Positions 1 to 55,674 of a stretch of DNA of 55,674 nucleotides are shown piece after piece. The notes beneath the pieces are model-generated. The model did not search any database, was not told the DNA's origin, and saw only the letters and a list, made by a program, of their open reading frames with translations. Within the stretch, counting starts at the first letter, position 1. Each line of letters starts with the position of its first letter. The stretch is from Bacteroidota bacterium (GTDB taxonomy: Bacteria > Bacteroidota > Bacteroidia > Bacteroidales > Prolixibacteraceae): NCBI GenBank assembly GCA_023251435.1, contig JAHEYU010000036.1:1-55674 (forward strand), written 5' to 3'. A program made the translations under genes and the position numbers.

Positions 1-1230
1 TTCCCATTCCCAGAAGTACTCATAAAAAATACGGTCGCGCCAGTTGGTTTCATCACCTTTCAGCAATTGAATAAATGAATATCCAGGCATGTAATCCGGC
101 TTTTTCAACCCGGCCATTTCCAGACACGTTGGAGCAATATCGGTGTTTTGCACCATTTTTGTAATTACCTTTCCTCCTTTAAATAACTCCGGACAACGCA
201 CCAGGAAGGGCACTTTCACCGATTCTTCGTAGAAATGCCGCTTATCGATCAGGCCATGTTCGCCCCAGCTGAACCCGTTGTCACCCATATAAATCACCAG
301 TGTCGATTCATCGAGGCCTTCCTTTTTCAGGTACTCCATCACCGAACCAATGCTTTCGTCAACACCTAGCAAAGTTTCGCAATAGTCCTGCACCATTGTG
401 TTCATATCCGAATTGCCGTTGTACATGTAATCAACACCATGCCAGCTTACTCGTTGGTTGGCGACCCATTCCGGCCATTTCAGGTCGCGGTAGGCACCGG
501 TTTTGGTCTGGTCGTAAGTTACAGGAAGCGTATATTTTTTGTCTTTGTATTTTCCTTTGTGACGCTTTGCCGGTTGAAAACCTGCGTGAACCGCTTTGTG
601 CGAGAGATAGACGAAAAACGGTTTGGTTTTGTCTCGCTCTTTCAGCCATTTCAGGGTATGTTCGGTCAGCAAATCGGTAATGTAGGTAGAGTCTTTGTAG
701 GTAATCCGATTTCCATTGATATTCAGGCTTGGATTGTAATATTCACCTTGTCCGCGAAAGCTTTCCCAATGCGTGAAGCCCGGACGTGGAGAATCGCTGT
801 CGTCGCCCATGTGCCATTTTCCGAAGAAAGCGGTTTGGTAGCCTGATCCCTGTAAATACTGCGGAAAGTAGGTCAGATTGCCCGGATCGGGCGCCTGATT
901 ATCGACAATGGTATGGGTATGCGAATACATCCCGGTAAGGATAGATGCACGGCTTGGAGAACAGAGTGATGTAGTTACAAATGCATTTTTGAACCAGGCA
1001 CCTTCGGCAGCCAACCGATCCATATTGGGTGTTTCGAGCCATGGCACTTTGCCGGTAAAGCCCATAAAATCATACCTGTGATCGTCGGTTAGAATGAAAA
1101 TCACATTTCTGGGTTTTACGTTCTTATCTCGTTCAAGTGCCTTGAAATTTGCGAGGGATTTCTGGGCATAAACTCCCATCGCAGAGCTCAATATGGAAAC
1201 TCCCATAAGTAATTTACGAGTATTCAGCAT
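1..1230 (-). CDS. S1-family sulfatase, 3' end cut by the window edge
   Basis: This is an exported arylsulfatase-type enzyme that hydrolyses sulfate esters, most likely on the PUL glycan. The frame is open for 410 codons from ATG 1230-1228 to the window edge with no stop, so the C-terminus is missing. It starts with a signal peptide ending near VYAQ. The metal-binding TDDHR follows the first beta strand. C90 lies in CSPSR, the C-x-P-x-R motif converted to formylglycine by a maturase that is not encoded here. A second metal-site segment reads GDNG. It is the last visible gene of the GH10-led operon, 48 nt after the GH51-like gene, and the operon probably continues to the left. The sulfatase family is certain; the sugar specificity cannot be read from the sequence. 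Confidence 0.93.
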   Translation of the reverse strand, partial: MLNTRKLLMGVSILSSAMGVYAQKSLANFKALERDKNVKPRNVIFILTDDHRYDFMGFTGKVPWLETPNMDRLAAEGAWFKNAFVTTSLCSPSRASILTGMYSHTHTIVDNQAPDPGNLTYFPQYLQGSGYQTAFFGKWHMGDDSDSPRPGFTHWESFRGQGEYYNPSLNINGNRITYKDSTYITDLLTEHTLKWLKERDKTKPFFVYLSHKAVHAGFQPAKRHKGKYKDKKYTLPVTYDQTKTGAYRDLKWPEWVANQRVSWHGVDYMYNGNSDMNTMVQDYCETLLGVDESIGSVMEYLKKEGLDESTLVIYMGDNGFSWGEHGLIDKRHFYEESVKVPFLVRCPELFKGGKVITKMVQNTDIAPTCLEMAGLKKPDYMPGYSFIQLLKGDETNWRDRIFYEYFWEWE

Positions 1231-1278
1231 GGTTGTAATTGTTTGATTTAATTTAGTCCTCCGGTTATTTCTTTCACT

Positions 1279-3729
1279 TTATTGAATGACAATTAACTTC
1301 TTAGTAGTTGAATTAACCTGAACAAAATAGACCCCAATGCCTCCTATCTGACTTACAGGAATTGTAATTACTGAAGCTGAAACGGCGTTGGAATAGACAA
1401 GAGATCCCCATGAATTATAAATCGAAATCCTCGAATTTTCCGTGTTCAATTTAATCGTAATTAAATCGGTTGCCGGATTGGGGAATATTTCAAAATCAAT
1501 CTTGATTGACAATTGTTCAACTGCCGTTTTAACGGCCACTGCTAGTTCTTGTGAAACTTCGGAAGCCGCATTGTAATTGATATTTCCAGATTGTTTGGCC
1601 GTTATTGTTGCCGATCCTGCACCTTTAATCTGTATCTGGCCATTTACAATCGCTGCAACAGCCGGATTAGAACTGGTATAAGTACAAACCAAACCTGAGC
1701 TGGCAGAAGCTCCGGGCAAAAAATCAGGATCGCCATTTATTTTCGGCTGCAATGGTGGAAATGCAATCGTCTGGTTCCCTTTCGCAACGGTGAGCGACCG
1801 GCTAACCTGACCAGCCGGATTGTATGTTAGATCGCCATCCTGAAAAGCAATGATGTTGCAGGTACCGACTCCGATAATCTGAACAGTATTGTTTGCTACT
1901 TTTGCCACTTTTGGATTAGAACTTGCAAACTGAACCGGGAGCCCTGAACTTGCAGATGCGGATATACTAAAATCGGTATCGCCAACAGCTTTTGAAGGAA
2001 TCGGATCAAATTGAATTGTTTGAGTTTGCAGATTTTTATCACTCTCTACTACAACATACACAGTAGAATATTTAGGTAAGCTTAATTTAATGTCAGCACT
2101 GATGCTTGTTCCAAAAGGTTTCAAAGTCGCATAATCTGCCGGACCACCACCTTCTGCCGTTGTAGTTTTTCCGTTTACAACTACTTTCCTGGAGAAATCA
2201 CCATTGTCAGTTCCTCCGGTAAGCAGATAGTAATAATACCGGTCTCCTGTTTTGAAATTATTCATTTTCAGGCTGATCACTTTTTCTGAAGTTCCTTTAT
2301 TTACCAGCACAATGCCGCTTTGTCCGGATGAAAATTTAGAGGCATAACTCACCACGTCAGTACTTCCCGTAACCGTTGATTGGATGAACTTATCACCAAA
2401 AAATTTCTGGAAATAATACATGTAGTAAAAAGGGGCCCGCGGTGTATATCGGGCTATTCCGGGTTCACCATCAGCCAAAATACCATGGTTGTCGCCATTG
2501 TTCCAGCCGTTAACCAAATCCCAACGGATTCCGTCACCGTACTGATTTTTGATTAGTTCACCCAGAACCAGCGCTCCATGTATTCCATTAATGTACGATA
2601 CGCCCTGTTTGCTTCCAACGGCAAAAATATTCCATTCGGTAAGTGCCATCGGAAGAGGATCGTGATTGATGCTTGTTTTTAAACCGGTGGTAACGTATTG
2701 TTTGATATCTTTTGATTTGGTGTACGAGTTTAAAATAGTTGAAACTGTCGAATTTTCATCATAAGGCGTATGGTAACTGTGTACAATCATATAATCGGCC
2801 AGGTTGCCCACTTGTTTCATCATTCCTGAATTCCAGTTCATTTGCACTGCATTATAGGTTACATGACTATCCATCGCCACAACGCCAATCTTAATATCGT
2901 TACCCACTTCTTTGGAGGCTTTTCGCATCTCCTCAATAAATACCTTGCAATGTTTACCGTACAAATCTCCTGAAATGGTTTTGGGCTGACCATCCTTATT
3001 CAGAGTCTGATCGATGGTATAACCAACTTCCCAGCTACCAAAGTTTTCGTTCCCGATTTCCCAATACCTGGTTCGTCCGTTGTCGTAACGTACCCAATCG
3101 GCAGCATACTTTGCCGCAGCAAGCACCGGATCAGCGCTTGTTCCGATGCGGGCGTAAGAATAGTTTACACAAATACTTCCAACAGAATTTGTTTTTGCAA
3201 GTAAACTGTAAAAGTTGTCAACCGACATGGTCCAGCCATTGTTATTCGATCCATACATCAAATCTTTGTACTCGTAGGTCGGGGGAAGATCTTTTGGGCA
3301 AGTTGCCTGGCTGGTCGCCTTCCAGAAATGATCATTCGACATGCTACCTCCGGGCCAGCGGATGATATTGGGAGCCAAAGCATTAATATCTTTAACTGCC
3401 TGAGCACTTTGATCAAGTTTCCCGCCCCAGGCCGCTGCATTGTGCCCGTAAACATACTTGCTTACTTTTGAAAGAGTGATTCCGGCATCAACGGTTACCG
3501 TAACAGTCGATGATAAAGTAGTTTGATCTATACTCTCATAATCCTTTATTTCAATACTTTTGGGCACCCAGCCATCTAAGAAAAATCCCTGCGGATTGGT
3601 TTGGGCCGAAATGAATGAAGGTAAAAGAGCAAAACAAAAAAAGAGGAAAAGCATATCCGGTCTTTTTTTAATGCTGATGATTTTAAAATTCATAGTTTTT
3701 GATACTGTTTGGATGGATTGATTATTCAT
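1279..3729 (-). CDS. GH51-like (clan GH-A) alpha-L-arabinofuranosidase candidate with Ig-like repeats and T9SS tail
   Basis: This is a probable secreted arabinofuranosidase of 816 residues. The N-terminus has an export signal; starts at residue 1, 13 (MNFKII) or 26 (MLFLFF) are all possible. The first ATG overlaps the stop of the upstream GH35 gene by 8 nt, which suggests translational coupling. The TIM-barrel region (about 80-475) carries IRWPGG, the acid/base candidate E228 in EIGNEN and the nucleophile candidate E365 in LTEWN, the pairing seen in GH51/GH39-type enzymes. Residues about 575-735 hold two tandem Ig-like/MBG-type repeats, each beginning with QTI. The last 75 residues are a T9SS type A sorting domain (FPNPATD, GVYFVQV, KLIVIQ), so the protein is probably released or anchored at the cell surface. 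The exact GH family is uncertain; GH39 or GH79 are alternatives. Confidence 0.82.
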   Translation of the reverse strand: MNNQSIQTVSKTMNFKIISIKKRPDMLFLFFCFALLPSFISAQTNPQGFFLDGWVPKSIEIKDYESIDQTTLSSTVTVTVDAGITLSKVSKYVYGHNAAAWGGKLDQSAQAVKDINALAPNIIRWPGGSMSNDHFWKATSQATCPKDLPPTYEYKDLMYGSNNNGWTMSVDNFYSLLAKTNSVGSICVNYSYARIGTSADPVLAAAKYAADWVRYDNGRTRYWEIGNENFGSWEVGYTIDQTLNKDGQPKTISGDLYGKHCKVFIEEMRKASKEVGNDIKIGVVAMDSHVTYNAVQMNWNSGMMKQVGNLADYMIVHSYHTPYDENSTVSTILNSYTKSKDIKQYVTTGLKTSINHDPLPMALTEWNIFAVGSKQGVSYINGIHGALVLGELIKNQYGDGIRWDLVNGWNNGDNHGILADGEPGIARYTPRAPFYYMYYFQKFFGDKFIQSTVTGSTDVVSYASKFSSGQSGIVLVNKGTSEKVISLKMNNFKTGDRYYYYLLTGGTDNGDFSRKVVVNGKTTTAEGGGPADYATLKPFGTSISADIKLSLPKYSTVYVVVESDKNLQTQTIQFDPIPSKAVGDTDFSISASASSGLPVQFASSNPKVAKVANNTVQIIGVGTCNIIAFQDGDLTYNPAGQVSRSLTVAKGNQTIAFPPLQPKINGDPDFLPGASASSGLVCTYTSSNPAVAAIVNGQIQIKGAGSATITAKQSGNINYNAASEVSQELAVAVKTAVEQLSIKIDFEIFPNPATDLITIKLNTENSRISIYNSWGSLVYSNAVSASVITIPVSQIGGIGVYFVQVNSTTKKLIVIQ

Positions 3730-5374
3730 GGGCTATAATCCTTATTTTTTGTGTTGAAATGTAATTGTAGTCCAATACCATGGAATAGGTGGTTGGTGGA
3801 AAAAACGGTCCGGTTGTTCCCTGACCATTCACTTCGTCGCCTCCCAAATCGCGGATGAGTTTCCATTTTCCGTTTTCATATTCACCTTCCTGAACAGAGG
3901 TCAGACTGACCAGCGGTTTCTTCGGGTTTTTAGATTCGATCCTGTCAACAGAAAAGCCACATCCGGATAAGACATATTCATTTTCAGAAAGCTTAATAAT
4001 CAGGCCATAGCCAGGCTTGCTGCCAGCAGGGTTTCCGGTATATCTAATCTGAAAGTTAAAGGCATCGAATTCAATGGAATCTGTTTTACCCGTTTCCTGC
4101 ATAAACCCACGGAGGTTTTTGGTTCCCTGCAATTCAGTAAGAAACGGCATCAGTTGTTTCAGATTCCGATAAGCAGGTGTCAGCGGATGCGTGGCATTAT
4201 AAAGTTTCGCATCAATTGCAAACGGTGAAAAACCAAGGGCATTTTCTTCTGCAATGGTATAATACGCCTTTGCCGGACCACTCAACGTATCTTTGAGCCA
4301 GATACCGCAGGCTTCAGGAATCAACAAGGGGTTGCCACGGTGCTGGTGTGCTTTGCAGGCAGCCTTAAATTCCTTCCCGTAAATATCGGGCGAAAAGAGA
4401 TCAATGTTTGTACCGGCAGCCCGGTAAATATCGAGATTAAACGCTGTTGGGCCACCGCTCGGATACGTTCCGGGTTTATCAGTATCTTTTGCCAGCCAGG
4501 CATTTACATTCATTACCAAAGGATATTCCTTTTTACCGGCAGCCGCTATTTTTTCGATGTACCGGGCATAACTCCAGGCCATAAAAAGCTGTTCGCTGCG
4601 TTCATCCGATCCAAAAACTTCTGACCATGTTCCTTCTTTTTTATGCCGGTTGACGGCCCATGCTTTTTTAAGGTAAGGTGTGAGTTTGGAGGTATCGGCC
4701 AGCAGATAGTTCATCAATTGCGGAGGTACTTTCTTCTGGTATTCTGAAGTAGCTTTTCTGCTGAAATCGCGTGAAGCACGCATCAGTCCAACTTCATTTT
4801 CTACCTGCATCAAAATCACTGTCTGATCCTTTTGATCTATTTCCCGGATATGCTTCATCAAAACCGCGAAAGTTGCTGACTCTACGGCACAAAGTTCATC
4901 ACTCAAATTGCTTAGTACTTCCAGATTCCGGCCCGAAACATCCTGCATCCTCGGGAAACGTTTCAGATCGCTTAATACCCATTCCGGAGCATAACCCGAC
5001 ATGCCATTTTTCCAGGCTCCAAACCAGAGAAACCCAATCTTCAGATCATTTTTACGTGCTTCCTGAACAAGCCCATCAACGAGGGTAAAGTCATATTTGC
5101 CTTCCGCTGATTCGAATTGCCGCCAACTGATCGCTACAAACAAGGTATTTAGATTTAAGCTTTTCATGCGTGGCCAGATCGGTTTCATGAATTCAAGCGA
5201 AGTGGAACTTGAATTATACAACTCACCACCCAAAATGATAAATGGTTTGTTGTTCACAATTAACTGACCCGACTGTCCTTTTTTGAGAAGTTTTGGAGCC
5301 TCGTTTACCTGTGCAACGCAAAAAGCGGCAAGCAAAAAGGTGGTTATAAATATTGAAAATCGTTTTATCATCAT
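3722..5374 (-). CDS. GH35-type beta-galactosidase-like hydrolase
   Basis: This exported glycoside hydrolase has 550 residues. The signal peptide runs from MIKRFSIF to about FCVAQ. The protein opens with a short strand, LIVNNKPFIILGGELYNSS, typical of GH35 and related GH-A enzymes, followed by TLFVAISWRQFE. The general acid candidate is E194 in QVENEVG and the nucleophile candidate is E354 in LIPEACG. The roughly 110-residue C-terminal beta region resembles the DUF5597 domain attached to some bacterial GH35 enzymes. Family members remove terminal beta-galactosyl residues from plant or algal glycans. It is 46 nt downstream of a GH43 gene, and its stop overlaps the start of the GH51-like gene. 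Met1 and Met2 are both possible starts. Confidence 0.8.
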   Translation of the reverse strand: MMIKRFSIFITTFLLAAFCVAQVNEAPKLLKKGQSGQLIVNNKPFIILGGELYNSSSTSLEFMKPIWPRMKSLNLNTLFVAISWRQFESAEGKYDFTLVDGLVQEARKNDLKIGFLWFGAWKNGMSGYAPEWVLSDLKRFPRMQDVSGRNLEVLSNLSDELCAVESATFAVLMKHIREIDQKDQTVILMQVENEVGLMRASRDFSRKATSEYQKKVPPQLMNYLLADTSKLTPYLKKAWAVNRHKKEGTWSEVFGSDERSEQLFMAWSYARYIEKIAAAGKKEYPLVMNVNAWLAKDTDKPGTYPSGGPTAFNLDIYRAAGTNIDLFSPDIYGKEFKAACKAHQHRGNPLLIPEACGIWLKDTLSGPAKAYYTIAEENALGFSPFAIDAKLYNATHPLTPAYRNLKQLMPFLTELQGTKNLRGFMQETGKTDSIEFDAFNFQIRYTGNPAGSKPGYGLIIKLSENEYVLSGCGFSVDRIESKNPKKPLVSLTSVQEGEYENGKWKLIRDLGGDEVNGQGTTGPFFPPTTYSMVLDYNYISTQKIRIIAHE

Positions 5375-5420
5375 TCTTCCGGATTAAGTCAGTTTTTATA
5401 TACAAAAAATTATACATCAG

Positions 5421-6470
5421 CTAATTGAGCGTTCGACGGCCAACTCCTTCAACGGTAATTTTAACCGGTTTGATCAGGCCATTTTCGTCGAAATACATGC
5501 GGTCGATACAGGTTTCGCGGTGGTTCCCATCGGTTTCTGTTAATGGACGGCGATGATATACGATGTACCAGTCGTCGGTATCCGGGATGTTGATGACCGA
5601 ATGGTGACCCGCTCCCCGAGCGATATTTTCATCCTGCTGAAGCACTTTGGCTATACGTTTAAACGGACCAAAGGGCGAGTCGGCTATGGCATAAGCCACC
5701 GAATAATCGGGGCCTGTCCAGTCGCCTTCACTCCACATCAGGTAATATTTCCCATTCCGGATAAACATGAAAGGACCTTCGACGTAATTTTCAGGCGTAA
5801 TTTCTTTGTAAACCGAACCATCGGGATACGGAATTAATCCGGTGAAATCGTCTTTGATCTGCACAATGTTGCAATGCCGCCAACCGCCATATATCAGGTA
5901 GTATTTTCCATCCTGATCATGAAAGATAAACTGATCGATGGGTTGCGCACCATTGGCAATTTGATTGATGAGCGGTTTACCCAGATAATCCTTAAACGGA
6001 CCGCCTGGTTTTTTGGAAACAGCGATGCCAATGCCACCCATCTGTTCGCTGGTTTTAATGTCGTTGGCACCGAAAAACAAATAATACTTCTTGTCTTTTT
6101 TGATGATCGATGGCGCCCACAGCGAGTAAGCTGCCCATTTCACATCCTTTACATCGAGCACATGCGAATGCTTTTCCCAGTTTACGAGGTCTTTGGATGA
6201 AAAGGCATTGAAGAAAGTCTGCAACAAAAATGGTTTCCATGGTTTATTGTTCTTACGTTCGTTTTTCTGCCAGTCGGTAAGTACTGCCGACGAATCGGGA
6301 ACTTCGGCATGAGCAGAATATGTTGGGTAAATCCAATACGTATCGCCAAAAATGATGGCTTCCGGATCGGCATACCAGCCTTTGAATATGGGGTTTCCGC
6401 TTGTTCTGGTTTGCGAAAACGATGAGCTGCAAATCAGTACAGCGAAAATCAGTAATTGTATTTTTTTCAT
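5421..6470 (-). CDS. GH43 glycoside hydrolase (arabinofuranosidase/xylosidase type)
   Basis: This is a single-domain, five-bladed beta-propeller GH43 enzyme of 349 residues. I place the start at MKKIQLL. The longer frame back to 6500 would add ten residues (MCLCGSKFLR) that derive from the flanking inverted repeat and break the signal peptide. The export signal ends at SFSQ. The GH43 triad is visible: base D35 in WYADPE, pKa-tuning D179 in PIDQF, and acid E231 in YVEGPF. The family cleaves alpha-L-arabinofuranosyl, beta-xylosyl or galactosyl linkages from non-reducing ends. It lacks the C-terminal beta-sandwich found in two of the other GH43 proteins here, so it probably acts on a different linkage. 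It belongs to the GH10-led operon. Confidence 0.9.
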   Translation of the reverse strand: MKKIQLLIFAVLICSSSFSQTRTSGNPIFKGWYADPEAIIFGDTYWIYPTYSAHAEVPDSSAVLTDWQKNERKNNKPWKPFLLQTFFNAFSSKDLVNWEKHSHVLDVKDVKWAAYSLWAPSIIKKDKKYYLFFGANDIKTSEQMGGIGIAVSKKPGGPFKDYLGKPLINQIANGAQPIDQFIFHDQDGKYYLIYGGWRHCNIVQIKDDFTGLIPYPDGSVYKEITPENYVEGPFMFIRNGKYYLMWSEGDWTGPDYSVAYAIADSPFGPFKRIAKVLQQDENIARGAGHHSVINIPDTDDWYIVYHRRPLTETDGNHRETCIDRMYFDENGLIKPVKITVEGVGRRTLN

Positions 6471-6485
6471 CCTTAAAAATTTGGA

Positions 6486-6548
6486 ACCACACAGACACAT
6501 AGGACACAGAGAAAAATTTTAACTATGTTTTCTATGTGTCTATGTGGT
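6486..6548. repeat. Intergenic inverted repeat (ACCACACAGACACATAG type)
   Basis: A 17-bp inverted repeat with one mismatch is formed by 6486-6502 (ACCACACAGACACATAG) and 6532-6548 (CTATGTGTCTATGTGGT), with a 29-nt loop. It fills most of the 90-nt gap between the GH106 gene and the GH43 gene, inside an otherwise tightly packed operon. Transcribed from the minus strand it would fold into a stable hairpin. It could act as a processing or stability element or a partial terminator, or it could be a small dispersed repeat such as a MITE or REP-like unit. From memory, similar CTATGTGTCTATGTGGT strings are frequent between genes of Bacteroidota, but copy number cannot be checked here. Confidence 0.7.
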
Positions 6549-6560
6549 TATTAAAAAAAA

Positions 6561-9500
6561 TTATTTCGTGTATTTCATCAATTTCAGTGGCCCCATCAAT
6601 CCTGAAGGTTTCAATGGCATGTCCTTGGTCAGGATTTCGGTAATGGGCGATGTAGTAAAGAGACTTTTTAAAGTTCCGTATTGAATCAGATCGCCAATAA
6701 AACGGTTGCGGCAAACATTGGCAACTGCTATTTCCAGCACATTTTCCTGTTTCAGCAAGCCGGAAACATCCAGTTCAGTATCGGGCTTCCAGGCAAAGGC
6801 CAGCAGTTTTCCGTTTAATCGCACTTCGGCGGTTGCATCCATCTTTCCAAGATTCAGGACAACTAAATCGCTTTCTGAAACAAAACCTTCCGGTGCTGTA
6901 AAGGCAATAGTGTATTTGGCTTTTCCGGCGAAGTATTTGATGGCAGGCTGATCAAATTCGGTCAGCGATTTTAGTTTGGTGATTTCAACAGGAGCGATCA
7001 CTTCATCCGAAATCGGGAAGAATTCGATTTTACTTTTAAAGTTTTCAATTTCAACACTTTTAGCCGCTACTAAACTTAGCTTAATGATTTGGTTTGAATG
7101 GCTTGTGAAAGAGTATTCGCCGCTTTGGTTGCTTGTAAAATTGAATTTGCCGTTTCTAACTGTTGCCTGTGGAATTTCCGAACTGGTTGCAGTAAATTGC
7201 AACTGGGGAAAAATTTGATTTCCGGAGCGTGAAACAGCCTGAATGTATTGTGCCGGTTTTTCGTTCCTGAAAACAATTATCTTCGATTCGTAAGCTTTAA
7301 ATGAAAGTGGAATCCGGGTTTGATGCTGATCCATCGCGAATAGGACAGGTTTGGTGATTGCACCATTTTCAGGATTCCAAACTTCAGGAGTTTTACCGGA
7401 AACCCGGAAAATCAGTTCACGGTTAAGTACTTTATTTTGCTGATTAAAAACGTAAAAAACATCGGTATCGCCCATTCGTTTATGGATGAACATGATTTCC
7501 TTCGGATCGTTGCTGTTGCTAGCCAGATCGGGCAAAACACCGAGTTGTTTAAGCACTTCGGCAATCGGTTTTCCGGAGATTACTGTTCCTTTTCCATATT
7601 TATTTTCCGGAGATTTATCCCAAAGTGCATCGGCCAGTTGGAGAAATTCAGCCTTATTGGTTGTTATATCCTTTATCGATAACATTTCTGTTGGTTTTGG
7701 TCCGTAAACTACCGCGCCATCGCTCACCAGCCGGGCAATCTGCTTTAATGTCGCAAAATCCATCGTCATTGTTTTTGGTAAGGTCAGAATCGGGAAACTT
7801 TGGTTTCCGCCAAACGAAATTTTTCCGTCAACGACTTTGGCTTGTTGAAGCATTTCGAAATTACAGGCGTTGGCCATTGTACCATAAGGCAATTCATTCA
7901 CGATGCTTTTACTGAAATACTGCGGAAGCTGATCGCCCGCATAGAAAATAACATCAACCACCGGTTCACCCTTCTGCAGAACATACTGAACGCGTGCCTG
8001 ATAGTCCATCCAGCCACGGGCAAAATCCCACCAAGGATTGTTGCGGTTAAAATGAGCTGCAAATTTCATTAAAGTGACTCCCGGTTTCAGGTCTTTGGCC
8101 TGATGCACATAGCTGTGCAGTATCATTTGATTAATTCCCTGACAATACGCTGCATCGCCAAAAGGTTTCAAATCGGCAGGCGACTCGCTGTAATGAGCGA
8201 ATCCGGTATAAGCTTCAGAGCCAATAATTTGCTTATTGCAGGCAAGGGCAGCATAAGTCGGAAAGTCGGCTTTTGGACGATCGGATGGTTTGTATTCAGG
8301 AAATTGGTTTTTATCGGGATTGGCCCAAAATTCAGTCATCGGCAAATCGGGATGATTATTCGAACGGAGAATGTCGAGCGATGGGTAACTTCCGTCGTCT
8401 CCGTAAATGATTTCGGCATGCATTTCCAATTTGTTTTGGTGGCACAAATCCTTGAAATGACTGAAATAATTCAGATCGATTAAATCAGAAATGGTTTTGT
8501 TGAAATCGTGCAAAAATGCTTCAGACTGTTGCGTATTCTCAACCACTTCGCCGCATAAAACCGGTATCCACGGAGTCAGCGAATACCCTCTGCGTTCATT
8601 AAATTCCTGCGGAAATTTTGCCGTCCAGTTCTGGAAAAAACATTCCCAACTGTCGATCAGCAAAAACTTAAAAGTATTGCCCGTGTATTTTCCTGAAGCC
8701 TCAATTAACTTACCTGAAAAGCTGTCGAAATGGAAATCAAGTGCTTTAGAATCCATCTTATCAACTTCCAGACCGGTCCCTTCGGGAGTAGCCGGTCCGT
8801 TTTTCTTTCCTGTAGTGGTATATCCAAAACGAATCACCCGCCAGTTGCCTTTGGGCGCTTTCCATTTCAGGATTCCATCCGGAGAAACCGAACTTGTAAT
8901 ATCTACAATAGAGCTTTCGGGAATCCCAGTCAGGTTATTTTTTGCCGTCAAATTAAATTCTTTCTCACTGGCAGATTTTACCGAACCTATTTTTTCGAGT
9001 AAGCCACTTATTTTGGGTGAATAAGTTGGTTCTTCCGATCCTTTCAGCAATTCAATTTCCGAAAGAGCATAGTTGTTCCAGCTTTTGACACATTCCAGTT
9101 TGTAGTATTTCGATTTTGTTTCGGGGAATGAAATCGCAACGGTTTTATTGACACCCTTAATTTCAAGGTCGCTGATCTTTTTATAATTAACACCATCATT
9201 CGACGATAAAAGAACAAATTGCGTATTGATTTTGGTCATATCCTCCCAGTCAAAGACCATCCGGGGAAAGATAACCAGTTTATCGGCTGCGAATTCGGAG
9301 GTAAACGAAATTGAAACGGCCTCTCCTGCTTTGATCGTCAATTCACTCAATGGATTTCCGTCATTTAAAAGGGCTGCGGCATCGGTTTTATTGAGCGTAA
9401 CTTTTGGAGTAGCTTTCTGATAGGAATTCAACTTCTCTTCAACTGGGAAAGCCACCACAGCCACATCGCGGTAAAAATTATGCAGAGCCTGAGGCTGTTC

Positions 9501-9965
9501 GAGTTGAACATTTATTTCCCGGCCTCCAGCAATGGTGGTTTTTGTCCAGACGTATTGTTTCATCGACTTTTCAGGCGTGATCCATGGCCCGCCGCTCGTG
9601 CTCCAGCCATCGCAGTTGTGCACGCCAATGGCAATTCCCAGACGATTGGCTTCCTGCAAAGACCATTTAAACATATCAAACCACTCTTCGGTATAAAATT
9701 TCACAGGAGGCTTAACGATTTCCATCGGAACCCAACTACCTACATTCAGGATAGTGGCCTGCGAAATTCCCTGCTGATTCATCGATTCCAGGTCTTTGGT
9801 AATCCCGTCTTTGGTGATGTTTCCGCTGATCCAGTGCCACCAGGTATGCACTTTAGCCGATTGTGGAGGTGATTTAAAATAACCCGGATTCAAAGCATTC
9901 TGTCCGGTTGTAAAGTGTGAATTGATCAAAATCAAGACAAATAAAACAATGATTATTTTCTTCAT
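6561..9965 (-). CDS. GH106-type alpha-L-rhamnosidase
   Basis: This large exported hydrolase has 1134 residues from the preferred start MKKIIIV; the frame extends 13 codons further up, into the upstream stop region, without a signal-like sequence. After the signal peptide comes the GH106-like opening: FKSPPQSAKVHTWWHWISG, then NITKDGITKDLESM. The central region contains the conserved-looking LIDSWECFFQNW and a long (alpha/beta) barrel. The C-terminus is a galactose-binding-like beta-sandwich of the GH2/GH106 kind (AEVRLNGKLLAFAW, NRFIGDL). Family members release alpha-L-rhamnose from rhamnogalacturonans and other rhamnose-bearing glycans. It begins 11 nt after the stop of the GH43 gene at 9977 and so is cotranscribed. 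Family assignment is fairly secure; the substrate is not. Confidence 0.85.
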   Translation of the reverse strand: MKKIIIVLFVLILINSHFTTGQNALNPGYFKSPPQSAKVHTWWHWISGNITKDGITKDLESMNQQGISQATILNVGSWVPMEIVKPPVKFYTEEWFDMFKWSLQEANRLGIAIGVHNCDGWSTSGGPWITPEKSMKQYVWTKTTIAGGREINVQLEQPQALHNFYRDVAVVAFPVEEKLNSYQKATPKVTLNKTDAAALLNDGNPLSELTIKAGEAVSISFTSEFAADKLVIFPRMVFDWEDMTKINTQFVLLSSNDGVNYKKISDLEIKGVNKTVAISFPETKSKYYKLECVKSWNNYALSEIELLKGSEEPTYSPKISGLLEKIGSVKSASEKEFNLTAKNNLTGIPESSIVDITSSVSPDGILKWKAPKGNWRVIRFGYTTTGKKNGPATPEGTGLEVDKMDSKALDFHFDSFSGKLIEASGKYTGNTFKFLLIDSWECFFQNWTAKFPQEFNERRGYSLTPWIPVLCGEVVENTQQSEAFLHDFNKTISDLIDLNYFSHFKDLCHQNKLEMHAEIIYGDDGSYPSLDILRSNNHPDLPMTEFWANPDKNQFPEYKPSDRPKADFPTYAALACNKQIIGSEAYTGFAHYSESPADLKPFGDAAYCQGINQMILHSYVHQAKDLKPGVTLMKFAAHFNRNNPWWDFARGWMDYQARVQYVLQKGEPVVDVIFYAGDQLPQYFSKSIVNELPYGTMANACNFEMLQQAKVVDGKISFGGNQSFPILTLPKTMTMDFATLKQIARLVSDGAVVYGPKPTEMLSIKDITTNKAEFLQLADALWDKSPENKYGKGTVISGKPIAEVLKQLGVLPDLASNSNDPKEIMFIHKRMGDTDVFYVFNQQNKVLNRELIFRVSGKTPEVWNPENGAITKPVLFAMDQHQTRIPLSFKAYESKIIVFRNEKPAQYIQAVSRSGNQIFPQLQFTATSSEIPQATVRNGKFNFTSNQSGEYSFTSHSNQIIKLSLVAAKSVEIENFKSKIEFFPISDEVIAPVEITKLKSLTEFDQPAIKYFAGKAKYTIAFTAPEGFVSESDLVVLNLGKMDATAEVRLNGKLLAFAWKPDTELDVSGLLKQENVLEIAVANVCRNRFIGDLIQYGTLKSLFTTSPITEILTKDMPLKPSGLMGPLKLMKYTK

Positions 9966-9976
9966 CGGAAAGTTAT

Positions 9977-11614
9977 TTAGTTGGTTTTTCGATAGGTTGC
10001 CCAATCAAAGCTAGCAATTGCCGGCGTCTTTGCAAAGGCATACAAACCAAAATAGGCTCCTACATAACCTCCTGAAACCTTGGTGCTCAAATGTTTTCCG
10101 TCGAGCACACTGCCCATCTGCGTCCAGGTTTTGTTGTTCAGACTGTATTCGCAGGCGAAATCAGCTTCAAGGGCTTTCATTCGTAAATAAATTGGTTTGC
10201 CCGGTTTATAACCTTTTAATTCTGTCTTCTCAAATTCTTTCGTTGCTGAAGCAACCATCAGATAATTCTTGCCAGCTATTTGCTGAATAGTCAGTTTGTA
10301 GTAAAATTTTTCGTTCTGAAAAGCAACAATTCCGGCTTCCATCTCTTTGCCTTTTTCAAGCTTCAGTGAAGCCGTGAATTCTGAATTGGCAAACTGCAAA
10401 CGGCGACCGATAAACGAAGGATTTCCAACTTCAGAAATACTTATCGGGCGGGCTTGAATTTTCAATGAATTGTCTTTTAATTCATACCACTTTTCCTGAG
10501 GTGTGCGGATAAAATTCCACTCAAAATTCAGTTTAGGCTGGTCGAAATCGTCTTTCCAATTGGCCGAGTTATCACGAAAAGTTACTTTTCCTTCTTCTGC
10601 TTTCAGAGGCAATGATACCTGGGAAGGAACAGCTTTGCCTTTTTCGAGAATAATGGGCCATTCACCACTCCAGTCAACATTTTGTATAAATGTTTGCCTC
10701 CCTGTATTGAAAAATTCATCTTCATATGGCTGACATCCAAGAAAAACAGCAACCCAGTCACCATTGGGAGTTTGAACAAAATCGGCGTGACCGGTACAGG
10801 TAACCGGGTCTATTCGATCCGCTGGCATGTCGCGTTGTGTCAGGATCGGATTATCTTTGAATACTTCGTAAGGCCCCCAGATATTTCTGCTTCTGAAAAT
10901 TACCTGGGAATGGTCAAGTCCGGTTCCACCTTCTGCACATAGCAAATAATAATAGCCATTCTTGTTGAAAATGTGTGGCCCTTCGATCCAGATTGGCTTT
11001 TTGGAAATATCAGTTCCCCCATTTACGATCTCTACCCGCTTACCAATTGGTTTTTTAGCAGCTAAATCAAATTTCTGTAACCAAAGCGAACGATGCCCAT
11101 TATACAAAGGTTTACCGTCGGCTACCGGACCATTGTTCACCAGATAAGCAGTTCCATCCAAATCAAAAAAGAAGGATGGATCAATCCCGTCAACTTCTTT
11201 TAGCCAATTTGGTTCAGACCAGGGCCCTGCAGGATTTTTAGCGGTTACATAAAAGTTCCCGCCTTTTCCACCCATAAGCGTTGTAATCATGTAAAATACT
11301 CCTTCATGATAACGGATAGAAGGTGCATATAGCCCTGCAGAAATCCATTCATCGGTAAGGTTCAGTTGTGAAGGCCGATCCAAAACATGTCCAATTTGCT
11401 TCCAATGCGTAAGATCGGTACTATGGAAGATTGGAATTCCGGGGAAAAACGAAAACGAAGAATTGACCAGATAATAGTCGGTTCCAACCCTGCAAATACT
11501 TGGGTCGGGATAAAAACCGGGAAGTATCGGATTTTCGGTTTGTGCAACAGCTACAGTTGCAATTATTGAAAAAATGGTTGACAAAAGCAGAAGTTTTAAG
11601 TGTTGTAAATTCAT
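9977..11614 (-). CDS. GH43 beta-xylosidase/arabinofuranosidase with C-terminal beta-sandwich
   Basis: This is an exported two-domain GH43 of 545 residues. The signal peptide ends at VAVAQ. The five-bladed propeller (about 28-320) shows base D37 in FYPDPS, D145 in GIDPSF and acid E211 in WIEGPH. Residues about 345-545 form a concanavalin-A-like sandwich, the domain that completes the active site in beta-xylosidases of this type. The opening matches the 568-residue GH43 further upstream closely (PGxxPDPSICxVGxDYYLV and HVLDRPSQLNL), so the two are paralogues. Neighbours are a GH5-like gene 21 nt upstream and the GH106 gene 11 nt downstream. Removal of xylose or arabinose from xylan oligosaccharides is the likely role. 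Confidence 0.92.
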   Translation of the reverse strand: MNLQHLKLLLLSTIFSIIATVAVAQTENPILPGFYPDPSICRVGTDYYLVNSSFSFFPGIPIFHSTDLTHWKQIGHVLDRPSQLNLTDEWISAGLYAPSIRYHEGVFYMITTLMGGKGGNFYVTAKNPAGPWSEPNWLKEVDGIDPSFFFDLDGTAYLVNNGPVADGKPLYNGHRSLWLQKFDLAAKKPIGKRVEIVNGGTDISKKPIWIEGPHIFNKNGYYYLLCAEGGTGLDHSQVIFRSRNIWGPYEVFKDNPILTQRDMPADRIDPVTCTGHADFVQTPNGDWVAVFLGCQPYEDEFFNTGRQTFIQNVDWSGEWPIILEKGKAVPSQVSLPLKAEEGKVTFRDNSANWKDDFDQPKLNFEWNFIRTPQEKWYELKDNSLKIQARPISISEVGNPSFIGRRLQFANSEFTASLKLEKGKEMEAGIVAFQNEKFYYKLTIQQIAGKNYLMVASATKEFEKTELKGYKPGKPIYLRMKALEADFACEYSLNNKTWTQMGSVLDGKHLSTKVSGGYVGAYFGLYAFAKTPAIASFDWATYRKTN

Positions 11615-11635
11615 TGCAATTATTTTTTAAGTTAT

Positions 11636-12727
11636 TTAATCCGTACCTGTAATCTCTTTCACCAAATTGAAAAATCCCTTTTTCCTTTCGGAGTTGATAC
11701 CCCAATCAACCGGCACGCTTTGAAAACCTTCGGTATAATCGGTTTCTCCAGGAAACCTAAAATCAAGGTACCCCCATGAAATATAACTTTTTATAGACGT
11801 AGTGAAATTGTTAACTTCTTTATCAAAATCGAAATGATCATCTTCATTATTCACGATAGGCATTTTCCTGTAACCTTTCGCGTTTCTGGTATCTACGGCA
11901 AGCTTAGTCAAACGCTCCGGGTTTTTAGCCCCATTTCCATGAATCAACAAAAAATCGGAAGCTTTAATGACATTTAAAGAGGGTACCGTACATCCGGCAA
12001 AACTGGTTCCAACAAGGTAACGGTATCCCTTCTTTTTATTTGATCTGACCATTTTAATAAGCTCATGTACGCGGTCGGCTTTTAAAATATCATGATCATA
12101 CATCTTAATATTGGTTTCGTTGTTGATTTCAATCAATACATTCCGATATTCTTTTTCAAAAAGCCAGTCGATTAAATTATTTACAGCATTTTTTATGGCG
12201 GCCTCATCGGTCAGATACTCATCTTGCCTGAAATAAAAAATTCCGAGAATGACAACCATTTGCAGTTCATCTGCCTTTTTCAGAATGTTGTCCAAACGTT
12301 TCATATATCCATCATGCAATGAACCATCCTTGTGAAACCCCGGATTGGTATAAGGTATTCCCTGGTAGCCTACCGGACTTCCACCCTGCATATTAAGCGT
12401 AAAACAATTTAGTCCGTAACTTTTCCAAAGGGGCATTGCTTCAACAAACTCCTTGTTGTTCCTTTCTGCATCCCATTTTTTTGTGTCGGGGTAGGCAAAT
12501 GAGTGTGAAGTGTTTGGATCGATGTCATCAAAAATTCCCTGAACCATTCGCGAATTAATCAGCAAACCTTCCACTTTATGTCCTTTCCAATAACGACCTT
12601 CGTAAGTTGGTTTCCCGTTGATGTAAAACTGGTCTCCTTTAATGGAAACAACGGTTTGAGAAAAACCCGGATGGCCAGCCAAAATGGTTAGCAAAACCGA
12701 AATCAGAATAAATTTAATATGTATCAT
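11636..12727 (-). CDS. Uncharacterised exported TIM-barrel glycoside hydrolase (GH5-like, clan GH-A)
   Basis: The signal peptide ends at GFSQ. The 363-residue protein has a typical clan GH-A opening (INGKPTYEGRYWKG) and alternating strands and helices: LNCFTLNMQGG, MVVILGIFYF. The acid/base candidate is E204 in IEINNET, at the end of a strand as in GH5 proteins, and the nucleophile candidate is E295 in IVNNEDDHF. I do not recognise a named family. The spacing of the two glutamates (about 90 residues) fits a single-domain retaining hydrolase. Its start overlaps the stop of the alpha-glucuronidase-like gene by 14 nt, so translation is probably coupled and the two products may act on the same side chain. 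Confidence 0.65.
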   Translation of the reverse strand: MIHIKFILISVLLTILAGHPGFSQTVVSIKGDQFYINGKPTYEGRYWKGHKVEGLLINSRMVQGIFDDIDPNTSHSFAYPDTKKWDAERNNKEFVEAMPLWKSYGLNCFTLNMQGGSPVGYQGIPYTNPGFHKDGSLHDGYMKRLDNILKKADELQMVVILGIFYFRQDEYLTDEAAIKNAVNNLIDWLFEKEYRNVLIEINNETNIKMYDHDILKADRVHELIKMVRSNKKKGYRYLVGTSFAGCTVPSLNVIKASDFLLIHGNGAKNPERLTKLAVDTRNAKGYRKMPIVNNEDDHFDFDKEVNNFTTSIKSYISWGYLDFRFPGETDYTEGFQSVPVDWGINSERKKGFFNLVKEITGTD

Positions 12728-14873
12728 TTTTTGCCAGTTCTATATCTTTTTTTACTTCCTCTTCAAGTTTGTCCCAATCGAATAACCCCATCATGGCAAT
12801 ATTCATTTTGATATATTGCTTGTCCAAAATTTTTGCGTATTGCTGCCAATTCAAAAGTGAGTTTTCCAATTCCTTAACTGCATGTGTTTTGAATTTTTCA
12901 TCTTTCGATTTCCTGTAAAGTTCAAGGTATGCAGCACCACGGATTTTTGCACCATAGTAATTTCCCAGATAGGCCATTGCCCTGATGTCGCCAATGGTTT
13001 CGGCTAATGCAATATTACCCTTACCTGATAAGTCATTTGCCAATGTCAATGCTGTTTTTGCAAATACTTCCAGACTATCAGCAACTTGCATGGGAGTAGT
13101 ACCCTTAATTTGATTATTTTTTAAAACTGTCTCAACGTAGTCAGGAATTGTAATCAAATCAGTAAAAGGCATTACCGGTGCATCAATAAAATGGTTTATA
13201 TTGTGATAACCGGGAATTGCCACTCCATAACCTGTGCTGATACCCGCCTCGGGCCACCATAAATAATCCCAGCTAAACCAATGAAATTTGTTAACCAAAG
13301 GGATGATTTTAGAGGCTGACTGCCATGCTGTGTAAAGATTTCTGCTTGACACCTCGGGAAAACGGTTACTCAATAAGCCCTGTAACAATTCTGTTGATGT
13401 TTGCGGGTCATAACCCATTCGACCCCATAGCAAGAAGCTATACCAATGCTTTTCATTCTCCAATTCCCGTGGAGATGTTGGGTTTTTACTGATGCTTTCA
13501 CGTCCCCATACAAATCGGTCGGAGCCCTTATAATAACCAGCCGTTTTATCGCCTTTGGGGAGATTAAGTATGAACTGTCTCACAAATTCCGGATCGCCCC
13601 ACCGTAAATTATAAATATCATCATTACGGATATTCCACCAGGTAGATACTCCCTCGGGAAGTTTGGAAAGCAACTCTTTTTCAGCAAATTTTGGTGCAAA
13701 ATCGGCATAAGTTCTTCCACGGGCATATTTAAAACTCATGTCAAAACCATCTTTTAGCTGACCAAATCGGCTTTCAATTTTATCATATTCCGTCCACCAA
13801 AACCGATGAATAAAAAGAATATGCCTGTCGGGTTGTTTTGCCTGGAAATCCTGAACTCCTTTTCCATAGGTATCCCACAGCCACTGTTCTTTTTCATCCG
13901 GTTCCATTCCACCCATATTTTCACCGGCTGTGACTCCAATGCCTTTAAGTTTTGAATAGGTTAGAAATAGTTGCTCAACCGACTTTCTCAGATAGGCTTT
14001 TGTTACCTCATTGTCCTTATTTTCAGTAATCCCATATTTTCCTAAAGCTCCATTCATGTGAATATTCCATACAATTATATTCACTTCTATTCCACGGTCG
14101 AAAGCATAATCCATTACTTTTCTCCACATGTCAATTTTCTCATCAATTGTCATGTCTTTAATTTTACCGGCTTTATTGTAAACATCGTTTAGCGCAACAT
14201 CCGGGTAGGCATCCAGCTTAATCATCGAAGGAAAAGGGTGCTGATTCCATAACGACAGCACATTGAAACGTTGACGGGCTAATACATCAAGGTAGTCTGC
14301 CCAGAAAGTAAGGTCCCACATGTTCTCAATGTTTGTTTGAGCGGAAGTACCCCGATCATCATGACTGGGTGTTCGTTCATCTAACGGAATATTAAATTTT
14401 ATTCCACGCCTGGCAATGTAAGGCTTGTGATCTTCGTTTTTAATTGAATCAAGACCAAAGGCTTTTACAATTTCACCAATGTGAATTCCTCCATACATAG
14501 CCCCTACTCTATCCCCACCTATTGCCCAATACGTTTTACCTGCATCACCTTCTGTAACCCTAAGGGAGTATTCTTGTTCGTTCATTTGATTGATGGGGGT
14601 CGCTTTTGCTTTCTTTAATTCAGCCAGGATTTCAGTATCGTTTTTAGCGATGATAATTCGGCTTCCTTTCGCATCAGCATCAAATTGGCTAATTGCATTA
14701 AGTGTAACAGAAATGTTTTTGCTTTCAAGAATATTTTTAAGATCTTCTGCAGCAAAAGCAATAGCTGGTTCCGAAGTATCGTAAAATAGTTTGTATTGAT
14801 CAGAAGTATTTTGTGCTGTACTCACAAAAAAAATAGAGCTGAAAACTAAAGTTAGGATATTGAATTTACTCAT
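12714..14873 (-). CDS. Alpha-glucuronidase-like exported hydrolase (GH67/GH20-type architecture)
   Basis: This 719-residue exported protein has a signal peptide ending at FVSTAQ. Residues about 25-145 look like the non-catalytic alpha/beta domain found before the barrel in GH67, GH20 and GH84 enzymes (AFAAEDLKNILE, IIIAKND, YWAIGGDRVGAMYGG). The barrel begins at ARRGIKFNIPLDER and continues with WADYLDVLARQRFNVLSLW, comparable to the GH67 barrel opening. Acidic candidates include the glutamate in GVTAGENMGG. A helical C-terminal region (about 560-719) follows. Family relatives remove 4-O-methyl-glucuronic acid from xylan, which would suit the GH10 context. The similarity is distant and comes from recognition by eye, so substrate and family number remain open. 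Confidence 0.6.
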   Translation of the reverse strand: MSKFNILTLVFSSIFFVSTAQNTSDQYKLFYDTSEPAIAFAAEDLKNILESKNISVTLNAISQFDADAKGSRIIIAKNDTEILAELKKAKATPINQMNEQEYSLRVTEGDAGKTYWAIGGDRVGAMYGGIHIGEIVKAFGLDSIKNEDHKPYIARRGIKFNIPLDERTPSHDDRGTSAQTNIENMWDLTFWADYLDVLARQRFNVLSLWNQHPFPSMIKLDAYPDVALNDVYNKAGKIKDMTIDEKIDMWRKVMDYAFDRGIEVNIIVWNIHMNGALGKYGITENKDNEVTKAYLRKSVEQLFLTYSKLKGIGVTAGENMGGMEPDEKEQWLWDTYGKGVQDFQAKQPDRHILFIHRFWWTEYDKIESRFGQLKDGFDMSFKYARGRTYADFAPKFAEKELLSKLPEGVSTWWNIRNDDIYNLRWGDPEFVRQFILNLPKGDKTAGYYKGSDRFVWGRESISKNPTSPRELENEKHWYSFLLWGRMGYDPQTSTELLQGLLSNRFPEVSSRNLYTAWQSASKIIPLVNKFHWFSWDYLWWPEAGISTGYGVAIPGYHNINHFIDAPVMPFTDLITIPDYVETVLKNNQIKGTTPMQVADSLEVFAKTALTLANDLSGKGNIALAETIGDIRAMAYLGNYYGAKIRGAAYLELYRKSKDEKFKTHAVKELENSLLNWQQYAKILDKQYIKMNIAMMGLFDWDKLEEEVKKDIELAKNDTY

Positions 14874-14951
14874 ATTTTTTTTCTTTTAGATATCTCGAAT
14901 TTCTAATCTGTTTAATATATGCCTTTTGCGCAGTTTGTATCTGCTGTTATA

Positions 14952-17174
14952 TTATTTTCCAATCCAAAAAGTTGATTGAACACCCTGTAAATTCAATGTA
15001 CACCGGGTATATATTTGTCCGTTTTTTTTGACATACGAAACTTTCTGCAATTTTGAAACCGCTCCGGTATTTGGATTCCAGTTTTCCAGATTTAGCTTTC
15101 CCCTTAGCAAAACTTCAGTATCAAGATTGTTATCACTCGAATTTGCAAAAAAGTAAATGTCCTTGCCGTTGTGAATTTTGTGCAGATACGAAAAGTAGCC
15201 AAGTTTACTTGTGATTTTTGGGGTATCCGGAAAGATTACATCAGGCGCCGGCACCAATTCAGAAATCGTTTTCGACAACAATTCGGCAGTTGGTTTGGCC
15301 AAATAAATTGCTTTACCGCCCTTGTCATTGGTCTGCAATTGGGCTTGTGTGGCGGTATTGTCGCCGAACAGTTCAGTCACAATTTTTTCAATTTCCTGAT
15401 CATTTCCCACTTCAGCCGATTTTGATGGTAAAAGCGAAGTGGCCAGAACTTTTCCGCCGGCGTCGAAGAATTTTTTAATCTTCTGAAGCGCTTTTAACGA
15501 TATGACCTTTCCTCCCGGCAGAATCATCAGCTTGTAATCCTGATAATTTTCGACATTATTGAGGTGTAGCAAGTCGTTTTGAATGGTGTATTTTTCGGAG
15601 GTCAGATACTCGGGATGAACGAAAGTAAAATCGCGGCGAATCTCTTTGGTGAGCATATCGCTTATTTTCAGGTAATCGGCCTCGGGATAAGCCCATTCGC
15701 CTTCCAATTTATTTTCAGGAGCATCGAAATAAAAACCGCCCTGCAAACTTGCAATCGGATAAAGAATGGCAATATCAGAAACCCGGCGTCCACCCTGTAG
15801 AGCATAGCAGGTACGGCCAACATAATCGCTGTATCGGGGAAGAGCCGGTGCCAGTTTTTCACTTAAGGGCGAAATAAGTGGTGGCAACCATATATTCTTC
15901 GGGTTGTACCACATGCCATGTGGAATCACATAGTTAACACCTCTTACCAACATTTCCATCAAGGCACGGTAAAGCATAAGCGAATCAAAAGATTGTTCTT
16001 CGAAGGCACCATATATTTCAGTCGCTGTAATGGGGCGGTCGTAAAGTTCCGAAGCAGAAACAACCAGTTTAAATCCGTCGAGACCACGTCCATACCACAA
16101 GATATAGTCTGTCAATGGAATGTCAGTGTGACGGTAATACTTGAAAATGTCGCCATTCATATCCACTGGCTGAATACCATAATTGCCGGGTGGATGACCG
16201 GTGCTTTTTAGACCTTGTTTCTGTGTCCACTTTGTAACCATTTTGGGATATCCTTCGGCTAACAGTTCGGCACGCGTGTTAAAAAAAGCGACTCTGGCCA
16301 AATCGGTTTCAGGGCCAATGTTATACCACAAGGCCGGGTAATATGTGTCAGGATCAAAACCATTAAGTTCCTTGAATTTTTCATCAAACTCACCGGTCCA
16401 CTGGCGTTCGGTCCGCCAGAAACCTACATCATCAAAAAATACCTTCTGGATTGTATTCCCGAAATAGTTTCCCAATCTTTTGGAATACTCATCGTAAGTC
16501 AGGGTCATGTAGCGGTCAATAGCTGCTGTATCCAGAAAATCGACGGCAAAATGAGGCTCATAATGTGTTGCAATAACCAGATTAAAAAACATGATTCTCC
16601 ATTTTCCTTTTGGAACACTCCAGGTTAAAATGTTGGCATCGATGAATCCTGAAAGATTGATTCGCTCCAGAGTTTCCACATTCATGGCCACGGCAGCCAT
16701 CAACTTACCTTCTGGAACCGGTGTTTTAAATGTTGATGGACCATTCCGGATCACTTCGGTCTTGTCGATGGTTTTCCGAACATCGTCGGGGAATATTTTT
16801 TCCAGTTTTCCGCCGGCTGTTCCGCTCGGAAAGTCAATATCATCGTATAAAATTACCTCCCCACCAAGCTTCTTTGCTGTTTCGAGAATGATATTGATTT
16901 TACCGAAATAGTCGTCGCTCAAAAAGTCAGGTTTTGTATTTTTTACCGGCAAAATGGCTACTCCATTGAATTTGGCTTTAAAACTGGCGTCTGTCATTTG
17001 CTGAATGATTCCTTCATCGGTCAAATCTCCGTTCATGTGCCAGAAAGGTGTTGGATAATATTGTTTTGGAGGATTCATGAACGCCTTCTTTGTGAGAATA
17101 TTAACTGTTTGTGCACGAACATTCAGCACGGTAAAAAATAGAACAAACGATAGATAAAAAGTGATTTGTTTCAT
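14952..17174 (-). CDS. Divergent GH106-like exported hydrolase
   Basis: This 740-residue protein has a signal peptide ending at NVRAQ. The opening MNPPKQYYPTPFWHMNG followed by DLTDEGIIQQMTDA parallels the WWHWISGNITKDGI segment of the GH106 protein at 6561-9965. Shared features also include a mid-protein segment ending LVRGVNYVIPHGMWYNP and a late Rossmann-like part with LMILPGGKVI. It is about 390 residues shorter than that protein and lacks the extra C-terminal sandwich. Its start overlaps the stop of the GH10 gene by 4 nt, which couples it tightly to the xylanase. Alpha-L-rhamnosidase or a related alpha-glycosidase activity is plausible but not proven. Confidence 0.62.
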   Translation of the reverse strand: MKQITFYLSFVLFFTVLNVRAQTVNILTKKAFMNPPKQYYPTPFWHMNGDLTDEGIIQQMTDASFKAKFNGVAILPVKNTKPDFLSDDYFGKINIILETAKKLGGEVILYDDIDFPSGTAGGKLEKIFPDDVRKTIDKTEVIRNGPSTFKTPVPEGKLMAAVAMNVETLERINLSGFIDANILTWSVPKGKWRIMFFNLVIATHYEPHFAVDFLDTAAIDRYMTLTYDEYSKRLGNYFGNTIQKVFFDDVGFWRTERQWTGEFDEKFKELNGFDPDTYYPALWYNIGPETDLARVAFFNTRAELLAEGYPKMVTKWTQKQGLKSTGHPPGNYGIQPVDMNGDIFKYYRHTDIPLTDYILWYGRGLDGFKLVVSASELYDRPITATEIYGAFEEQSFDSLMLYRALMEMLVRGVNYVIPHGMWYNPKNIWLPPLISPLSEKLAPALPRYSDYVGRTCYALQGGRRVSDIAILYPIASLQGGFYFDAPENKLEGEWAYPEADYLKISDMLTKEIRRDFTFVHPEYLTSEKYTIQNDLLHLNNVENYQDYKLMILPGGKVISLKALQKIKKFFDAGGKVLATSLLPSKSAEVGNDQEIEKIVTELFGDNTATQAQLQTNDKGGKAIYLAKPTAELLSKTISELVPAPDVIFPDTPKITSKLGYFSYLHKIHNGKDIYFFANSSDNNLDTEVLLRGKLNLENWNPNTGAVSKLQKVSYVKKNGQIYTRCTLNLQGVQSTFWIGK

Positions 17175-19219
17175 TTTGTACCAATTATTTTAAAAACCCT
17201 GAACTCTTTGGAATTGCTGATCCGCAGCGTATATATGCCGGGAATTTCATGCCTGATGCTTGTTTTTCCGGAGACATTGTCCAATATTCTGAACATTACC
17301 CTTTGTCCGAGTGAATTGAATAGCTCGGCAATTGCTGGTTCATCGTTCACACCCGATGTTTCCACTACGAACGAACCTTTAAACGGATTGGGATAGATCC
17401 TTACCGGATTTTGATCGGGTATTAATGCGCCCGCTGTATAATTCTCCATTTTAAGTTCTACAAAATTGGGAGTACCACTTTGCTTGGAGTTGTTCATTGT
17501 AAATGTGCCGGTACTTTCTTTTCCACCTGATTTTAACGTGTATTTGTAGGTACCCAAAAAACCCTCGAACGATACATTTCCTTGTGAATCAGCGGTTTTG
17601 TCTGTTTTTCTAGTCCACCACTGATTAAATACAAGGTCTTTCCAGGCTTCACCATGTGGGCGAATCGTCCAATCAGCATTGTAGAGTGCCGCATCAGGTT
17701 TCCAGTGGCTATTCTGCCAGAACCCCCATATCATGAATGATTTCACTGAAGCATGACTGAACAAAATGGTCATTAGATCGCGCGTGTAATCAGCTTGGAC
17801 ATTGCGTTGGGTGATGTTAATGTCGTGTTCGGTAATCTTAATATCTTTTCCGAGTGCGGCAAACCGGTCGACGATGGCATACACTTTAGTAATTGGAGTC
17901 AGGTCACTCGAAAAATGCCCCTGCATTCCTATTCCATCCACTTTGCCTCCCTTTTCATCCAAAAATTTAATCAGATTGAAATAAGAATCCTGTTTCTTTA
18001 TATCTAATCCTCCCGAACTTAAAATACCGTAATCGTTGATGTAAAGTTTCACATTCGGGTCGTTCTGGCGAACACGCTTCAGCCAGTCGGCCATCACATC
18101 ATTGCCCAAAACATCCATTATTTGGTGCTCCGAATACGGTTCGTTAATCACATCCCAATCGTTGAGCCGCCCTTTGGTAAATTTGGTCACTTCATCGATT
18201 CGCTTATTAATTTCATTGCTAAGGGCAGTAGGGTTTGTACTCAATGCCTGAAGTGTTGACGGGCACCATTTCCACGAAGGCCAGATCACATTGTGGCCCC
18301 GAACGGCAATTTTATGAAGATCGAGCGAATCGAGCGATTTGCGGAGATTAAGTGTTGAATTGGGATTGAATTGCGGCCATTTCAGGTCGTTTTCAAATAC
18401 AACCTCATTGAATAATTCATATACTTTATTCCTGAAAACGGTGTTCGTCAGAAATACACTGGCAGGGATAGCTGTTCCGAAACCAAACTGATGCCTGACC
18501 ATTTCGATGGAAATTGCAGCATCTTTCACAACATTTCCCTGTTGATCCTTCACCACTATGTCCACTTTCCCTTTCCTGATCTGGTTGATGCGATCGGCGG
18601 CAGCAACACGCCATGTTGCATCGGCGGCTTGTCCTGAATAAGTAATTTCAGTAACCGGAAGATCTTTTAAGGCCAGTGTCGTTTTGTAATTCAGAAATTT
18701 AACATCGGCAATTTCGATGGTTTGAGAAGCGTAACCCGTAAAAAAAGCGTAACGAACCTGAGTTGCCGATAATGTTGACACACATTTGGCCGATGCGTAA
18801 TATTGTTTCCACGAGCTGCCAATGCTAATTTTGGATGAAATTTCCTTCGAATATGTACTTGAATTTTCAATAACAACAGTCAAAGCACCTTCGCCGGTTT
18901 CCTGAATGGACGAGATGGTCCGGGCATAAAAAGCAACTAAAACCACATCATTCAAAGCAATACCAGAGGCGGCAGGAAATTGGATCTGCTCATTATAAAA
19001 ATTTGCAACTCCAGCTGGGACCACAAGCCGGAGTGCTTTTGCAAATGGCTGATCAGCCACAGCAACTTCAGTTACCACACTACTTCCTATTTTTTGATAA
19101 GTGGTTCCGGTTATCGCGTTCAATTGCAAACCACCAGCAGGAATCTGGGCGAATAAAGTTCCGCAAATCAGAAGAAATGCAAAAGCGAAAGGTGTTACCA
19201 GACGTAATTTTTTTTTCAT
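17171..19219 (-). CDS. GH10 endo-beta-1,4-xylanase, multidomain, T9SS-secreted (copy 1)
   Basis: I take the start at MKKKLRLV (682 residues). The frame extends 20 codons upstream, but that part is not signal-like, and the paralogue at 48847-50892 starts at the equivalent site. The signal peptide ends at LFAQ. Residues about 22-190 form a jelly-roll, CBM4/9-like module, and the GH10 barrel follows from about 205. Acid/base E360 lies in VINEPYSE and nucleophile E464 in IKITEHDIN, the classic GH10 pair. After the barrel comes a short beta domain and a T9SS type A sorting domain (IYPNPFKGSF, GIYTLRI). It heads the downstream hydrolase operon, with a leader of roughly 140 nt, and is preceded by operator and promoter copy A. 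It would cut a xylan backbone outside the cell. Confidence 0.95.
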   Translation of the reverse strand: MKKKLRLVTPFAFAFLLICGTLFAQIPAGGLQLNAITGTTYQKIGSSVVTEVAVADQPFAKALRLVVPAGVANFYNEQIQFPAASGIALNDVVLVAFYARTISSIQETGEGALTVVIENSSTYSKEISSKISIGSSWKQYYASAKCVSTLSATQVRYAFFTGYASQTIEIADVKFLNYKTTLALKDLPVTEITYSGQAADATWRVAAADRINQIRKGKVDIVVKDQQGNVVKDAAISIEMVRHQFGFGTAIPASVFLTNTVFRNKVYELFNEVVFENDLKWPQFNPNSTLNLRKSLDSLDLHKIAVRGHNVIWPSWKWCPSTLQALSTNPTALSNEINKRIDEVTKFTKGRLNDWDVINEPYSEHQIMDVLGNDVMADWLKRVRQNDPNVKLYINDYGILSSGGLDIKKQDSYFNLIKFLDEKGGKVDGIGMQGHFSSDLTPITKVYAIVDRFAALGKDIKITEHDINITQRNVQADYTRDLMTILFSHASVKSFMIWGFWQNSHWKPDAALYNADWTIRPHGEAWKDLVFNQWWTRKTDKTADSQGNVSFEGFLGTYKYTLKSGGKESTGTFTMNNSKQSGTPNFVELKMENYTAGALIPDQNPVRIYPNPFKGSFVVETSGVNDEPAIAELFNSLGQRVMFRILDNVSGKTSIRHEIPGIYTLRISNSKEFRVFKIIGTK

Positions 19220-19286
19220 AGAATGTTTATTTATTCGTATCAATCGATAGTTTAAGTAATAGGCAAAATTTAATGTCATATTTTTA

Positions 19287-19327
19287 ACTCACCCCGAAGT
19301 CAGCTTGCGGATGATCAGGGGGTGAGT
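19287..19327 (-). other. Leader hairpin in the 5' UTR of the GH10 operon
   Basis: A perfect 9-bp inverted repeat, ACTCACCCC (19287-19295) and GGGGTGAGT (19319-19327), encloses a 23-nt loop. It lies between the predicted -7 box (19369-19376) and the GH10 start codon, so it would be in the transcribed leader. On the minus strand the stem is followed by an A-rich stretch rather than a U-run, so it is not a canonical intrinsic terminator. mRNA protection or translational control is possible. The equivalent leader of the second GH10 copy is only about 40 nt long and lacks it. Confidence 0.55.
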
Positions 19328-19368
19328 CAATAAAATACGTTAGTATATTCATCTCTCTACTTTTAAGA

Positions 19369-19376
19369 CAAAACTA
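19369..19376 (-). promoter_or_regulatory. -7 box TAGTTTTG of GH10 operon (promoter A)
   Basis: The minus strand reads TAGTTTTG, a perfect match to the Bacteroidota -7 consensus TAnnTTTG. The same octamer occurs before susC (44410-44417) and before the sulfatase operon (33093-33100), each time exactly 46 nt from the shared AAATCT motif. No -33 TTTG is visible at the normal spacing, which suggests activator dependence. The predicted transcription start is near 19362, about 140 nt before the GH10 ATG. Confidence 0.65.
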
Positions 19377-19414
19377 ATTCAAATAACCAAAAATATACTT
19401 TGAAATTATTTTGA

Positions 19415-19433
19415 AAATCTTTAAAATTGAACC
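19415..19433 (-). promoter_or_regulatory. Shared operator motif, copy A (GH10 operon)
   Basis: The plus strand reads AAATCTTTAAAATTGAACC. It starts 46 nt from promoter A on the upstream side. Compared with the other copies in the window it differs by 2 of 19 positions from each of copies B, C and D. It lies between the GH43-CBM6 stop codon (19476) and the GH10 promoter, the usual place for an activator site. I infer that it binds the AraC-type domain of the HTCS encoded at 44822-48805. Confidence 0.62.
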
Positions 19434-19475
19434 GACAAGTGGCTATGTTAATTGCTTTACCAACTTGAACTGAAA

Positions 19476-20825
19476 CTATTTAAACATCAACCAATCAAGT
19501 TCAACTGCTGTTTGTCTGGTTGAAACAATGAATAAATCGTGAACTCCAGTAAGATACTTTTCCAGCTTTACTTCTGATTGTTTCCATTCGGTTGATTTTT
19601 CAACACTAACTTTCGCCAAAACCGGACCATTCAATCCACCACAACGGATTTCGAAATTACTACCGGCTGCTGATTTTTCATTGATCACGACTTTTTTCAA
19701 ACCAGCCTTACTGAAATCGACTTTGTTGTAGCTAATCCACGAATCCTTTTCATTCAGCTTTACTTTCCATCCTTTAAATGTATTCAGTGAGTCAACAAAA
19801 CTGACGGAAACTCCTTCTTCTGATTTGGAACTGTAGCGATCAACCTGAATCTGGCTTTCTGCCCTTGAGATGCCCACACCACGTAGGCTTGGTATCACTT
19901 CCTGTATGGTTCCATCCGGATTAAAAAACAGACTGTCGGCCATGATGGAGCGGTTTTTATCGAACTTCGGCGAAAGATCGTTATGATGGTAAAAAAGATA
20001 AGATTGCCCATTGTAGTCAACAATTGACTGGTGATTGGTGTAGCATTTTATCGGCGATTCCTTCATGATTACGCCCTTATAATCATACGGCCCCAAAGGA
20101 TTGGCGCCAAGCGAGTATACAAGCTGTTCTGTTGTTTCAGGAATATAAGGAAAGGTCAAATAATATTGTCCATTGCGTTCAAACACAAAAGGTCCCTCGA
20201 TAAATTTTCCATTTCCAATTCCTTTTATTTTAATTGGTATGGGCAGCGTGGCGAGTTCGAGCATATTCGGCTTAAGTTGGGCTCCATAGATAACCCGGCT
20301 ATCTGCCCAATAGATATAAGCTTTGCCATCCTTTGCCATAAATACATTCGGATCGATACCGTAAATACCTGCCATGAAATTTGGTTCAGGAGTAAACGGT
20401 CCTTCCGGCTTGTCTGCTATGGCAACTCCTATCCGACGGCCTTTACCATTTATCTTTTCCGGAGCTTCGGCCGGAAAGTAATAATAATACTTACCATTCG
20501 TAAAAACACAATCGGGCGCCCACATCCGATAAGAATCAGGCTCGACCCATGGAACTGTATTGTGAGAGAGGATAACGCCATGATCCTGCCAATCCGTTAG
20601 ATTTTCAGAAGAGAATACATGGTAATCGGGCATACAAAAACCAATAAACCCTTGCCCTTCGCCACAAGGAACATCGTGCGACGGATAGATATAGATTTTC
20701 CCGTTGAAAACCCGGGCAGTCGGATCAGCCGTAAACTGATTCGTAACCAGTGGATTTTGTGCTATGGAAAAAGTCGTAAACAACAACAGTATTGCTAAAA
20801 ATAGAGGTAATCCAGATCGGTTCAT
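19476..20825 (-). CDS. GH43 hydrolase with CBM6-like C-terminal domain
   Basis: This 449-residue exported protein has a signal peptide ending at SIAQ. The propeller carries D34 in FTADPT, D158 in GIDPNV and acid E210 in FIEGPF. Residues about 325-449 are a CBM6-like beta-sandwich ending in GVHDLFIVS and VELDWLMFK. This architecture is typical of arabinoxylan arabinofuranohydrolases. It is the last gene of the sulfatase operon (46 nt after the sulfatase at 20872), and the GH10 regulatory region starts about 40 nt beyond its stop. A decayed copy of its C-terminus sits in front of the second GH10 gene at 51024-51100. Confidence 0.92.
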   Translation of the reverse strand: MNRSGLPLFLAILLLFTTFSIAQNPLVTNQFTADPTARVFNGKIYIYPSHDVPCGEGQGFIGFCMPDYHVFSSENLTDWQDHGVILSHNTVPWVEPDSYRMWAPDCVFTNGKYYYYFPAEAPEKINGKGRRIGVAIADKPEGPFTPEPNFMAGIYGIDPNVFMAKDGKAYIYWADSRVIYGAQLKPNMLELATLPIPIKIKGIGNGKFIEGPFVFERNGQYYLTFPYIPETTEQLVYSLGANPLGPYDYKGVIMKESPIKCYTNHQSIVDYNGQSYLFYHHNDLSPKFDKNRSIMADSLFFNPDGTIQEVIPSLRGVGISRAESQIQVDRYSSKSEEGVSVSFVDSLNTFKGWKVKLNEKDSWISYNKVDFSKAGLKKVVINEKSAAGSNFEIRCGGLNGPVLAKVSVEKSTEWKQSEVKLEKYLTGVHDLFIVSTRQTAVELDWLMFK

Positions 20826-20871
20826 GAGTAAATATTTGTATATTTTATTTTAATTGCAAAAAGTAGATATA

Positions 20872-22416
20872 TTATTTTCTCAACCAGTTTGGCAAAGGTT
20901 TCTTTATCGAGGTCTGGTAGTTGGCTAACTTCGCATAAGCTTCGTATTGCTGGTGTTCGCGCTCCATGGCTTCTGTGAAAAGCCGTTTCATATTCGCTTC
21001 TTCTTTGGCAAACTGCTTATCGCCCACCACACTTTTGGTTTCCAGCGGATCTTTTTCGTAATCGTACATTTCGCTTGCGATGACTTTCGCTTCGCTGAAG
21101 GGTTTTTCGGCAGAGTAGGAATCACTTATCCAGGCAGTATACCGGAAGCGTTTGGTCCGGATGCTGTAACCCATATTTTTACCTCGCGGATACTGACTTA
21201 AGGCATATTCCCTGATTTCAGTCTTTGGTTTTTTCATGGCCGGAACCAGACTGATGCCATCTAAATAGGTTGGTGTCGGGATATTGGCCAACTCGCATAA
21301 AGTCGGAAAAATGTCAACAAATTCGCATGGTGTGGTTGGTTTGCTGTTTTTCGCCATTCCATTCGCCCGCATCAGGAAACAGGCATGTGTAGCCTGCTCA
21401 AAATTGGAATGTTTGCACCACAAACCATGATCGCCCAGGTGCCAGCCATGATCGCCCCACAAAACCACGATTGTATTTTCACTAAGACCCAACCTGTCCA
21501 ACTCGTTCAGTACTTTCTGAAGCTGTGCGTCCATATACGAAGTAGCAGCATAATAGCCATGGATCAACTCCAATTGTTTCGTTTCGGACAAATGGTTCAA
21601 TTCATTTTCGGAATAGTTGTCGAATTGCGGAATATCGGTGTAATGCTTGATTTCTCCGGCTGGATGGTATCCAATATCCGGACTGTTCAATGCTTTCTGC
21701 TGAAATGGATGAATTTTAAATTGATCCCTCCTATATAAATCCCAGTATTTCTTGGGAGCGACAAAAGGTAAATGTGGTTTTGCAAATCCGATGGAAAGCA
21801 TAAACGGTTTTCCTTTGACATTTAATTGCTGCAACAATTTAATCCCTTCTTCAGCTATTCTTCCGTCTTTGTAGGTGTTATCCGGAACATCGGCACATTC
21901 GGTTGCCGGAAACTCATCTTTTTTAGCCAACACATAATTCGGAACATTGACCGGAACCCACGGAATTGACCAGGAAGGAGCGTCATGCCCCTTTCCGATA
22001 CTTGACTCATGGTAAATTTTACCCACACCAGCCGATTCGTATCCATTCCGGATAAAGTATTCGGGGATGGAAACCGCATTCGGATTCACCTGACGGAAAT
22101 CGGTATCCAAATCCCAAACCTTGGTTTTATCGGGGCGCATACCGGTAAGTATGCTTGCACGGGTCGGACCGCAAACAGCCTGCTGAACGTAGCAATTCTG
22201 AAATGTCATTCCTTCTCTGGCCAGCCGATCCATGCCGGGTGTAATGGCGATACGATCTCCATAAGCCCTGATCAAAGGCTTCAGGTCGTCGACTGCGATA
22301 AAAAGGATGTTTGGTTTGGCTTTGCTTGCATCTTTAGTACCAGCGGCGACTGTCTGTAATGTTGCCAAGCCCAATGAAGCCAGAATAATACTGCTGTTTT
22401 GAATAAATCGTTTCAT
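20872..22416 (-). CDS. S1-family sulfatase, iduronate-2-sulfatase-like
   Basis: This 514-residue exported sulfatase has a signal peptide ending near TVAAG. The metal ligands AVDDLKP come first. C82 in CGPTR is the formylglycine site, followed by ASILTGMRPD. The late metal segment reads GDHGWHLGDHG, and WCKHSNFEQATH follows. The ordering and these segments resemble iduronate-2-sulfatase-type S1 enzymes, which cleave 2-O-sulfate from uronic acids; this fits an acidic polysaccharide, but the subfamily is not secure. It lies between two GH43 genes (63 nt and 46 nt gaps), which argues that desulfation and arabinose/xylose removal are coordinated. Confidence 0.93.
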   Translation of the reverse strand: MKRFIQNSSIILASLGLATLQTVAAGTKDASKAKPNILFIAVDDLKPLIRAYGDRIAITPGMDRLAREGMTFQNCYVQQAVCGPTRASILTGMRPDKTKVWDLDTDFRQVNPNAVSIPEYFIRNGYESAGVGKIYHESSIGKGHDAPSWSIPWVPVNVPNYVLAKKDEFPATECADVPDNTYKDGRIAEEGIKLLQQLNVKGKPFMLSIGFAKPHLPFVAPKKYWDLYRRDQFKIHPFQQKALNSPDIGYHPAGEIKHYTDIPQFDNYSENELNHLSETKQLELIHGYYAATSYMDAQLQKVLNELDRLGLSENTIVVLWGDHGWHLGDHGLWCKHSNFEQATHACFLMRANGMAKNSKPTTPCEFVDIFPTLCELANIPTPTYLDGISLVPAMKKPKTEIREYALSQYPRGKNMGYSIRTKRFRYTAWISDSYSAEKPFSEAKVIASEMYDYEKDPLETKSVVGDKQFAKEEANMKRLFTEAMEREHQQYEAYAKLANYQTSIKKPLPNWLRK

Positions 22417-22479
22417 AATCGTATTAATCAGTTTAAGAAAATATTTGAATTAAAAGACGGGATAAATTTCTGAACTGGT

Positions 22480-24186
22480 TTATTTTTCCCGGTAATAGAA
22501 ATTGTCGAAATAAACCAGATTCTGACTCGGTTTTCCATTCGACGTGGCATACATTCCGATTAATAGACCGGTAAAGCGGCCTCCATAAACGAATTTAGTT
22601 GAAGACAAATCGATATCCTGTTTTAAATTCGTCCATTTCTTGCCGTTGCCCGAATAGCTGAAGCTATGAACCAGACCTTTTACTGTCATTTTTAACTGGA
22701 TATTCCCATTTTTCGCAGGTGCTTCTGCAAGTATAGAATCTGCTGTAGCTTTTCCTGAACGTAAAGCGACTTTTAAAACCAGCTGTTTATTTTCGCGCGT
22801 CAGGGTGTATTTGAGATAACAATTCCGATCACGCTCCAATAAAATACCAGCCTCTTCATTTTCAGCAGCCGGATTAAACTTCATGTTCGTTACAACGCTG
22901 AAATTGGCATGTTCCTGCCGCTTGCAAACAAAGGAAGGATTCACCTTGTCGCTGATCATTTCGGGCCGAACTTGCAGACATAAATATCCTTTCTTTTCGG
23001 ATAACGACCACCACTCCGAACGTGGCGTGCGCAGGAAGTTCCATTGAAAATGAAGTTTTTCGGCATTAAACTCTTCCAAAAGATAACTTCTATCTACAAG
23101 CATTTCAGGCAGATTGGGTTTCTCCTGAACCAATTCACTTCGTCCGATTTTTCCTTTTGGATTAACGACCGGCCATTCTCCCGACCAATCGACCATACTG
23201 ATGAATGTTTCACGACCCAAAATAATCCGTGGATTGTTCTTTTTTTCATCCTGTATCGGACGCTTTCCCAAATAAACAATGGCCCAGTCATCGTTTTGAA
23301 TTTGAATTAAATCGGCATGACCGGTAGCTGTAATAGGATAAGTCGTTGGTAAATCACGGTGGGTAAGTATCGGATTATTGTGGTTCATTTCCCAGGGGCC
23401 AAAAATATTCTTGCTCCTGAAAATAACAAATGCATGGTTCTGACCTGTGCCGCCAATAGAGCAAGTAAAATAGTATGTGCCATCCTTTTTGTAAATATGA
23501 GGCCCTTCCATGGCATTGAGGTAATTCACATTGTCTGCTCTAAGTGGGTTTACGGTACTGTAAAAATCTGCTGAATTGCAGTTGGTATGCCTTTCGCCCA
23601 CTAATTCCCATTTTTTCAAATCAACTTCCTGTGTCCAAATAGTATTGTGGCCACTCCAAACCTTGTCTTCTGGGTTAGGTTTAAATGTTCCCGACATATA
23701 AACTTTTCCATCATCATCGAAAAACAAATCAGGGTCAATGCCGGGCGCACCTTTTATCCAATGCGGTTCCGACCAGGGTCCTGCCGGATTGGTGGCAGTA
23801 CAAATAAAATCGCCTCCTCCCTTACCTATGAGGGTTGTAACCATATAAAAAACACCTTTATGATATCGGATGCAAGGCGCATATATACCCCCCGAACTCT
23901 CACACTCATCCAGATTCAACTGCGATGGACGATCGAGCACATGGCCAATCATCTCCCAGTTCACCAGGTCGGAACTGTGATACACCGGAACACCGGGAAA
24001 ATACTCAAAGCTTGAAGTCACCAAATAGTAATCTTTACCAACTTTACAAATACTTGGATCGGGATTAAAACCCGAAATGATTGGGTTGTTGAAGGTATTT
24101 TTTGATGATTCCTGAGCATTGCTCTCTGTAGCGAATACAAGAGTCAGCACGATCAGCAGACTGGAAAAAGTTTGTTTGTAGTTCAT
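22480..24186 (-). CDS. GH43 beta-xylosidase/arabinofuranosidase with C-terminal beta-sandwich
   Basis: This exported two-domain GH43 has 568 residues and a signal peptide ending at SNAQ. Its catalytic set is D43 in FNPDPS, D151 in GIDPDL and E227 in AMEGPH. The C-terminal third (about 365-568) is the concanavalin-A-like domain of family members, with LRTPRSEWWSL near its start. It is a paralogue of the protein at 9977-11614: both share the PDPSICKVG-type opening, HVLDRPSQLNL and IRYHxGVFYM. It has an insertion around 165-220 that the paralogue lacks in part, which may alter subsite shape. It lies in the sulfatase operon between two sulfatases. Confidence 0.92.
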   Translation of the reverse strand: MNYKQTFSSLLIVLTLVFATESNAQESSKNTFNNPIISGFNPDPSICKVGKDYYLVTSSFEYFPGVPVYHSSDLVNWEMIGHVLDRPSQLNLDECESSGGIYAPCIRYHKGVFYMVTTLIGKGGGDFICTATNPAGPWSEPHWIKGAPGIDPDLFFDDDGKVYMSGTFKPNPEDKVWSGHNTIWTQEVDLKKWELVGERHTNCNSADFYSTVNPLRADNVNYLNAMEGPHIYKKDGTYYFTCSIGGTGQNHAFVIFRSKNIFGPWEMNHNNPILTHRDLPTTYPITATGHADLIQIQNDDWAIVYLGKRPIQDEKKNNPRIILGRETFISMVDWSGEWPVVNPKGKIGRSELVQEKPNLPEMLVDRSYLLEEFNAEKLHFQWNFLRTPRSEWWSLSEKKGYLCLQVRPEMISDKVNPSFVCKRQEHANFSVVTNMKFNPAAENEEAGILLERDRNCYLKYTLTRENKQLVLKVALRSGKATADSILAEAPAKNGNIQLKMTVKGLVHSFSYSGNGKKWTNLKQDIDLSSTKFVYGGRFTGLLIGMYATSNGKPSQNLVYFDNFYYREK

Positions 24187-24233
24187 GAATAGTCAACTGT
24201 AAATCAATGTTTTATTTCAATTATCTTTTAAAA

Positions 24234-25922
24234 TTACCGACGACCTGTTTTTATTTGTACCACTTCACTATCGGCAAATCCAATCCGGTTTGACATGACA
24301 TAAAGAAACATCCCATCCTTAGCCTTAACTGGCTCATGATACAATTGCCAGCCGCTGTTTAAATCTGGTTTGATTTCTTTTTCCGAAAGAATATATCCAA
24401 TCGATGCTCCCGGTGTAGAACAGGAAATCCTGATGGTTTCCTTTTTGTTTGAAACGATTGATTTTGCTGTTACAGGCTGAATTCCTCCGGGCCACATCTG
24501 TTCGATCATTTGAGATTCAGGAATTACAGCCTTATCGTGAATGTTATTTATATGCTGATCCAAAGCGCCTCGGAGTTCATTGATTTTAGCGGCATACATT
24601 GGATCATCAACCTTATTTGTGAGGTTAAACGGATCCGTATCACAATCGTAAAACTCTTCTTTTGTTTTATGGAGTCTGAACCAATAGGCTGTTGGTCCCG
24701 AAAGTTCTTTGTTATCCCTCAGGCGCAAAAGTTCCTGCATCATATCCATCTGTTTCCGGTAGGCAACATCTTTGTAGGCTGGCAATTCAGGATAAAAATT
24801 TCGGACAAATAAATAACGCTTGTCCCTTATCATCCTGACACGATCAGAAAAATCATCGAACCGGTCGCCTGAGCCGAAAATGTATTTTCGGGGTTCCGGA
24901 ACTTTATATTTTCCCAGAAAAGCCTTACCCTGCATATATTCCGGTGGTTTTATGCCTGCCAGTGACAATACTGTCGGAGCCAGATCGACAAAAGAGATCA
25001 GTTCGTCATTTCTTCCGGCGTGAGCCCCTCCCGGAAAATGCACCAGTAAAGGAACATGAAGCCCTGTATCATAGATTTCGCGCTTGCCACGTGGCAATGG
25101 TCCGCCATGATCGCTAAAAAAGAAAATGATGGTTTTATCGTAAAGCCCGGCCTTTTTCAGTTCATCTATTTTTTCGCCAATCTGCTGGTCAAGCAATTCG
25201 ATGTTCGAATAATTGCGTGCCACATCCTGCCGCACAACGGAGTTTTCAGGATAATAATCAGGCAAAGGAACCGATTCCGGCTTTACGGTCTGTGGCAGTT
25301 TTTTGTTCAGCCACATTTGCGATTCATGGGTGATATCGTGGTTGAAAACCGAGAAAAAGGGTTTCCCCGACGGGCGATTTTGCCAGCCTGCCTGATTGCC
25401 GTTTTCGTCCCAGGCCGTTATCGGTGCAGCAAACTGGTAATCGGTCTTGGCATTGTTCGTGCAATAATAGCCGTCAGCCCGAAGGTATTCCGTAAAACAC
25501 TTTACATAGTCAGGTATCACCGCTGAATATTGCCGCACTGGTTTTCCTGCAACATCTGTAGCTAAGGTTTTCTCCGGATATTTTCTGTTTCCCCATCCCG
25601 CAACATCAAGCGCAGTGCGCATGTGCATAGTCCCGATGGAAGGTGGATACATTCCGGTAATAATTGATGAACGACTTGGCGCACAAACACCAACGGTGGC
25701 AAAGGCTCGGGTAAAAACAAGGCTTTCTTTGGCCAGCTTGTCGAGATTGGGCGTGTGTGCCGTTGAATCGCCATAAAATGAAAGGGTTGGGCTGATGTCT
25801 TCGCAGCTTAGCCACAGGATATTTAGCCGTTCAGTCTGCTTTGGAGGATTCGCCCCCATAGTGGATAAAGAGCCAGCTAAAAGTGCTATTGCAGCGAAGT
25901 GTTCTTTTAGGTTTGTAGTCAT
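24234..25922 (-). CDS. S1-family sulfatase, heparan N-sulfatase-like branch
   Basis: This 562-residue exported sulfatase has the metal segment LSCEDISP, where a CED replaces the usual DD; this is seen in the N-sulfoglucosamine-sulfohydrolase-like branch. C80 in CAPSR is the formylglycine site. The second metal segment is FFSDHGGPLPRGKR, followed by YDTGLHVPLLVHFPG. A roughly 80-residue C-terminal extension (about 480-562) has beta character and could bind carbohydrate. The signal sequence is weak: MTTNLKEHFAAIALLAGSL then TMGANPP. It sits 61 nt after the PfkB kinase gene and 47 nt before a GH43 gene. The N-sulfatase resemblance does not prove N-desulfation; many relatives act on O-sulfated algal or plant glycans. 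Confidence 0.9.
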   Translation of the reverse strand: MTTNLKEHFAAIALLAGSLSTMGANPPKQTERLNILWLSCEDISPTLSFYGDSTAHTPNLDKLAKESLVFTRAFATVGVCAPSRSSIITGMYPPSIGTMHMRTALDVAGWGNRKYPEKTLATDVAGKPVRQYSAVIPDYVKCFTEYLRADGYYCTNNAKTDYQFAAPITAWDENGNQAGWQNRPSGKPFFSVFNHDITHESQMWLNKKLPQTVKPESVPLPDYYPENSVVRQDVARNYSNIELLDQQIGEKIDELKKAGLYDKTIIFFFSDHGGPLPRGKREIYDTGLHVPLLVHFPGGAHAGRNDELISFVDLAPTVLSLAGIKPPEYMQGKAFLGKYKVPEPRKYIFGSGDRFDDFSDRVRMIRDKRYLFVRNFYPELPAYKDVAYRKQMDMMQELLRLRDNKELSGPTAYWFRLHKTKEEFYDCDTDPFNLTNKVDDPMYAAKINELRGALDQHINNIHDKAVIPESQMIEQMWPGGIQPVTAKSIVSNKKETIRISCSTPGASIGYILSEKEIKPDLNSGWQLYHEPVKAKDGMFLYVMSNRIGFADSEVVQIKTGRR

Positions 25923-25983
25923 GATTTTATATTTCTCTATTCATAATTATAATTGAATATTGTTAATAGGTCTTTTATATGTA

Positions 25984-27048
25984 TCAATTGAATAGTTTTG
26001 AATGTTTCCTCCACCCTTCCGCCATCCTTTTTAGTAACGATTCCCAACCGGGGACACCACTTAAAGAATCAACTGCTTCAACATTGCAGGCACCGGTGGC
26101 CACAGCCACTGAAAGCGCTTCTTCGGCTGACATTCCTTTTAAACGTGCGGCTAAAAATCCGGCAATGGTGCAATCGCCTGAACCAATCGCTCCTTTCAGC
26201 TCGACCTGAAAACAAGGTGTATAATACGATTCTGTTTCAGACCTGTAATATGCGCCAAACTCGCCAAGTTTTATCAGAACTTCATGGGTACCCATCGCAA
26301 TTAATTTTTTCCCAAGCGATTCCAAATCATTCAAGGTAAGACCTCCCAAAGGTTTATCTGAAGTAATAAATTGTTCAAAGAGCGGGCGGTTGAGCATATA
26401 CAAAAGCTCATCAATGCTTGGGGTGAAAATATCCACAAAAGGCAGAACCTGACATATCAGTCCTTCCCAATCTGCTTTACCTGCTTCAGTCTGGGGATCA
26501 GGCCGGGCCATGTCGAGAGAAGTAGTAACACCCAAATTTTTAACAGATTTGAAAATCTTCAAAAGTTCGTCTCCTCCATCCGAAAACAGTGAGTACATCA
26601 GTGGAGGATACCCCAGGTGAAAATGCCTGGAATTTTTTATCAGTTCGTAATTGAGATCGTCAAAACAAAATGTATCATTAACACCCGGATAATGAAGCGG
26701 AATACGATCAATACCAGGAATATTCAGAACCACCGTATAGGAAGTACCGCAGTTTTCATCGGTTATCATGCCATTTATTGGCAATCCATCGGCAACCATT
26801 TTTGCCAATATACTTTGTCCAAGTATATCGTCACCAATTTTCCCCATAGGGCAAACAGTTAATCCTAACCGGTTTAAAGCACCGGCAGTATTAGGTACAG
26901 TGCCTCCCATTGCCTGTACCATTGGTCCAACCTGAACCAATTTCCCGGGCTGAATGATTTTATCAATCGAATTTCCTCCTTCAAGAAATGTTGGAAGTAA
27001 ATCCATGCAGGTGTGTCCTGCAACAATACAATCTATTTTGCTACTCAT
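25984..27048 (-). CDS. PfkB-family sugar kinase
   Basis: This 354-residue cytoplasmic protein has no signal peptide. The N-terminal PfkB signature region reads GGTVPNTAGALNRLG and the C-terminal signature contains KGAIGSGDCTIAGF; the catalytic aspartate lies in GSGD (the usual motif is GAGD). The family phosphorylates free sugars such as ribose, fructose and related ketoses. Its start codon overlaps the stop of the isomerase gene by 4 nt, so the pair probably works in sequence: isomerization of an imported aldose, then phosphorylation of the ketose. The sugar is not predictable by eye; the PUL context favours a pentose or a 6-deoxyhexose. Confidence 0.88.
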   Translation of the reverse strand: MSSKIDCIVAGHTCMDLLPTFLEGGNSIDKIIQPGKLVQVGPMVQAMGGTVPNTAGALNRLGLTVCPMGKIGDDILGQSILAKMVADGLPINGMITDENCGTSYTVVLNIPGIDRIPLHYPGVNDTFCFDDLNYELIKNSRHFHLGYPPLMYSLFSDGGDELLKIFKSVKNLGVTTSLDMARPDPQTEAGKADWEGLICQVLPFVDIFTPSIDELLYMLNRPLFEQFITSDKPLGGLTLNDLESLGKKLIAMGTHEVLIKLGEFGAYYRSETESYYTPCFQVELKGAIGSGDCTIAGFLAARLKGMSAEEALSVAVATGACNVEAVDSLSGVPGWESLLKRMAEGWRKHSKLFN

Positions 27049-28451
27049 AATCGAACGACTTCTGCTCCAATGTATTTTTCCAATGCTTCATGGACCGCAT
27101 TTGCAACATGACCTTCAACAATTACCGTATGATGGCGATGCCCTGCCGTACCAATGGTTTGCAAAACCTGCTGAAGATTTTCGATTTGGGCAACCCCTGC
27201 GCACCCAAAGAAATTACCTGAAATCTCATCATCGGTAATCCTGCCTTCACCAATGTAGAACTGAAGTTTGCCATTCATCGTTTTCATGCCACAGTAGGTC
27301 ATATCCATTGCTTTGATGCGGCCCACATTACAGCCCCATGAGCAACCTTTTCCAAGTGCAGGAACCAGCAATTCATGATCAACAACCAGCCCTTTTTCCT
27401 TCATCAAACTTTGAGGTACCGGCCCGCAATGGAATAGGATACATTTATCCTTTTCGTTCCCATAATTGTTGTTCCAGTCAAGATTTGTGACTGCATGACC
27501 GGTTGCTGCATGAAGTGCCGCCATTGCAACTGCACTGCACACATCTACTTCGCAAGCTGCCAACATGTCGTTATCGTTCATCACACCCATCAATACGCAG
27601 GGCGAAATATGCAGTTTTTGCTGCAGTTCTGTCCAGCAACGCAGCGCCATCCCATCGAGGCCGTACTCAACTGCAATCTGATCGAATGCCACTCCAAGCC
27701 GTGCAATATCTGTCATAGCTTTCTTTGGAACGCCGTCCCAGCGGGTATAATTCTTTAGATAATCCACTTTTTTCAAGAACTCTTCAGAATTTATATCCAC
27801 CTTGTCAAACTGCATGAAAACGTTGACCAGATCCATCGTCTCAACTGTTATACCATGTTGTTGCAAAGCAATTTCATCGTAGCGAACGGCTTTAAATGGA
27901 GTAGTCCGGGCGCCAATGGCTCCTATCGTCAAGTTCTTGAGTTTATTTACAACCCGGCAAACCCTATCGAAATGAATGATATTTTCTTTGAAAACCGGGT
28001 CGTTTGGATGTACCACATGTGGCTGAAGGTTGGTAAACTTCAAACCATACTGAACCAGAATATTCAGTACGGCAAATTTACCGCAGAATGCATCGCGACG
28101 GGTTGCTGTGGCCATTTTATCCAGTTCATCAGGATAGCCATGAACCAAAACAGGTACCTGCACGTTTTTCATGGCTTCAATCACTCCACCTTCGCTGCCA
28201 AAGTTAGGCAAACAAAGAATAACACCCTGGTATTTGCCACGATTCGCATCTAAAAATTCGGCAAACAACTTCCCTTCTATCGGAGTTTCAAATGCGCCTG
28301 ACTGGGTTGTATCCGACGGCGGCACAAGCACTTGATAGCCCATAGCCGTTAAGGAGCTACTCATTTCTTCCCGCGCTTGCTGTATGAGTGATGCAGGAAA
28401 TGTTCCCCGGTTTCCCAGAAACAGGACGAATGTTGTTTTATTTTTTTTCAT
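27045..28451 (-). CDS. L-fucose/L-arabinose isomerase-family protein
   Basis: This 468-residue cytoplasmic protein has no signal peptide. The fold pattern is that of the fucose isomerase superfamily: an N-terminal Rossmann-like part (FVLFLGNRGTFP, GVILCLPNFGSEGG, VPVLVHGYPDE), a middle domain (LTIGAIGARTTPF) and a C-terminal domain with an FHCGPVP motif resembling the FHC segment of these isomerases. Members interconvert aldose and ketose sugars with a divalent metal. It lies 18 nt after the MFS porter gene and overlaps the kinase gene by 4 nt. This makes a compact transport-isomerase-kinase cassette inside the sulfatase operon. L-arabinose, D-xylose or L-fucose are candidate substrates; some family members have no demonstrated isomerase activity. 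Confidence 0.8.
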   Translation of the reverse strand: MKKNKTTFVLFLGNRGTFPASLIQQAREEMSSSLTAMGYQVLVPPSDTTQSGAFETPIEGKLFAEFLDANRGKYQGVILCLPNFGSEGGVIEAMKNVQVPVLVHGYPDELDKMATATRRDAFCGKFAVLNILVQYGLKFTNLQPHVVHPNDPVFKENIIHFDRVCRVVNKLKNLTIGAIGARTTPFKAVRYDEIALQQHGITVETMDLVNVFMQFDKVDINSEEFLKKVDYLKNYTRWDGVPKKAMTDIARLGVAFDQIAVEYGLDGMALRCWTELQQKLHISPCVLMGVMNDNDMLAACEVDVCSAVAMAALHAATGHAVTNLDWNNNYGNEKDKCILFHCGPVPQSLMKEKGLVVDHELLVPALGKGCSWGCNVGRIKAMDMTYCGMKTMNGKLQFYIGEGRITDDEISGNFFGCAGVAQIENLQQVLQTIGTAGHRHHTVIVEGHVANAVHEALEKYIGAEVVRL

Positions 28452-28469
28452 ATAATTATTTTTTTTTAA

Positions 28470-29864
28470 TTATCCTGGCATATCTTCCAATTCAATCCCT
28501 TTGGTTTCGTGTACCCACATTTTCACGTAGAAGAACGAGACGATTGCAAAGCCTGCATATATTCCACAAGTTACACCTAAACCAATACCTGCAAGCATTA
28601 ATGGGACGGTCATCGTTACCCCAAAATTTGAAACCCATTGTGCAAAACCACTGACCGCTAGTCCTGAACCACGAACCTGATTCGGAAACATTTCTCCCAG
28701 CATGACCCACATGACAGGGCCCCACGAAAAATTAAAAAAGAACAGGAACAGATTATTTCCTATCAAGGCAATTGGAGCCCCCATTCCGGTTAAAATAAGC
28801 TTACCGTTTGCATCCTGACCACTAAAGCCAAAAATCAAGGCCATTGTGCCCATTGCCAGGAACATCCCAATGGAACCAATCAACAATATTTTCTTTCGGC
28901 CGATGCGCTCAATGGTCAACATTGTAACGACACATCCGGCAATGCTCACAACCGCTCCAAGTACGTTGGTAATCAGCGATTGATCTTCCGTAAATCCGGC
29001 AGCTTGCCACAGCACTGCCCCATAATAGAAAACCATATTTATACCCACTGCTTGTTGGAAGAAGGCCAATCCAATGGCTACCCAAACAATTGGACGAAAT
29101 CCGAAACGTCCTAAAACATCCCGAAATATGGGACGGTGATGGTCAGCCGATAAGGAAGCTGCAATTTCGTTGTATTTTGATTGCGCGTCATCTCCCATTA
29201 AACGGGTCAGTACTTTAATGGCTTTCTCTTTTTTCCCTGATGCAACTAAAAAACGAGGGCTTTCAGGAATGAAAAACAATGCAAAAAAGAAAACCAATGC
29301 GGGGGCTATCTCAACCCAAAACATCCAACGCCATGCAGCAAAATTAAATGCGAATATTTCAGTGGAACCACCCGCATGACGGGCAATTAACCAGTTAAAC
29401 AAAAATGAAAAAAAGATGCCCAGCAGAATTGAGATTTGCTGAATGGAAGAGAGCATTCCTCGATACCTGGCGGGTGCAACCTCGCTAATGTATGCAGGTG
29501 CAAGAATGGAGGAGGCTCCCACGGCCAAACCACCAATCAGTCTGTAAATAACAAACTCAGCAGAACCAGTTGCTATGCCCGATCCCCAGGCGCTTACGGT
29601 AAAGAAAACAGCGGCTATAAAAAGTACAGATCGTCTTCCAATAATGTCGGCCATTTGGCCGGCAGCAAATGCACCGACAGCGCAGCCCAGGAGCATGGAT
29701 GCAACATTAAAACCGGTCCCTACCGAATCAGAACCAAAGGCCTGCTGCAAGCCATCAATGGTTCCATTAATTACTCCTGAATCATAGCCAAACAGGAAAC
29801 CACCAATGGTTGCTACCAAAGTGATCAGGATGGTAAATCTAAAATTTGTTTTATTATCTGCCAT
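28470..29864 (-). CDS. MFS sugar porter (XylE/AraE-like)
   Basis: This is a 464-residue inner-membrane transporter with about 12 hydrophobic segments. Sugar porter signatures are present in order: GFLFGYDSGVING in helix 1, IGRRSVLF after helix 2, an RYRG/SIQQ region, PESPRFLVASGKKEKA after helix 6, ERIGRKK in the second half, and HETKGIELED at the C-terminus (the usual form is PETKG). Such proteins import pentoses or hexoses with protons. It lies 60 nt after a sulfatase and 18 nt before the isomerase gene, so it most likely brings in the free monosaccharide left after periplasmic degradation. Confidence 0.93.
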   Translation of the reverse strand: MADNKTNFRFTILITLVATIGGFLFGYDSGVINGTIDGLQQAFGSDSVGTGFNVASMLLGCAVGAFAAGQMADIIGRRSVLFIAAVFFTVSAWGSGIATGSAEFVIYRLIGGLAVGASSILAPAYISEVAPARYRGMLSSIQQISILLGIFFSFLFNWLIARHAGGSTEIFAFNFAAWRWMFWVEIAPALVFFFALFFIPESPRFLVASGKKEKAIKVLTRLMGDDAQSKYNEIAASLSADHHRPIFRDVLGRFGFRPIVWVAIGLAFFQQAVGINMVFYYGAVLWQAAGFTEDQSLITNVLGAVVSIAGCVVTMLTIERIGRKKILLIGSIGMFLAMGTMALIFGFSGQDANGKLILTGMGAPIALIGNNLFLFFFNFSWGPVMWVMLGEMFPNQVRGSGLAVSGFAQWVSNFGVTMTVPLMLAGIGLGVTCGIYAGFAIVSFFYVKMWVHETKGIELEDMPG

Positions 29865-29924
29865 TTTTTCGTTTTATTATGGATTATAGTTTAATTATTG
29901 TAGTTACTTTCAACCGGAGTTCAA

Positions 29925-31301
29925 CTATTCCTTCCTGTTTATATTCTGATGTTCAAATGCTTCCATTTCGGTTTGCTGGCCATTATCACCCTGCTGTTCC
30001 ATCCATTTCAGAAGTTTCTCTTTGAGCTCTTTTTTAATGGATGCCAATGCCGGTGAATCAGCAAGATTGTTCATCTCCAGAGGATCATTAATAACATCAT
30101 AAAGCTCTTCTGCAGGCCGGTGCTGATAGTTATAAACCAGTTTTTTTGCTGAAGGGTCATTTGCGGCTTTAGCCATCCATGATTTAAAAAGCGAACTGGT
30201 GGTCGTGCCGTTTTGAAAAGTGGCCTCTGGTGTCAGGTTCAGAATATACCGGTGAGTTTCTGACCGGACTGTCCGTATCCCATAATATTCAGAACCATCT
30301 ATAATACCACGTGTAGTTTGGATGCCATACACAAAGCTTTTGTGATCGTCTTTTTTTCCGGTTAAAACATTCAGAAAACTCCTTCCTTCAATGGTTTCAG
30401 GCACTTTTAATCCTGCCATTTCGATAAAAGTAGGAACCACATCAACATATTCGATCATGGCATCGCTGACTTTGCCCGGCTTAATTACACCTGGCCACCT
30501 GACCAAAAAGCCAGATTGTAAGCCATTGCCGTAACAGGTGAATTTTGCGAATGGAAACCCGTTGCCTTGTTCGCTGGCAAAAACCACTACCGTGTTTTCA
30601 GATAATCCGTATTTCTTCAACAGGTCTAAACATGTTGCAAATTCGTTGTCCATGTAGGTTATTTCTGCCAGGTATTTTACAAATTGATCCCTGGTTTCTT
30701 TGTTATCGACGTAATAGGGAGGCAGAACCACTTTTTCAGGATCGAACTTTGACGGGTCGCCTTTGGTAAGCGGACTATGTGGCTGATGGCTGCACACGAA
30801 AAGGCAAAATGGTTGTTTCTTTTGAGTGGTTTGGCCAAGAAACTGATCCATCCGCTGAAAATCCAGATCGTCGCCCGGATCGCCCAGGTATTCGAAAGGG
30901 AAAGCAGTCCGTGGATTGATATGGGTTTTGCCCAGTAAGGCTGTTACATAACCGGCCGGGTTCATGTGCTGAACAATACTTAAAGTCCCGTCTTTTACAA
31001 ACGTATGGTTAGGGTATGCTCCTGACTTTACGGGATATATTCCGGTAAAAAGATTTGACCGTGTTGGGGAGCACATTGGCGCAGCCTGAAAACATCTTGA
31101 AAACTGCATTCCTTCCCTGGCGAACTTGTCGATGTTGGGCGTTTGAGCATCGCGACTGCCATAACATCCGAGATCACGAAAGGTGCAATCGTCGGCCAGA
31201 AAAAGCAATATATTGGGTGGCGACGGCTGAACTTTTTTTTGGCCAAAAGCCCCCAGACAAAGGACCATAGCCCCAACTCCAAGTGTTAGTTGTTTTTTCA
31301 T
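29925..31301 (-). CDS. S1-family sulfatase with altered C-terminal metal motif
   Basis: This 458-residue exported sulfatase has a short signal peptide ending at GAFGQ. The first metal segment is FLADDCTF. C77 lies in CSPTR, followed by SNLFTGIYP. The second metal region reads FASEQGNGFPFAK where most S1 sulfatases have SDHG, so the usual Asp-His ligands are Glu-Gln. The following TCYGNGLQSGFLVRWPG is in the normal position. This may define a distinct S1 branch rather than an inactive enzyme, since the formylglycine motif is intact. It is the second gene of the sulfatase operon, 63 nt after the first. Confidence 0.9.
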   Translation of the reverse strand: MKKQLTLGVGAMVLCLGAFGQKKVQPSPPNILLFLADDCTFRDLGCYGSRDAQTPNIDKFAREGMQFSRCFQAAPMCSPTRSNLFTGIYPVKSGAYPNHTFVKDGTLSIVQHMNPAGYVTALLGKTHINPRTAFPFEYLGDPGDDLDFQRMDQFLGQTTQKKQPFCLFVCSHQPHSPLTKGDPSKFDPEKVVLPPYYVDNKETRDQFVKYLAEITYMDNEFATCLDLLKKYGLSENTVVVFASEQGNGFPFAKFTCYGNGLQSGFLVRWPGVIKPGKVSDAMIEYVDVVPTFIEMAGLKVPETIEGRSFLNVLTGKKDDHKSFVYGIQTTRGIIDGSEYYGIRTVRSETHRYILNLTPEATFQNGTTTSSLFKSWMAKAANDPSAKKLVYNYQHRPAEELYDVINDPLEMNNLADSPALASIKKELKEKLLKWMEQQGDNGQQTEMEAFEHQNINRKE

Positions 31302-31364
31302 ATTTTAAATACTCAAATTTGTGTTTCCACGAATTGAAAGGTCATTTTAATTCCTGGATTCAGT

Positions 31365-33050
31365 TTAATCGATCTTATTCTTAAATTCTCCAAAATTTCC
31401 GGGGAGATTTTTCAAATACTTTACCAGTTCGGCTTTCAATTCCTCCTGTTTTGCTGCATATTCGGGCTTGCCGTAAAGGTTGTTTTGTTCTTTCGGATCA
31501 TTTCTCAAATCATACAATTGATTGGGTTCAAAGTAATGTTTGTATCGTTTGGTCGAAAGGTACTCGGCATCGCCTCCGCCCGGAATCAGCATCACATGGG
31601 AAAAAGGCATGGTCGGATCGGTAAAATGGTAGGCCATCTTGTTGTCAATTCTGGATTTATTGTATTTTTCCAACACCTCTTTTCGTTTTTCGATGGTCCA
31701 TTTGTTGGCAAACTCCGGATATCGCAGGGCAATGTATTTCAGGCTGTCTTTTAAAACACCGCGTGAGAATCCCATTTCAAAATAAAGCGATTCATGCATT
31801 TTCCTTTTTTCGCCATTCAGGATAGGCAAAAAACTTTTCCCATCGAAGCTCTTTATTGTTTCAGGCTTTCCTCCGGCCATTTCAAATAAGGTTGGAGCAA
31901 AATCGATGTTCGATATTAAATCCGTATTTACCGCTCCGCATTTGAATCCCCCCTTTTTCCAGATGATAGAAGGACTCGAAACACCTCCTTCGTAAACCGA
32001 ACCTTTGGCCCATTGCCCGTGATCAGTAAAAAAAACAATAATTGTATTTTCGTATTTCCCGGTTTCTTTCAGTTTTTTAATTAACGCACCAACGGCATCG
32101 TCAATCCATACCGTATTGGCCTTTTCATCAGGTATCTTTCCGGGTTTGGCCAGACCGGCAGCAATTAAGCGTTTTGCAATGGTTTCTTTTGCCGGTAAAA
32201 CATTGGGAACTTTATCCAGATATCCTTCCGAAGTAATGCGGCGGTCGCCATTCCATGAATGGGCGGCATCCGAAGGACCGTGAGGAACTGTTGTTGCAAA
32301 ATATAGGAAGAAGGGCTGATCGCATTTCTGATCCATGAATTCCAATCCTTTGGCTGTAATCCAGTCGAGATTTTGTGTCCTCAATTTCTCCGGCCCCAGA
32401 TAATGCGGATTGTCCTGGTAATTGGCTCCGGCGAAATCGAATCCGGTTCGTTTGATATTTTCTTCGACGATTCGGGCATTCTTCAGTAATTCCTGTTTTA
32501 CCTTTGGATCTGCGGGGTCTGCATTTAAGGCAAGTTTCTTCCATCCCGGTGCTTCAATGGCATGATTTTTACCTACAAATCCGGTGCGATACCCCTGTTG
32601 CTGCAACAAAGCCCCGATGGTTTTTCCTCCGTTGGGGATATACGAATTCCATTGAACAACCGTGGCTCCATTCATTTTCCGGGTATCAGATACAAATTCA
32701 TCACAAGTAGATCTGCTGGCATATTGCCCGGTAAGGCACGAATAACGACTGGGGGTGCAAACCGAAGAACTCACATGCTGGCCCATTAAAACCACACCTT
32801 CTTTAACCAGCAGATCAATATTGGGTGTAAGGTTCTTCCCTTTACCTTCCGGCAAACAATTAAACATGATGCGTTCCATGTCGTCGGAAATAAAAAATAT
32901 AATATTTGGCTTCGCCGAAGGAACAAGCCCGGCTATTTTAGTTTCTTTTTTTTCGGAATGCAAGATGTTTCCGGCAGTGGTTAAACAAGGCAACAGCGCA
33001 ATCAATCCGGCCAAGTATTTTGTTTTACCGCCCAATGACAATGGTTTCAT
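31365..33050 (-). CDS. S1-family sulfatase, first gene of the sulfatase operon
   Basis: This 561-residue exported sulfatase has a long N-terminal export region (about 1-45) before KPNIIFFISDDMER, the first metal segment. C98 in CTPSR is the formylglycine site, followed by YSCLTGQYASR. The later metal segment is FFTDHGQWAKG. The C-terminal part, with LYDLRNDPKEQNNLYG, is the standard S1 ending. It starts only about 43 nt from the -7 box of promoter D, which carries the shared operator, so it is the promoter-proximal gene of a nine-gene unit running down to 19476. Confidence 0.92.
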   Translation of the reverse strand: MKPLSLGGKTKYLAGLIALLPCLTTAGNILHSEKKETKIAGLVPSAKPNIIFFISDDMERIMFNCLPEGKGKNLTPNIDLLVKEGVVLMGQHVSSSVCTPSRYSCLTGQYASRSTCDEFVSDTRKMNGATVVQWNSYIPNGGKTIGALLQQQGYRTGFVGKNHAIEAPGWKKLALNADPADPKVKQELLKNARIVEENIKRTGFDFAGANYQDNPHYLGPEKLRTQNLDWITAKGLEFMDQKCDQPFFLYFATTVPHGPSDAAHSWNGDRRITSEGYLDKVPNVLPAKETIAKRLIAAGLAKPGKIPDEKANTVWIDDAVGALIKKLKETGKYENTIIVFFTDHGQWAKGSVYEGGVSSPSIIWKKGGFKCGAVNTDLISNIDFAPTLFEMAGGKPETIKSFDGKSFLPILNGEKRKMHESLYFEMGFSRGVLKDSLKYIALRYPEFANKWTIEKRKEVLEKYNKSRIDNKMAYHFTDPTMPFSHVMLIPGGGDAEYLSTKRYKHYFEPNQLYDLRNDPKEQNNLYGKPEYAAKQEELKAELVKYLKNLPGNFGEFKNKID

Positions 33051-33092
33051 TTATTGGTTTTAAGGTTAAAGTAAAATATATAATTAACTACT

Positions 33093-33100
33093 CAAAACTA
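33093..33100 (-). promoter_or_regulatory. -7 box TAGTTTTG of sulfatase operon (promoter D)
   Basis: The minus strand reads TAGTTTTG, matching TAnnTTTG. It lies 43 nt from the sulfatase ATG, with a predicted transcription start near 33087. The box is identical to those of the GH10 and susC operons, and the distance to the shared motif is exactly 46 nt. No -33 TTTG is recognisable. Confidence 0.65.
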
Positions 33101-33138
33101 GGTGAAGAATTCGTGTTAATCCTGGTAAATAAAATCTA

Positions 33139-33157
33139 AAATCTATAAAATTCAACC
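33139..33157 (-). promoter_or_regulatory. Shared operator motif, copy D (sulfatase operon)
   Basis: The plus strand reads AAATCTATAAAATTCAACC, two mismatches from copy A. A partial extra AAATCT lies immediately beside it at 33132-33137, so the site may be double. It sits between promoter D and the terminator of the SusCD operon. Confidence 0.62.
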
Positions 33158-33180
33158 AAATTACTGATTGCAATAAACAA

Positions 33181-33252
33181 AAAACCCACGAAAGAAGAAG
33201 CCAATAAATTCAGGCTGAACCAAAATAACCGGCCCTCTAATTCGTGAGTTTT
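33181..33252 (-). terminator. Intrinsic terminator of the SusCD operon
   Basis: A 12-bp stem is formed by 33241-33252 and 33181-33192 (AAAACTCACGAA with TTCGTGGGTTTT on the minus strand, one U-G pair), with a 48-nt loop that can hold further structure. The 3' arm runs straight into a T-run (TTCGTGGGTTTTTTG). It begins 49 nt after the stop of the DUF1735 gene and separates the SusCD unit from promoter D. Confidence 0.7.
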
Positions 33253-33300
33253 CTCTTGAACCACTAACTATTTCAAATCAAACTAATTCTTGTTACGATT

Positions 33301-34329
33301 TTATTTAACCACAGGTTTAAACACTTCCAAACGAACATCACGGTCGCGGATAACCAGTGTATCGGTGGCCTGATGGGTTTCATTGTTTACAGCATCAATC
33401 ACCTGATAATTAATTACAATGGAATTGCGCTTTTTACCGCCCCATTCATCACCTTTACTTACAAACTTACCTGTTCCTGAAACGTCATAGGCCGAGGTTG
33501 CATCTTTGGTAATCACACAAGCTCCTTTATCATCAAAAGTGAGCAGCATGGTAAACGATCCCGGGCTCCCTGCTGGTCGGCGCAACTGACTTTTTAATAA
33601 AACAGTATTTCTGCCTGCAGTTTGAAGGTGCCAGATTTCATTGTCTTCGATGAATTTGGTGCGGTAGATCTGATCGGTTAAAGATCCATCAGCTTTTTTC
33701 AACACATCCTTACCGCGATGCAAATACTTACCATGAAAAGGGTTAATGTATTTAATGGCAAACAAGGTGTAGTCTTTGGGCAAAACTGACCAATCGGTGG
33801 CAATTCTGCTGTCGGCATTCACTTTGGTTGTTTTACCCTGCAACAGCGAATCTGTTTCTGTCGAAGTCAGTTTCAGCGGCAGAACATACTGCACTTTATA
33901 CGAAAGCGGATCATTCAGAAAAGCATCGGTAAGTTGAACGTCGATGTATCCCTGCATTTTACCTTTAGGAACGACTACTGTACCTTCGTTCGAAAGACTG
34001 TAATAAGCCTTTGGCAAAGCAAGTAGCTGTGTTCCCTGATCGGCAAACAGATTTTTGGCCAGTGTTTCGTCAACAACATACGTCACCTTGCGATCCTGGG
34101 TATTTTCGTACAAACCACCAATAGCGACACCAACAGAGAATTGCAGTTTGTTATCCAGTGAGGTATCGGTTAGTTCATCTTCACCCAAAACGAGTGTACG
34201 AACCGGCGATTGATAAGGAAAATAGGTGGTCGAATAGTTGTAATCGGGAAAATCCCATTCCTGATTTTTACAGGAACCCATGGCCAGAAGCAACAGCAGG
34301 GAGAATACCTTTATCATTGTATTTTTCAT
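33301..34329 (-). CDS. DUF1735/DUF4361-type surface glycan-binding lipoprotein
   Basis: This 342-residue predicted lipoprotein has the lipobox LAMGSC with the acylated cysteine at residue 20. The start may be Met1 or Met5. The N-terminal half (FPYQSPVRTLVLGEDE, NKLQFSVGVAIGGLYENT, and YYSLSNEGTVVVPKG) matches the DUF1735 pattern of Bacteroidota PUL lipoproteins. The C-terminal half resembles DUF4361. Proteins at this position, directly after susD, are usually surface glycan-binding proteins that help capture the polymer for the SusCD complex. It is the last gene of the transport operon, 44 nt after susD, followed by a terminator. Confidence 0.8.
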   Translation of the reverse strand: MKNTMIKVFSLLLLLAMGSCKNQEWDFPDYNYSTTYFPYQSPVRTLVLGEDELTDTSLDNKLQFSVGVAIGGLYENTQDRKVTYVVDETLAKNLFADQGTQLLALPKAYYSLSNEGTVVVPKGKMQGYIDVQLTDAFLNDPLSYKVQYVLPLKLTSTETDSLLQGKTTKVNADSRIATDWSVLPKDYTLFAIKYINPFHGKYLHRGKDVLKKADGSLTDQIYRTKFIEDNEIWHLQTAGRNTVLLKSQLRRPAGSPGSFTMLLTFDDKGACVITKDATSAYDVSGTGKFVSKGDEWGGKKRNSIVINYQVIDAVNNETHQATDTLVIRDRDVRLEVFKPVVK

Positions 34330-34373
34330 ATTTTAAACTTTTAACTTTAAACATTAAACTATAAACATTCACC

Positions 34374-36161
34374 CTACCATCCGGCATTTTGTTCCAAAGC
34401 CGAAAATTTCAATACTTCCTGCTCCGGAATAGGACCATAATTCATGTAAGGCATAAAAACTCTTGGTTCAACTTCCACAACATTAAAGCTTGTTGCAGCT
34501 TTGTCGATGTTTACACCCATAGCGGCAGTTGTTAAAGGCAATCCCCAGCGGCGAATGTCCCAGAAACGGAATCCTTCGAAACACAATTCCAAACGACGTT
34601 CGTTACGGATCAGGTCGCGCATGGCCTCTTTGGTGGAAATACCATTCAGGAAAGCATCAGGCTGTGTAATCCCGGCACGTTTGCGAATATCTGCAATGAC
34701 ATCTTTTGCTGAAAAAGCGGCAACACTTCCCATTCCTGCAGGCCCCCAGGCTTCGTTGGCGGCTTCGGCATAATTCAGGAACACTTCGGTATAACGCATG
34801 TGCACTGCATAATGCTTTTTATTCGTAGTGCTGCCATTGCTCTGAAAGATGACATCCTCACGAAGCAATTTTTTCAGATAGTATCCTGTACGGCTCGAGG
34901 TTGGCAATGAATCTTTCGCATTCACACCACCACCATAACCGGTTTTAATCACTTTACCCTGATAGGTGGCTCCGTTGTAAATAATGTAGGCTGACAAACG
35001 CGGATCACGTCCTGCATAAGGTGCAGCCGGATTAAATTTACTTAGCGGATCACTAATCGGATAGCCGTTCGCCATCGGGAAGGCATCGACTAAATTCTGG
35101 CTTGGATTAACCAAACCATTGCCATACAATCCGGGAGGAAGATTATTTTTTTCGATTGTGCTTGAAGTCGAATTTGAAGGACCTCTCCACAACATTTCCT
35201 TCTGATCTGCCGCAACAGTCACTGCTTCAACCCTTGCCGATTCATAAAACTTATGACCATTCGGATCAAGACCTGCAATTCCACCATTGCAAACTAAAAC
35301 CTCGGCGGCGGCATTGGCAGCATTTGCCCACAAAGCCTGATCGCCTGCCGAAAAAGCAGGACTGGCAACCAACAGAGCCAGACGAGCCTTGAATCCCATC
35401 ACAATTCGTTTGGTAATACGCTGGTTACTTACATTTCCCATCACTTTATTGTAATCAGCAATGTTTACACCGGTATAAGCCACCGGTAACTGAGTTGCAG
35501 CTGTGATATCTTTAAAATCCATCGGCAGGTATTGCATGGCCAGGTTAAAGTCGGCCAGAATAGCTGCCACCGATTCGTTGAATCCGGCACGTGCAACATT
35601 AAAGTCGGCATCTTCCTTCATGAACTGATCGGACAACTTAACGCCCAGCATTTTTCCACTTGCTGATTTGCCTGCATGGTTCTGTAACATGTAGTACCTT
35701 AACAAGCCTCTCAACGCATACGATTCACCTCTCAAACGATCTTTAAACATCCGGTTGAGGTTGGTATTGTTCCACGACCATTTAATGGTATCAATCGTCG
35801 GAAGAAACAGGTTCACATACAGAATCCCTCTGTTAGCATTGTCCCATACACTCATTGGATTAAACTGAGAAGTCCATTGACCTGTTCCAACACGTAAAAA
35901 GTTATTGAACTTGTCATTTGCAACAGCATTATCAGTTGCCACTTCATTCATAATTGAACTGGTGGGATTAAGAAAATCGATGGTTGGGATCTTGTTGTAC
36001 CCATTTACCAACAAACCTTCAGCAAAAGCAGGATCATCGTAAACCCTGTTAAAGGTGCTGTTATTCTCGTTCTCCGGCTCAAGGATGGTGGAACAGGCTC
36101 CCAGTACCAATGCCGGAACAATCAAAAGCAGCAGATATTTATTTTTCAGTTTCATAATCAT
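34374..36161 (-). CDS. SusD-family outer-membrane lipoprotein (pair 2)
   Basis: This 595-residue SusD/RagB-type glycan-binding lid protein has the lipobox VLGAC (C23); the start may be Met1 or Met3 (MKLKNK). Typical SusD segments are an N-terminal TPR-like helical region (FKDRLRGESYALRGLLRYYML) and late segments RNERRLELCFEGFRFWDIRRWG, with the usual ending LEQNAGW in place of QNPGW. It pairs with the SusC at 36173-39211 (11-nt gap), forming the lid of that transporter. Its sequence differs widely from the first SusD in this operon, which suggests the two complexes bind different oligosaccharides. Confidence 0.95.
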   Translation of the reverse strand: MIMKLKNKYLLLLIVPALVLGACSTILEPENENNSTFNRVYDDPAFAEGLLVNGYNKIPTIDFLNPTSSIMNEVATDNAVANDKFNNFLRVGTGQWTSQFNPMSVWDNANRGILYVNLFLPTIDTIKWSWNNTNLNRMFKDRLRGESYALRGLLRYYMLQNHAGKSASGKMLGVKLSDQFMKEDADFNVARAGFNESVAAILADFNLAMQYLPMDFKDITAATQLPVAYTGVNIADYNKVMGNVSNQRITKRIVMGFKARLALLVASPAFSAGDQALWANAANAAAEVLVCNGGIAGLDPNGHKFYESARVEAVTVAADQKEMLWRGPSNSTSSTIEKNNLPPGLYGNGLVNPSQNLVDAFPMANGYPISDPLSKFNPAAPYAGRDPRLSAYIIYNGATYQGKVIKTGYGGGVNAKDSLPTSSRTGYYLKKLLREDVIFQSNGSTTNKKHYAVHMRYTEVFLNYAEAANEAWGPAGMGSVAAFSAKDVIADIRKRAGITQPDAFLNGISTKEAMRDLIRNERRLELCFEGFRFWDIRRWGLPLTTAAMGVNIDKAATSFNVVEVEPRVFMPYMNYGPIPEQEVLKFSALEQNAGW

Positions 36162-36172
36162 TTGATTTTTGG

Positions 36173-39100
36173 TTAAAACATGGTTCTTACACCCAATGTG
36201 AAATAGCGGTATTGCGGTTCACCACCAACTGACAAGTTCCTGATATCGTTTTGTTTCGAAATCGTGGCCAGACCTGATCCGCTCAGGTAAACACTCAGCT
36301 TTTTCATGGCCAGTTTACCACAAATATTCTCCGGCATTTCGTAGGTCAATTGCAAACGATTCAGCGAGAAATAGTTGTTTTTGTACGACCAGAAAGACGT
36401 CTGCCTGAAGTTGTTCGAACTTGTTTTGGTACTCAGACGTGGATAAGTCGCGGTAGCTTTTGTAGCTTCTGTCCAACGATTTAGTACCTGATCGGAATAT
36501 TTCTTGTCGCCATCAACCCAGTAATAATTACCGTTCAGGTTGCTGTTGCTTCCATTGCTACCAACACCCAGGGCAAACAAACTAAAGCTTTTGTAACTCA
36601 GTTTAAGGGTTAGCCCATAAGAGAAGGGAGCTGTTCCACGACCAATCTGTACCTGATCATTGTTGTCAATGAGCCCATCCTTATTCTGGTCGATGTATTT
36701 GATATCTCCGGGTTTTACTTCACCAAAAGTTTGAAAAGCACTGCTTTTTATATCTTCAGCATCCTGAAAGAATCCATCTGCCTGAAGACCGAACTGTGCA
36801 TCAACCGGACGACCTTTGCGGTATAAATAATCGTCGGAATATAGTTCATCCCGTTCAATTACTTTCGAGTCCCAATACATAGCGGTAAAACCCAGATCGT
36901 AACTGAAGTCGCCAGCCTTTTTCGAATAGGTCAAAGCCAACTCAGCTCCCTGATACGCATCGATACCAAAATTGGTATAGGGTACAAAGTTGATGTATTC
37001 GGAAGGATATGAATTGGTCCGTCGGGTAAACTGATCTGTGATCCGGTAATTGAATACATTGGCTTCTACGCCCAGTGCATGTTGAAAGAAATATCCTTCA
37101 ACTCCGAAATTGATCTCCCGACGTTTCTCAAAAGACAAATTCGGATTGGCGCCCTGAAGTGCAGTGGTGGCGGTATTCCCCCAGGCACCATCGGCCCAGG
37201 TATAGTTCCCTGCTCCGTAATTCGTGTTTCCTGCATACGAATACACATTGTTGTACAGAAAGAAATTTCCAAGGTTCAAATCGGTGTTGACAATACCTGC
37301 CGAAGCTTTTAACTTCAGGTAATCAACACTTGTACTGTTGATTAAAAACTTCTCGTTCGAGATTACCCAGGCCAAACCAAGTGTTGGAGCCAGACCGGCC
37401 CTGTTGCCCGGTGCAAGTTGGGTTGAGTTGACGTACGCTCCTGAAAAATCGATAAAATAAGTGGCTTTGTAGTCATAGGCCATCCGAAGTCCAAGATGGG
37501 CGTTTTTATCGGGCTGAAGTGTACCTTTCAACTTAACGGTGTTGGCAAATCCAAGCAAAGTTCCCGATACATGATGTACCTCAGCAAAAGTACGGTCGTA
37601 ATCGAGTTGTGTAAATACACCGGTACGGCGAAGAAAATCGGGTGAATTTACATTCTGGGTTCCTGGTCGCGAATCGGTGCCATATTGTTTTAAACCGGTA
37701 ATTGAATCGGAAGTTGCCGACCAGATGGGTTCGTAAACCGAATAGCTGTTCGATACCGTTTGACTGTAGTTGTTGTAAAAATCGAAACTGAAATTGTTTT
37801 TCAGCGAAAGACCCTTGGTAATCCTACTTAAATCAACATCGATACCATTGTTAAACTGCATGGTACGTTTAACAGGCTGATTGTAACCGCCTGCATAAAC
37901 ATCGCCAAAGGCACTGGTCATCTTTTGAGCATTTCCACCCAGCAAATACATTCCGTCCACATCATTTTTTCTGGAATTAACCAGGGTATTCAGCGCTGTA
38001 TTATTGCGTTCGAACAGTTCAAAAGGCAAAAGCGGTGTAAACATATATGGACGTTGGCTTGAAGCTTCGCTGAAGAAGTTTCCTCTCGGTCCTTTGTTGA
38101 ATTCGAAAATACCGGCCACATCCACATTACTTTTGATGAAATCGTTGATTTTCACATCGACATTGGCGCGGGCATTGAAACGTTGGCTGCTCGAATTCAG
38201 GCCTTCGCCAAAATTTAGCAAACCTCCGTCGCTACCCCATCCAAGGTTCGAGTAAAAGGTGGTGTTTTCATTGCCTCCTGAAAATTCGGCCATCACTTTT
38301 GAATAACTCTTGAACGATTTCAGGTAGTCGGATGAATAATAATCCACATTCGGATAACGATACGGATTACCACTCCTGTAATTCTCGATGGTTGGTGCAT
38401 CGAATTTTGCAGGCAATCCGTCATTCACACTGGCTTCATTGTAAAGTTCCATGTATTCCGGTGAACCCAGAAAGCTGGGAAGCATTTTGGGCTTTGCAAT
38501 GCCGTAATAAGCCGAAATGTTAATGTCGCGTTTGTGGGCTTTTCCGCGTTTGGTTGTAATAACAATTACTCCGTTACGGGCCTGTGCACCATAAAGTGCA
38601 ACCGCATTGATATCTTTCAAAACAGTAATCTGATCAATCTCTTCCATGTTCAGGTTGATGTCCGTAATCCTCGAGTAGCGAGGAATTCCGTCGAGAACCA
38701 CCATTGCATTTCCCAGTCCGCGAATGTTGTTACTCCCAAACATACCGGCAACACGTCCCGTTAGTGCATCGGGAACATACTGTGTATTGTCGTAGGCCGA
38801 AATATCATCAGGTTCGACAACCGATACAAAACCCAGTTCCCGTCGTTTGGCTGTTGCGAAAGCCACGCGAACCTGGTCTTTTTCGCCCATCAGAAAGGGA
38901 GTCGCTTTCAATGAAATAGCAGAACCTGCTTCCTGAAGTCCAATCACTTTGGATTCAAAACCTTCGGATTCAATTAAAAGGTTTGTACCAGCCGGAACTG
39001 AAATCGTAAATTGCCCGTTTACATCCGTTTTTACGATGACAGCCCCTTCTTTCCCAAAAATCTTAGCGCCTGAGACAGGAACTCCCTGTTCATCTTTTAC

Positions 39101-39211
39101 GATTGATTCGATGGTTACATTTTGCTGTTTGACTTTCGGCTGCGCCTGTGCCAGTCCAAGTGTCAACGCAAAAAGAACCAGATAGATTTGAATTATTTTT
39201 TTCATATACAT
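36173..39211 (-). CDS. SusC-family TonB-dependent transporter (pair 2)
   Basis: This 1012-residue outer-membrane transporter has a signal peptide ending at LAQAQ; the start is probably Met3 (MKKIIQ). Residues about 32-105 form a carboxypeptidase-regulatory-like beta-sandwich. The plug (about 110-235) has GRVAGMFGSNNIRGLG, VVLDGIPRY, and LKDINAVALYGAQARNGVI, the SusC/RagA plug signature. The segment before the plug reads QVRVAFATAKRR instead of the usual VVVGYGTQ, a divergent TonB-box region. The rest is the 22-strand barrel, ending at YFTLGVRTMF. It lies 25 nt after the first SusD gene. Confidence 0.95.
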   Translation of the reverse strand: MYMKKIIQIYLVLFALTLGLAQAQPKVKQQNVTIESIVKDEQGVPVSGAKIFGKEGAVIVKTDVNGQFTISVPAGTNLLIESEGFESKVIGLQEAGSAISLKATPFLMGEKDQVRVAFATAKRRELGFVSVVEPDDISAYDNTQYVPDALTGRVAGMFGSNNIRGLGNAMVVLDGIPRYSRITDINLNMEEIDQITVLKDINAVALYGAQARNGVIVITTKRGKAHKRDINISAYYGIAKPKMLPSFLGSPEYMELYNEASVNDGLPAKFDAPTIENYRSGNPYRYPNVDYYSSDYLKSFKSYSKVMAEFSGGNENTTFYSNLGWGSDGGLLNFGEGLNSSSQRFNARANVDVKINDFIKSNVDVAGIFEFNKGPRGNFFSEASSQRPYMFTPLLPFELFERNNTALNTLVNSRKNDVDGMYLLGGNAQKMTSAFGDVYAGGYNQPVKRTMQFNNGIDVDLSRITKGLSLKNNFSFDFYNNYSQTVSNSYSVYEPIWSATSDSITGLKQYGTDSRPGTQNVNSPDFLRRTGVFTQLDYDRTFAEVHHVSGTLLGFANTVKLKGTLQPDKNAHLGLRMAYDYKATYFIDFSGAYVNSTQLAPGNRAGLAPTLGLAWVISNEKFLINSTSVDYLKLKASAGIVNTDLNLGNFFLYNNVYSYAGNTNYGAGNYTWADGAWGNTATTALQGANPNLSFEKRREINFGVEGYFFQHALGVEANVFNYRITDQFTRRTNSYPSEYINFVPYTNFGIDAYQGAELALTYSKKAGDFSYDLGFTAMYWDSKVIERDELYSDDYLYRKGRPVDAQFGLQADGFFQDAEDIKSSAFQTFGEVKPGDIKYIDQNKDGLIDNNDQVQIGRGTAPFSYGLTLKLSYKSFSLFALGVGSNGSNSNLNGNYYWVDGDKKYSDQVLNRWTEATKATATYPRLSTKTSSNNFRQTSFWSYKNNYFSLNRLQLTYEMPENICGKLAMKKLSVYLSGSGLATISKQNDIRNLSVGGEPQYRYFTLGVRTMF

Positions 39212-39236
39212 TCTTTTTTAGATATTAAACCGTGCA

Positions 39237-41054
39237 TTACCATCCGGGATTTTGTTTAAACTCCGGATAAAGCGTAACCTGATTGACAGGCAAAGGCAAC
39301 CAATAGTGTTTTTCGTCAAACACACGTGTAGTTACTACCTTCTCAACCATATTGATTGGTTTTCCTTTCGTGTCACGGGTAAACTCGAGTGAAGTTTTCT
39401 CCTTGTATTTGGTCTGTCCAGAGATCATCCATCGTCTCAGATCATACCAACGCTGACGTTCGAACGATAATTCAACTGCACGTTCACGGATAATCTCTTC
39501 CATAAATAAGTCTTTGCTGGCAGTAAATTTGGCATCGATGTTTGGCAAGGTTGCACGGTTACGTATTTTGTTGATCGCTGCTTCAGCGGTAATGCTTCCG
39601 GGAACCCTGCTTTGAGCGGTACCAAATCCCTGCAAAACCGACTCGGCATACATTAAGTAGACATCAGACAAACGCATCGAAGGAACCATGAACTGATATT
39701 TACCCCCCGGATTATCGTACCGATTGACCGTTTGATCCCAATATTTTTTGGCACAAAAACCGGTAACATTTACATTACTATTGGCTGTGCTACGATGAAA
39801 TCCACCGGTAAAAAATTGTGCAAAACGGTCGTTTCCAGCAGCCGTGCTCACGCACATCTGATCACCATCAACGATAACTGTTTTATAAAACCTTGGATCG
39901 CGGTTCACCCACGGATCTGATTCCTTAAATCCTGAAGCTGGGTCAGTAATTGGCAAACCATTGGCCATTCCCCAGTTTTTCACATAGTTGGCAGTCAAAC
40001 TCAACTGCATGCCATTGTTGCCAACTTTTCCGGGTTGATAGATATTGGCGGCTGCCATATTCCACTGATCCATCACCAGAGGAATCATCATCACTTCAGT
40101 TCCACCGGGAGTGGCACGGGTCGGAGTTACTTTAAAAAACATATCGGTATAGCTAGCCCATGGCTGGAGCGTGTATGGAGGATTTGGTCCTTCGCATAAT
40201 CCGATTACTTTCGATAACGCGTCGGCAGCTTTTTTAGCCAATTCAGTATTAAAGCCCGCATTGCCGGTCGATTCGCGATTCATTAACGGACTCGATGCAT
40301 ATAACAAGTTCTTTCCCTGATATGCCAGGGCTGTAGCTTTGCTGATACGCTGGCGATTGGCGCCGATGGTGCGTTTACCAGGTTCTGTTTCGTCCCATTT
40401 CAGTGGCAATAATGCGGCGGCAGCTTCAAAATCAGCATCTGCTTTCAAGGCTGTTTCACGGTAGTTCAAACGTGGAAGTCTCATTTCTTCGGTTGGCTGC
40501 AGAACCTTGTCGATGTAAGGCATTCCACCCCAGGCAATCATCAGTTCATGATAAAAATAGCCCCTGAAAAACAACAACTGTCCTTTAATGATGTCCCGCT
40601 CTTCCTGAGTGGCATTGATCATCAAATCCACATTGGCCAGACCCAGGTTACATTTTCGGATTCCATACCACGACAAAGGCCATAACCCTTTGGATCTTGG
40701 ATTAGTTGGGCTGGTATCTATGGTGCCCGCTGTTTTAAAATACGAATAAGCGGTTTGCCAGACCCAATAATCGCCATTGTCGAAGCCGGTTCCGGGCATC
40801 CAGGTGATGTTCATCAAAAATTCATCGGCAAAATGGAAGTCATCCTGCCAGTTTACCATGGCCGGATTGATAATGCAGGCATAAAGTTCTTCAACAAAAC
40901 CCTGTGCACTTACAAAAGTATTAAAGGCATCAGCGGCTGTGATGGTAGCTTCAGGAGCCTTGTCGAGGTATTCCTCGCAACTCTCCAGGGTAAGTCCCAT
41001 GGTAAAAACAAGTACAATCAGACCTGCTTTTAATGTATTCAGTATATTTTTCAT
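39237..41054 (-). CDS. SusD-family outer-membrane lipoprotein (pair 1)
   Basis: This 605-residue SusD-type protein has a lipobox LTLESC (C26). It shows the N-terminal helical pattern (RDIIKGQLLFFRGYFYHELM), the SusD segment RERAVELSFERQRWYDLRRW near the C-terminus, and ends QNPGW, the family terminus. It lies 11 nt after the first SusC gene and would close that transporter's binding cavity. Long aromatic-rich loops (GFDNGDYWVWQTAYSYF) are consistent with sugar stacking. Confidence 0.96.
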   Translation of the reverse strand: MKNILNTLKAGLIVLVFTMGLTLESCEEYLDKAPEATITAADAFNTFVSAQGFVEELYACIINPAMVNWQDDFHFADEFLMNITWMPGTGFDNGDYWVWQTAYSYFKTAGTIDTSPTNPRSKGLWPLSWYGIRKCNLGLANVDLMINATQEERDIIKGQLLFFRGYFYHELMIAWGGMPYIDKVLQPTEEMRLPRLNYRETALKADADFEAAAALLPLKWDETEPGKRTIGANRQRISKATALAYQGKNLLYASSPLMNRESTGNAGFNTELAKKAADALSKVIGLCEGPNPPYTLQPWASYTDMFFKVTPTRATPGGTEVMMIPLVMDQWNMAAANIYQPGKVGNNGMQLSLTANYVKNWGMANGLPITDPASGFKESDPWVNRDPRFYKTVIVDGDQMCVSTAAGNDRFAQFFTGGFHRSTANSNVNVTGFCAKKYWDQTVNRYDNPGGKYQFMVPSMRLSDVYLMYAESVLQGFGTAQSRVPGSITAEAAINKIRNRATLPNIDAKFTASKDLFMEEIIRERAVELSFERQRWYDLRRWMISGQTKYKEKTSLEFTRDTKGKPINMVEKVVTTRVFDEKHYWLPLPVNQVTLYPEFKQNPGW

Positions 41055-41065
41055 CGTTTCTGCTA

Positions 41066-44000
41066 TTAAAATTTAAGGTCAAGACCCAGGTTTATCCTGC
41101 TAGGAGATGGGTACGAACCAAACTGTTCATATCCCTGTTCGCGGTCGTCGGGTAAATCAGACCAGAAGAATAAATTATTCCCGTTCACATAAAGTTTCAG
41201 AGAAGAAAGGCCTGTTCGTTTCAGAAGTGCGCCTTCGAAGGTGTAGGCCACTTCGGCAGTTTTTAAACGGACATACGAACCATCGTATTGAAAATAATTG
41301 CCTTTGTTAAATCCAGTCTGCTGACGGAATCGTGGAAGAAAAGAACTTGCATCCAGGTTGTCTTTCGACCAGAAATCGAGTGCATGGGTATAGGCAATGT
41401 TTAAATTGTCGCCAAAATCTCCAAGACCTACAAAACGGTTTACATTGTTTACGCCATAGAATTGAAGCATAAAACTAAAGCCTTTGTAATCGGCGCCAAA
41501 TGAAAGGTTATAGGCATTTTGCGGACGGTTCGAAAAACCATACGGGGCTGTATCGGTATTTCCGTCGATTACACCATCGCCGTTAAAGTCAATAATGTTG
41601 TAGTTGCCTGGGAGTTTAAACTGATCGCTGGCAGAATAAGGAGTACTGGCATAAAGCTCGTTCCAGTTGTTGATAAAGCCATCGGTAATCTGGGTTCTGG
41701 TCTGTCCGATCTGGAAACCTTGTTCCTTTAAATAGGAATCTTTCAATTCAGGTTCTTCCTTGTAGAGAATTTTATCCACGGCATTTGTTACGCTTGTCGT
41801 TCCCCAAATGTGCAATCCTTTACTCCAGCGTTTATCGAACCTGAGTTCGATTTCATATCCTTTTTTCGAAACATGTCCAACATTGGCTGTTGGAGGTGTA
41901 CCTCCGAAATAAACCGGAAGAACACGGCTACCTCCACCCAGTAAAATATCGGTACGGTCTTCGGTAAAGTATTCGAAATTGGCTGAAAGCATATTTTCCA
42001 GAACAGCTATCTCCAATCCCAGATTCGATTTTGAGGCTTTTTCCCAGTGAATGTCAGGATTTCCAATAACCGATTCCTTATACCAGGTGTAAGGACTGTT
42101 TACACCTGCGTTTTCATTAATGAATGCAGATGTTCCGTAACTCCATTGTGTATCGTACAACCAGCGCTGACTGATGTTGTCGTCTCCAATTAAACCATAC
42201 GAATAACGTAATCTCAGCTTATCAAGCCAGGTCATATTTTTCATGAATTTCTCGTTCGAAATGGTCCAACCCACAGCTGCCGACGGAAAAAAATCGAAAC
42301 GGTAGCTGGAAGAGAATTTTTCGGAACCGTTGTAAGCGCCATTGAATTCGGCGAAGTATCTGTTGTCGAAATTATAGGTAGTGCGGAATACCCAGTCTTC
42401 GCGATAGCGCTGGAACTCACTTCCGGTAGCCAGTTGTTCGCGGTTAAATACTCCGGTAGCAGTAACATCATGCATCCCGAAGGTTCGGGCATAATTGAAC
42501 TGAGCCTGATAAAACAGGCGACGCCTTAAACGACTTAAATAACCATCGGCATCTTCATCCCTCAAGGTCCAGGGTTGAACCACAAAATCGAACTGATTCA
42601 GCCCAACGATCGGATCGAGGATGATGTAAGCATTCGGATCACCACCGGCAGGCATATCTTCAATGTCGGGACTGATGTACTTGGTTTTGGCATTGCTGTC
42701 CTGATTGTATGTTCCGCCAACCGAAGTAAAATTGTTGTCGAACGACAGGTTGGCCGTGGCACTCAATCCTTTGGTGATGAAATCCAACTTCTGTGTCAGC
42801 GAAAAATCCGAAGTCAGGTTGGTGGTCATGGTCCGGCGAACGCCAGAATTGGCCAGAATCTGTGCCGAATTCATCAAACTTTGCTTATTCAGCGGACTCT
42901 TGCCCCATCGTCCATCGCTGTATCGGGGAAGATACGAATCGGGAGGAGTCATGTGTGCCGAAATCAAAATCCGAAGTTCATCGTCAAATTCATTTGCCTT
43001 AAAACTATAGGTATCTTTTGCAACGCTGTAAACTCCGGCCAGGTTTATCTTCAGGCTGGTTGTTTTGGTCAGGTTTAAATCCAGATTACTCCTGAAGTTA
43101 AAACGATCGTACCCCAGACCAGGCTTGTACCCCAAGTCGTCGCTGATGGGTTTCAGTAAATCGCCCTCATTCAGATACGACAGCGAACTGAAATATTTGG
43201 CGAAATCGGTTCCACCACTTACACTAAGGTTTACGTGCTTATCGGCAGCGACACGTTTCACCATCACATCCTGCCAATCAACATTCGGATAGGCTTCAGG
43301 ATATTTCAGGTTAGCCTGATTGCGGTAACGTTCGATAATCGTCCGAGGGGTATAATCGGCCCAAGAACTTTCGCTGATCGAAACTTCACGCTCGACGGCC
43401 TCGTTCCGAAGCATCAATGCATCGTACGAATCTAGTTTGTCCACCATCCGTGAAGGAATCTTCAGGGTCGAATTCGCGGAGACACTTAAAACCGGTCTTC
43501 CTTTAACGCCTCGTTTGGTCGTGATCAGGATAACCCCATTGGCCCCTTTCACACCGTAAACTGCAGTTGCCGAAGCATCTTTCAGTACCGAAACATTATC
43601 GACCTCGCTCATGTCGAGATCATTCATTTTGCGTTCGACACCATCCACGAGAATATAGGGTTCTCCACCGTTCCAGGTCGATTGTCCGCGAATGTATATT
43701 TTAGGATCGGTTCGTCCGGGTTGTCCTGATACCTGAATGGTGGTTACACCCGGTAAATTACCGGTGAGTGCCATCCCAAGGTTAGAGACTCCTCCAGTAC
43801 GTGCCAGTTCCTTACTTGTTGTATTGGTAATGGCACCAACAACGCTGGCTTTCTTTTGCGTTCCGTAACCTACTGCCACAACTTCTTCAATGCCAACAGT
43901 CTGCTCTTCGAGTACTACCGAAAAACTGGCCTTATTGCCAATCGGAACTTCCAAAGATGTAAAACCCACAAATGAAAAAACCAGGATTTTGGCATCAGGA

Positions 44001-44314
44001 GCTACCTGAATGATAAAATTACCATCGCCGTCGGTAATGGTTCCGGTAGTGGAACCTTTAACCATGACAGTTGTTCCGGGGATTGATTCGCCATTGGTAT
44101 CAACAACTTTTCCTTTGAGCGACTTTTTGAGGACTTGTCCCTGCTCTGATTTTCCATTAAACAAATCAGGACTTCCCAATACATCATCATAACTACTTGC
44201 AGATAGCGACATCGATACAGCAAGGAAGATGATGGTCAAGAGCTTCATTTTAAGTAAAACAACATTCGGTTTCTTCCTTACCCAGGAAGAGTAATAATTC
44301 GAATTTTTTTCCAT
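41066..44314 (-). CDS. SusC-family TonB-dependent transporter (pair 1), first gene of transport operon
   Basis: This 1082-residue outer-membrane transporter has an unusual 22-residue N-terminal lead followed by the signal segment MKLLTIIFLAV; the shorter start at Met23 (44248) is an alternative. Residues about 66-137 are the carboxypeptidase-regulatory-like domain (KGKVVDTNGESIPGTTV). EEVVAVGYGTQKK (143-155) precedes the plug with its LVDGVERK and LKDASATAVYGVKGANGV signatures. The barrel ends at INLGLDLKF. It follows promoter E at 96 nt and starts an operon of five genes, the high-expression product of an induced PUL. Confidence 0.96.
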   Translation of the reverse strand: MEKNSNYYSSWVRKKPNVVLLKMKLLTIIFLAVSMSLSASSYDDVLGSPDLFNGKSEQGQVLKKSLKGKVVDTNGESIPGTTVMVKGSTTGTITDGDGNFIIQVAPDAKILVFSFVGFTSLEVPIGNKASFSVVLEEQTVGIEEVVAVGYGTQKKASVVGAITNTTSKELARTGGVSNLGMALTGNLPGVTTIQVSGQPGRTDPKIYIRGQSTWNGGEPYILVDGVERKMNDLDMSEVDNVSVLKDASATAVYGVKGANGVILITTKRGVKGRPVLSVSANSTLKIPSRMVDKLDSYDALMLRNEAVEREVSISESSWADYTPRTIIERYRNQANLKYPEAYPNVDWQDVMVKRVAADKHVNLSVSGGTDFAKYFSSLSYLNEGDLLKPISDDLGYKPGLGYDRFNFRSNLDLNLTKTTSLKINLAGVYSVAKDTYSFKANEFDDELRILISAHMTPPDSYLPRYSDGRWGKSPLNKQSLMNSAQILANSGVRRTMTTNLTSDFSLTQKLDFITKGLSATANLSFDNNFTSVGGTYNQDSNAKTKYISPDIEDMPAGGDPNAYIILDPIVGLNQFDFVVQPWTLRDEDADGYLSRLRRRLFYQAQFNYARTFGMHDVTATGVFNREQLATGSEFQRYREDWVFRTTYNFDNRYFAEFNGAYNGSEKFSSSYRFDFFPSAAVGWTISNEKFMKNMTWLDKLRLRYSYGLIGDDNISQRWLYDTQWSYGTSAFINENAGVNSPYTWYKESVIGNPDIHWEKASKSNLGLEIAVLENMLSANFEYFTEDRTDILLGGGSRVLPVYFGGTPPTANVGHVSKKGYEIELRFDKRWSKGLHIWGTTSVTNAVDKILYKEEPELKDSYLKEQGFQIGQTRTQITDGFINNWNELYASTPYSASDQFKLPGNYNIIDFNGDGVIDGNTDTAPYGFSNRPQNAYNLSFGADYKGFSFMLQFYGVNNVNRFVGLGDFGDNLNIAYTHALDFWSKDNLDASSFLPRFRQQTGFNKGNYFQYDGSYVRLKTAEVAYTFEGALLKRTGLSSLKLYVNGNNLFFWSDLPDDREQGYEQFGSYPSPSRINLGLDLKF

Positions 44315-44409
44315 AAGTTTTTAATTGCTTTTGTTAATAATGTTGTCCGGTGGTTTTTACTTCAATCCATCGATATAAAACACTACCGTTCTTTTTACAA
44401 TATTGCCTT

Positions 44410-44417
44410 CAAAACTA
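44410..44417 (-). promoter_or_regulatory. -7 box TAGTTTTG of susC operon (promoter E)
   Basis: The minus strand reads TAGTTTTG (consensus TAnnTTTG). The predicted start of transcription is near 44403, giving a leader of about 90 nt before the SusC ATG. The shared motif begins exactly 46 nt upstream. A -33 TTTG is not apparent. Confidence 0.65.
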
Positions 44418-44455
44418 TGTGAATATGACCACTGGCTTCTTGAAAATTGAACTAA

Positions 44456-44474
44456 AAATCTGGATTATTCAACC
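44456..44474 (-). promoter_or_regulatory. Shared operator motif, copy E (susC operon)
   Basis: The plus strand reads AAATCTGGATTATTCAACC, the most divergent copy (four mismatches from copy D) but at the same 46-nt spacing from the -7 box. A second half-like element, TTGAAAATTGAAC at 44440-44452, adjoins it on the promoter side. Confidence 0.55.
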
Positions 44475-44612
44475 AAAAGAACTTGCAATTGGATCGTTTT
44501 CGCAAAAGTGAAATGCCCACATTCCCGGATGAATTATTTGCTGGTTGGATTAATGATTTAATTGCAGAAAGATATCCTGAATGAAACGAATATAACCGCA
44601 TTGAACCAATTG

Positions 44613-44640
44613 TAAATCGGAAATGGTTAAATCGGAAATG
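44613..44640. repeat. Two direct repeats TAAATCGGAAATG
   Basis: The 13-mer TAAATCGGAAATG occurs at 44613-44625 and again at 44628-44640, a 15-nt period. It lies between operator copies E and C in the divergent control region. Direct repeats at about 1.5 helical turns could be a second regulator site, or simply local duplication. Confidence 0.6.
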
Positions 44641-44700
44641 ATTTTATTTTTCACCGGATTAAAATCTGGCACTTTTACCCATTCTTAAAAATAAATTTCG

Positions 44701-44719
44701 AAATCTTTAAAATTCAACA
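44701..44719. promoter_or_regulatory. Shared operator motif, copy C (near HTCS)
   Basis: The plus strand reads AAATCTTTAAAATTCAACA, two mismatches from copy A. It lies 103 nt before the HTCS ATG and 291 nt beyond promoter E. No TAnnTTTG box lies at 46 or 35 nt on the susC side, so this copy may serve regulator autoregulation or act as a distal susC site. Confidence 0.55.
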
Positions 44720-44821
44720 ATAAAAACCCATTTTTGACCCCAATTCAATAAATGAATCGTATTTAAAAAAGCAGAATCCGGTTATTAAATCAGGAATGAT
44801 TAGTAAACATTCAACCCGCAA

Positions 44822-47800
44822 ATGACAATCCGAATGATATTTCAGCAACGAATAAGGTTTTCGGCTGTAATTATTATTTTTCAGCTTATGTCTTCCCTGT
44901 TCCTTTTTTCGGAGGAGCGGCAAAAATTCGTGTATTATACCGATATAGACGGACTACCCCGAAACATTACCACCTGCATTGAGCAGGATAAATATGGGTA
45001 CATCTGGGTTGGTACCGGAAACGGCCTGGCCCGATACGATGGAAATACATTTGCCACCTATGATCAGTTTAAAGGCAGACTTATAAATTGCTTGTACATT
45101 GATTCAAAAAATAACCTTTGGGTTGGAGGAAATAATGGGTTGTATGTCTACAATAGAATTACCAATTTTTTCGAGCTCCGGTCAACAGGTTATATCCAAA
45201 AAATTCAGGAAGATAATGGTGAAATCTATTCACTCCATGCCAGACTAATTCAAAAGAATTCAGCTTCTGGAAATACGGAGGTTAAAATCGAAAATGATCT
45301 CCTGAATTTTTGTCTTACCGAAGAGGGCATTTGGCAAAGTACAAAGAAAAACGGGGCAAAACTTCTAAGCCGCAAAAGTGGATTCCAAACTGCTTCAGAT
45401 AGTATCCTCGACGGTTATTCCGTTTCTGTTATCAGTTCTATTGATGGCAATTTATTCTTTGGTTGCCGGAATGGTCAGTTATTCGTAAAAAAGACCGATG
45501 GAAGCCTCACAACTATTGTGATCGAAAATCACCACAACTTCAAAAAAATAGTCCGGGTTGATGATGAGATCTGGCTTGCCACCGACGGAAACGGAATCAT
45601 TGTACTCGATGCGAACTTGAAATATTCCAGAACTTTGAACCGGAATCAGAACAAAAATCAATCGATAAGCAGCAACAGTATTTACGATATTTTCCATGGA
45701 ATCAATCACGAAATCTGGATCGCTTCCTATGGAGCCGGATTAACCTGTATCCTTCCCGACAATTCATTATTCACGAATATTGTTCCTGAAAATGGAAATC
45801 TAAATTCACTGGTGGCCAGCGAAGGAGTAGCTGTTTATGCAAAGAATGGAATCATCTGCTTCGGAACCAATTACGGTATGTCAGTTTTGGATGAACGTAA
45901 AAATGTATTTACCAATTTTTCGATGGAACGGATGCGAAGTGAGCTCGGAGGTGTAAAAGTTTTAGGCATTAGTAGCGACAAGGAAAAGAATTTATGGTTA
46001 GGTACCAACGACGGCCTTCTTGGAAAATATTCTTCGGACTTCCAATTTCAGAAAGCCTTTCATCCATGCAGCAACAATCCTGAAGAAATGCAGCAAATAG
46101 TGCTGATACAAAATTATAACAACACCAATCTGGTAATTGGCACGCAGTATCAGGATCAATGTCTGCTAAATTTTGATTTGAAAACGGAAACATTTTCAAC
46201 CTTAAATTTGATACACGATTCAAAAAAAATCAGCCATTTTCAAATTAATTCGATACGCGAAAATCAAAAGGGTGAAATGCTGGTACTCAACTCCGATTCA
46301 GGCCTGTACCGGTTAAATTTCAAAGAAAACAGGATGGAAAACTGCTTTCAGGAAATGAACAGAAAAATCAGTTTCTGGAGGAACGATTTTTACAATGATA
46401 AAAGTGGAAATTACTGGTTCACGACCAGAACTGATGGATTAATCCGAATATCAGCAGATGGTTCGGATTTGAAAAAATGGACTGTTAAAGATGGATTTGT
46501 CACCAATTCGTTGATACGAATCGAATCGGTTGATGATCAATTTCTGTGGATCAGCTCGATTGCCGGTCTTTGCCGCTTTGAAATGAAAACCGGACAAATT
46601 CTCAACTTCAATCATCGGGATGGACTTCCGGCCAACGAATTTACCGAACGGAATTCGGCAAAAACAGATGATGGCCGCATCATTTTTGGTTCGGTAGCCG
46701 GGTTCACCATCGTTAATCAGGCCAATGTCGTAACCGACACCACAAAAACAGAAGTCATCATTTCAGATATTACGTTTCAGAACCAAAGCATCAGAAATCC
46801 GGATGGCAAACAATTCTTAACCGCTCCGCTGGAAGAAACAACTGAAATAAAACTTCCTTTTAGCCGGAACTCGTTTACAATTCACTTTTTTACCCGGAAC
46901 AAGGATTTACCTAAATACAACAATTACAGCTACCGGATGATTGGCCTGGAAAAGGAGTGGACTTTTCTGAGCGAAACCAACCACATCAATTACACCAATT
47001 TATCGCCCGGGAATTATGTGTTTGAGGTAAAAAACGCATCAAACACAAATTTCGATGACACCCCACCTACCCAACTTATTATTCGGATTAATCCGCCCTG
47101 GTATCTAAGCTGGTACGCCTTTGCCGGATATATTGGCTTATTTTCGGGTATCGCTTATCTGTTGCTCACGATCTATACCAATCGGGTTCAGCTACGAAAA
47201 GAGGTGGAAATATCTGAATACAAAGTTCAGAAAGAGCATGAGCTCACGGAAAAAAAACTGGCCTTTTTCACCAACATTTCACACGACCTGAAAACACCAC
47301 TAACACTAATTGACGCACCTGTTAATGATTTAATTCAATCAAAAAATCTGAATCCGGAACAAGTAAATAAACTTATGCTTATCCGGCGTAATTCAAGGCG
47401 ACTGTATAATCTGATTTCAGATTTACTTGATTTCAGGAAACTTACGCAAAAACAATTTGCATTAAAGGTCTCGGAAACAAACATACAGGAACTTATAGAG
47501 GAAATATTTCTGGCATTTGAAGAGGAATGCAAAAATAAGTCGGTGAATTTGGAATGGAGCGCCAACGCTGAATATACCGTATTTATTGATGTCAGAAAGG
47601 TTGAAAAAATACTTTGGAACCTACTATCCAATGCTGTTAAGTTTACCGGGAATGGCGGTACTATCTTTTTGGGAGCTAAAGTGAAAATTCAGGATGGAAA
47701 AAAAGTACTGGAACTGATCGTAAAAGATACAGGAATTGGAATTGCTGAAGTTGATCTGGCCAAAATATTCGACCATTTTTATCAGGTTCGCAACGGTAAA

Positions 47801-48805
47801 AAAACAGCCCAGGAAGGAACCGGGATTGGACTTTCTATAGTAAAAGAGCTGGTTGATTTGCATCATGGTGAAATTCTGGTAGATTCAATTCCAGATGCCG
47901 GCACCACTTTTCGCATTACAATTCCTGCCGATAAAGATCATTATGCCGAAGTAGAAACAGAAAACACGGAAAACCAACTTCCTTTATCCGCCGGAATAAA
48001 ACAAAAGACGGATTTTCCATTAGAAAAAGAAGCTGAACAGAAATTCTATAATCGTCCACGAATTCTGATTGTAGAAGACAATTCTGAACTTCGCAATTAT
48101 TTAGTCGGGCACTTTAAAAAAGCGTATAAAGTTGATCAGGCAGAAGACGGGAAGAGAGGTTTGGAGATCGCGATGGAAATCAATCCGGATCTGATTTTAA
48201 CCGATGTGCAGATGCCAAACATGAACGGATATGAATTTTGCAGGGAGATTCGCCAAAATTTTGACACGTCGCATATTCCGGTGGTTATGCTAACCGCCAA
48301 CAGTGCTGTTGAACAGCAAATCGAAGGACTTTCGACCGGTGCCGATGCCTATGTAACCAAACCGTTTGACATTGAATTATTAGACACCGTTTTACAATCG
48401 GTTCTGGAAAACAGGAAAAAACTTCGGTACAAGTTTTTGAGAGTTGAACCTGCCGATGAAAATGAAAACACAATACCTCAAAAAGATATTGATTTTATCT
48501 TGAATCTGAAGAGTTACATCGAAAAAAACATGGTCAATCCTGATTTGAATATCGATATGATTTCTGACCATTTTACTGTTAGCCGTACCCAGTTAAACCG
48601 GAAGATAAAATCGCTGACCGGCTCCACACCCAATAACCTGATTAAAACCATCCGATTGAAAAAAGCCTGGGAACTTATCCGCCAAAAAGATGCACGGGTT
48701 TCGGAAGTTGCTTATTTGACAGGCTTTAGCGATCCGAATTATTTCACCACCTGCTTCAAAAAAGAATTTGGCGAAAACCCGTCGCAGATTGGTGGAGAGC
48801 AATAA
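44822..48805 (+). CDS. Hybrid two-component system (HTCS) sensor-regulator
   Basis: This 1327-residue one-protein two-component system is the only plus-strand gene. After an N-terminal hydrophobic segment (about 12-29) comes a large periplasmic sensor (about 35-690) of Reg_prop beta-propeller repeats (KYGYIWVGTGNGLARYDG and similar), then a Y_Y_Y domain (about 690-757) and a transmembrane helix (about 760-785). The cytoplasmic part has the HisKA H-box with H821 in NISHDLKTPL, N-box LLSNAVKFTG, DTGIGI, and GTGIGLSIV. The receiver has D1128 in LTDVQMPNMNG and K in VTKPFD. An AraC-type DNA-binding domain closes the protein (FTVSRTQLNRKI, VAYLTGFSDPNYF). HTCSs sense oligosaccharides and activate the adjacent PUL. 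Its target is presumably the shared 19-bp motif. Confidence 0.96.
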   Translation: MTIRMIFQQRIRFSAVIIIFQLMSSLFLFSEERQKFVYYTDIDGLPRNITTCIEQDKYGYIWVGTGNGLARYDGNTFATYDQFKGRLINCLYIDSKNNLWVGGNNGLYVYNRITNFFELRSTGYIQKIQEDNGEIYSLHARLIQKNSASGNTEVKIENDLLNFCLTEEGIWQSTKKNGAKLLSRKSGFQTASDSILDGYSVSVISSIDGNLFFGCRNGQLFVKKTDGSLTTIVIENHHNFKKIVRVDDEIWLATDGNGIIVLDANLKYSRTLNRNQNKNQSISSNSIYDIFHGINHEIWIASYGAGLTCILPDNSLFTNIVPENGNLNSLVASEGVAVYAKNGIICFGTNYGMSVLDERKNVFTNFSMERMRSELGGVKVLGISSDKEKNLWLGTNDGLLGKYSSDFQFQKAFHPCSNNPEEMQQIVLIQNYNNTNLVIGTQYQDQCLLNFDLKTETFSTLNLIHDSKKISHFQINSIRENQKGEMLVLNSDSGLYRLNFKENRMENCFQEMNRKISFWRNDFYNDKSGNYWFTTRTDGLIRISADGSDLKKWTVKDGFVTNSLIRIESVDDQFLWISSIAGLCRFEMKTGQILNFNHRDGLPANEFTERNSAKTDDGRIIFGSVAGFTIVNQANVVTDTTKTEVIISDITFQNQSIRNPDGKQFLTAPLEETTEIKLPFSRNSFTIHFFTRNKDLPKYNNYSYRMIGLEKEWTFLSETNHINYTNLSPGNYVFEVKNASNTNFDDTPPTQLIIRINPPWYLSWYAFAGYIGLFSGIAYLLLTIYTNRVQLRKEVEISEYKVQKEHELTEKKLAFFTNISHDLKTPLTLIDAPVNDLIQSKNLNPEQVNKLMLIRRNSRRLYNLISDLLDFRKLTQKQFALKVSETNIQELIEEIFLAFEEECKNKSVNLEWSANAEYTVFIDVRKVEKILWNLLSNAVKFTGNGGTIFLGAKVKIQDGKKVLELIVKDTGIGIAEVDLAKIFDHFYQVRNGKKTAQEGTGIGLSIVKELVDLHHGEILVDSIPDAGTTFRITIPADKDHYAEVETENTENQLPLSAGIKQKTDFPLEKEAEQKFYNRPRILIVEDNSELRNYLVGHFKKAYKVDQAEDGKRGLEIAMEINPDLILTDVQMPNMNGYEFCREIRQNFDTSHIPVVMLTANSAVEQQIEGLSTGADAYVTKPFDIELLDTVLQSVLENRKKLRYKFLRVEPADENENTIPQKDIDFILNLKSYIEKNMVNPDLNIDMISDHFTVSRTQLNRKIKSLTGSTPNNLIKTIRLKKAWELIRQKDARVSEVAYLTGFSDPNYFTTCFKKEFGENPSQIGGEQ

Positions 48806-48846
48806 AACTGTAAATTAGTCCGGAAGTTACTTTCCTTATGTATATT

Positions 48847-50892
48847 TTAGTTTCCACTTAGCTTAAAAACCTTTACCTCATTTTCATTGCTCACCCTAAG
48901 AGTGTAAAATCCGGGATTAGCAACCTGGATAATAGTTCTTCCTGCTGAATTCTCCAATTTTTTCAGGAATACACTTTGCCCATGAGCGTTGAAAAGTTCG
49001 GCAGTAGTTTCGCCAATTTGCAAATCACTTGTTTCCAGCACAAAAGAACCTTTAAATGGATTCGGGTAAACTTTGAAGGAATTTTGACGGAGATTTTTAT
49101 CACCCAGCACATAATTTTCCATTTTCAATACTACAGAATTGGATATTCCGCTTTTGTTGGAATTATTGACATTAAACGTTCCAGTGATTTCTTTTCCGCC
49201 TGATTTTACCGTGTATTTGTAAGTACCTAAAAATCCTTCGAACGATACATTTCCCTGCGAATCGGTAGTTTTATCTGTTTTTTTCGTCCACCACTGATTA
49301 AAAACCAGCTCTTTGTATGCTTCGCCATGTGGTCTGATGGTCCAGTCTGAATTGAAAAATGCGCCATCGGGCAGCCAGTGACTATTGGCCCAAAAGCCCC
49401 AAAAAAGGAACGATTTTACTGATGCATGACTAAAAACAATGGTCATAAAATCACGGGTATATTCAGCCTGCACAACCCTTTGAGAAACATTTATATCGTG
49501 CTCTGTAATCTTAATCTCCTTTCCCAAAGTAGCAAAACGTTCAAGAATGGAATATACTTTGGTGATGGACGTGAGATCGCTTCCGAAATGTCCCTGCATC
49601 CCGATTCCGTCAACCTTTCCACCTTTTTCATCGATATACTTTACCAGATTGTAATAATAATCCTGCTTTTTGGTATCCGATCCGCCTCCACTTAGAATTC
49701 CATAATCATTCAGGTATAGTTTAACTGCACTGTCGTTTTGCCGAACCCTTTTAAACCAGTCGGCCATTACCTCATCGCCCAAAATAGCCATTATATCTTT
49801 TTCTGAATAAGGCTCATTAATTACATCCCAGTCATTCAACCTTCCTTTTGTAAATTGAGTAACCTCATCAATGCGTTTTTCGATGGTAGTGCGCAAAGAA
49901 GCCGGATTTGTTTCAAGGGCTTTCAAGGAGGTTGGCGTAAATTTCCATGATGGCCAAATCACATTGTGACCGCGAACTGGTATCTTATGACGGTCGAGAG
50001 AATCAAGCGATCTGCGGATATTAAGTGTTGAATTGATATTAAACTGAGGCCATTTCAAGTCGTTCTCGAAAACAACCTCATTAAAAAGTTCATATACTTT
50101 ATTTCTAAAAACAGAATTCGACAGGAAAACGCTGGCCGGAATGGCAGTTCCGAAGCCAAACTGGTGCCTTACCATTTCGATGGAAACCGCAGCATCCTTC
50201 ACAACGTTTCCAAGCTGATCCTTTACCACAATATCCACTTTCCCTTTTCTAATCTGGTCGATCCGGTTGGTTGCTGCTACCCGCCACGCCGCATCTGCCG
50301 CCTGACCAGAATATGTAATTTCAGTAACCGGCAAATCGTTTACGGTAAGTAAATTCTTATAATTCAGAAATTTAACATCGGCAACCTCAATGGTTTGCGA
50401 CGCATAACCAGTAAATAAAGCATAACGGGTCAGAGCTGTGGTCCAGGTTGACTTGCATTTAACCGATGCATAATACTGTTTCCACTCTTTGCCAATTGTG
50501 AGCTTTGTTGAAATTTCCTTATCGTAAGTAGTTGCATTCTCAATTACAACATGAACAGCACCTTCTCCTGCTTCCTGAACAGAAGAGATTGTTCTGGCAT
50601 AAAATGTAACCAAAATAACATCGTTTGCAGCAATTCCAACAACCGACGGAAATTGAATCTGGGCATCCCAGAAATTCAGAATATCAGTTCCTGTAACATA
50701 CCGAAGCGCTGTTGTAAAAGGCTGACCAGTAACTGTAACCAGCGACAAAGTACCTTTGCCAATTTTCTGGTAGGTGGTTCCTGTAACAGAATTTACAATG
50801 GTACCTCCGGCCGGGATTTGAGCATACACCGATCCCCAGATAAGCAAAAATGTGAAAACAAAAAGCGTTCGCAGATGTAATTTATTTTTCAT
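48847..50892 (-). CDS. GH10 endo-beta-1,4-xylanase, multidomain, T9SS-secreted (copy 2)
   Basis: This 681-residue paralogue of the GH10 protein at 17171-19219 has the same domain order: signal peptide ending at VYAQ, jelly-roll CBM4/9-like module, GH10 barrel, short beta domain, T9SS sorting domain. Acid/base E360 (VINEPYSE) and nucleophile E464 (IKITEHDIN) have the same residue numbers as in copy 1, so the two are collinear to that point without net indels. They are near-identical through the barrel core but drift in the CBM and in the tail. It has its own operator and promoter, is monocistronic, and converges on the HTCS gene with a 41-nt gap in which I see no good terminator. Confidence 0.95.
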   Translation of the reverse strand: MKNKLHLRTLFVFTFLLIWGSVYAQIPAGGTIVNSVTGTTYQKIGKGTLSLVTVTGQPFTTALRYVTGTDILNFWDAQIQFPSVVGIAANDVILVTFYARTISSVQEAGEGAVHVVIENATTYDKEISTKLTIGKEWKQYYASVKCKSTWTTALTRYALFTGYASQTIEVADVKFLNYKNLLTVNDLPVTEITYSGQAADAAWRVAATNRIDQIRKGKVDIVVKDQLGNVVKDAAVSIEMVRHQFGFGTAIPASVFLSNSVFRNKVYELFNEVVFENDLKWPQFNINSTLNIRRSLDSLDRHKIPVRGHNVIWPSWKFTPTSLKALETNPASLRTTIEKRIDEVTQFTKGRLNDWDVINEPYSEKDIMAILGDEVMADWFKRVRQNDSAVKLYLNDYGILSGGGSDTKKQDYYYNLVKYIDEKGGKVDGIGMQGHFGSDLTSITKVYSILERFATLGKEIKITEHDINVSQRVVQAEYTRDFMTIVFSHASVKSFLFWGFWANSHWLPDGAFFNSDWTIRPHGEAYKELVFNQWWTKKTDKTTDSQGNVSFEGFLGTYKYTVKSGGKEITGTFNVNNSNKSGISNSVVLKMENYVLGDKNLRQNSFKVYPNPFKGSFVLETSDLQIGETTAELFNAHGQSVFLKKLENSAGRTIIQVANPGFYTLRVSNENEVKVFKLSGN

Positions 50893-50935
50893 TGTGCGTT
50901 AAATTTAGTATCAGTTCAGTTTATAGTTTATACCC

Positions 50936-50943
50936 CAAAGCTA
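50936..50943 (-). promoter_or_regulatory. -7 box TAGCTTTG of GH10 copy 2 (promoter B)
   Basis: The minus strand reads TAGCTTTG, matching TAnnTTTG with one base different from the other three promoters. It is 44 nt from the ATG. The distance to the shared motif is 35 nt rather than 46, a shift of 11 bp or about one helical turn, which would keep the site on the same DNA face. Confidence 0.58.
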
Positions 50944-50970
50944 ATTGAATTAAACAATTATATCTTTTGA

Positions 50971-50989
50971 AAATCTTTAAAATCGAACA
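50971..50989 (-). promoter_or_regulatory. Shared operator motif, copy B (GH10 copy 2)
   Basis: The plus strand reads AAATCTTTAAAATCGAACA, two mismatches from copy A. The preceding TTTTGA is also shared with copy A (19409-19414). It lies about 35 nt from the stop of the GH43-CBM6 relic, mirroring the arrangement in front of GH10 copy 1. Confidence 0.6.
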
Positions 50990-51023
50990 ATTAAAAGCAA
51001 TTTTTCACTTTAATTGATGAAAA

Positions 51024-51100
51024 TTAAAACCACTCAAACATCATCCAGTCATGTTCTACAGGTGCCAGACTTTCTGAAACTACAAAAGATCATATAACCC
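51024..51100 (-). pseudogene. Relic of a GH43-CBM6 C-terminus
   Basis: The minus strand encodes GLYDL, then (after a one-base frame change) VVSESLAPVEHDWMMFEWF and a stop. This parallels the end of the intact GH43-CBM6 protein at 19476-20825, which reads GVHDLFIVSTRQTAVELDWLMFK. The DNA is also similar (AAACATCAnCCAnTCAnGTTC on the plus strand). The relic lies directly upstream of operator B, just as the intact gene lies upstream of operator A. Everything further upstream of it is gone. It is a dead fragment of about 25 codons left from a segmental duplication. Confidence 0.6.
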
Positions 51101-51244
51101 TAATTCAAAATTCATTTTAATTAGCACATATTGTTATTCAATAATTCAATTACTTTTTATTGATAAAGTATTGTAATTAAGCATTTAAAATACATTCATC
51201 ACTTGACAATATTTAAATATAATAGTTCCTATTTGTTACTCACA

Positions 51245-51292
51245 AAAGAAAACACATTAATCCCGATTCGCCGGGATTAATGTGTTTTCTTT
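51245..51292 (-). terminator. Strong intrinsic terminator of the isomerase-like gene
   Basis: A perfect 20-bp inverted repeat (51245-51264 with 51273-51292) can be extended by one more pair around a 6-nt loop. The core reads ATTAATCCC and GGGATTAAT, flanked by A/T-rich arms that supply TTTTCTTT at the 3' side on the minus strand. It begins 38 nt after the stop codon at 51330. The symmetry means it could also stop plus-strand transcription. Confidence 0.85.
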
Positions 51293-51329
51293 CCACTGAC
51301 AATTTACCTACCTGATGAAAAAGGCACAC

Positions 51330-52184
51330 CTAGTATTTCAGGCTTTTCAAATAGTCCATCGATTGCGGTACCTGTTTGGCGTAAGCCGGGCTTTCGTCTT
51401 CGATGTAATAATGTTTGATTCCGGCCTTTTTCGCTGCTTTCAAAATGGAAGGAATATCAAGTTGTCCGCTCCCGAGTGCCACATCGTTTTCAACAGCCGT
51501 TCCTCCTGAAGCATTTAATTCAGCACCTTTTCGTAGGTCTTTCAGGTGCATCAGTTTAAAACGCCCGGGGTATTTTGCAATTAGTTTTACCGGATCCTGC
51601 CCGTGGATGAACGACCATAAAATATCAATTTCAAAACTTACATATTTTGAATCTGTTTTCTGAATGATATAATCCATGAGTGTACCGTTTTCGTAGGGTA
51701 CAAATTCGTACCCATGATTGTGGTAGCAAAATGTGATTCCAAATTCGTCTTTCAGAACTTTACCTGCCGTATTAAAATTTTCCACGGCTTTCTGTGCCAT
51801 TTCCTGAGTAAAAATTCCTTCATGAGCAATATAGGCCACGCGGACATACTTTGCTCCCAATATTTTTACGTTCTCGCCCACTTCGCGGGTTTTAGTCGTC
51901 AGATCGGGATAGCTTACTCCGAACGAAGAACAAAACATGCCGCGATCGTCAAGCATTTTCCGTATATCAGCAGCTTTCATCCCGAAAAGATTTGAAAATT
52001 CCATGTCCTTAATACCAAGGTTTTTCAACGTATCCAGTGTTGCAGAAACTTCTATGGTAAAGCTGTTCCGGTATGTAAATGAAACCATTCCGGGTGTTTG
52101 CGGAAAAATCGGTTTGTTCTTTTGAGCGTAAAGTGTTTCAACTCCGATCAGGAGAAGAATTAAAAATGATATTCGGTAAATCAT
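51330..52184 (-). CDS. Exported sugar isomerase/epimerase-like TIM barrel
   Basis: This 284-residue protein has a clear signal peptide (MIYRISFLILLLIGVETLYAQ), so it acts in the periplasm. The rest is an AP-endonuclease-2/xylose-isomerase-like TIM barrel. Likely metal-binding segments are YHNHGYEF, SFEIDILWSFIHG, LMHLKDLRKG and the late HYYIEDESPAY. It lies between two strong terminators, 77 nt after the oxidoreductase stop. In Bacteroidota, exported proteins of this family are often found next to Gfo/Idh/MocA oxidoreductases, as here, and some such pairs take part in keto-sugar glycoside processing. The actual reaction is unknown. Confidence 0.85.
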   Translation of the reverse strand: MIYRISFLILLLIGVETLYAQKNKPIFPQTPGMVSFTYRNSFTIEVSATLDTLKNLGIKDMEFSNLFGMKAADIRKMLDDRGMFCSSFGVSYPDLTTKTREVGENVKILGAKYVRVAYIAHEGIFTQEMAQKAVENFNTAGKVLKDEFGITFCYHNHGYEFVPYENGTLMDYIIQKTDSKYVSFEIDILWSFIHGQDPVKLIAKYPGRFKLMHLKDLRKGAELNASGGTAVENDVALGSGQLDIPSILKAAKKAGIKHYYIEDESPAYAKQVPQSMDYLKSLKY

Positions 52185-52221
52185 TGATATAATATTTTAA
52201 AATCGTAAAATGATTGAAAAA

Positions 52222-52252
52222 AACTGACCGGAAGTCTTTCCTCCGGTCAGTT
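52222..52252 (-). terminator. Intrinsic terminator of the Gfo/Idh/MocA gene
   Basis: An 11-bp perfect stem, AACTGACCGGA (52222-52232) with TCCGGTCAGTT (52242-52252), has a 9-nt loop. On the minus strand the 3' arm is followed by a T-run (CAGTTTTTTTC). It lies 8 nt after the stop codon at 52261 and should largely isolate the downstream isomerase-like gene or attenuate its transcription. Confidence 0.88.
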
Positions 52253-52260
52253 CGTTGTTT

Positions 52261-53577
52261 TTAGAGTTTCATTTCCCAGCCCTTTTCGTAGCTACGGCCC
52301 CACAGTTCTTCGGCCATTTTATTGCCGATAATGTGACCATTCTTTGGATCGGTTCGCAAGCTTGAACCTGTTCGCTGTGCAATATTGGCCAAATGACACA
52401 TTAGCACACTTTTGTGACCTTCTTCAATGGGTGCAGTTACCTTTTCATTACCCCGAATGCCCTCAATAAAATTATTCAGGTGGTACAAATCAGCATCTCC
52501 GCTGGCGCTTACCGTATTATTTGGATCAACCTTCATATCAGATTTAATCTCCTTTACAAGCTTGTTCGACGCATCGTAAACTTTGTAGTCTTCGCCACCA
52601 AAATTCACAAGTGTACCCTTGTCTCCATAAATAATGAAGCCGCGGCCATTGCCTTCAATCGGGAATGAATTACAGCTACGTCCCTCCCAGGTAATGGTTT
52701 TCTGGTCGCCAAATTCGAACGATGCGATTTGCGTATCTGGCGTTTCCCAATCGTCTTTGAAGGCATACCGGCCACCTGCCGAAGTAACTTTAGTCGGAAA
52801 ATCGACACCCAGAAACCAGCGGCAACAATCCAACTCGTGATTTCCGTTGTTGCATGCCTCGCCTGTTCCCCAGTGCCAGAACCAGTGCCAGTTGTAATGC
52901 ACCAGATTGTCCTTGAAATCTTTTCGGGGAGCTGGTCCCTGCCACAAATTCCAATCGAGTGAGGAAGGAACAGTGATTACTTTGCCAACGCCAATTGACT
53001 TGCGCGAATTGGTGTACCAGCCTTTAGCCATGTAGGGGTTTCCGATCAATCCGGCACGAACCTGCTTTACAGCTTCTATTAAAGTAGGGAACGAACGTCG
53101 CTGGCTCCCGACCTGAATTATTTTTCCGTATCTGGCTTGTGCCTGAATCAGGATTTCACTTTCGTTGGGATTGTGACTGCAAGGCTTTTCAACGTACACA
53201 TGTTTTCCGTTTGAAACACCGAGCAGGGCTGCAGGAGCATGCCAATGATCGGGAGCAGCAATTACCAAAGCATCGAAATCGGTTTTTGCCACCAACTTAC
53301 GGATGTCTTTTTCGATGGTAGGAACACGCGATGCACCCTTCACCGCTGCCAGTCCCTTTTTGATGGCGCCGTCTTCCACATCGCAGATGTAGCCTACCTC
53401 AACTCCCTGAATACCGGAAAACTTTTCGGCATGATAAGCTCCGCGGCTGTTTACGCCCATTACCGCAACAATCACTTTATTGCTAGGAGCATTTTTTCCA
53501 AAAACCGGAAAGTTTAGAATGGTTAAACCTCCTGCGGCAGCCAGTGAAGTGCTTTTTATAAATTTTCTTCGTTCCAT
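52261..53577 (-). CDS. Tat-exported Gfo/Idh/MocA-family oxidoreductase
   Basis: This 438-residue NAD(P)-dependent oxidoreductase begins with a twin-arginine signal (MERRKFIKSTSLAAAGG), so it is probably folded with its cofactor and exported. The Rossmann part shows VMGVNSRGAYH (39-49) and DHWHAPAALLG, and the conserved lysine is K131 in VEKP. The C-terminal substrate domain includes GNHELDCCRWFLGV. Family members oxidise sugars, sugar alcohols or glycosides; several Tat-exported ones act with a TIM-barrel partner. It is flanked by the SusD relic upstream and a terminator immediately downstream. Confidence 0.92.
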   Translation of the reverse strand: MERRKFIKSTSLAAAGGLTILNFPVFGKNAPSNKVIVAVMGVNSRGAYHAEKFSGIQGVEVGYICDVEDGAIKKGLAAVKGASRVPTIEKDIRKLVAKTDFDALVIAAPDHWHAPAALLGVSNGKHVYVEKPCSHNPNESEILIQAQARYGKIIQVGSQRRSFPTLIEAVKQVRAGLIGNPYMAKGWYTNSRKSIGVGKVITVPSSLDWNLWQGPAPRKDFKDNLVHYNWHWFWHWGTGEACNNGNHELDCCRWFLGVDFPTKVTSAGGRYAFKDDWETPDTQIASFEFGDQKTITWEGRSCNSFPIEGNGRGFIIYGDKGTLVNFGGEDYKVYDASNKLVKEIKSDMKVDPNNTVSASGDADLYHLNNFIEGIRGNEKVTAPIEEGHKSVLMCHLANIAQRTGSSLRTDPKNGHIIGNKMAEELWGRSYEKGWEMKL

Positions 53578-53616
53578 AATTTTTCCTTTTTTATAAGTTT
53601 TGGATAGATTTCCTGA

Positions 53617-53691
53617 TTATTTGGCATAGCCTGGATTTTGTTCCATTTTGGCATCAATAGAAATTGATAGGATTCCTAAAAATGAAAATGC
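53617..53691 (-). pseudogene. Relic of a SusD C-terminus
   Basis: The minus-strand frame reads AFSFLGILSISIDAKMEQ then NPGYAK and a stop. The pattern IDAKMEQNPGY is the terminal signature of SusD-family proteins (compare QNPGW at the end of the SusD at 39237-41054). A stop codon precedes this 24-residue stretch, and no other SusD sequence is visible, so it is a degraded remnant rather than a gene. It lies 70 nt after the DUF5060/GH5-like gene and 39 nt before the oxidoreductase start. It implies that a further SusCD pair, or part of one, once stood here. Confidence 0.5.
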
Positions 53692-53760
53692 TTATCCCTT
53701 GATGCGAACCATTTTTAAGAGTGCATATTTGCTGTTGTTTGTTCATGGTTTTTGTTTTGG

Positions 53761-55479
53761 TTAGTCCTGTATTAAAATTGCATTGCCTTTCGCCGGAAGT
53801 TGAATTTGGTCAATCTTCAGGCTATTATCGGGCAATTCAACAAATTTCACGGTGCTGTATTTCCCCGTTTCACCATCAAACAGGCTCATTTTTCCTTTGG
53901 TTTTTGATTCCGGAATGCCACTGATTTGAAGGTTTTTGGCTGCTGAACCTGAATTGTACAGGTAAATGAAACTCTTTTTCCCGCAGCGTACTCCATAAGC
54001 CTGAACTCCATTTCGATTGGTCTTCACCTCAAACGATTCAAACTTTCCTTTACCGGCTTCGAGCATGATTTTGTTCATTTCGCTCACCTGCCTGAAATAG
54101 CTCATCATACCCCGCTTTTCGAAGAATTCCCACCACCAGCTCATTGGCAAAACGGGCGTTGGGCTGAACAATCCCAGCCACAAACCACGCTTGAAATCAC
54201 CATCCATTTCATCAGCAAAATCGTTGAAGTTTTTGCTCCAGTCCCACTCGTAGCCGCTCTCGCCAATTACGTAGGGTTTGTTGTGTTTTTGGGTGTAACT
54301 GCGAATGGTTTCGGGTATTCCGGCTGTGTTTTTATAGATGTGTTTTTGGTTGATGTCGATGTTCTTCAGGTCATTCATTCCGGCAACATCGCGGTGCGAA
54401 ATGCTTGTGGTAACCATGTGCTGGAAAGGGTCAATGTCTTTCAGAAATGTACTCATTTCGTTGTGCCAGTCGGTAATTATCTCATCAGGAATCCTGTCTT
54501 CGGGTTTTCCGTGGTACATGGCATTGTCGATTTCGTTAAAAAACTCCCAGGCAGCAATCGAAGGGCTGTAACCGTAACGCGCCACCATCAGGCGAAGTTT
54601 GTTTTTGTATTGCGCGCGTGCTTCCGGAAGTGTGAAAAATTCAAGCGGTGTTTTGGCCGGTCCGCCATTGGCAACGTTGTAACTGCTCATGTTCCAGCCA
54701 TCTCCCATAAAACCCACATGACTTTCGAGCGCCAGCATCATGTGAATGCCGAGCGAGTCGGAAAGATTTACCAGCCAGTCCATTCGTTTCATCCCGCTTT
54801 CGTTGTATGGTGAAGTGGTATTTTGGTAACGGCTGTTATTTTTTACGTTTTTCCAGTCAACGGGCAGGTTCCAGTAAATCATCCACACCCTGAAGAAATT
54901 ACCATCGCTGGCAGCCAGCTTTTTCAGCATAAAATCATAGTTGAACCGCTTGTCTTCGTGCAACGATTCAAAATATTTCGAGTCGTCTTCATCGCGCGAT
55001 TCCCAGCAGATGTTTTCACCAATCCCGCGGAAAAGTTCGCCATTGTCGTAGCGAAAAGTCCACCAATCGTTCGGATTCAGGAATCCTTTGGCTTTCGTTG
55101 CATTTACCTTGAATTCAGTTTTCGGTCCTGTCGAAACTACTTTACCTTTTTCTTTCAGTTCAAACTGATAAGAATACACACCGCTTTCACGCGGGGTAAA
55201 ACGGGCTTTCCAGATGGAGGTTTCACCCGAATTTCCTGATTCATAAAAACAAGGCAGCATCAGTTTTTTGCCCGAAGGAGAAGTAATTAGCATGTCTAAA
55301 GTAATCCCGGAAGCAGCGTAAGGATTCGTCCAGTCTGATTTCAGTTCAATTTGCCATTCGGCTTTTTGGTACTGATTTATTTTCGAAGTAAGGCATTCTG
55401 TTTTCAGAATCTGTGCCTGTAAGTTCATAGTCAACAAAAGCAAGAGCGTTGAAACGATGCTGATTTTCAGTTTATTCAT
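53761..55479 (-). CDS. DUF5060-GH5-like exported hydrolase
   Basis: This 572-residue protein has a signal peptide ending at LQAQ. Residues about 25-125 form an Ig-like DUF5060-type domain (AEWQIELKSDWTNPY, KARFTPRESGVYSYQF). A GH-A TIM barrel follows (about 135-480), with acid/base candidate E316 in EFFNEIDN and nucleophile candidate E407 in VIGESGYEW, and then a C-terminal beta-sandwich. The barrel resembles GH5 and neighbouring DUF4038-type hydrolases; a specific activity cannot be read. Its start codon lies 74 nt from the group II intron 3' end, so any native promoter was either separated by the intron or lies within that short stretch, where I see no TAnnTTTG box. Confidence 0.82.
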   Translation of the reverse strand: MNKLKISIVSTLLLLLTMNLQAQILKTECLTSKINQYQKAEWQIELKSDWTNPYAASGITLDMLITSPSGKKLMLPCFYESGNSGETSIWKARFTPRESGVYSYQFELKEKGKVVSTGPKTEFKVNATKAKGFLNPNDWWTFRYDNGELFRGIGENICWESRDEDDSKYFESLHEDKRFNYDFMLKKLAASDGNFFRVWMIYWNLPVDWKNVKNNSRYQNTTSPYNESGMKRMDWLVNLSDSLGIHMMLALESHVGFMGDGWNMSSYNVANGGPAKTPLEFFTLPEARAQYKNKLRLMVARYGYSPSIAAWEFFNEIDNAMYHGKPEDRIPDEIITDWHNEMSTFLKDIDPFQHMVTTSISHRDVAGMNDLKNIDINQKHIYKNTAGIPETIRSYTQKHNKPYVIGESGYEWDWSKNFNDFADEMDGDFKRGLWLGLFSPTPVLPMSWWWEFFEKRGMMSYFRQVSEMNKIMLEAGKGKFESFEVKTNRNGVQAYGVRCGKKSFIYLYNSGSAAKNLQISGIPESKTKGKMSLFDGETGKYSTVKFVELPDNSLKIDQIQLPAKGNAILIQD

Positions 55480-55553
55480 TTGGTTAGGTTTTGATTATTA
55501 ATTGCGTATTCTGTTCGCCGTATTTGGCTAAGTCAAAAGCTTTTCAGTTACTG

Positions 55554-55674
55554 ATCGAGTAGACGGCTCCGCCAGTAGTTAGCTGACGGAGTGCGCCTCT
55601 CACACCACTGTACGTACGGTTCTCGTATACAGCGGTTCATTAAGATGTGGAGCAATTTTCTCGTAATACGTCAG
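55554..55674 (-). mobile_element. Class C group II intron, 3' end (domains V and VI), truncated by the window
   Basis: On the minus strand 55638-55601 folds as domain V: ACCGCTGTA pairs with TACAGTGGT over 9 bp, a CG bulge follows, and a short distal stem TACG/CGTA closes the hairpin; the catalytic triad position reads CGC, as in class C introns. Domain VI is the 9-bp hairpin at 55567-55591 (CTCCGTCAG with CTGGCGGAG). The intron should end at CTACTCGAT (55562-55554). The strings GTACGTACAGTGGTGTGAG are the known hallmark of these introns. The maturase/reverse transcriptase gene would lie beyond the right edge, also on the minus strand. Confidence 0.85.

Follow-up and report, generated by a model that had tools for sequence, protein, structure and literature searches.

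The window, the whole 55,674-nt stretch of Prolixibacteraceae DNA analysed here, contains two GH10 copies, a sulfatase operon, susC and an HTCS gene at 44822, whose product unites in one chain a Reg_prop propeller sensor, Y_Y_Y, HisKA, HATPase, REC and an AraC-type HTH (Pfam), with a SHIP motif in REC at residue 1150. Its DNA-binding domain is 62–71% identical in nine of ten compared orthologs, as opposed to 43–53% for their sensors, and 29–47% identical in 12 paralogs; the tenth compared ortholog, L028, has an additional output module appended to it.

An initial annotation had placed an 18-nt motif at 19415, 33139, 44456, 44701 and 50971, and all five coordinates are correct. The 18-mer is a real motif, but only the distal half-site of a larger element, in which two directly repeated boxes stand 21 bp apart and TAnnTTTG follows; counted from the initial base of the extended distal box, the TA lies at a distance of 57 nt. 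The second box, missed in the annotation, is present 21 bp downstream at four of the five window sites. Its strength is given below as a score fraction, that is, the score rank as a fraction of window positions.

44822–48805, plus strand: HTCS gene, 1327 aa (Pfam)
19416–19433, minus strand: GH10-1 distal half-site (motif match, matrix scans, profile search)
19395–19412, minus strand: GH10-1 proximal half-site, 21 bp downstream, a weak box (score fraction 0.0027, top 0.27%; 0.0011 one base over)
19369–19376, minus strand: GH10-1 –7 box TAGTTTTG (register and genome composite pattern)
33140–33157, minus strand: sulfatase-operon distal half-site (motif match, matrix scans, profile search)
33119–33136, minus strand: sulfatase-operon proximal half-site (score fraction 0.0007, top 0.07%)
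33093–33100, minus strand: sulfatase-operon –7 box TAGTTTTG (register and genome composite pattern)
44457–44474, minus strand: susC distal half-site (11-site matrix and profile search)
44436–44453, minus strand: susC proximal half-site (score fraction 0.0005, top 0.05%)
44410–44417, minus strand: susC –7 box TAGTTTTG (register)
44702–44719, minus strand: distal half-site of an extra operator 103–141 bp before the HTCS start (motif match, matrix, profile search)
44681–44698, minus strand: proximal half-site of the extra operator before the HTCS start (score fraction 0.00006, top 0.006%)
50972–50989, minus strand: GH10-2 distal half-site (motif match and matrix scans)
50961–50978, minus strand: GH10-2 proximal-like half-site, weak (score fraction 0.004, best of the positions tried)
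50936–50943, minus strand: GH10-2 –7 box TAGCTTTG, 11 bp closer than elsewhere (register; homology to the GH10-1 promoter)

The gap of 46 nt given in the annotation is exact at 19369/19415, 33093/33139 and 44410/44456, each with an identical TAGTTTTG, and that of GH10-2 is indeed 35 nt (50936/50971, with TAGCTTTG). These –7 boxes are of the TAnnTTTG type found in primary-sigma Bacteroidota promoters, and the absence of a –33 TTTG is borne out by a wider count: in none of 16 promoters (four from the window and 12 ortholog promoters) does a TTTG start 17–24 nt upstream of the TA. A missing –33 box is compatible with an activator-dependent promoter, and is a weak sign of activator dependence because the –33 motif is not shared by the whole phylum; in Flavobacterium johnsoniae, according to the available part of the source, no –33 motif could be identified (PMC7366714).

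The sites differ among themselves. That of susC had been called weaker, which is true of its distal box, absent among the 14 matches listed from an unseeded single-box matrix scan, but not of the site as a whole, since its proximal box is the highest scoring among sites that have a –7 box. At the 44701 operator a –7 box at the register was looked for and not found. GH10-2 deviates from the direct repeat: a second box 21 bp downstream of its distal box was sought and not found, and the site is absent from the 41 matches of the whole-genome profile search described below. The GH10-1 and GH10-2 proteins are 72% identical with alignable upstream regions, and the GH10-2 site is a duplicate of the GH10-1 promoter that has lost a net 11 bp at the proximal box; as a duplicate it is not an independent example, and it is at most a candidate for a promoter working one helical turn closer. 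Its proximal-like box lies one base off the usual register and overlaps the distal box. A code common to all PUL units, as originally proposed, is too broad: it holds for three promoters, is altered at GH10-2 and lacks the –7 box at the 44701 operator.

In the window, five matches to the 18-mer occur with up to three mismatches (19415, 33139, 44701 and 50971 from the annotation, plus 35506) against 1.7 expected; one of 100 shuffles reached five. This count by itself is modest evidence, and the convincing part is the genome count: all three exact copies in the 5.73-Mb genome lie inside the window, two copies carry one mismatch (50971 and another on contig C37, inside an open reading frame, where TAnnTTTG was looked for at the register and not found), and up to two mismatches yield 26 matches versus five with a reversed control. 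The composite pattern is exact only at the GH10-1 and sulfatase promoters, has no one-mismatch copy genome-wide, and at up to three mismatches gives 13 matches versus eight for the reversed control. The repeated word upstream of the window operons is confirmed as a real observation.

The same motif is recovered from relatives. A Gibbs search run with no seed and with the window sequence excluded found it in 13 regions upstream of orthologous HTCS genes (one region misplaced: L116, of genome G116, is not a true upstream region), and the same optimum was reached by seven of the ten best among 150 restarts. TAnnTTTG occurs at exactly +57 in 9/9 de novo ortholog sites facing away from the HTCS, a count that leaves out four HTCS-strand sites (L111, L113, L114 and L116); boxes 21 bp apart agree at 8–12 of 18 positions in nine de novo sites, where about five are expected. 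A gapless 65-column alignment takes in twelve HTCS-side promoters, whose –7 boxes comprise ten perfect TAnnTTTG and two TACTTTTA (G038 and G054); at five ortholog operators that point towards the HTCS, no –7 box stands at the register. When the window is scanned with the unseeded single-box matrix, its sites rank 1, 2, 3 and 5 (rank 4 is 26554), and with a matrix from 11 sites they rank 1–5 of 111,198 positions, a result that is partly circular for the distal box, though not for the proximal, in that those sites were first found with the annotation's motif. The genome-wide search that the annotation had suggested, run with a profile of the 12 ortholog promoters (model R1), puts four sites of the window at the top (E 3.1e-4 to 1.3e-3), followed by a partial match outside the window, in an open frame, at E 0.009. 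Three of the 12 rows of R1 (G038, G037 and G054) were located with a matrix that includes three window sites; both that matrix and R1 contain the –7 box, so that only the 9/9 count is a free test of the register. G038 is also among the sites first found with the annotation's motif.

Across 139 other genomes of the family, profile matches at E ≤ 1.1e-4 occur in 11 of 12 genomes with an HTCS ortholog versus one of 127 others; ten of these 11 are profile training genomes, and G123 is not. Three such promoters in G123 and one in G119 were not used in building the profile, and all four have TAnnTTTG at the register, a box that the profile includes. At the loose limit of E ≤ 0.05, some match, mostly partial, is found in 75 of 140 genomes, and a partial match in G062 (7.1e-4) ranks above two of the sites in the window. 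The element is conserved beside orthologous HTCS genes, G116 being without a match. It is found close to the HTCS whichever gene comes next (SusC, sulfatase, GH5 or GH39), and relatives keep the register even in front of a changed downstream gene.

This co-occurrence across genera, together with the published 21-bp direct-repeat form of such sites, strongly supports the annotation's prediction of an HTCS operator, and the paired site is very probably the operator of the HTCS at 44822. The motif might instead be bound by another regulator, encoded elsewhere and controlling the same PULs, as G119 (80% complete) has the promoter and a search for an HTCS ortholog detected none, and G116 has a 5′-truncated ortholog, its frame beginning at residue 334 though the contig continues, without a profile match. 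Yet across genera the operator goes with the HTCS even where the PUL genes differ, the repeat has the form of HTCS sites, and among 28 window ORFs Pfam matched a DNA-binding domain in the HTCS alone, all of which makes a second regulator improbable. Less probable still is that the element is only part of the promoter, whether an A/T-rich stretch upstream or the promoter of an alternative sigma factor. In favour of this are the lack of a –33 TTTG and the A/T-richness of the upstream sequence; against it are a normal primary-sigma –7 box in a constant position and an upstream direct repeat that is sequence-specific and has no other strong match in the genome. Least probable is that the repeats merely descend from a single promoter region by duplication and need not be functional: GH10-1 and GH10-2 are indeed duplicates, but the repeat and register persist before different genes beside HTCS orthologs of other genera at 48–59% protein identity.

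We favour, with a probability of roughly 90%, the reading that the complete unit is an activator-dependent promoter at which an HTCS (44822) dimer on the two half-sites recruits RNA polymerase. The AraC-type output domains would bind the direct repeat as a dimer, the 21-bp spacing of two helical turns setting both half-sites on the same DNA face. With the –7 box as reference for the putative start sites, the distal half-site would span about –71 to –54 and the proximal about –50 to –33, positions that would put the proximal subunit in the place of the –33 TTTG, where it could bring RNA polymerase to a –7 box lacking a –33 partner, in an AraC-like, class II arrangement. The invariant distance to the –7 box without a –33 leads to the prediction that the proximal subunit replaces the –33 contact; if so, a 5-bp insertion should abolish activation. 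On sensing an oligosaccharide, the HTCS would phosphorylate its own receiver domain and free its DNA-binding domain, and the freed output may activate three operons at once: susCD, the sulfatase operon and that of GH10-1. One HTCS thereby gains a concrete, testable predicted operator, with half-sites and promoter register, and the profile picks its likely targets in whole genomes.

The araI1 and araI2 sites of E. coli lie in direct orientation with a 21-bp pitch and overlap the –35. As at araBAD, in the sections of the source available, where an AraC-type dimer on two sites adjoining the promoter recruits RNA polymerase (PMC4760080), we propose the same for the HTCS; in contrast to AraC, which senses arabinose in the cytoplasm, the HTCS is a phosphorelay protein of the membrane, and the promoter is of the Bacteroidota TAnnTTTG type. 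HTCS operators that are direct repeats with an average of 21 bp between sites are already known from 16 predicted Bacteroides thetaiotaomicron HTCS regulons (Ravcheev et al., 2013; PMC3878776), and the window operator is a well-supported further case. As far as the accessible part of that paper goes, the likeness extends to the position before susCD/CAZyme operons near an AraC-type HTCS and to discovery by comparing orthologous loci, whereas the bacterial family is another; the half-site here is of the GATAGAATnTnAAAGATT type. Here the register relative to the –7 box has been measured and does not vary; none is reported in the same part of that paper, and we came across no publication that describes an invariant register between an HTCS operator and the –7 box. 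HTCS output fragments of BT0366, BT4124 and BT4663 gel-shift their own PUL promoters, in the excerpts available (PMC5061871, PMC11253607); these in vitro tests concern Bacteroides systems of the gut, whereas the window HTCS is known here from sequence alone. It has the SHIP part of the motif that these sources tie to an inhibitory REC–DBD contact, the comparison covering that part of a motif that also includes D and K residues.

A wider reading, which we find rather doubtful, is that the unit is a portable cassette set before unrelated genes (SusC, sulfatases, GH5, GH39, perhaps fucosidase), that HTCS promoters generally share a fixed grammar, and that sensor–target pairs are readable from sequence across Bacteroidota, possibly including distant targets. 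If other HTCS groups have comparable registers, orphan sensors could be matched to promoters by sequence alone. A first test, on the surroundings of 120 HTCS genes, showed a strong signal at 21 bp, which we rejected as a class-wide grammar: TAnnTTTG sites inside HTCS coding sequence gave the same signal, as 21 bp is a whole number of codons. With coding sequence masked, 220 non-ortholog sites give a weak signal (p 0.046 at lag 21; p 0.0005 at lag 22, picked among 15 lags). Taken with the two further groups described next, this confines the demonstrated fixed register to the present ortholog group. A 22-locus HTCS group, mostly Prevotella and relatives, yielded no clear motif. In another group, of 29 loci, a CCCGCTTTTTGGGAAATA-type repeat is seen by eye after the HTCS gene, and TAnnTTTG follows in only four of the 29 rows, at 60, 87, 87 and 88.

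A promoter motif had been proposed in the initial annotation as the common binding site of the HTCS, a membrane sugar sensor with an AraC-type DNA-binding domain (44822–48805, plus strand), and it is present at every place named: before the first GH10 gene (GH10-1, 19415), the sulfatase operon (33139), susC (44456), the HTCS itself (44701) and the second GH10 gene (GH10-2, 50971). Its sequence on the target genes' coding strand is GTTSAATTTTWWAGATTT, and its three exact matches in the 5.73-Mb genome all lie inside the window. Taken as the whole element, the 18-mer is real but incomplete: it is the distal box of a larger operator, with a second, proximal box 21 bases downstream at four of the five sites. 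Scored at the expected place with proximal boxes derived from orthologs, these fall in the top 0.27% (GH10-1), 0.07% (sulfatase), 0.05% (susC) and 0.006% (44701) of window positions. The fixed spacing holds at three sites, where the TA of the −7 box (TAnnTTTG) is 56 nt away from where the 18-mer starts and, measured from the extended box's first base, 57 nt; the 46-nt gap noted earlier is this same distance, taken between start coordinates on the plus strand. The GH10-1 spacer also holds a second TAnnTTTG (TATTTTTG) at 19388–19395, 37 nt from the 18-mer start.

Searching 139 other genomes of the family, we found HTCS orthologs (48–59% identity) in 12; they are clearly separate from paralogs (at most 38% among the matches listed). 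An unseeded Gibbs search covering 530 bp at each of 13 ortholog genes, with the window left out, returned GATAGAATnTnAAAGATT as its best motif, with the same optimum in seven of the ten best of 150 restarts. TAnnTTTG stands at exactly +57 in all nine sites that face away from the HTCS, out of 13, and 12 HTCS-side promoters align without gaps over 65 columns (composite matrix and alignment), two of them (genomes G038 and G054) carrying TACTTTTA. Among further promoters, the −7 box at HTCS locus L028 is shifted one base downstream, and the one before a sulfatase-like gene in G037 contains one mismatch.

A sequence profile built from these 12 promoters ranked window sites as the top four matches in their own genome (E 3.1e-4 to 1.3e-3); the fifth (E 0.009) is partial and inside an open frame, and GH10-2 is absent from the 41 matches. 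When 140 family genomes, own included, were searched, 11 of the 12 others that have an HTCS ortholog gave strong matches (E ≤ 1.1e-4), and 10 of those 11 were training genomes. One genome where no ortholog was detected, G119, also matched strongly. The ortholog genome lacking a strong match, G116, has an HTCS frame without its first quarter. In G123 and G119, none of whose matches were used in training, four of four carry TAnnTTTG at the register. At a looser limit (E ≤ 0.05) 75 of 140 genomes were matched, mostly partially, and one partial match (G062, 7.1e-4) ranks above two of the window's own.

Judged by the genes behind it, the operator accompanies the sensor and not particular enzymes. 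It precedes a SusC-like gene in G037, G047 and G054, a sulfatase-like gene with SusCD genes after it in G038 and G057, and a 1019-aa protein in JAKPQD, where a second site precedes an enzyme that by eye is GH39-like. In G123 operators stand before a GH5 enzyme beside the HTCS and before an adjoining GH39 enzyme; a third promoter, on another contig of this draft assembly, has as its first frame of at least 150 aa an alpha-L-fucosidase about 500 bp off. Among 11 genome flanks compared, some of them short, a tandem SusCD region like that of the window was found only in G038, and the G057 flank holds one SusCD pair up to the contig end.

Counted from the −7 box, the distal box spans roughly −71 to −54 and the proximal box roughly −50 to −33, and TTTG was found 17–24 nt before the TA in none of 16 promoters. 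Both observations fit an AraC-like activator whose proximal subunit would stand in for the −33 contact, although PMC7366714 describes the −33 motif as not general in the phylum. We infer that the HTCS binds the operator and activates transcription. The HTCS carries a SHIP motif at residue 1150, which in Bacteroides, according to PMC11253607, is associated with a DNA-binding domain kept inhibited until phosphorylation occurs.

Operators of 16 Bacteroides thetaiotaomicron HTCSs are predicted in PMC3878776 to be direct repeats at an average distance of 21 bp, and PMC11253607 and PMC5061871 describe gel shifts in which HTCS fragments bind PUL promoters. A search of open-licence literature gave no report of a fixed −7 register; PMC5061871 mentions a supplementary figure in which predicted HTCS sites are marked along with −7 boxes. 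Because such 21-bp repeats are published and no report of the register was found, we class the window operator with the known HTCS direct-repeat kind, to which the fixed −7 register adds one regularity. Efforts to extend the register to HTCS groups class-wide failed. A 29-member HTCS group (L185, L186, L207 and others) has, by eye, an approximately 21-bp direct repeat of CCCGCTTTTTGGGAAATA type beyond the 3′ end of the HTCS gene. One member, L185, is from the window's own genome, and the +57 register of this repeat lacks TAnnTTTG.

Some operators face the HTCS, and these have no TAnnTTTG at the register in G037, G038, G047, G054 and G057. These sites, like 44701, may serve autoregulation or be auxiliary:
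44701, 103–141 bp ahead of the HTCS start: the window's best bipartite operator, lacking a −7 box
L144:114, minus strand: HTCS-facing operator in an ortholog genome
L147:19822, plus strand: HTCS-facing operator in an ortholog genome
L150:128, minus strand: HTCS-facing operator in an ortholog genome
L139:9475, plus strand: HTCS-facing operator in an ortholog genome
L152:132, minus strand: HTCS-facing operator in an ortholog genome

The window, a polysaccharide-utilization locus, encodes two SusCD pairs, one HTCS, four GH43 enzymes, four sulfatases, two proteins matching GH106 and two GH10 enzymes:
17171–19279: GH10-1 gene
48847–50892: GH10-2 gene, protein 72% identical to that of GH10-1, promoters alignable
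Alignment of the two GH10 upstream regions leaves a net gap of 11 bp at the proximal box, and the genes with their promoters are a duplication differing by this net 11 bp. GH10-2 retains a poor proximal-like box one base off register; its operator is a derived copy whose activity may be weak or lost.

The region 1279–34329 encodes GH10, GH43, GH106, GH35/42-like, four sulfatase, fucose-isomerase-like and PfkB-type genes, and this mixed set suggests as substrate a sulfated glycan containing xylose and deoxy-sugars.

The patchy distribution of the HTCS ortholog would reflect transfer or loss. Three close named matches are metagenome-assembled genomes, two labelled Bacteroidota and one Prolixibacteraceae. 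The ortholog occurs in other genera of the family; in 22 same-genus genomes searched, the best matches among those listed are at paralog level (E 4e-160 or weaker). At L028, a 1602-aa open frame (9917–14722) encodes a complete HTCS and, continuing in the same frame, a second module of receiver and AraC-type output domain, this whole module being 38% identical to residues 1070–1322 of the window HTCS.
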